IMG/VR virus record: IMGVR_UViG_3300034418_004550
Span: 1-20,440 of that record
Length of the DNA stretch: 20,440 nucleotides
From: a virus
Strand: one strand, 5' to 3'
Shown here: piece after piece, positions 1 to 20,440 of the stretch
Numbering within the stretch: position 1 is the first letter of the stretch
How the letters are laid out: every line of letters begins with the position of its first letter
The notes under the pieces: generated by a model
What the model saw: the letters and a program-made list of their open reading frames with translations, nothing else
Told to the model about the DNA's origin: nothing
The model's database searches: none
Translations under genes and position numbers: made by a program

Positions 1-5
1 TGTGC

Positions 6-263
6 TTATGAGTTGCCTACAGCCGTACCAGAAGCCAAGTCAACTACACCAGCGCTATTAGAAATAACGAAGGATACAGTGACAGCAGGTGCGTCAGTGT
101 CAACGATCAGGACTACATCACCGACAGTAAGCTCAGCGCTTGCGTCGTTGAAGAATCCAGAACCAGCAACAGTAGCAGGTGCTTCAGTAGATGAGTAAAC
201 CCATACAGCGTTTGCATCACCAGAACCACCAATGCGCGAAAGACCAGAACGTGAAAATGCCAT
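6..263 (-). CDS. Small beta-rich virion protein (hypothetical)
   Basis: An 85-aa protein, unrecognised by sequence, rich in Ala, Val, Ser, Thr and Gly with alternating hydrophobic residues that suggest an all-beta fold. It has no signal peptide, membrane segment or cysteine. The start is well fixed: AAGGAG at 272-277 lies 8 bases before the ATG at 263. It directly follows the left capsid gene with 13 bases between the two, the usual place for a head decoration, head-fibre or head-completion protein. A decoration role is inference from position and composition only. The second capsid-type gene in this window (19462-20440) is also followed by a small beta-rich gene of about this size (19074-19376). 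Confidence 0.75.
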   Translation of the reverse strand: MAFSRSGLSRIGGSGDANAVWVYSSTEAPATVAGSGFFNDASAELTVGDVVLIVDTDAPAVTVSFVISNSAGVVDLASGTAVGNS

Positions 264-276
264 GATTTAGTCTCCT

Positions 277-1110
277 TTACGCAGTGCGATCGTATTGAAC
301 TTTAACCAGACCACCCTCGTCGCGAACGACAGAGCCAGCCTTAAGCATACCGTTGGTCAACCATGCGGTGCGCTCAGGAATCCAGTTAACTTCAGTTTTC
401 ATGTCAATGCCGATTGCAAGGCCAACAGCGGGACGCTGGAAGAACCAAGAATCAACAATGTCAGTTGCAACAGTCAAACCACCTTCGGTACGGGTCTCAA
501 TTACGATGAACTGGAAGCCACACAAAGTGTTGATCTCACCAGATACCAAAGCCTTGATTGACTGATAGTCAGCAGAAGTTGCCTTCTCGTCGTTCAACAG
601 ACCGCCCAAACCATTTGCTTCGATAACCGCAAACAACTCAGAAGAAGGTACGCCTTGGTCACGCAATGCAACTTGAGCAGCGATAACCTTTTCCATAGTA
701 AGGTTAGTGCCACCTTCAGGGATTGCAGTAGTCAAAGGAGTTGAAGCGTCCATAGCGTCGATAACGAGCTGGTCAGAACGGCGGCCCAACGCACCTGCGA
801 TGGTGTTAGCCAGTTCTTGCTTCTCGTCAAAGTTTACTTCGGCAGCGTCAAAGATGTCAGTGTACTCAGGAGCATTCCAGTTGCTCAAAGTAGCAACCTT
901 AAACTCGTGACCCACATCCATTGGAGTTACCAAGTCAGAAGTAGACTTCTGGTTAGCAAGACCTTTACCCATGCGGCGGAATTTGTACTGATCGCCTACA
1001 ACGTTATTACGTACAGTAACTGCGTTTTTCAGCATGCCCATGCCTTGATAGGCATGTTTGACCATACTGTCAAACTCAATCACTGCTACAGCAGATAGAT
1101 TTTTACTCAT
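277..1110 (-). CDS. Major capsid protein (left copy)
   Basis: A 277-aa protein with the look of HK97-fold coat proteins of podovirus-like phages: an N-terminal segment with an FDSMVKHAYQ stretch, then a conserved central part (DIFDAAEVNFDEKQEL, GRRSDQLVIDAMD) and a C-terminal segment with WIPERTAWLTNG. It lies directly after the scaffold gene and before a small beta-rich gene, the standard head-gene order. It should form the icosahedral shell. I place the start at the ATG at 1110 rather than an upstream TTG at 1125, because GAGGG (1119-1123) sits 8 bases before that ATG and overlaps the TTG. A structured 153-bp leader precedes it. A second, dissimilar capsid-type gene lies at the right end of the window, so which one builds the shell is open, although gene context favours this copy. 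Confidence 0.85.
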   Translation of the reverse strand: MSKNLSAVAVIEFDSMVKHAYQGMGMLKNAVTVRNNVVGDQYKFRRMGKGLANQKSTSDLVTPMDVGHEFKVATLSNWNAPEYTDIFDAAEVNFDEKQELANTIAGALGRRSDQLVIDAMDASTPLTTAIPEGGTNLTMEKVIAAQVALRDQGVPSSELFAVIEANGLGGLLNDEKATSADYQSIKALVSGEINTLCGFQFIVIETRTEGGLTVATDIVDSWFFQRPAVGLAIGIDMKTEVNWIPERTAWLTNGMLKAGSVVRDEGGLVKVQYDRTA

Positions 1111-1125
1111 GTGAATAACCCTCAA

Positions 1126-1263
1126 AACGAGTAATTAATAAAAGTTTTGTAGGTCTTCGACTGAGTGCCCGACAGATCGGTCAGCCTACAACCTTAAATA
1201 ATCTGTCAGGCCAAGATGGGTATCCGACCCACGTATAATATCAGTTAGTTATAAGAAAGCAAA
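1126..1263 (-). promoter_or_regulatory. Structured scaffold-capsid intergenic leader
   Basis: Read on the minus strand, this gap holds two hairpins. The first in transcription order is TGGGT/ACCCA (1217-1231, loop of 5). The second is a longer one at 1147-1191: an outer TTGTAGG/CCTACAA stem, then CTGA/TCAG and CCGA/TCGG stems around a TCTG loop, with asymmetric internal loops. It is followed by ACTTTTATT, a weak T-rich tail. A possible promoter lies upstream: TTGCTT (1257-1262), a 16-base spacer and TATTAT (1235-1240). The gap may boost or separately control capsid expression through a promoter, attenuator or RNA-processing hairpin; the sequence does not decide which. Confidence 0.45.
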
Positions 1264-2010
1264 CTAACCGAACGTTTGAGTATAAGGACGGTCGCCACCA
1301 TACTCTTTCATCATGCGCTGAATCTTCGCCTCATGGTTTCGGTCGATAGATCGTAGCAGATTCCCGTTGTCGTCTTTCTTGAACATCTCGCGCTCTATGT
1401 CTTGCCACGTTATACCGCCTGGCTGAACAACGCCGTCAATCGGCAGCTTAGCAGGGGCAGTGGATTTGATTAGAGCCTCAACCAGTTCGACAGACTCAGC
1501 ACTGTTCACCGCATAGCGGAGACGCTCGTAAGTGTCAGGGTCAAGATTGTTCTTCATGAACTGTTCGACGTGCTTGATGCGTTCGGTACCGTTAGCCCCG
1601 AGCTTCTGCAATTCCATCTCAACAGAAACAGACTCAACAGCTTCAGTTTGGGCTTGTAGTAAATCCCAAGCGCGATTAAACGCATCCTGTGACATGTTCG
1701 TTTCTTCAGCAAAGGTCTTTAGCTCGCTGAATAACTCGTCACCATCGTCGACACCTTCCGGCATTTGATAACCGTCTTTAGGTGCGCCAGTGAACCCACC
1801 AAAGCGCTTCTCTAACTCGGTGTATGCCTTAGCCTGGTCGGCAATAGACTTATACTTTTCTGCTTTGTACCAATCGGGACGCTCGCCTGTCCCTTTGATA
1901 CCGTCAATTAAAAAATACTCGTTCTCACCCAGTGTAGGTGAGGCGGCATCTACAAGTGAAACCTGATCCCCTGCACTCAGGGTATCGTCTACAACGGCCT
2001 GATCTTCCAT
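1264..2010 (-). CDS. Capsid assembly scaffolding protein
   Basis: A 248-aa acidic, mostly helical protein without cysteine. The N-terminal third carries a segment (PDWYKAEKYKSIADQAKAY, then LEKRFG, roughly residues 45-71) that is typical of scaffolding proteins of T7-like and marine podoviruses. It continues into Glu- and Gln-rich helices and a basic C-terminal part (HEAKIQRMMKEYGG), where scaffolds usually contact coat protein. Scaffolds direct procapsid assembly and then leave the head. Its position between the portal group and the capsid gene supports the call. GGAG lies before the ATG at 2010, three bases after the stop of the preceding gene. Confidence 0.85.
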   Translation of the reverse strand: MEDQAVVDDTLSAGDQVSLVDAASPTLGENEYFLIDGIKGTGERPDWYKAEKYKSIADQAKAYTELEKRFGGFTGAPKDGYQMPEGVDDGDELFSELKTFAEETNMSQDAFNRAWDLLQAQTEAVESVSVEMELQKLGANGTERIKHVEQFMKNNLDPDTYERLRYAVNSAESVELVEALIKSTAPAKLPIDGVVQPGGITWQDIEREMFKKDDNGNLLRSIDRNHEAKIQRMMKEYGGDRPYTQTFG

Positions 2011-2013
2011 AGT

Positions 2014-2325
2014 TTATCTCCAAGGATATTGAATAACAGCCCTTTTGGGACTGACCTGCTGGTGTTTCAACAGGATTTCAGCGATTCGACGACTACCGTT
2101 AAGTAGCGCCAAGTCGTTGATGTCGATCCAATCCAGATGCTTGTGACCCTTGTAGCACCTGAAGGCTCGGAATTTGTGTATGTATTGGAACTTGTTAAAC
2201 CCGTATTGCTCATGCAATAAATCGAGCCACCCAAACTTGAACCCTTTGGTTTCTAGGAATCCCCGCTCATCACAGATAACTGCATACTTCGCCGCTGGTT
2301 TGCGGCCTCGTTTAGTCTCGCTCAT
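2014..2325 (-). CDS. Hypothetical head-operon protein, 103 aa
   Basis: I do not recognise this family. The product is basic, with an N-terminal KRGRKPAAKY stretch that could bind nucleic acid, followed by many aromatic residues (FKFGWLDLLHEQYGFNKFQYIHKFRAFRCYKG) and a C-terminal helix with Arg and Lys. There is no clear membrane segment. It starts with an ATGA overlap on the Bbp19-like gene and ends three bases before the scaffold gene, so it is cotranslated with head genes. A role in head assembly or head closure is possible from position alone. Confidence 0.65.
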   Translation of the reverse strand: MSETKRGRKPAAKYAVICDERGFLETKGFKFGWLDLLHEQYGFNKFQYIHKFRAFRCYKGHKHLDWIDINDLALLNGSRRIAEILLKHQQVSPKRAVIQYPWR

Positions 2326-2597
2326 AACCTCTCCGCTTGCTTGATTAGATGCAGAATAAACTTAACCACACCGCCTTCACCATTGTGGTACGCCGCCTCA
2401 TACTCGATGTTTTGAGAAGTAAGCGGGGTATTGTTGTCAATGATGAAACGGTTCGTTAAGTCCTCCAGCACTTTGAACCCGTCATCAGTAGAGAAACAAC
2501 GATTGTAAGCCTTGGCTAACTCTACTTGTTTCTCTCTGACTTCGGCCTTTCTCTTATTACTTTCTTCTTGGTCTATCTCTAGTTGATCCCAACTCAT
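2322..2597 (-). CDS. Bbp19-like phage head protein
   Basis: A 91-aa helical protein with the core pattern AYNRCFSTDDGFKVLEDLTN followed by an aromatic/acidic C-terminal half (YEAAYHNGEGGVVKFI). This resembles the Bbp19-like family, named after a Bordetella phage BPP-1 protein and usually found next to T7-type portal genes. Its molecular role is not established. It overlaps the portal stop (ATGA at 2594-2597) and its own stop overlaps the next start, so translation is coupled in both directions. The family call is from memory of the motif and needs a profile search. Confidence 0.65.
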   Translation of the reverse strand: MSWDQLEIDQEESNKRKAEVREKQVELAKAYNRCFSTDDGFKVLEDLTNRFIIDNNTPLTSQNIEYEAAYHNGEGGVVKFILHLIKQAERL

Positions 2598-4162
2598 TCA
2601 ACCGCCCGTAATTGTGGTTGTTGTTGTTGCATTTGTGCAGCTTCAGCACCTGCCTGAATGATCTGCTGTTTCTCAGATTCAGAGCGCACCAATTCCGATG
2701 ACATGCCTGTTTTTTCGGCCGCCCATGTACCAAAGTTCTCGGTCTTAAATGCCATCATCACTTGTTCCGGCCCGGCAGTGGCTAAGACAAACTGAACCGC
2801 TTGCTGTACAGCCATTAGGTCTTCAGAGTCTTGCGCCCTTGCTAGTGGTGACGTGAACTTAATATCAATGTCACGGCCTTCTAGCTGGATAGGTGTAATT
2901 AATCCTCGGCGTGTAAGGATATTAACTACACGCTTGAGAACAGGTACTAGGACTTCAGTCTGCAACCGACCGAATGCAGAACCTATACGCTTAGCTAACT
3001 CCCGAGCCTCGATAGCGATCTCAGTCGCTGTACGCACTGGGCCAGCGGGGTCTCTAAGATCGTTAAACAATGCAACCTTGATTGCGTTTTGCAATTCTTG
3101 AATCTCGAACTGCGCTAGTGCTAGGTTAGTCCCAGTGTCCAAACGCTGTATAGATGGGTTCGACGTGTTGTTAGAGCCAACAGGGATAACAATGCCTGGG
3201 CTAATAGTGATGTTGTAGGGGTTCGTTACACCATCGTCCGTAGCCGTATACATGCCCGCTAGATCAATAGCGGCCTTCTGTAATACGAACTCTTTAGCCT
3301 TATTCAGTGATCGGACATCGGGCAACGTTTGCATTGCAGGGCCACGACCGCGAACCTCACCCGCTACTTTAGTGTAACGGCCAGTAACCCAAGGCGATGA
3401 AATACCGAAATCCTCAAACCACGAGATATGGTCTTCACCATCACACCAGACCATGCCGTAATAGCGCTTCATCTTAGGACAGTAGACAACGCCCTCATGA
3501 ATACCGATCTCGCTATCAGGTGAAGCCTTGATTAAGTTTGCTATCTTCTCGCTTGGCTCAAAGCCTCGCCACATTCTTTCGACTAGACGCGCTTTAACCT
3601 TCATGCGCCGCCAATGGGTTTCGATAGTACCGTAAGGCCCTTCCTCAAACGCTATGCCCTTCTGGGGTATGGCATGAAAGACGATAGGCATATCATCTTC
3701 GTCGGTTTCGTCTATCCGCAGAGTCGCTGTACCCACTAGCAGATCAAGTGCAGCTTCATAGAATTGAGTACCGAAGTTAGAGCGGTTGATGTAATCGAAA
3801 ACAATCTCGGCCTGCTCTTCTAGGTTCTCGCGTATGTCAGTTTCTGACACGCCATAGTCGCCAGTCTCTAACAGCTTGAGTACCTGTTCACTTGGCTGGA
3901 ACGTAGCCCAACGCGCCCAGATAGGTGCGATGTTCTCCTGGAGCTTGCTTGCACCTTGCTGGATAGCAGTCAGTGAAGTCGAATCGAATATCCGATCCAT
4001 CTTTTTCTGACCTTTATCCTCGCGGTCGAATAGGTTTCTTTGGGGTAGAAAGTATTCATACACGTCAGAGAGCTGTGTGTGCCACATAGCTTCAGAGTCG
4101 AAGGCTTTCTTTTCTCTTGTGATTAGATCGTTGAACGATCCCAGGTGTTCAGGTAGTTGCAT
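2594..4162 (-). CDS. Portal protein (T7-like head-tail connector)
   Basis: A 522-aa protein that matches the head-tail connector family of T7-like podoviruses in length and motifs. The N-terminal half has the pattern YFLPQRNLFD, then RIFDSTSLTAIQQGASKLQE and WARWATF; the middle has ETHWRRMKVKARLVERMW and GRGPAMQTLPDVRSLN; the C-terminal part has PAGPVRTATEIAIEARELAK and a Gln-rich tail (AQMQQQQPQLR). Twelve copies should form the ring at the capsid vertex through which DNA enters and leaves. I use the ATG at 4162, one base after the stop of the Gly-rich gene. A longer reading from a TTG at 4201 would overlap that gene and adds no conserved sequence. Confidence 0.93.
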   Translation of the reverse strand: MQLPEHLGSFNDLITREKKAFDSEAMWHTQLSDVYEYFLPQRNLFDREDKGQKKMDRIFDSTSLTAIQQGASKLQENIAPIWARWATFQPSEQVLKLLETGDYGVSETDIRENLEEQAEIVFDYINRSNFGTQFYEAALDLLVGTATLRIDETDEDDMPIVFHAIPQKGIAFEEGPYGTIETHWRRMKVKARLVERMWRGFEPSEKIANLIKASPDSEIGIHEGVVYCPKMKRYYGMVWCDGEDHISWFEDFGISSPWVTGRYTKVAGEVRGRGPAMQTLPDVRSLNKAKEFVLQKAAIDLAGMYTATDDGVTNPYNITISPGIVIPVGSNNTSNPSIQRLDTGTNLALAQFEIQELQNAIKVALFNDLRDPAGPVRTATEIAIEARELAKRIGSAFGRLQTEVLVPVLKRVVNILTRRGLITPIQLEGRDIDIKFTSPLARAQDSEDLMAVQQAVQFVLATAGPEQVMMAFKTENFGTWAAEKTGMSSELVRSESEKQQIIQAGAEAAQMQQQQPQLRAVE

Positions 4163-4163
4163 A

Positions 4164-4523
4164 TTATTTACCCATAGATGAGAACGTGCGCTGTAAGCCA
4201 ATCAGTGACGATCTTGAGTTCTTTATTCCACCGGATGTAGTAGCGCCACCGCCAAACATACCGCCACCACCTGCGCCACCGAGTAGGCCGCCGACACCGC
4301 CAGCGGTCATACCGCCAAGACCAGAGCGTCGACCACCAACACCAGCCGCTTCTTGCCGTGAAGTAGGCGCGCCACCTAGTAGACTAGCCTTGCCCATTTT
4401 CCCGCGAGACAGAGCACGGAAACGGTCTTCTTGCTCTTCGATTTCTTTATCGAGCATTATCTGTTGACGGCGCTCAACTGCTACTTCTTGAGCCGTCTTC
4501 TTGGGTGCCTTTGGTTTACGCAT
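4164..4523 (-). CDS. Gly-rich small protein upstream of portal
   Basis: A 119-aa protein in two parts. The first half is a charged helix (KAPKKTAQEVAVERRQQIML, then KEIEEQEDRF) that may form a coiled coil. The second half is a low-complexity Gly-rich stretch (VGGLLGGAGGGGMFGGGA), probably disordered, ending in a short basic tail. Similar small Gly-rich genes often sit just before T7-type portal genes in environmental phages; their function is unknown. AGAGGT lies upstream of the ATG at 4523. Its start overlaps the stop of the preceding gene by 8 bases and its stop is one base from the portal start. Confidence 0.7.
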   Translation of the reverse strand: MRKPKAPKKTAQEVAVERRQQIMLDKEIEEQEDRFRALSRGKMGKASLLGGAPTSRQEAAGVGGRRSGLGGMTAGGVGGLLGGAGGGGMFGGGATTSGGIKNSRSSLIGLQRTFSSMGK

Positions 4524-4851
4524 TGTTCAACCTCTTGAATAGTTGATAAGGTGTGAGAATCAACGGGTCATTGATTCCTAGAATTTGTTTTGCGTGACCT
4601 ACACATGTGTTCAACATGAATAGATTACGCCTTGATTGTCTCCGCTTAGCTTTGACAATTATCACCTCGTCAAGTTTAAACGGTTGGTCGTCAATAGTAA
4701 AAAGATCAAAGTATTGAGCGGTCTTACCGTAAACGATCCATCGACCGCGATCCGGCACCAACACATAACAGTGTTTAATGAACGGATGCAGGAAGCCAGA
4801 CCACCAGTGCCGATCATCATCGGTGAACACTAGGTAGATGTCAGAAGACAC
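4516..4851 (-). CDS. Conserved phage protein after TerL, possible Cys/His site
   Basis: A 111-aa protein if started at the GTG at 4851, which has AGGGTGG (4858-4864) six bases upstream and overlaps the TerL stop by 11 bases. The open frame extends to an ATG at 4944, but that part lies wholly inside TerL. The pattern WWSGFLHPFIKHCYVLVPD followed about 70 residues later by NTCVGHAKQILGI and TPYQLFKRL recalls a common unnamed phage family with an HC pair, a later Cys and a TPYQL ending. The conserved Cys and His could form a papain-like site, but this is speculation. Basic residues in the middle (KAKRRQSRR) could bind DNA. Confidence 0.65.
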   Translation of the reverse strand: MSSDIYLVFTDDDRHWWSGFLHPFIKHCYVLVPDRGRWIVYGKTAQYFDLFTIDDQPFKLDEVIIVKAKRRQSRRNLFMLNTCVGHAKQILGINDPLILTPYQLFKRLNNA

Positions 4852-6301
4852 TAAACGCCACCCTAGCGGTTGTAGGACGATCAAAGCCTTGCGCTCTAGC
4901 CAATGCCTGTCTTCCCTCGCCTTCGCCTTGTAGAGCGTATTCAAGAGCTTCTACAGGGTGTGAGTATTCGTTCTTATCCGGCTCGTCAGTGTAGCGATCA
5001 CCCGAAACCTGTATACGCCGATAACAGAAGCCGCCTTGTAAGCCCTTGCGAATCATCTTGGCCTTCGGCGTTAATAAGAACCGAGGCTTACCATCCATGC
5101 AGTTTTCCTTCATCGGTAGCTCTAGTGCAGCCCTTCGCATTGCAGGGTCGTTTGTATTCGTAGGTGAACAGGGAATACCCGCCGCCCTGATAATCTTAAA
5201 CGGCGTGTCAGCATTCGCTTGGTTCTTGTTGTCGCCCGATGGATCGCCCCAGCCTTTGAATTTGTGCTCTGGGTAATGAGCGTCGATATAACGTTTCAAC
5301 TGCGGTGCAAAGTCTACCGCCCCGCTATCGGTTAAACAGAACTCATCGAAGCATACCCACCGACCCATTGACGTACGCTGTAGGAATGCACACGCGGGTG
5401 TACGACCAAAGTCGAAGCCTAGAATAATTGGGATGTCTTTCGATGGCTCAAAGTCAGTAGGCGAACAGTGAACCGAGTCTACATACATCGGATGAACAGG
5501 TTTGCCGGACGAAACAAAGCCGTATTCGTTCGCTAGGTTGACCTTGATCCAATCATCGGTCTTGCCTTGCAGACCTCGCGAGTAGTAAGCCGTCGGTAAG
5601 TTGGTTAGGTTTTCAGCATCCGGATTGACTACCCATTTCTCACCATCCCGATACACGCCGCCTGGTTGCCGATGGAAAGCCCAGCCTTCGGGCCGTTCTT
5701 CTTCTGCCAGCTTGTAATACCAATGATCCTCATCCGGTGCGTTCGAGTCGCCAACGATGCCATAGTGTGTAGGCCGTGCGCCTTCCTTTGGTGATGGATA
5801 TCGACCTGCCCGCAGATCGAGCATATCAATAACAGCCTTCGAATGCTCTTTAGCTTCGTTCAGCCACACCCATGTTGTTTGAATACCTCGGGCCTTCTTA
5901 ACATGGTCCGGTCGATCAAAGGCGATGAAGATGACCTCACACCTAACACTGGTGCCGTCTTCTAGTTGGAAGGCTATGCGATGGGTAGGCGGTTCTTTGT
6001 TGCCCTGTTTAAACTCACCCAGGTCGCCCAGTATTTCGATCCAGTCTTTAATGGTGGTGCTGAATAGTTCGGAATAAGTGTTTCGAGCCGCGATGATTCG
6101 AGTTAAGCGTACACCGTGATTAGGGTGCCTCTCATCCTTCACTGGCGCTTGCTCGCACATTAGATCAAACAGCTTGAGTATCGTTTGAACTGTCTTACCG
6201 CTACCAAGCGGGCCCATGATAAATGAATTACGCTCGCGGCAGTCGGCGAACTCTTGCAGGACTTTACCTTGCGGCTTTAAGTGGAACTCAATCGTTGGCA
6301 T
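4841..6301 (-). CDS. terL: Terminase large subunit
   Basis: A 486-aa DNA-packaging motor protein, full length. The N-terminal ATPase has a Walker A motif GPLGSGKT at residues 30-37 and a Walker B-like VWLNEAKE at about 145-152 with the catalytic Glu at 149. The C-terminal RNase H-fold nuclease shows GFDFGR (Asp297), GWGDPSGDNK (Asp353) and a late acidic/His segment NEYSHPVEALEYAL (about 444-457). It translocates DNA into the prohead through the portal and cuts the concatemer. The ATG at 6301 shares one base with the TerS stop (TAATG), with no strong Shine-Dalgarno site, so translation probably depends on coupling to TerS. Confidence 0.95.
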   Translation of the reverse strand: MPTIEFHLKPQGKVLQEFADCRERNSFIMGPLGSGKTVQTILKLFDLMCEQAPVKDERHPNHGVRLTRIIAARNTYSELFSTTIKDWIEILGDLGEFKQGNKEPPTHRIAFQLEDGTSVRCEVIFIAFDRPDHVKKARGIQTTWVWLNEAKEHSKAVIDMLDLRAGRYPSPKEGARPTHYGIVGDSNAPDEDHWYYKLAEEERPEGWAFHRQPGGVYRDGEKWVVNPDAENLTNLPTAYYSRGLQGKTDDWIKVNLANEYGFVSSGKPVHPMYVDSVHCSPTDFEPSKDIPIILGFDFGRTPACAFLQRTSMGRWVCFDEFCLTDSGAVDFAPQLKRYIDAHYPEHKFKGWGDPSGDNKNQANADTPFKIIRAAGIPCSPTNTNDPAMRRAALELPMKENCMDGKPRFLLTPKAKMIRKGLQGGFCYRRIQVSGDRYTDEPDKNEYSHPVEALEYALQGEGEGRQALARAQGFDRPTTARVAFSVF

Positions 6302-6591
6302 TATTCAACGCCGTCAAAGCGCTTCTTAAGCACAGACACTATCAAAGCATCACCACCCTCGCCCGTTATCTCTTGGGTTTTCATGTCCGGCAGGTACTTA
6401 TTAATGAGCTTCAAGCGTATATCTGCACTAGCTTTCATTGCTTGCAGTTCAGTGGCTTCTAGTGTGGCCCCCTGCTCATCCATTTTCTGCGCTGTATCAA
6501 GAACTTTCTGCACTAGTCCCTTCTTGCTTATAAGCTCTCGCAACTGCTCTTGACGCATCGTTCGCTGTTTAGCTGCATTAGTAGCGGCCAT
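6301..6591 (-). CDS. Terminase small subunit (putative)
   Basis: A 96-aa helical protein with a basic N-terminus (NAAKQRTMRQEQLRELISKK) followed by a helix pair and the C-terminal motif LINKYLPDMKTQEITGEGGD, which is frequent in small terminase subunits of podovirus-like phages. TerS recognises the packaging site and loads TerL. Its place immediately before terL, sharing the TAATG junction, supports the role. The N-terminal HTH that some TerS proteins carry is not obvious here, so DNA contact may use the basic first helix. It also shares a TAATG junction with the small gene upstream. Confidence 0.8.
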   Translation of the reverse strand: MAATNAAKQRTMRQEQLRELISKKGLVQKVLDTAQKMDEQGATLEATELQAMKASADIRLKLINKYLPDMKTQEITGEGGDALIVSVLKKRFDGVE

Positions 6592-6743
6592 TACTTATTA
6601 CCCCAGTTAATACGGTCGTAATTCGCCTTGAACTTGTCGCGGCTCTCTTGTGTACTTTTCCTTGGCTTCGATCCCTTCCCCCCATCATATTCGGGAAAGT
6701 GTCGTTGCCTGGTCTCTTTATCCAGCTTGTGTCGCATGTCCAT
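6591..6743 (-). CDS. Small basic phage protein, first gene of packaging operon
   Basis: A 50-aa product found by reading the minus strand from the ATG at 6743. It has an excellent Shine-Dalgarno site, GGAGG at 6750-6754, six bases upstream, and its TAA stop shares one base with the TerS start. The product is highly charged and basic, with GGKGSKPRKSTQESRDKF and an ending NYDRINWG. Short proteins with a comparable aromatic N-Y-D-x-I-x-W-G end are common in phages beside terminase genes and have no known function. It is the promoter-proximal gene of the leftward operon, which supports it being real despite its size. Confidence 0.75.
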   Translation of the reverse strand: MDMRHKLDKETRQRHFPEYDGGKGSKPRKSTQESRDKFKANYDRINWGNK

Positions 6744-6765
6744 AGCAAACCTCCGTTATAACCTT

Positions 6766-6794
6766 ATTTTATAGACTGGTTATAAGATCGGCAA
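6766..6794 (-). promoter_or_regulatory. Leftward sigma70-like promoter of packaging/head operon
   Basis: On the minus strand TTGCCG (6789-6794) and TAAAAT (6766-6771) are separated by exactly 17 bases, and the pair lies just upstream of the GGAGG and ATG of the first leftward gene. The match is good at -10 and moderate at -35. It would drive the head and packaging operon. Confidence 0.5.
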
Positions 6795-6834
6795 ACTATA
6801 TAACAAATTGATCTAAGGATATGTAAACTTTCTC

Positions 6835-6864
6835 TTGACACATGTAAAAGGTTTGTTGTATTAT
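6835..6864 (+). promoter_or_regulatory. Rightward sigma70 promoter of early block
   Basis: A perfect -35 box TTGACA (6835-6840) and a near-consensus -10 TATTAT (6859-6864) are separated by 18 bases in an AT-rich stretch. The first plus-strand gene starts 43 bases after the -10 box. This is the strongest promoter match I see in the window and fits an early promoter read by host RNA polymerase. Confidence 0.75.
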
Positions 6865-6906
6865 TATCTCAACGGTCGAGAGACCAACAACCAAGAGGGA
6901 AGCAAA

Positions 6907-7059
6907 ATGGACAAGTCAGTTAAAGCAGCAAAGAAAATGTACGACTGGGCGCTAGCCCTTCACATTGAAAAGAGAACATCGCAAAGCCTTAGCCTTTTAG
7001 AAAAAAGCGAGGCGAAGTTAAACAAAGCATTAACCAAATTAACAGACAAGGCCGCATAA
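6907..7059 (+). CDS. Small helical basic protein, first early gene
   Basis: A 50-aa product starting at the ATG at 6907, with GAGGGA (6895-6900) six bases upstream. An upstream in-frame TTG at 6835 is the promoter -35 box and is not a start. The protein is Lys- and Leu-rich and probably all helix (AAKKMYDWALALHIEKR, LEKSEAKLNKALTKL), ending in KAA. I do not recognise a family. As the first gene behind the strongest promoter it may be a host-takeover or regulatory peptide, which is inference. Its stop codon lies in the loop of a GGCCGC hairpin (7050-7065). Confidence 0.75.
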   Translation: MDKSVKAAKKMYDWALALHIEKRTSQSLSLLEKSEAKLNKALTKLTDKAA

Positions 7060-7065
7060 GCGGCC
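7050..7065 (+). other. Stop-codon hairpin 1
   Basis: A perfect inverted repeat GGCCGC-ATAA-GCGGCC with a four-base loop that contains the TAA stop of the gene at 6907-7059. It is the first of three such hairpins at consecutive gene ends. No T-tract follows, so it is not a standard terminator. Confidence 0.8.
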
Positions 7066-7089
7066 ACACACTGACTGGAGGGACAAACA

Positions 7090-7323
7090 ATGAACGGATG
7101 GACTAACAGAGAAACTTGGGTAATCAATCTACACCTTGGCGATCACATCACCGAGATCTTCGACGAGACCAGTGTCGAGACTCTTGCTGATTGCCTGGAA
7201 GAATACGTTTACGACCTGCTTGATCAAGAAGAGATCAGCGGATTGTTTGCAGACCTGATCGACTTGACTTGCGTTAACTGGCGCGAACTTGCCGAACATT
7301 ACGCTTACGATATGGCCGCCTAA
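7090..7323 (+). CDS. Conserved small acidic phage protein (NRETW motif)
   Basis: A 77-aa acidic protein beginning with NGWTNRETWVINLHLGDH. The N-x-E-T-W start followed by a hydrophobic strand is shared by a family of small phage and bacterial proteins of unknown function (I think DUF7249-like, from memory). The rest is Asp/Glu-rich helix with LADCLEEYVYDLL and ends in MAA. Acidic proteins of this size in early blocks sometimes act as anti-host or DNA-mimic proteins, but nothing here shows that. GGAGGGA lies before the ATG. Its stop is in the second GGCCGC hairpin. Confidence 0.8.
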   Translation: MNGWTNRETWVINLHLGDHITEIFDETSVETLADCLEEYVYDLLDQEEISGLFADLIDLTCVNWRELAEHYAYDMAA

Positions 7324-7331
7324 GCGCGGCC
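7314..7331 (+). other. Stop-codon hairpin 2
   Basis: GGCCGC-CTAAGC-GCGGCC, a perfect 6-bp stem with a six-base loop containing the TAA stop of the gene at 7090-7323. The 3' arm is followed within 9 bases by the GGAGGG of the next gene. Confidence 0.8.
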
Positions 7332-7352
7332 CTTACCCTGGAGGGAATCACA

Positions 7353-7640
7353 ATGGCTTTTTTCACATACGCAGAAGACACAATCGGGGTGTTCATCGAA
7401 AAGGACACCGGAAATTATTTTGAGTACAGCGACAACGACGACCTTGATATGCCAGGTTACTACGAATGGCCGCACAAGGTTTGGGTTGGCGGTGGCGGCG
7501 TTTGCGGCATGACTGGGTATCGTTATGCCAGGGTCATGCAAACCGTTGCTTACATTGTTACGGACGAGGACGATTGCGGCAATCCGGTTGTCGAAAAATG
7601 GCAACTTAAGAAAAACACACAATACACCAAGGCCGCCTGA
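7353..7640 (+). CDS. Hypothetical early protein, 95 aa
   Basis: A 95-aa protein with GGAGGG ahead of the ATG at 7353. It is rich in aromatic and acidic residues (FEYSDNDDLDMPGYYEWPHK), has a Gly-rich turn (VWVGGGGVCG) and two strand-like segments (QTVAYIVTDEDD, VVEKWQLKK), which suggests a small mixed alpha/beta domain. No family is recognised. It ends in KAA like its upstream neighbour, and its stop is in the third GGCCGC hairpin. It belongs to the run of small early genes from 6907 to 8470. Confidence 0.7.
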   Translation: MAFFTYAEDTIGVFIEKDTGNYFEYSDNDDLDMPGYYEWPHKVWVGGGGVCGMTGYRYARVMQTVAYIVTDEDDCGNPVVEKWQLKKNTQYTKAA

Positions 7641-7648
7641 GCGCGGCC
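7631..7648 (+). other. Stop-codon hairpin 3
   Basis: GGCCGC-CTGAGC-GCGGCC, with the TGA stop of the gene at 7353-7640 in the loop. The stop codon differs from the first two hairpins (TGA instead of TAA), while both stem arms are identical. The next Shine-Dalgarno site starts three bases after the stem. Confidence 0.8.
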
Positions 7649-7660
7649 CCTGGAGCACTC

Positions 7661-7834
7661 ATGAAACGCTATCAAATCATACTAGGCGCTTGCGCCTTTT
7701 TCCTCGTTCTAGGTCTAGTCGGCTCGATGGACGTAGCCGAAGCCGAAGCCCAGGCCAAATTCTATGAGCGCATGGTGTGCGAAGGCCACTGGCCCGACTA
7801 CGAAAACCGAAAGCCAAAGTGTGCAGAGGGTTAG
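7661..7834 (+). CDS. Small membrane-anchored protein with Y-x-x-MVC...WPDY motif
   Basis: A 57-aa product starting at the ATG at 7661 with GGAG (7652-7655) upstream. The first 22 residues form a membrane helix after a basic start (MKRYQIILGACAFFLVLGLV), which is either a signal sequence or an anchor. The rest shows AKFYERMVCEGHWPDYE and ends with KPKCAEG. The two Cys (in MVC and PKC) could form a disulfide outside the cytoplasm. Small phage proteins with a membrane helix and a Y-x-x-MV...WPDY...C pattern are common and uncharacterised. A role at the inner membrane is inference. Confidence 0.7.
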   Translation: MKRYQIILGACAFFLVLGLVGSMDVAEAEAQAKFYERMVCEGHWPDYENRKPKCAEG

Positions 7835-7836
7835 CA

Positions 7837-7989
7837 ATGCCAAAACGCAAACTGACAGCAGCCCAGGTCAAGGCTATTCGAATTAATCGAAACGGGTTGA
7901 CCTATCCGCAGCTTGCCAAGAAGTATGGGGTGCACCGCAACACAATCGCATTAGCGCGGTCCGGTGCTACATGGGCGAAAGTTTACTAA
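7837..7989 (+). CDS. Small helix-turn-helix protein
   Basis: A 50-aa, strongly basic protein started at the ATG at 7837 two bases after the preceding stop, with GAGGG upstream. Almost the whole sequence is one HTH: LTAAQVKAIRINRNG, then LTYPQLAKKYGVHRNTIALA and a TW ending. This resembles the small DNA-binding repeat found at the end of some phage HNH homing endonucleases, here as a free-standing protein. It may bind phage DNA as a regulator or be a relic of a lost nuclease gene. Its TAA shares one base with the next possible ATG (TAATG). Confidence 0.75.
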   Translation: MPKRKLTAAQVKAIRINRNGLTYPQLAKKYGVHRNTIALARSGATWAKVY

Positions 7990-8216
7990 TGTCAAAAAAG
8001 GATAGTACAATGGAAAGCGAACTTGATGAGATGATTGAGGATATCATCGTATCAATTCAGGCAGCGCAGACGATGGCAGATAGATTCAAAAAGGACTACT
8101 GCTTGATGGATGATCTGAGCGTACAAGAGTCAACCGAGTATACGAGGCAGAGGGCGGTCGAGATCGTCAAGCCGAGGCGAGGTACTTACAATGTATGTGG
8201 TAGAGATGAAAGATGA
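7989..8216 (+). CDS. Hypothetical acidic helical protein
   Basis: A 75-aa product if started at the ATG at 7989, which overlaps the previous stop as TAATG. An alternative ATG at 8010 has a better Shine-Dalgarno site (AAGGA, seven bases upstream) and gives 68 aa. The product has an acidic helical first half (ESELDEMIEDIIVSIQAAQT) and a basic C-terminus (KPRRGTYNVCGRDER). No family is recognised. It overlaps the next gene by 26 bases. It belongs to the early small-gene cluster and is likely cotranscribed with it. Confidence 0.6.
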   Translation: MSKKDSTMESELDEMIEDIIVSIQAAQTMADRFKKDYCLMDDLSVQESTEYTRQRAVEIVKPRRGTYNVCGRDER

Positions 8217-8388
8217 CTACGGTCATAACTATGTGGTCGGCGTTTACGCTGATATTGAACACGCGAAGTTTGCGGCTTGGTGCGAAGAGGCAGCGACTGA
8301 GCACTGGAGTTACTCAATATCCTGGCATGAACTCAACTACATTGATCCAGTTAAGCAAGACGCATTCGAGGATTGGATAGATGAGTGA
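8191..8388 (+). CDS. Hypothetical small protein, 65 aa
   Basis: A 65-aa acidic, aromatic-rich protein. It starts with a beta-like segment MYVVEMKDDYGHNYVVGVYA, followed by a helix (EHAKFAAWCEEAATEHW) and an acidic end (EDWIDE). The layout is a small alpha/beta fold of the kind seen in many early phage proteins; no family is recognised. GAGG sits about ten bases before the ATG at 8191, inside the previous gene. Its last codons overlap the start of the tiny gene at 8381. Confidence 0.6.
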   Translation: MYVVEMKDDYGHNYVVGVYADIEHAKFAAWCEEAATEHWSYSISWHELNYIDPVKQDAFEDWIDE

Positions 8389-8470
8389 CGAGGAGTGGAT
8401 TGAGCTAATGAGCTGGTTACTAATGACGGCGCTCGTTGTAATGGTAATGAAAGCACTGCTGGAAATGTAA
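8381..8470 (+). CDS. Possible 29-aa membrane peptide
   Basis: A short frame starting at an ATG inside the end of the previous gene (ATGAGTGA), with a GAGG-like site nearby. The 29-aa product has an acidic start (SDEEWIE) followed by one hydrophobic helix (WLLMTALVVMVMKALL). The shape fits a small membrane peptide. It is short enough to be chance, and only position and composition support it. The non-coding repeat segment begins right after its stop. Confidence 0.4.
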   Translation: MSDEEWIELMSWLLMTALVVMVMKALLEM

Positions 8471-8509
8471 ACATTTATGTAGATATTGACGCAGAAAAGC
8501 TACATTTAT

Positions 8510-8549
8510 GATGTTTTAAAGCGGAAAGTGATGCTTTAAAGCGGAAAGG
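8510..8549 (+). repeat. Tandem 20-bp direct repeat
   Basis: Two adjacent copies of a 20-base unit that starts GATG and ends TTTAAAGCGGAAAG plus one base, differing at position 5 (T or C) and at the last base. It forms the core of the iteron-like segment. Confidence 0.85.
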
Positions 8550-8659
8550 TGTGAAGTTTTAGTAAAAATCCATGCAAAACTAACATTGGATTCCGAGATT
8601 GCATAGAACAGATTCCGAGATTTTCGGCACTGTGAGTAACCAAATAATAAAAGAAACGC

Positions 8660-8708
8660 TTTACATCATAACAACAATGCTTTACATTTAACTTGTCTGG
8701 AGGGACAA
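8660..8708 (+). promoter_or_regulatory. Possible promoter and SD-in-loop hairpin
   Basis: TTTACA (8660-8665), a 17-base spacer and TACATT (8683-8688) form a moderate sigma70-like promoter that uses the two GCTTTACAT repeats as its -35 and -10 elements. Just downstream TTGTC (8693-8697) and GACAA (8704-8708) form a hairpin whose loop TGGAGG presents the Shine-Dalgarno site of the gene at 8712. Both points are seen in the sequence; their function is inferred. Confidence 0.4.
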
Positions 8709-8711
8709 ATT

Positions 8712-8873
8712 ATGGATGAACTAAATCAAGTTGAGTATTCGGAGTGGCTGCGCTGGTGTGGCTACGAGGATGCAATGATGTACGCAAACCCCTTAGATAG
8801 CGATCCGGATTATCTGGCGGGTTATGCAGAGGGTTATGTTGAGTTAGAAATGGAGGGAAGTCATGAGTTGTGA
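8712..8873 (+). CDS. Small acidic protein, 53 aa
   Basis: A 53-aa product starting at the ATG at 8712, with GGAGGG in a hairpin loop just upstream. It is very acidic and rich in Tyr and Trp (YSEWLRWCGYEDAMMY, LDSDPDYLAGYAEGYVELE). The D-x-x-YLAGYAEGY ending resembles a short helical motif seen in several uncharacterised small phage proteins. No function is recognised. It is the first gene after the iteron-like segment and overlaps the start of the zinc-ribbon gene by 11 bases, so the two are probably coupled. Confidence 0.65.
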   Translation: MDELNQVEYSEWLRWCGYEDAMMYANPLDSDPDYLAGYAEGYVELEMEGSHEL

Positions 8874-9168
8874 GAGATGCCAAGACTGCAACAATGCAGT
8901 GGTTGATGGGGATAGGTTTTGCTGGGATTGCGCCAACATCAGAATGATTGATAACGCGCGCGACAACATGGATTACCTATGGAGTTTAATGATCGGTGAA
9001 TTCATTCCGGCTAAGAGCGGCGAGCAAGCCGTAGAGCTAATGGAAAACCGAATGAGAGACATATTCGAGGCGTGTCTACTGGAAGATAAAGAATCCGTTT
9101 TCCGCCTGGTTAACAGGGTTCTTCTAGAAGAAGCGTTTCAAATCAAGGAGGGTTACAGTGAAGTCTAG
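8863..9168 (+). CDS. Small zinc-ribbon protein
   Basis: A 101-aa protein with a cysteine cluster at its N-terminus: Cys3, Cys6 and Cys9 (CERCQDC), then Cys20 and Cys23 (CWDC). Two CxxC pairs 14-17 residues apart fit a zinc ribbon or treble-clef-like knuckle. The rest is helical and acidic (EQAVELMENRMRDIFEACLL). Such proteins may bind DNA or a protein partner. It is cotranslated with the annealing gene: the GTG start of that gene lies within its last codons. Its function is unknown, but its operon places it with recombination genes. Confidence 0.7.
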   Translation: MSCERCQDCNNAVVDGDRFCWDCANIRMIDNARDNMDYLWSLMIGEFIPAKSGEQAVELMENRMRDIFEACLLEDKESVFRLVNRVLLEEAFQIKEGYSEV

Positions 9169-9781
9169 TGAAACAATTGAGAAGTTGGCGCTGGCATTAT
9201 GTGCAGCGCAGGGTGAGATGGGTGGAGCCGTTAAAGGTTCCGCTAACCCATTCTTTAAATCAAGCTACGCCGATCTTACAAGCGTAATCAAGGCGATCAA
9301 GGAGCCGTGCTTTAAAAACGGTTTGAGTTACGTGCAACTGCCACACCGTGATGGCAATTCAATCGGGGTTACTACTCGATTGATTCACACGTCAGGTCAG
9401 TGGATCGAGCACGAATTCACCCTACCGATGGTTAAAGGCGACCCACAAGCAGCGGGCAGTGCGATTACTTATGCGCGTCGATACGCTCTACAGGCCCTGT
9501 TTGGCATTCCTGCGGTCGATGACGACTCAGAGAGTGCGATGCTAAGGGGTGGACAGAAAGACGAATACGAAGCCTTGTGCGAGCTTCTAGCGGACAGCAT
9601 CGAAGCAATTAAAACGGGCATTGAAATCGGTGACCTAGTTATGGCTAAAGAAGCCTGGGACGAACTAACCGAGGAAGAGAAGATTGGCGTTTGGAAAGCG
9701 CCTTCAAAAGGCGGCGTGTTTACTACGGAAGAGCGCGCCATCATGAAATCAACCGAGTTCCGTACAGCAACAGGAGAGTAA
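9158..9781 (+). CDS. ERF-family single-strand annealing protein
   Basis: A 207-aa protein of the ERF superfamily of phage single-strand annealing recombinases. Diagnostic parts are GSANPFFKSSYADLTSVIKA (about residues 27-46), FKNGLSYVQ and the signature GSAITYARRYALQALFGI (100-117), followed by an acidic DDDSE and a charged C-terminal part. ERF proteins anneal complementary single strands, supporting phage recombination, genome circularisation and recombination-dependent replication. The start is a GTG at 9158 with a strong AAGGAGGG upstream. It is followed by the SSB-like gene, which fits the usual annealase-SSB pairing. The C-terminal part beyond about residue 130 is not recognised. Confidence 0.92.
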   Translation: MKSSETIEKLALALCAAQGEMGGAVKGSANPFFKSSYADLTSVIKAIKEPCFKNGLSYVQLPHRDGNSIGVTTRLIHTSGQWIEHEFTLPMVKGDPQAAGSAITYARRYALQALFGIPAVDDDSESAMLRGGQKDEYEALCELLADSIEAIKTGIEIGDLVMAKEAWDELTEEEKIGVWKAPSKGGVFTTEERAIMKSTEFRTATGE

Positions 9782-9784
9782 GAC

Positions 9785-10045
9785 ATGGAATACGATAACA
9801 CAAACAGAGGCGTTTTATTTCGCAACGATAAGAAAGAGACCGAGAAGCATCCAGACATGACCGGAAGCCTCGACGTAGATGGGGTTGAATACTACCTATC
9901 GGGCTGGACAAAAACGTCTAAGCAAGGCAAGAAGTTTTTAAGTGTATCTGTATCACCAAAGCAGAAGGTGGCACAGCAACACGTACAGAAAGCCAAGCAG
10001 CAGTTTGTAAAAGAGGTAGATTATGACTCCGATATTCCATTCTGA
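9785..10045 (+). CDS. SSB-like protein with acidic DIPF tip
   Basis: An 86-aa protein with a beta-rich core (RGVLFRNDKKETEKHPDMTG, LDVDGVEYYLSGWTKTSKQG, KKFLSVSVSPKQ) and a short Lys/Gln linker, ending in VDYDSDIPF. The core resembles a small phage OB-fold or DUF736-like family. The last residues match the SSB C-terminal tip, which recruits host replication and repair proteins. It starts three bases after the annealing gene. The call is single-strand DNA binding or a related accessory; the acidic tip is clearly visible, while the OB fold is inferred. It is shorter than cellular SSB (about 175 aa). Confidence 0.75.
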   Translation: MEYDNTNRGVLFRNDKKETEKHPDMTGSLDVDGVEYYLSGWTKTSKQGKKFLSVSVSPKQKVAQQHVQKAKQQFVKEVDYDSDIPF

Positions 10046-10229
10046 TATTGGGAAGTTCATCAGGGTTCTTCAGGCAGAGCGCGGTATGACTAACGAGCAA
10101 CTGGCAGATCATTTAGGAGTGTCACGTCAAACAGTGACCAACTATCGAAACGCCAACGATATGAAGATATCAACGTTTGTCAGTGTATTAAGTGTTCTGG
10201 GCGCTAAGCCTGGGGATTTCTTTAAGTAA
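10023..10229 (+). CDS. XRE-type helix-turn-helix regulator
   Basis: A 68-aa single-domain protein. Residues 22-43 form the recognition unit MTNEQLADHLGVSRQTVTNY, typical of Cro/CI-like XRE folds, with flanking helices (IGKFIRVLQAERG before, STFVSVLSVLGAKPGDFF after). It should bind DNA as a dimer and repress or time early transcription. The ATG at 10023 has AGAGGT upstream and overlaps the end of the SSB-like gene by 23 bases. The dyads just downstream (10289-10349) and the palindromes at 8530-8549 are candidate operators. There is no integrase in the window, so this does not show a temperate life style. Confidence 0.85.
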   Translation: MTPIFHSDIGKFIRVLQAERGMTNEQLADHLGVSRQTVTNYRNANDMKISTFVSVLSVLGAKPGDFFK

Positions 10230-10536
10230 AAAGAGGTGCCCCCCGAAGGGGGCTTGCACTGGAGGGGTGCGGGGGGGTATCATTGATGTGCGATTTCAAC
10301 GATGTAGTTAGTTTACCACACAGTTAACCAACCACAACATTGAATCGCAGAGATTAACGGGCGTTAGGCTGGGGAACCGAAGAACCCCAGAGCGGAGTTG
10401 ACCCTCTCCATGATGCGCCCCTAGATGCCGAGAGCAGGTAGCTAGGATAGATGTCAAGATTCGATACGTTAATCAAAGCTCGTCATTACTAAATTTGTTA
10501 TTGTTGTCCGCTAGGGCATCAAAAGGGTAAGTGTGG
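10230..10536 (+). ncRNA. Structured non-coding segment, candidate RNA or attenuator
   Basis: This 307-base gap has no supportable protein gene but four RNA-like structures in order: a very stable hairpin GCCCCC-CGAA-GGGGGC (10238-10253); a short one GCAC/GTGC with TGGAGGG in its loop (10256-10270); a long imperfect hairpin with arms TGCGATT (10289-10295) and AATCGCA (10343-10349); and a possible three-way junction closed by GGGCG (10359-10363) and CGCCC (10416-10420), containing CTGGGG/CCCCAG (10369-10390) and GGAG/CTCC (10394-10409). The remainder (10450-10536) is AT-rich and leads to the next gene. No tRNA or known RNA family is recognised. Confidence 0.45.
10238..10253 (+). terminator. GC-rich hairpin after XRE gene, possible terminator
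   Basis: A perfect 6-bp G-C stem with a CGAA tetraloop eight bases after the XRE stop. It has the stem of an intrinsic terminator, but the following bases (TTGCACTGG) are not a T-tract, so it may pause polymerase, stabilise the 3' end of the mRNA or be the start of a larger RNA structure. Confidence 0.4.
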
Positions 10537-10710
10537 ATGGATATTTATGAAAGGATTGTTAATGGTATGAAAGATAAAGATACAGATTATGTCTCTATCT
10601 TAATTACCGAAGATGGTATTGATCTATTCACATCGTTAGATTCAGAGGATTTAGGTAACCTATTAACCGAGATTCTCATGATGCAAAAAGAAGCAAGTAC
10701 AGTTCATTAA
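10537..10710 (+). CDS. Small acidic hypothetical protein, 57 aa
   Basis: A 57-aa product starting at the ATG at 10537, with AAGGG ending nine bases upstream. It is acidic with a strand-helix pattern: a short helix (YERIVNGMKDKD), a strand (YVSILITEDGIDLFT) and a helix (SEDLGNLLTEILMMQK). It resembles small single-domain phage proteins but no family is recognised. It is the first gene after the structured non-coding segment, so any regulation by that segment would act on it. It ends 12 bases before the next gene, which has a GGAGGG site. Confidence 0.6.
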   Translation: MDIYERIVNGMKDKDTDYVSILITEDGIDLFTSLDSEDLGNLLTEILMMQKEASTVH

Positions 10711-10722
10711 GCTGGAGGGCGT

Positions 10723-10914
10723 ATGAATCAGAATCAACAAATCCTAAAACACATTCAAGAGCATGGCTCGATCAATCCCCTAATGGCGTTAGAACGATAT
10801 GGGTGTATGCGCCTGGCTGCACGTATATCTGAATTACGCGAGAAGGGACACAAGATAGAAACCAGAATCATGAAGTCACATAACAATAAAGCGTATGCGG
10901 AGTATTACTTGTGA
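10723..10914 (+). CDS. Small HTH protein (HTH_39-like)
   Basis: A 63-aa protein matching the small winged-helix-like family often seen in phages: QQILKHIQEHGSINPLMALE, then RYGCMRLAARISELREKGHK and a terminal wing (IETRIMKSHNNKAYAEYYL). The order of ILxHLxxxGSI, LAARISxLR and I-T is the hallmark. It probably binds DNA and may help regulate or start replication. GGAGGG lies eight bases before the ATG at 10723. Its TGA shares bases with the GTG start of the next gene (GTGA). Confidence 0.85.
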   Translation: MNQNQQILKHIQEHGSINPLMALERYGCMRLAARISELREKGHKIETRIMKSHNNKAYAEYYL

Positions 10915-11090
10915 AAGATCAAGATTATTATATTTGCGACGGCTCATTGTTTGATGAAGACCTTTGCTTCACTGACCAGCATGGGAAAGATTACGATGTT
11001 GTTGGGTGGGCAAGTGGCTATTACCTAATCAAACCAGTGGCAGCAGAAGATAACTCAGATTCTGCTCATGTTGGTTTTTTGATCGAGTGA
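10911..11090 (+). CDS. Hypothetical acidic protein, 59 aa
   Basis: A 59-aa product starting at a GTG at 10911 that overlaps the previous stop as GTGA, with GGAG about nine bases upstream. It is acidic and aromatic (KDQDYYICDGSLFDEDLCF, DYDVVGWASGYYLI) with two cysteines. The pattern suggests a small beta sheet. No family is recognised. It is followed after ten bases by the gene at 11101, whose GGGAG site lies right behind its stop, which fits a tight operon. Confidence 0.55.
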   Translation: MKDQDYYICDGSLFDEDLCFTDQHGKDYDVVGWASGYYLIKPVAAEDNSDSAHVGFLIE

Positions 11091-11100
11091 GGGAGCCGCA

Positions 11101-11478
11101 ATGAAACTTAACACTGGAGAGGATTGGGAGCCAGATGATGCAGACGTTATCCAATGGCAGAAGACTTATCCAGCCGTCGATATATTCGCGGAGCTGGCAA
11201 AGATGGAGAGTTGGCTCGATGCTAACCCAACCAAAAGAAAGACGCCGAAAGGCGTTAAGAGGTTCGTCAACTCTTGGCTATCGAGAGCGCAGGATCAAGG
11301 CGGTAGTTCGCCTATACAAAGTCCTGCCAAGAAATCGTTACGCGATAGATCGAATCTGGACGATCTTACTGACGTGACTTGGGTAGATGGGCCACTCAAA
11401 GCACGCATGGTTAATTACTTTATTAATAAATATGGTCAGGCTTATGACGGTGATATCGTCTACAGAGAAAGCTCATGA
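11101..11478 (+). CDS. Replisome-organizer C-terminal-like protein
   Basis: A 125-aa protein whose first half matches the C-terminal domain of many phage replication proteins: WQKTYPAVDIFAELAKMESW, then LDANPTKRKTPKGVKRFV and NSWLSRAQDQGG. In those proteins this domain follows a winged-helix origin-binding part; here it stands alone, followed by a second conserved-looking part (LKARMVNYFINKYGQ). It may act with the small HTH protein at 10723 as a split replication initiator or helicase-loader factor. That partnership is inference. GGGAG lies seven bases before the ATG. Confidence 0.65.
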   Translation: MKLNTGEDWEPDDADVIQWQKTYPAVDIFAELAKMESWLDANPTKRKTPKGVKRFVNSWLSRAQDQGGSSPIQSPAKKSLRDRSNLDDLTDVTWVDGPLKARMVNYFINKYGQAYDGDIVYRESS

Positions 11479-11849
11479 AGCCAAGATACAAACTTCAAGA
11501 CGCCGTGGATCAGGTTCTAAACTCTAACCTATACAAGTCAGGCGAAGCGTTCACTATCACCGAGATGTTTGATATTTGTACAACGGTCGGTTATGAAAGT
11601 AGAATGTCCGAAGTTTTGCGTATTATGCACGAGCATGGAATGGTGACCTCAATAGGTGCAAATGTGAATCTTATGTACCGGAAGCCAGGGGAAAACTACA
11701 TGAAGAAGGCGATCATTAGTGAAGTGGCCGAGACATTACGCGATGGAGATATTGTCGGAAGGCTCACGGGAGAAGCGGCAAGAGATGCTCTCATCCGTGC
11801 CGGAGTGTTATCGAGAGTTAGTTCGCTTGCATGTGGTGATAGCCTATGA
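11475..11849 (+). CDS. Hypothetical protein, possible winged helix
   Basis: A 124-aa protein that starts with an ATGA overlap on the previous gene. It is mostly helical, with YKSGEAFTITEMFDICTTVG followed by ESRMSEVLRIMHEHGMVTSI and a strand pair ending in MYRKPG. This helix-helix-strand layout could be a winged helix. The second half (ISEVAETLRDGDIVGRLTGE, ARDALIRAGVLSRVSS) is another helical unit. No family is recognised. It sits between the replication-like protein and a helical protein with the same ATGA coupling, so it probably belongs to the replication operon. Confidence 0.6.
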   Translation: MKPRYKLQDAVDQVLNSNLYKSGEAFTITEMFDICTTVGYESRMSEVLRIMHEHGMVTSIGANVNLMYRKPGENYMKKAIISEVAETLRDGDIVGRLTGEAARDALIRAGVLSRVSSLACGDSL

Positions 11850-12172
11850 ATCCGCAAAGCGTTTACGAAAAACTAACAAAGGTGGGGGAAGAGTGGGCCG
11901 ATAGGGAGCAGGCCGCTAATATCCTTGAAGGCACATTGAAATCTGTTAAAGCCAGCATCGCATTACAGCACAAAGATAAAGGGTGCGGTGTGGCTGAAGC
12001 GGAGATGCGAGCGGAGTCTGACGAGCAGTACATAGAAGCCCGCTTTAAAGCAATAGAGGCGCGCTCAGAGGCGATTAAAGCGAAGGTAAGGTATCAGGCC
12101 GCCCAAGCCTATATCGACGCTTGGAGAACCGTAGAAGCCTCAGAACGTGCAGCTAATAGAATGCAGGTATAG
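11846..12172 (+). CDS. All-helical conserved phage protein
   Basis: A 108-aa product that is almost entirely charged helix, with an Ala/Glu/Lys-rich pattern (WADREQAANILEGTLKSVKA, GVAEAEMRAESDEQYIEARF, YIDAWRTVEASERAAN). It probably forms a helical hairpin or coiled coil. Proteins with this kind of sequence, about 100 aa and ending in an RT-x-EASERA motif, are common in phage early regions; their role is unknown. It starts with ATGA on the gene before and ends two bases before the phosphoesterase gene. Confidence 0.7.
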   Translation: MNPQSVYEKLTKVGEEWADREQAANILEGTLKSVKASIALQHKDKGCGVAEAEMRAESDEQYIEARFKAIEARSEAIKAKVRYQAAQAYIDAWRTVEASERAANRMQV

Positions 12173-12174
12173 TT

Positions 12175-13350
12175 ATGAGTGATTGGGGTGGATTGCTAGA
12201 GTTTTGTGAGACAGATAGGCAGCGGGAAATAATCGAACTAAGAAGGCAGGGCTTATCTGTTAGGCAGGTTTCCGAAATAGTTGGGATTGCTGGGCGCAAT
12301 GTTCAATCGGCCTGTAGTAGAGTAAGGGCTGCCGCCGCTAGGCAAGGCTATTCCCCTGAACATGATATGGTTCATACTGTGCCCGATGGCTATAGAGTCA
12401 AGGGAACGTCTACGTTATACAAAGATGGCGAGCCTACAATCCAGTGGGTCAAGTCTGACATTGATAACGAACGCCAAATGCAACTCATGCGCGAGGCTAT
12501 CGAGGCGCTCACTGAAGAGATCAAGCCAGAGCCAAAGGTAAATAAGCCAAAGGTTAAGAAGTCCGAGCTGTGCAACATGTACGTGATTACGGACTACCAT
12601 GCAGGGATGTTAGCCTGGCATGAAGAGACTGGAGCCGATTGGGACTTGCAGATAGCCGAAGACACTTTGGTTAAATGGTTTGCCCAAGCAATAGAGCAAA
12701 GCCCGCAAGCCGATGTTGCAGTATTCGCTCAACTTGGTGACTTTCTGCACTTCGATTCACTTGAGGCGGTAACACCCGCTAGTCGGCACATTCTCGATGC
12801 AGACACTCGTTTCCAGAAGCTAGTCAGGACAACCATTCGAGTGATTCGCAGGGTCATTAGAATGTTGCTAGAGAAGTATCCAAAGGTGCATGTAAAGTGG
12901 TGCGATGCAAACCACGATCCGGCTAGTAGCGCTTGGATGCGCGAGTTCTTAGTGGCTCTATATGACAAGGAGCCGAGGATTGAGGTCGATAATACGGCTG
13001 ACACTTATTACTGTTTTGAATGGGGCAAGACGGCCCTATTTTTTCATCACGGCCACAAGCGCAAGGTGGCTAATGTGGACTCGGTATTCGCGGCAAAGTT
13101 TAGAGAAGTATTCGGTAGGACCGAACACGCCTACGCGCACATGGGTCACTACCATAGTATTGACGTTAAAGAGACAAACCTAATGCTTGTCACTCAGCAC
13201 AGGACGCTTGCTGCACCCGATGCCTACGCAAGCCGTGGCGGTTGGATGTCAGGCCGAGAGGCACAAGTGATTACTTATCACAAAGAGTTTGGGCAAGTTG
13301 GTAGCCAAACTATCAGCTATAAAATGATCGAAAGGGAGACAGTAAAATGA
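12175..13350 (+). CDS. HTH-metallophosphoesterase fusion
   Basis: A 391-aa protein with two domains. Residues about 10-55 form an HTH like sigma70 region 4 (RQREIIELRRQGLSVRQVSE, IVGIAGRNVQ). A Lys/Pro-rich linker (KPEPKVNKPKVKK) leads to a calcineurin-like phosphoesterase with all metal-site motifs: TDYHAG (Asp140, His142), GDFLHFD (Asp189, His192), ANHD (Asn246, His247, Asp248), HHGH (291-294) and GHYH (His325, His327). Members act as nucleases or phosphatases; with the annealing and HNH genes nearby, a DNA-processing role is most likely. The substrate is not known. The HTH may target it to phage DNA. Confidence 0.85.
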   Translation: MSDWGGLLEFCETDRQREIIELRRQGLSVRQVSEIVGIAGRNVQSACSRVRAAAARQGYSPEHDMVHTVPDGYRVKGTSTLYKDGEPTIQWVKSDIDNERQMQLMREAIEALTEEIKPEPKVNKPKVKKSELCNMYVITDYHAGMLAWHEETGADWDLQIAEDTLVKWFAQAIEQSPQADVAVFAQLGDFLHFDSLEAVTPASRHILDADTRFQKLVRTTIRVIRRVIRMLLEKYPKVHVKWCDANHDPASSAWMREFLVALYDKEPRIEVDNTADTYYCFEWGKTALFFHHGHKRKVANVDSVFAAKFREVFGRTEHAYAHMGHYHSIDVKETNLMLVTQHRTLAAPDAYASRGGWMSGREAQVITYHKEFGQVGSQTISYKMIERETVK

Positions 13351-13541
13351 TTGCACTAATGATTTGCGACGACTGTAATCAGCAGATGACTGAAATATTT
13401 ACAGCGCAAGATGACTTTCGATTAAAGGGTTGGATGTGCGAGGGATGTTTTCATTTCGCCCCCGCCATCGGTCGGGAAAAAAAATGGACAATGGAGGATA
13501 AAGATGGCGATCAAGAGGGACGCAGCGGACAAGTGGTTTAG
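13347..13541 (+). CDS. Small zinc-ribbon protein, 64 aa
   Basis: A 64-aa protein with two CxxC pairs, Cys7/Cys10 (CDDC) and Cys31/Cys34 (CEGC), 20 residues apart, which fits a zinc ribbon. The C-terminal part is charged and probably flexible (REKKWTMEDKDGDQEGRSGQ). It starts with ATGA on the phosphoesterase stop and overlaps the HNH gene start by 38 bases. The zinc fold is inferred from cysteine spacing. Its function is unknown; coupling with the nuclease genes suggests a DNA-related helper. Confidence 0.65.
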   Translation: MIALMICDDCNQQMTEIFTAQDDFRLKGWMCEGCFHFAPAIGREKKWTMEDKDGDQEGRSGQVV

Positions 13542-13887
13542 CGATGTTGTAAGATTTAAGGGATACTGCGAGCACTGCGGTCGCTCAGACCTTAGACTAG
13601 AGTGCTGCCACATTCACGGCAGACGCAAGAAAATATTACGATGGGATTTAATGAATGCAGTTTGTATGTGTAGTGGATGCCATAGACACATGACAGAAAA
13701 CCCGACTAAGTTTGTAAGATGGTTAGAGCAATACTTCGGCCCTGCCCATTTAGATATCTTACAGGAAAAGAGTAACGGTATCTTGAAGGCAAATGAAACA
13801 GTCAGAAAGGATATCGCCAAGCACTATCGAGAAGAATACCGGAAGCTCGAACAAGACTCCGAGTATAAACCCCAGAGTTACATGTAA
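13504..13887 (+). CDS. HNH-type phage endonuclease (NinG-like region)
   Basis: A 127-aa protein with a treble-clef nuclease core: CEHC at residues 22-25, CCHIHGR (Cys35, His36) as the first catalytic strand, NAVCMCSGCHRH (Asn51, Cys56, Cys59, His60) as the second half, then a helical tail (FVRWLEQYFGPAHLDIL). Such small HNH proteins cut DNA with a metal and serve in phage recombination or genome processing. GGAGG lies before the ATG at 13504. It is the last gene of the rightward block and its stop overlaps the stop of the lysozyme gene on the other strand. Confidence 0.8.
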   Translation: MAIKRDAADKWFSDVVRFKGYCEHCGRSDLRLECCHIHGRRKKILRWDLMNAVCMCSGCHRHMTENPTKFVRWLEQYFGPAHLDILQEKSNGILKANETVRKDIAKHYREEYRKLEQDSEYKPQSYM

Positions 13888-13888
13888 C
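13877..13888. repeat. 12-bp palindrome holding both convergent stop codons
   Basis: GTTACATGTAAC is a perfect palindrome at the meeting point of the HNH gene (plus) and the lysozyme gene (minus). Both TAA stops lie inside it, so both proteins end in Tyr-Met. No T-tract flanks it, so it is not an intrinsic terminator by itself. Confidence 0.9.
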
Positions 13889-14288
13889 ATCCAGTCTCCA
13901 CCATATAAGCTAGTTCTTTCGCTCGGTCTCCAACCTGGTCCGCCCACTTGGAGTCGAGCATTTCAACAGCCGCTTGAGAGTATGCACCTTCAGCCATAAA
14001 CTTGAGTGTTCGTTTAAATTCTAGGAAGGTAGGTAGACCAAGGTTGAATAGCATGTTAACCATTGCCTCTTGTCTAACCTGGTCTAAGTCGTGAAACCAA
14101 GAGAACACATCGAGTTCTTCGTAGCATCGCTGAATGTCGGACATTAATAACATCTCAGCCTCTTTCTCAGAGATGCCCATATCCTCCAAATTCCTGCCAA
14201 AACCGATGGTTATTTTACCTTCAGAGCATAAGTAAGGCTTGAGCCTTAACCCTTCATGTCTCTTAAGATTTTCGATCAATTTTTGCAC
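13878..14288 (-). CDS. Endolysin, T4-type lysozyme (GH24)
   Basis: A 136-aa muramidase that cuts the glycan strands of peptidoglycan at lysis. The catalytic motif is at the N-terminus: HEGLRLKPY with Glu12, then Cys21 at the Asp position and Thr27 (ITIGFGRN), which gives the E-8-D/C-5-T pattern of this family with Cys in place of Asp. The helical lobe follows with QEAMVNMLFNLGLPTFLEFK. There is no signal peptide, so it needs the holin. The start is a GTG at 14288 with AAAGG upstream, overlapping the preceding small gene by 26 bases. The length is near the low end of the family. Confidence 0.92.
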   Translation of the reverse strand: MQKLIENLKRHEGLRLKPYLCSEGKITIGFGRNLEDMGISEKEAEMLLMSDIQRCYEELDVFSWFHDLDQVRQEAMVNMLFNLGLPTFLEFKRTLKFMAEGAYSQAAVEMLDSKWADQVGDRAKELAYMVETGCYM

Positions 14289-14403
14289 GCTTTGCCTTTG
14301 ACATTGAGATGGCTACGGCTTGCTTCTGGGGGTAGCCTTCAGACAATAGAGTCTTGATATTCTTTGATACGGTTTTATCTGACCGACCTTTGAGTAATGG
14401 CAT
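14263..14403 (-). CDS. Small basic conserved phage protein, 46 aa
   Basis: A 46-aa product starting at the ATG at 14403, which shares a base with the holin stop (TAATG). The sequence PLLKGRSDKTVSKNIKTLLS, then EGYPQKQAVAISMSKAKRAK matches a very common small phage family: KG-x-S, NI-x-x-L and QAVAI are its signature. Its function is not known. Members are usually found next to structural or lysis genes. It is positively charged and probably helical. It overlaps the lysozyme start by 26 bases, so translation may be linked. Confidence 0.8.
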   Translation of the reverse strand: MPLLKGRSDKTVSKNIKTLLSEGYPQKQAVAISMSKAKRAKIDRKS

Positions 14404-14801
14404 TACTGATCTCTCGCTACTGACTTCGTTTTCTCGTAGGTTCTGAACGCACCCAGCCCTAGCATACCCATTAGCACTGGGAGCATCTGACTTAAATCAA
14501 GAGAGGGTATTACTGTACCATCCCCGATAAGAGCCAAAGTAAAATTGCCCAGAGGGACGATGATATAATTAAACCCGAGACCACTAGCGCATATCCAACC
14601 AGTGGCCGGACGCCATCCTGCAACAAATAGTGACTTATGCGCTGCTTCAGTCCGGTTAACTTCGATTTGAGCCTTAGCAATCTCGTGAGCTTGGCGTTCT
14701 GTGAGCGTAGCAATCTCATGGGCTAGCTTATTCCTTTCATCCGCATCAGGGATTACTTTGTCCAGCAGTGGTGCAATTGCCGAGACAAGTAAGGAGATCA
14801 T
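14403..14801 (-). CDS. Holin, 3-TM type
   Basis: A 132-aa inner-membrane protein. It has a hydrophobic N-terminal helix (ISLLVSAIAPLLDKVI), a charged helical stretch (LAHEIATLTERQAHEIAKAQ, NRTEAAHK), then a GWRPATGW motif followed by two membrane segments (about residues 68-93 and 104-120). The GWRP-x-x-GW box before the membrane segments is the mark of the 3-TM holins related to those of gene-transfer agents. It should form the lesions that release the lysozyme. It starts with ATGA on the next gene upstream and ends at the small basic gene. Confidence 0.88.
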   Translation of the reverse strand: MISLLVSAIAPLLDKVIPDADERNKLAHEIATLTERQAHEIAKAQIEVNRTEAAHKSLFVAGWRPATGWICASGLGFNYIIVPLGNFTLALIGDGTVIPSLDLSQMLPVLMGMLGLGAFRTYEKTKSVARDQ

Positions 14802-15130
14802 AAACCGCCTTTAATCCAGAAGCCAATAGCGCCCATCAATATGGCCATAGCTGCACGCTCGATCCATTGATCCTTGGCTTGCTTCAATTCAATAGATTGT
14901 ATGCGTTTCTCGTGGCCTTTGACCTCATCTTTTATGAGCGCCTGGATCTCATCAATCCGCTGGTGCGCTCTTGTAATGGCGTCAGTTAAATTAACCTGGC
15001 GTTGTTCAATTCCTGCCAAGTTTCTTAGGGTATCAGCGATGCTAGTCAAGGCCGATTTCATCTCATGGATGTCGCTGGCCATAGCTTCTTGTTGGGCTTC
15101 TAGCTTCGCAACCGACCTTTCCACTGTCAT
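14798..15130 (-). CDS. XhlA-like coiled-coil membrane protein
   Basis: A 110-aa protein with a long coiled coil over about residues 1-90 (heptad-like LEAQQEAMASDIHEMKSALT and IDEIQALIKDEVKGHEKRIQ) and one membrane helix at the C-terminus (AAMAILMGAIGFWIKGGL). This layout fits the XhlA-like proteins that accompany holins; a spanin-like role is also possible, but there is no lipobox or second gene nested inside. GAGG lies six bases before the ATG at 15130. Its stop overlaps the holin start (ATGA). Confidence 0.75.
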   Translation of the reverse strand: MTVERSVAKLEAQQEAMASDIHEMKSALTSIADTLRNLAGIEQRQVNLTDAITRAHQRIDEIQALIKDEVKGHEKRIQSIELKQAKDQWIERAAMAILMGAIGFWIKGGL

Positions 15131-15132
15131 AA

Positions 15133-15282
15133 CTACCTCGCTGTTCTCGCCGCAGCTTTAAAATCCGCAGCCGATGGCGCACCTTTCTCGCCTGGTTTTC
15201 TCATGCGCTCACCAGAACCCCTAGCAATGCGCTCTTGTTTCCTTCGGATGTTTTCATATAATCCGCGCTTCGGCTTTCTCAC
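15133..15282 (-). CDS. Small conserved basic phage protein, 49 aa
   Basis: A 49-aa product read from a GTG at 15282 that overlaps the previous stop (GTGA), with AGGGTGA upstream. The sequence KRGLYENIRRKQERIARGSG followed by ERMRKPGEKGAPSAADFKAA has the RGLY-x-NI, GSGE-x-MRKPG and KGAP-x-A-x-F elements of a widespread small phage family of unknown function. It is strongly basic. It sits between two other conserved small genes of the lysis/tail block, and its TAG stop is two bases from the XhlA-like start. Confidence 0.8.
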   Translation of the reverse strand: MRKPKRGLYENIRRKQERIARGSGERMRKPGEKGAPSAADFKAAARTAR

Positions 15283-15557
15283 CACTTCACCCTATCTGCC
15301 CAGTAAGCCGCAGACATTCTGCCCTTGGCTATGTTTCTTCGATGCCGAGCCTTGAATGATTCTCGACGCTTGCGCTGTGCTTCTGACTCACCTTCTTTTG
15401 CAGGTGAACCAGATACGCCCTGCTGACCAAAGCGTATGGTTCTAATTTTATCACCTTCTTTTGCCACAACAACATGAGATTTTGTCGGATGGCTAGGAGT
15501 CTTTTTGGGCTTGTTGTAGCCGCTAACTCCGATCCGCTTCAGCAGCGACTTGCTCAT
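15279..15557 (-). CDS. Conserved basic phage protein, 92 aa
   Basis: A 92-aa, highly basic protein with three conserved blocks: GVSGYNKPKKTPSHPTKSHV, KIRTIRFGQQGVSGSPAKEG and RKRRESFKARHRRNIAKGRM ending in SAAYWADRVKW. It belongs to a family found in many environmental phages; no function is assigned that I recall. The charge suggests nucleic-acid contact, possibly packaging with the DNA in the virion. It overlaps the end of the gene upstream by 35 bases and its TGA overlaps the next GTG. The start at 15557 fits the usual family N-terminus (short lead, then GV-x-GYNKPK). Confidence 0.8.
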   Translation of the reverse strand: MSKSLLKRIGVSGYNKPKKTPSHPTKSHVVVAKEGDKIRTIRFGQQGVSGSPAKEGESEAQRKRRESFKARHRRNIAKGRMSAAYWADRVKW

Positions 15558-15744
15558 CTTCAGACTCTCCGCTAACAGAGTTAACCAGCATATCGCTAAA
15601 CGTTTGCTTGGCCACTAAAAGTTGATCCATCTGAAATCGAAAGCCATTTAGCTTGGTCTCGATGTCCTGGATTTGAGACACAACATACTTCTGTTCGTTG
15701 GTCAGTTGATCCTCGGTGTATTCTTTCCCGTCTATAGTAATCAT
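15523..15744 (-). CDS. DUF6447-like small helical protein
   Basis: A 73-aa product started at the ATG at 15744, which overlaps the preceding stop as ATGA and has GAGGGG upstream; an open frame runs further up to 15807 but lies inside the other gene. The sequence ITIDGKEYTEDQLTNEQKYV, SQIQDIETKL then LVAKQTFSDML matches the short phage family with an ITIDGKEY start and a two-helix hairpin (I believe DUF6447). Its role is unknown; members are often near tail or lysis genes. The C-terminus is acidic. Confidence 0.75.
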   Translation of the reverse strand: MITIDGKEYTEDQLTNEQKYVVSQIQDIETKLNGFRFQMDQLLVAKQTFSDMLVNSVSGESEDEQVAAEADRS

Positions 15745-16121
15745 AATCCCCTCGCCTTTGTGAATAGCATCTTCAGTGCAACTTGATATGTTAGATAGAA
15801 GCCCCAATGAAACTTGTGACCGAGTGACACCATGTGTTCTTTAGTCACAAACTCTTTAGTCCAATTGTCTATGTACTGGCCTTTGTACCTTAACACCGCA
15901 TGGCCTTCGCCATCGTTCTTAACGTAACAAATCTTTGCTCTGCTTAGTAGCAGTAACCAGAACTTAAACAAAGACTTCTCAGCTATAACGTAGTACAAGA
16001 CACCCAAGGCGTAATCTTCACAGTCCCCAAGTATTTTTCCGTTTACAATCTTGGGTATGCGCCACTGGTCACCTTGATCTGCCTTGTACTCAAACAGACT
16101 ATTGAACGTGTCCAGTATCAC
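15741..16121 (-). CDS. Transglutaminase-like cysteine peptidase family protein
   Basis: A 126-aa protein with the three active-site elements of transglutaminase-like proteases in order: GDCEDYAL with the nucleophile Cys (residue 34 from the GTG), GEGHAVLR with His74, and YIDNWT with Asp85. A hydrophobic segment (FKFWLLLLS) lies between. Members cut or cross-link proteins, or cleave peptide cross-links. Here it may act on the host envelope, on fibre proteins or in lysis. The substrate is not shown. I start it at the GTG at 16121, with GGAG seven bases upstream, overlapping the previous gene by four bases. A TTG one codon earlier is the alternative. Confidence 0.75.
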   Translation of the reverse strand: MILDTFNSLFEYKADQGDQWRIPKIVNGKILGDCEDYALGVLYYVIAEKSLFKFWLLLLSRAKICYVKNDGEGHAVLRYKGQYIDNWTKEFVTKEHMVSLGHKFHWGFYLTYQVALKMLFTKARGL

Positions 16122-16408
16122 CAAGGCACTCCGGTAACAGTAGTTGGTGCTTTCTGTGCTTCAATCTGTGCAGTCAGTGCGGCCTCGGTCTGCATCTTAT
16201 CAACCTGACCCCATACCCACACGATTACATCGTTCTCTGTAAGGCTTTCATAAGGCACGTATGAAGGATCAGAAGGATCTGGTGTGAAGCTACAAGTACC
16301 ATAGCTAGATGCGCTGTAATCACCATCTACGACCTCACAGCCCCAATGAGCAACCATCACTGCCTTGTCTGAGTCGTTGGTGTATTCGAGTAGTTTAATA
16401 GTCCACAT
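16118..16408 (-). CDS. DUF7936-like fibre-associated protein
   Basis: A 96-aa protein with WTIKLLEYTNDSDKAVMVAH, then WGCEVVDGDYSASSYGTCSF, YESLTENDVIVWVWGQVDK and a final TTVTGVPW. These blocks match a small family in many marine phages that I recall as DUF7936, located near tail-fibre genes. It may assist fibre assembly or be a virion component. GGAG lies before the ATG at 16408. It follows the 70-aa gene by two bases and runs into the protease gene by four bases, so it is translated with both. Confidence 0.7.
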   Translation of the reverse strand: MWTIKLLEYTNDSDKAVMVAHWGCEVVDGDYSASSYGTCSFTPDPSDPSYVPYESLTENDVIVWVWGQVDKMQTEAALTAQIEAQKAPTTVTGVPW

Positions 16409-16410
16409 GA

Positions 16411-16623
16411 TTACGCTCCAAAGACTGCGTTACAGATTGCTTGTACGTTAGCAGGTTCTTGTGAGTAGTCGTCATCTGCTGAGATTACGTGGCGGTGATA
16501 AGAGCTAGAGATTACTTCTCCGTCTTCAACGACGCGAGTAGCGGTGCGCACTTGTACTACCGTTGATTCGCCTGTTTCGACTACTTCGATTTTGTCTGCC
16601 ACTACTTCTTTAGTTAATGCCAT
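16411..16623 (-). CDS. Small conserved phage protein near tail fibre, 70 aa
   Basis: A 70-aa protein with the blocks ALTKEVVADKIEVVETG, VVQVRTATRVVEDGEVISSS and YHRHVISADDDYSQEPANVQ. The order of VxDKIEVV, VQVRTATxxxEDG and HRHV is a known combination in environmental phages, always near the fibre. Strand-rich in the first half. No biochemical role is known to me. AGGAG lies before the ATG at 16623. A hairpin (16648-16667) separates it from the tail-fibre gene. Confidence 0.75.
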   Translation of the reverse strand: MALTKEVVADKIEVVETGESTVVQVRTATRVVEDGEVISSSYHRHVISADDDYSQEPANVQAICNAVFGA

Positions 16624-16647
16624 TTTTGTTTCTCCTAAGTTAGTCCG

Positions 16648-16667
16648 TCTCTAGAGTCCACTAGAGA
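16648..16667 (-). other. Intergenic hairpin after tail-fibre gene
   Basis: TCTCTAG-loop of six-CTAGAGA, a perfect 7-bp inverted repeat just after the fibre stop. There is no T-tract, so it could stabilise the fibre mRNA end or pause polymerase, and it lies just before the AGGAG of the next gene. Confidence 0.6.
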
Positions 16668-16670
16668 TAA

Positions 16671-18929
16671 TTAAGATGTAAAATAAGTTAAATTTATAAC
16701 AAAGGTTGTTCCATTCTGAATTTCTTCGGCGTTCGCATTGGCTGATAGCACCTCTGGAACATCACCCAAAAATATTCTTGCTGTTGACGTACCACCAACG
16801 GATGGAGCATTTAAAGCAAAGTCAATAGCGTTTTTGTTAACCGCATCATTAAAATAAATAGAGCCAACATATAATCCGTTTGTTGCTATATCTGTAGCGA
16901 AAGGTAATGTTATTTGTATATAACCAGACGGACTAGCCGCCGCTGATACGCTTATTGATCCAGTCAAAGTAACTTGACGACCAATTTTTGTATATCTCAT
17001 TGCTGATGTATAAGTAGCGCTACCGCTATTAAATGTTAATGTTGGAGTAAACGTACCTTCCTCATAATCATCCAACAGATTAGACCCGCCAACACCACCG
17101 AGATAGACACCGCCTGATAGGTATAGGTTTCTGAATCTACGACTGCTTCCTGTTACAGTTCCTAAATCAATGGCGGCATCTCTATCTGTTCCAGTTGACA
17201 CATTGAAAGGCGCGATTGCGTCAGCGCCGCCACCAAAGCTAATTCCTGTATCTGAAGATCCAATGTATAAGTTAGATCCTGTGTTACCAATACTACCGAC
17301 TGGTGTGCCAGCAGCGCGAAACTCAATGATGTCGCCATCTTCGCCGCGGCCAATCCGATGCGTTTGTCCAGACACTTGAGCATTAAGCCGTCCACCAGCC
17401 GATAAAGCTATGCCATCTACCCCCGCGCCTGCGGGGTTAGTGTTAGTACCCCCCAACAACAAGCTGCCAGTGCTGTCGATGCGCATACGTTCTGACGTAC
17501 TAGTGCCAAAGCGCAAACTGTCGTCTGAGTGCTGGTAATTTATGTATCCTGCATAACCACTGCCTGAGTCACCAAAATATACAGATCCAGAAGATCCACC
17601 GAGCGTTAGAAGACCGCCAGTACCTGATAAAGCACCTATTTGTACAGCTTGTGCAACACTAAACGGATTGCTTACAGTAGTAGTACCAATACCAACATTG
17701 CCACCATCAGGCTGTAGAACTAATGACTCACCTGCATTTGTATACGTGTCAGTAGAAATTTGATAAGCCGCCACAGATAAACTTGCATAGCGATTACTTG
17801 CCGTAGCTCCTCCAGTTAAGCTCGTAACAAGACCAAACCTAAAGTCATCTACGTCATTAGTATGCAGAAAAGTGGTATCAACAGTAGATGCGGTTGTTCT
17901 GGCGCTTCCGTTGTTGATTGTGAGCTTTGTATAAGGACTCGAAGTGCCAATACCAACATTGCCAACATTGTCTATGGTCATACGTGTTGCTGGCTCATCT
18001 GCTCCATTTCTTGTTCCAAACTCTAACTTGGAAGTTCTGTCGCTTGTGGCATCCCATGCTTGTGTTTTTGTTGCTTTGATAAAAGCTGAGTCAGTAACAG
18101 AAGTGCCATAAGAGCGATAATGCCGAAACATTATCTCCGTAGAATCACCTGCTGTATCCGTAGTGTATCCGTTAGATATTACAAGACCTGTAGAGTCTGC
18201 GGAGCTACTATCATAAATTGATAACTTAGCATCAGGACTCGTAGTACCAATACCCAAAGACTCAGCAGAAGCGTCCCAAAAGAACTTTGCGGTTGTGCCC
18301 GTGTCTTCGTAGAATGAGATGTCTCCACCAGAGCCAATGTTGATACGGTCTTTTCCGTTAGTTGCAAGAGTAAGTTGACCAAATGAGCCAGACGTACCTG
18401 TTGAATCAATTTTATATAAAAAACCAGAACCACCCGTTTCAGAAATGGCTAATTGTCTATTAGGAGAGGCATCCACTCCATTGCTTATATTAACAATGGG
18501 CGAAGTGCTACCTGATGAGGAGCTACTAACAGTCAACCCATCAGCCGTGAGTGTGCCTGTTACGTCTACGCCTGTGGCTGTGGTGGCTAGTTTGGCGCTT
18601 GTGTTGTGATATAAAGTTGTTTCTGAGTCTATATCAATTTGCATAACAACATTGTCGCTTCCATCAAGAAAGTTAAAGTTGTTGCCGTTCGACTTAAAAT
18701 TTAAATTACCTGTACCAGCATCCTCAATATAGTTTTGCGAACCTGTGTGATAAATCTGTAGGTCATCACCAGCACCCCACGTAGACTTAACATTGTCTGG
18801 ATGTTTGTTTAAATTAGTTACACTGATACGTTTAGTTTGTGAGACACTGTTGTCTACAATTGCAACCTCATCACCAGCCGCAGGACCTTCAGCTAACTCT
18901 GTAAGTTGTGTAATTTTTACGTCAGCCAT
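16671..18929 (-). CDS. Tail fibre / receptor-binding protein
   Basis: A 752-aa protein rich in Gly, Ser and Thr. The N-terminus (ADVKITQLTELAEGPAAGDE, VAIVDNSVSQTKR) resembles the virion-attachment part of fibres in marine phages. The shaft carries repeats with the core VGIGTSSP: about residues 223-232 (LGIGTTSPDAKL), 323-333 (NVGIGTSSPYTKL) and 410-420 (NVGIGTTTV). The C-terminus starts with DYEEGTFTPTLTF, then MRYTKIGRQVTLTG, a beta head domain common in such fibres. No S74 autochaperone peptidase is visible. It should bind the host surface. GGAG lies before the ATG. A/T content is higher here than in neighbouring genes, as often seen for exchanged fibre genes. Confidence 0.85.
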   Translation of the reverse strand: MADVKITQLTELAEGPAAGDEVAIVDNSVSQTKRISVTNLNKHPDNVKSTWGAGDDLQIYHTGSQNYIEDAGTGNLNFKSNGNNFNFLDGSDNVVMQIDIDSETTLYHNTSAKLATTATGVDVTGTLTADGLTVSSSSSGSTSPIVNISNGVDASPNRQLAISETGGSGFLYKIDSTGTSGSFGQLTLATNGKDRINIGSGGDISFYEDTGTTAKFFWDASAESLGIGTTSPDAKLSIYDSSSADSTGLVISNGYTTDTAGDSTEIMFRHYRSYGTSVTDSAFIKATKTQAWDATSDRTSKLEFGTRNGADEPATRMTIDNVGNVGIGTSSPYTKLTINNGSARTTASTVDTTFLHTNDVDDFRFGLVTSLTGGATASNRYASLSVAAYQISTDTYTNAGESLVLQPDGGNVGIGTTTVSNPFSVAQAVQIGALSGTGGLLTLGGSSGSVYFGDSGSGYAGYINYQHSDDSLRFGTSTSERMRIDSTGSLLLGGTNTNPAGAGVDGIALSAGGRLNAQVSGQTHRIGRGEDGDIIEFRAAGTPVGSIGNTGSNLYIGSSDTGISFGGGADAIAPFNVSTGTDRDAAIDLGTVTGSSRRFRNLYLSGGVYLGGVGGSNLLDDYEEGTFTPTLTFNSGSATYTSAMRYTKIGRQVTLTGSISVSAAASPSGYIQITLPFATDIATNGLYVGSIYFNDAVNKNAIDFALNAPSVGGTSTARIFLGDVPEVLSANANAEEIQNGTTFVINLTYFTS

Positions 18930-18932
18930 GAC

Positions 18933-19073
18933 TTACTCCGTAATAATCTTATCACCAGCTTCAGTTACGATGTTGTCGCTGGATTCTGTCAATAGATACG
19001 CTCCAGTTAAGTAGCCTATAGCTTTACCTACGGCATTCTTAACGAGCAGAAAGTTAGTGCGTACAAACTGCAT
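18933..19073 (-). CDS. Small hypothetical protein, 46 aa
   Basis: A 46-aa product starting at the ATG at 19073 directly after the preceding stop (TAAATG). The first half is hydrophobic (FVRTNFLLVKNAVGKAIGYL) and the second half carries a repeat-like acidic motif (LTESSDNIVTEAGDKIITE). Similar TExGDxIITE endings occur in short phage proteins beside fibre genes. A structural or assembly role is inference. Its stop lies four bases before the fibre ATG and its last codons hold the fibre Shine-Dalgarno site, so expression is linked. Confidence 0.65.
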   Translation of the reverse strand: MQFVRTNFLLVKNAVGKAIGYLTGAYLLTESSDNIVTEAGDKIITE

Positions 19074-19376
19074 TTAGATCATCTCCGTCACGTACAGCGT
19101 ACCATCAGCAGCGTTACGAATAACAGCTACTTGATCGCCTTCATAAACGTGAACATACTCAACAGCCAACGATGGTAGAAACACATCGCTAGTCGTAGCT
19201 GTACCTGAGGTGAGAGTGTAGTGGCAGTCTGTGTCGCTTACAAGACGGAGTACACGACAACCAGCACTGACGGCTGTTGACTGTGCTGACGAAGCTGTGA
19301 TGCTTACGGTGTCTGTAGAGTTGGGACGTAGGACTTGGATGGGTGCTGCGTTGCGGTCTTTTGCTAAAGCTGACAT
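19074..19376 (-). CDS. Small beta-rich virion protein (hypothetical)
   Basis: A 100-aa protein with many Val, Thr and Ser residues in alternating strands: NSTDTVSITASSAQSTAV, CRVLRLVSDTDCHYTLTSG, VEYVHVYEGDQVAVIRNAAD. The composition fits a jelly-roll or Ig-like domain. No family is recognised. AGGAG lies before the ATG at 19376. It follows the terminator after the second capsid-type gene, and is read into the fibre operon. It parallels the 85-aa gene after the left capsid in position and style, but the sequences are not visibly similar. It may be a head or tail decoration protein. Confidence 0.7.
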   Translation of the reverse strand: MSALAKDRNAAPIQVLRPNSTDTVSITASSAQSTAVSAGCRVLRLVSDTDCHYTLTSGTATTSDVFLPSLAVEYVHVYEGDQVAVIRNAADGTLYVTEMI

Positions 19377-19420
19377 GTTGTCTTTCTCCTATGAAAATAG
19401 AATGGAGCGTGTCCGAAGTG

Positions 19421-19453
19421 TAAATAAAGCGGGGCTACTTAATTCACCCCGCT
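19421..19453 (-). terminator. Intrinsic terminator after second capsid-type gene
   Basis: On the minus strand AGCGGGG (19447-19453) pairs with CCCCGCT (19428-19434) around a 12-base loop, followed by TTATTTA. The stem is 7 bp and GC-rich with a T-rich tail, a good rho-independent terminator 8 bases after the stop of the gene. Confidence 0.8.
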
Positions 19454-19461
19454 AGAGACGC

Positions 19462-20440
19462 TTAGGCGTCAGGTACTACAAGTACGAAGCCAGCTTCTGG
19501 ACGGTATGCTTGTACGCCATACAGCGTGTCAGCAGTGTACAGAGTTGACAAGTACTCTTGCTTGTACTGCGTCTGTGAACGTACAGACATCTGCTCAGCA
19601 AGGATGATGGCGTCTTTGTGCATCAAGAACGCACCACGCATATCGACAGTTGCTGCTGAGTTGCTAGCAGCGTCTTCAATAACGGGGCAGTTGCTTGATA
19701 CGTATACGTCAATGCCGTACAAAGAACCAATCAAACCAGACTGTACAGTGCGTGGATCGGTGAAGTCGCTAGATACATAACGAGAAGTACCCATGATTTC
19801 AGAGCGAAGCGCAGGTGGGATAATAAATACACGTCCGTCCATTGGTACGTTTGCATCATCCATTTTCTTGATAAGGCCACGAAGAGCCGCATCAGTGAAA
19901 ACGTCTGTAGCAGCAACAGTGTCGTCAGTGTAGTTAGTTAGACCGCCACTAGCGTTAAAGTAAACGTTGCTGTTCTCCCATGCAGTACCGGTAACTCCGG
20001 GGCTTAGGTTAAGAGTACCATCACCAAAGCCAGTACCTGCGTTGAAGAGGTCAGTGTCTACCTGAAGTGCAAGAGCATAACCTGCATCATCAGTGTAGAA
20101 TCGACGTAGGCTCTGAAGAGCTTGTACTTCAACGATGTCTTCGATCAGACGTGAGTATTCGAAGTGACGGTTGATCGTAACAGTTAGTTCGTCTTCCAAG
20201 TTAGCTTGGATGGTTACAGCTTCTGCTTCACCTTTTGCAGCTGCTGAGCCACGTACGGGCTTAGGAATGTGAATCACATCGCCTTTTTTGCCTTTCATGG
20301 TCATCTTTTTAACAAGAGGAGCCATCTTAAGGTTTTTCTGATATGCAGCAATGACCTCATCACTCCAAATAGCTGGAATAAAGGTTGCTGCTGCTGTTTT
20401 GTCTACTACAGCATTAGCTGTAAAGTAATTGTCTGAAACT
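19462..20440 (-). CDS. Second capsid-type protein (5' end outside window)
   Basis: The visible part is 325 residues; the start lies beyond 20440. It matches another set of HK97-fold coat proteins: FIPAIWSDEVIAAYQKNLKM near the N-terminus, KKGDVIHIPKPVRGSA, HFEYSRLIEDIVEVQALQSL, RRFYTDDAGYALALQVDTDL, then a variable part and a C-terminal YLSTLYTADTLYGVQAYRPE. Many phages have this type as their only shell protein. It is distinct from the left capsid protein by sequence and would be a second one in the same molecule. It ends in a strong terminator. It could be an accessory shell protein, a coat gene of another phage joined by assembly, or the true coat with the left gene as the accessory. Confidence 0.85.
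   Translation of the reverse strand, partial: VSDNYFTANAVVDKTAAATFIPAIWSDEVIAAYQKNLKMAPLVKKMTMKGKKGDVIHIPKPVRGSAAAKGEAEAVTIQANLEDELTVTINRHFEYSRLIEDIVEVQALQSLRRFYTDDAGYALALQVDTDLFNAGTGFGDGTLNLSPGVTGTAWENSNVYFNASGGLTNYTDDTVAATDVFTDAALRGLIKKMDDANVPMDGRVFIIPPALRSEIMGTSRYVSSDFTDPRTVQSGLIGSLYGIDVYVSSNCPVIEDAASNSAATVDMRGAFLMHKDAIILAEQMSVRSQTQYKQEYLSTLYTADTLYGVQAYRPEAGFVLVVPDA

Follow-up and report, generated by a model that had tools for sequence, protein, structure and literature searches.

An uncultivated virus contig with two HK97-type major capsid genes probably joins two co-occurring podoviruses

The window analysed here is the entire IMG/VR record IMGVR_UViG_3300034418_004550, which comprises 20,440 bases and is classed as linear. 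No direct or inverted repeats were found at its ends. Circular closure of the contig was rejected on this ground, on the finding that the joined ends give a right-hand capsid gene without a start codon, and on the observation that near-identical contigs run on differently at the two ends. The left part of the minus strand carries the small terminase subunit (TerS), the large terminase subunit (TerL, 4841 to 6301; PHROG 2, 1.5e-19; 52.9% identical to the TerL of BcepC6B), g142, g119, the portal or head-tail connector (2594 to 4201; PF12236, 1.1e-76; PHROG 332), g91, g103, a scaffold or head-assembly protein (1264 to 2010; PHROG 1052 head assembly, 7.4e-5), capsid A (277 to 1110), and small gene A (6 to 263). 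Early genes occupy the plus strand between approximately 7 and 13.9 kb; their products include an Erf-type annealing protein, an exonuclease-like protein, and an HNH nuclease of the NinG-like kind (early region, 9158 to 13887). The right part, again on the minus strand, carries capsid B (19462 to 20439), small gene B (19074 to 19376), a fibre gene (16671 to 18929), the g127-g96-g70 cassette (15741 to 16623), g94, and a lysis region of g92, g110, holin, and lysozyme (13878 to 15557).

Judged by their sequence relationships, the genes at 277 to 1110 and 19462 to 20439 are both genuine HK97-type major capsid genes, as each has a full-length capsid profile and is related to a solved HK97-fold capsid. 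The 277-aa capsid A matches Pfam PF19821 (Phage_capsid_2, E=3.5e-64) and the PHROG 3437 major head protein (3.1e-49), and its residues 1 to 273 match the solved LME-1 phage capsid 9eg4 (E=9.4e-39). Across 80 IMG/VR loci its identity is 86 to 100%. The 325-aa capsid B matches the PHROG 267 major head protein (4.9e-49) and the solved cyanophage A4 capsid 9jwb (E=1.2e-47). It is truncated by the contig end and lacks four codons, and its start (MAGE-) is seen four codons further upstream in the near-identical contig L192. Structure prediction gave an unusable model for capsid A (pLDDT 31), for which the input alignment was too uniform, and a model of medium quality for capsid B (pLDDT 58), whose best Foldseek matches were all phage capsids, 9jwb first, with low TM-scores. 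The fold assignment therefore rests on the relation of the two sequences to solved capsids. The first-pass annotation, made from the letters of the DNA, had described two dissimilar coat genes at opposite ends of the record, each followed by a small gene, and the profiles and solved relatives confirm this arrangement beyond chance. The two coats belong to different families, as had been proposed, and are distant cousins: they share 23% identity over approximately half their length, and the PF19821 and PHROG 267 profiles each match both capsids, that of the other family weakly.

The small genes had been read as a shared downstream pattern of beta-rich proteins. Each capsid gene is indeed followed by a small gene, but the parallel is superficial, since direct comparison found the two proteins to be unrelated. 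Small gene A (85 aa; PHROG 18004, 2.9e-19, function not assigned) follows capsid A in most lineage-A contigs, and a profile search with small gene B (100 aa) gave no significant family. A terminator had also been placed after the right capsid gene, and a terminator-like hairpin (AGCGGGG-loop-CCCCGCT followed by TTATTT) does lie between capsid B and small gene B; it was identified by eye, and its loop is longer than the hairpin scan permits. As a separate observation, a 217-aa protein encoded two genes past capsid A in a related contig (L002, 4488 to 5141) is related to small protein A in its N-terminal domain (33% identity over 51 residues). Both match PHROG 18004, which suggests that the tail operon contains a longer paralogue of small gene A.

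The relatives of the two parts of the record fall into two different lineages of marine podoviruses, which are short-tailed phages. Lineage A is represented by the left 15.5 kb or so (TerS, TerL, portal, scaffold, and the PF19821 capsid), and its IMG/VR relatives, found by capsid A, are contigs of up to 38 kb that keep the left gene order of the window, including the scaffold just ahead of the capsid, and carry tail genes after small gene A. The closest known phages are the MEP301-like marine podoviruses: Methylophilales phage MEP301 (34.8 kb), Pelagibacter phage EXVC031P Hodr, and Vibrio podoviruses with a PF19821-type capsid. Capsid A is 42.9% identical to the PF19821 capsid of MEP301, and the lineage-A TerL is 36 to 37% identical to those of MEP301 and Hodr. 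Lineage A and the MEP301-like phages both have a head-tail connector portal and a genome of approximately 30 to 35 kb. Capsid identity to the closest isolates stays under 45%, and the lineage-A relatives, unlike this record, have no PHROG 267 capsid. Lineage B is represented by the right 4.7 kb or so (g127, g96, g70, fibre, small gene, and the phrog_267 capsid). It comprises marine podoviruses that are uncultivated, have a PHROG 267 capsid, and are distantly like cyanophages A-4L, Pf-WMP3, and PP; capsid B shares the capsid family of the cyanopodophages (27 to 31% identity; structure 9jwb). Its relatives, on contigs of up to 37 kb, have their own distinct TerL, portal, scaffold, and tail genes and no PF19821-type lineage-A capsid.

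Both lineages are complete phages in their own right and have only one coat gene each. When six A and six B phages were compared by contig, their head modules were mutually exclusive, and none of the 87 A loci or 127 B loci carried both capsids in one locus. Capsid B was absent from 16 lineage-A records of 22 to 38 kb in a scan in which five lineage-B control records matched, and capsid A was absent from 12 lineage-B records of 23 to 37 kb in a scan in which seven lineage-A control records matched. Small gene B was likewise not found in the 16 lineage-A records, with controls in the same run. A scan of a genome collection with capsid B returned only MAG contigs, none of which carried capsid A or gave a reliable host. 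That both coats belong to one genome is not supported by these loci, nor by the near-complete genomes of the two lineages, which carry one coat each.

Two near-identical contigs show what lies beyond the ends of the record. L002 is 99.9% identical to positions 1 to 3891 and extends 2 kb beyond the left end, where it encodes a 185-aa tail protein (PHROG 394), the 217-aa protein, and a further tail protein that belongs to PHROG 376. L192 is 99.3% identical to positions 18826 to 20440, with one difference over 18892 to 20440, and extends 1.5 kb beyond the right end; upstream of capsid B it has a 264-aa gene in scaffold position that finds matches only in lineage B among the genomes compared. In the nearest relatives, therefore, capsid A is followed by the tail genes of lineage A and capsid B is preceded by the head genes of lineage B. 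Different parts of the record match different genomes, and none covers the whole of it.

Sliding identity to the best relatives is 83 to 100% in most stretches for which any relative is known. Per 100 bases, lineage A gives the best identity as far as about 15,557, the end of the lysis region and of the last clearly A-like DNA, and lineage B gives it from 15,755 on. The zone in which the best relatives change (15557 to 15755, minus strand) holds g94 and the 3' end of g127, and the change point falls at the ATGA overlap of these two genes (15741 to 15744). The g127-g96-g70 cassette has its nearest DNA relatives in lineage-B contigs, and the N-terminus of the fibre (about residues 1 to 60) is of the lineage-B type. 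A lineage-B contig, assigned by its tail genes (L188), matches 15755 to 16683 at 90%, and the match ends a few codons short of the end of g127, whose last codons resemble the A-type ending in the alignment. The order capsid B, small gene B, fibre, g70, and g96 is found on one independent contig (L195). The order fibre-g70-g96-g127-g92 is also normal for lineage A, as in L297, which has a 64-aa gene where g94 sits; the fibre-g70-g96-g127 cassette thus has an order common to both lineages, with lower identity in the known A strains, and conserved stretches of the fibre recur in many contigs. The alignment revealed no long stretch of exact identity shared by known strains of A and B at 15.56 to 15.76 kb, and scans with g127, g96, fibre, holin, and g94 recovered no contig spanning the change point. 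An assignment of g94 to one lineage was dropped, as the gene is too variable. We also considered as a lineage boundary the fibre junction at 18.8 kb, where identity to L192 ends abruptly, and set it aside because the same fibre start is found together with lineage-B genes in L194 and L195, and B-like identity persists in L195 and L188 down to 15.755 kb. Close to the change point, g92 (15279 to 15557; PHROG 7595, function not assigned) is a widely shared small phage gene that occurs in both lineages at different positions, adjoining lysis genes in lineage A and portal or capsid in lineage B.

Collectively, these results suggest that the record probably joins two co-occurring phages, most likely as an assembly chimera with the join at about 15.56 to 15.76 kb. 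Positions 1 to about 15.56 kb, with the terminase, portal, scaffold, PF19821 capsid, lysis, and early genes, would come from a lineage-A phage, and about 15.76 to 20.44 kb, with the PHROG 267 capsid, small gene, fibre, g70, g96, and g127, from a lineage-B phage. We infer that the assembler made the join, the short-read assembly graph passing from one phage to the other through the cassette, because the order of this cassette is common to both lineages and its conserved stretches recur in many phages. What favours a chimera is the combination of no relative with both coats, the exclusive contexts past the two ends, and a linear, incomplete record. The first-pass annotation had named a joined assembly of two phages as the main alternative to a genuine two-coat genome, and it has become the best-supported reading, since each end continues into the modules of its own lineage and no both-capsid relative was found. 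A known assembly error produces chimeric contigs when viruses that occur together have similar regions; one contig is then likewise similar to two genomes, of which neither covers it (PMC5610896). In one benchmark, chimeras made up less than 5% of the contigs that were at least 10 kb long (PMC5610896), so the prior for a chimera is modest; we judge a stable two-coat podovirus to have an even lower prior.

The change coincides with a clean gene boundary, marked by the ATGA overlap, in a gene order that is normal for lineage A. A viable natural recombinant would look the same, so this counts against a chimera, and together with the lack of a long exact match it keeps a natural recombinant in play. 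Shared, exchangeable cassettes are sites both of short-read assembly crossover between viruses and of real recombination. In such a recombinant, a lineage-A phage would have acquired a lineage-B block from the capsid through g127 and would carry two coat genes at least temporarily. In its favour, the order of genes across the change point is unbroken, with translational coupling, fibre-g70-g96-g127 cassettes pass between lineages, a third lineage among them, and lineage B shows recombination between the capsid and the small gene and fibre. Against these points stand the absence of any relative with both coats in the loci and the control-backed record scans, and the near-identical L192, which has the B scaffold gene, not A tail genes, upstream of its capsid. 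The A fibres examined (L297 and L307) moreover have a different, T7-like N-terminus, so a recombinant would need both the B capsid and the B fibre anchor to have been brought in. We consider this origin unlikely, and a little less likely still its strict form, a natural A/B recombinant podovirus whose single packaged genome has two capsid genes, both complete and only distantly related. The earlier suggestion of an exchange caught in progress could hold only as a natural recombinant.

The assembly error may also lie further right, in a lineage-A phage that naturally has a B-like cassette from g127 to part of the fibre. The join to capsid B would then sit inside the fibre or in the near-invariant block of small gene B and fibre start at 18,867 to 19,344. 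These 478 bases are identical between the window and L195, of which the capsid DNA is only about 65% identical to that of the window, and short reads could hence not resolve the block; the gene order from fibre to lysis is also canonical for lineage A. The block was, however, found only in lineage-B contigs and never in lineage-A records. We regard this placement as improbable; it is a variant of the preferred explanation that differs only in the location of the join, and with a join inside the fibre block included, a chimera becomes somewhat more probable than with the join at g127 alone.

In the lineage-B contigs L194 to L197, the spacer that separates small gene B from the fibre is 100% identical to that of the window and small gene B about 94 to 95% identical, with only about 66% identity in the capsid DNA; in L198, the capsid is 87% identical to that of the window and small gene B only 64%. 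Small gene and fibre start are thus exchanged independently of the capsid, the small protein tracking the fibre and not the shell. That small gene B moves with the fibre start speaks against its designation as a shell decoration protein by position alone. Across L192 and L194 to L198, positions 18867 to 19376 form a near-invariant stretch between strongly diverged capsid and fibre sequences, as if heads and fibres were swapped by recombination at this joint.

It is very improbable that one phage uses both coat proteins to build a mixed or accessory shell, as the first-pass annotation had also envisaged. Except where the contig end cuts capsid B, both genes are intact, and they have full-length capsid profiles, but the coats show no conserved co-occurrence in either lineage, and within its lineage each coat comes with a separate scaffold gene. 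The near-complete genomes of the two lineages lack the other coat, the ends of the record continue into their own modules, and under the preferred chimeric reading a shell built from both coats would be expected in neither phage. A two-coat phage, if true, would be a rare intermediate of capsid exchange; most likely, this record gives no evidence of a two-shelled virus. It cautions that lineages can be fused via exchangeable fibre cassettes in the contigs of uncultivated viruses, and when a linear contig has a second hallmark gene, that gene should be compared with near-identical contigs that run past the contig ends.

The fibre genes have further relatives. In an 8,091-bp contig of a third lineage (L191), g70-g96 is 86 to 91% identical to the window and lies directly before portal-like, scaffold-like, and capsid-like genes. 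Its capsid-like protein is 22% identical to capsid B, and a relative of g127 is found at the other end of the contig. This arrangement suggests that at least three phage lineages exchange the fibre accessory cassette. The contigs L390 and L394 also have the lineage-B fibre N-terminus (67%), near a terminase gene that encodes a distant TerL (30%).
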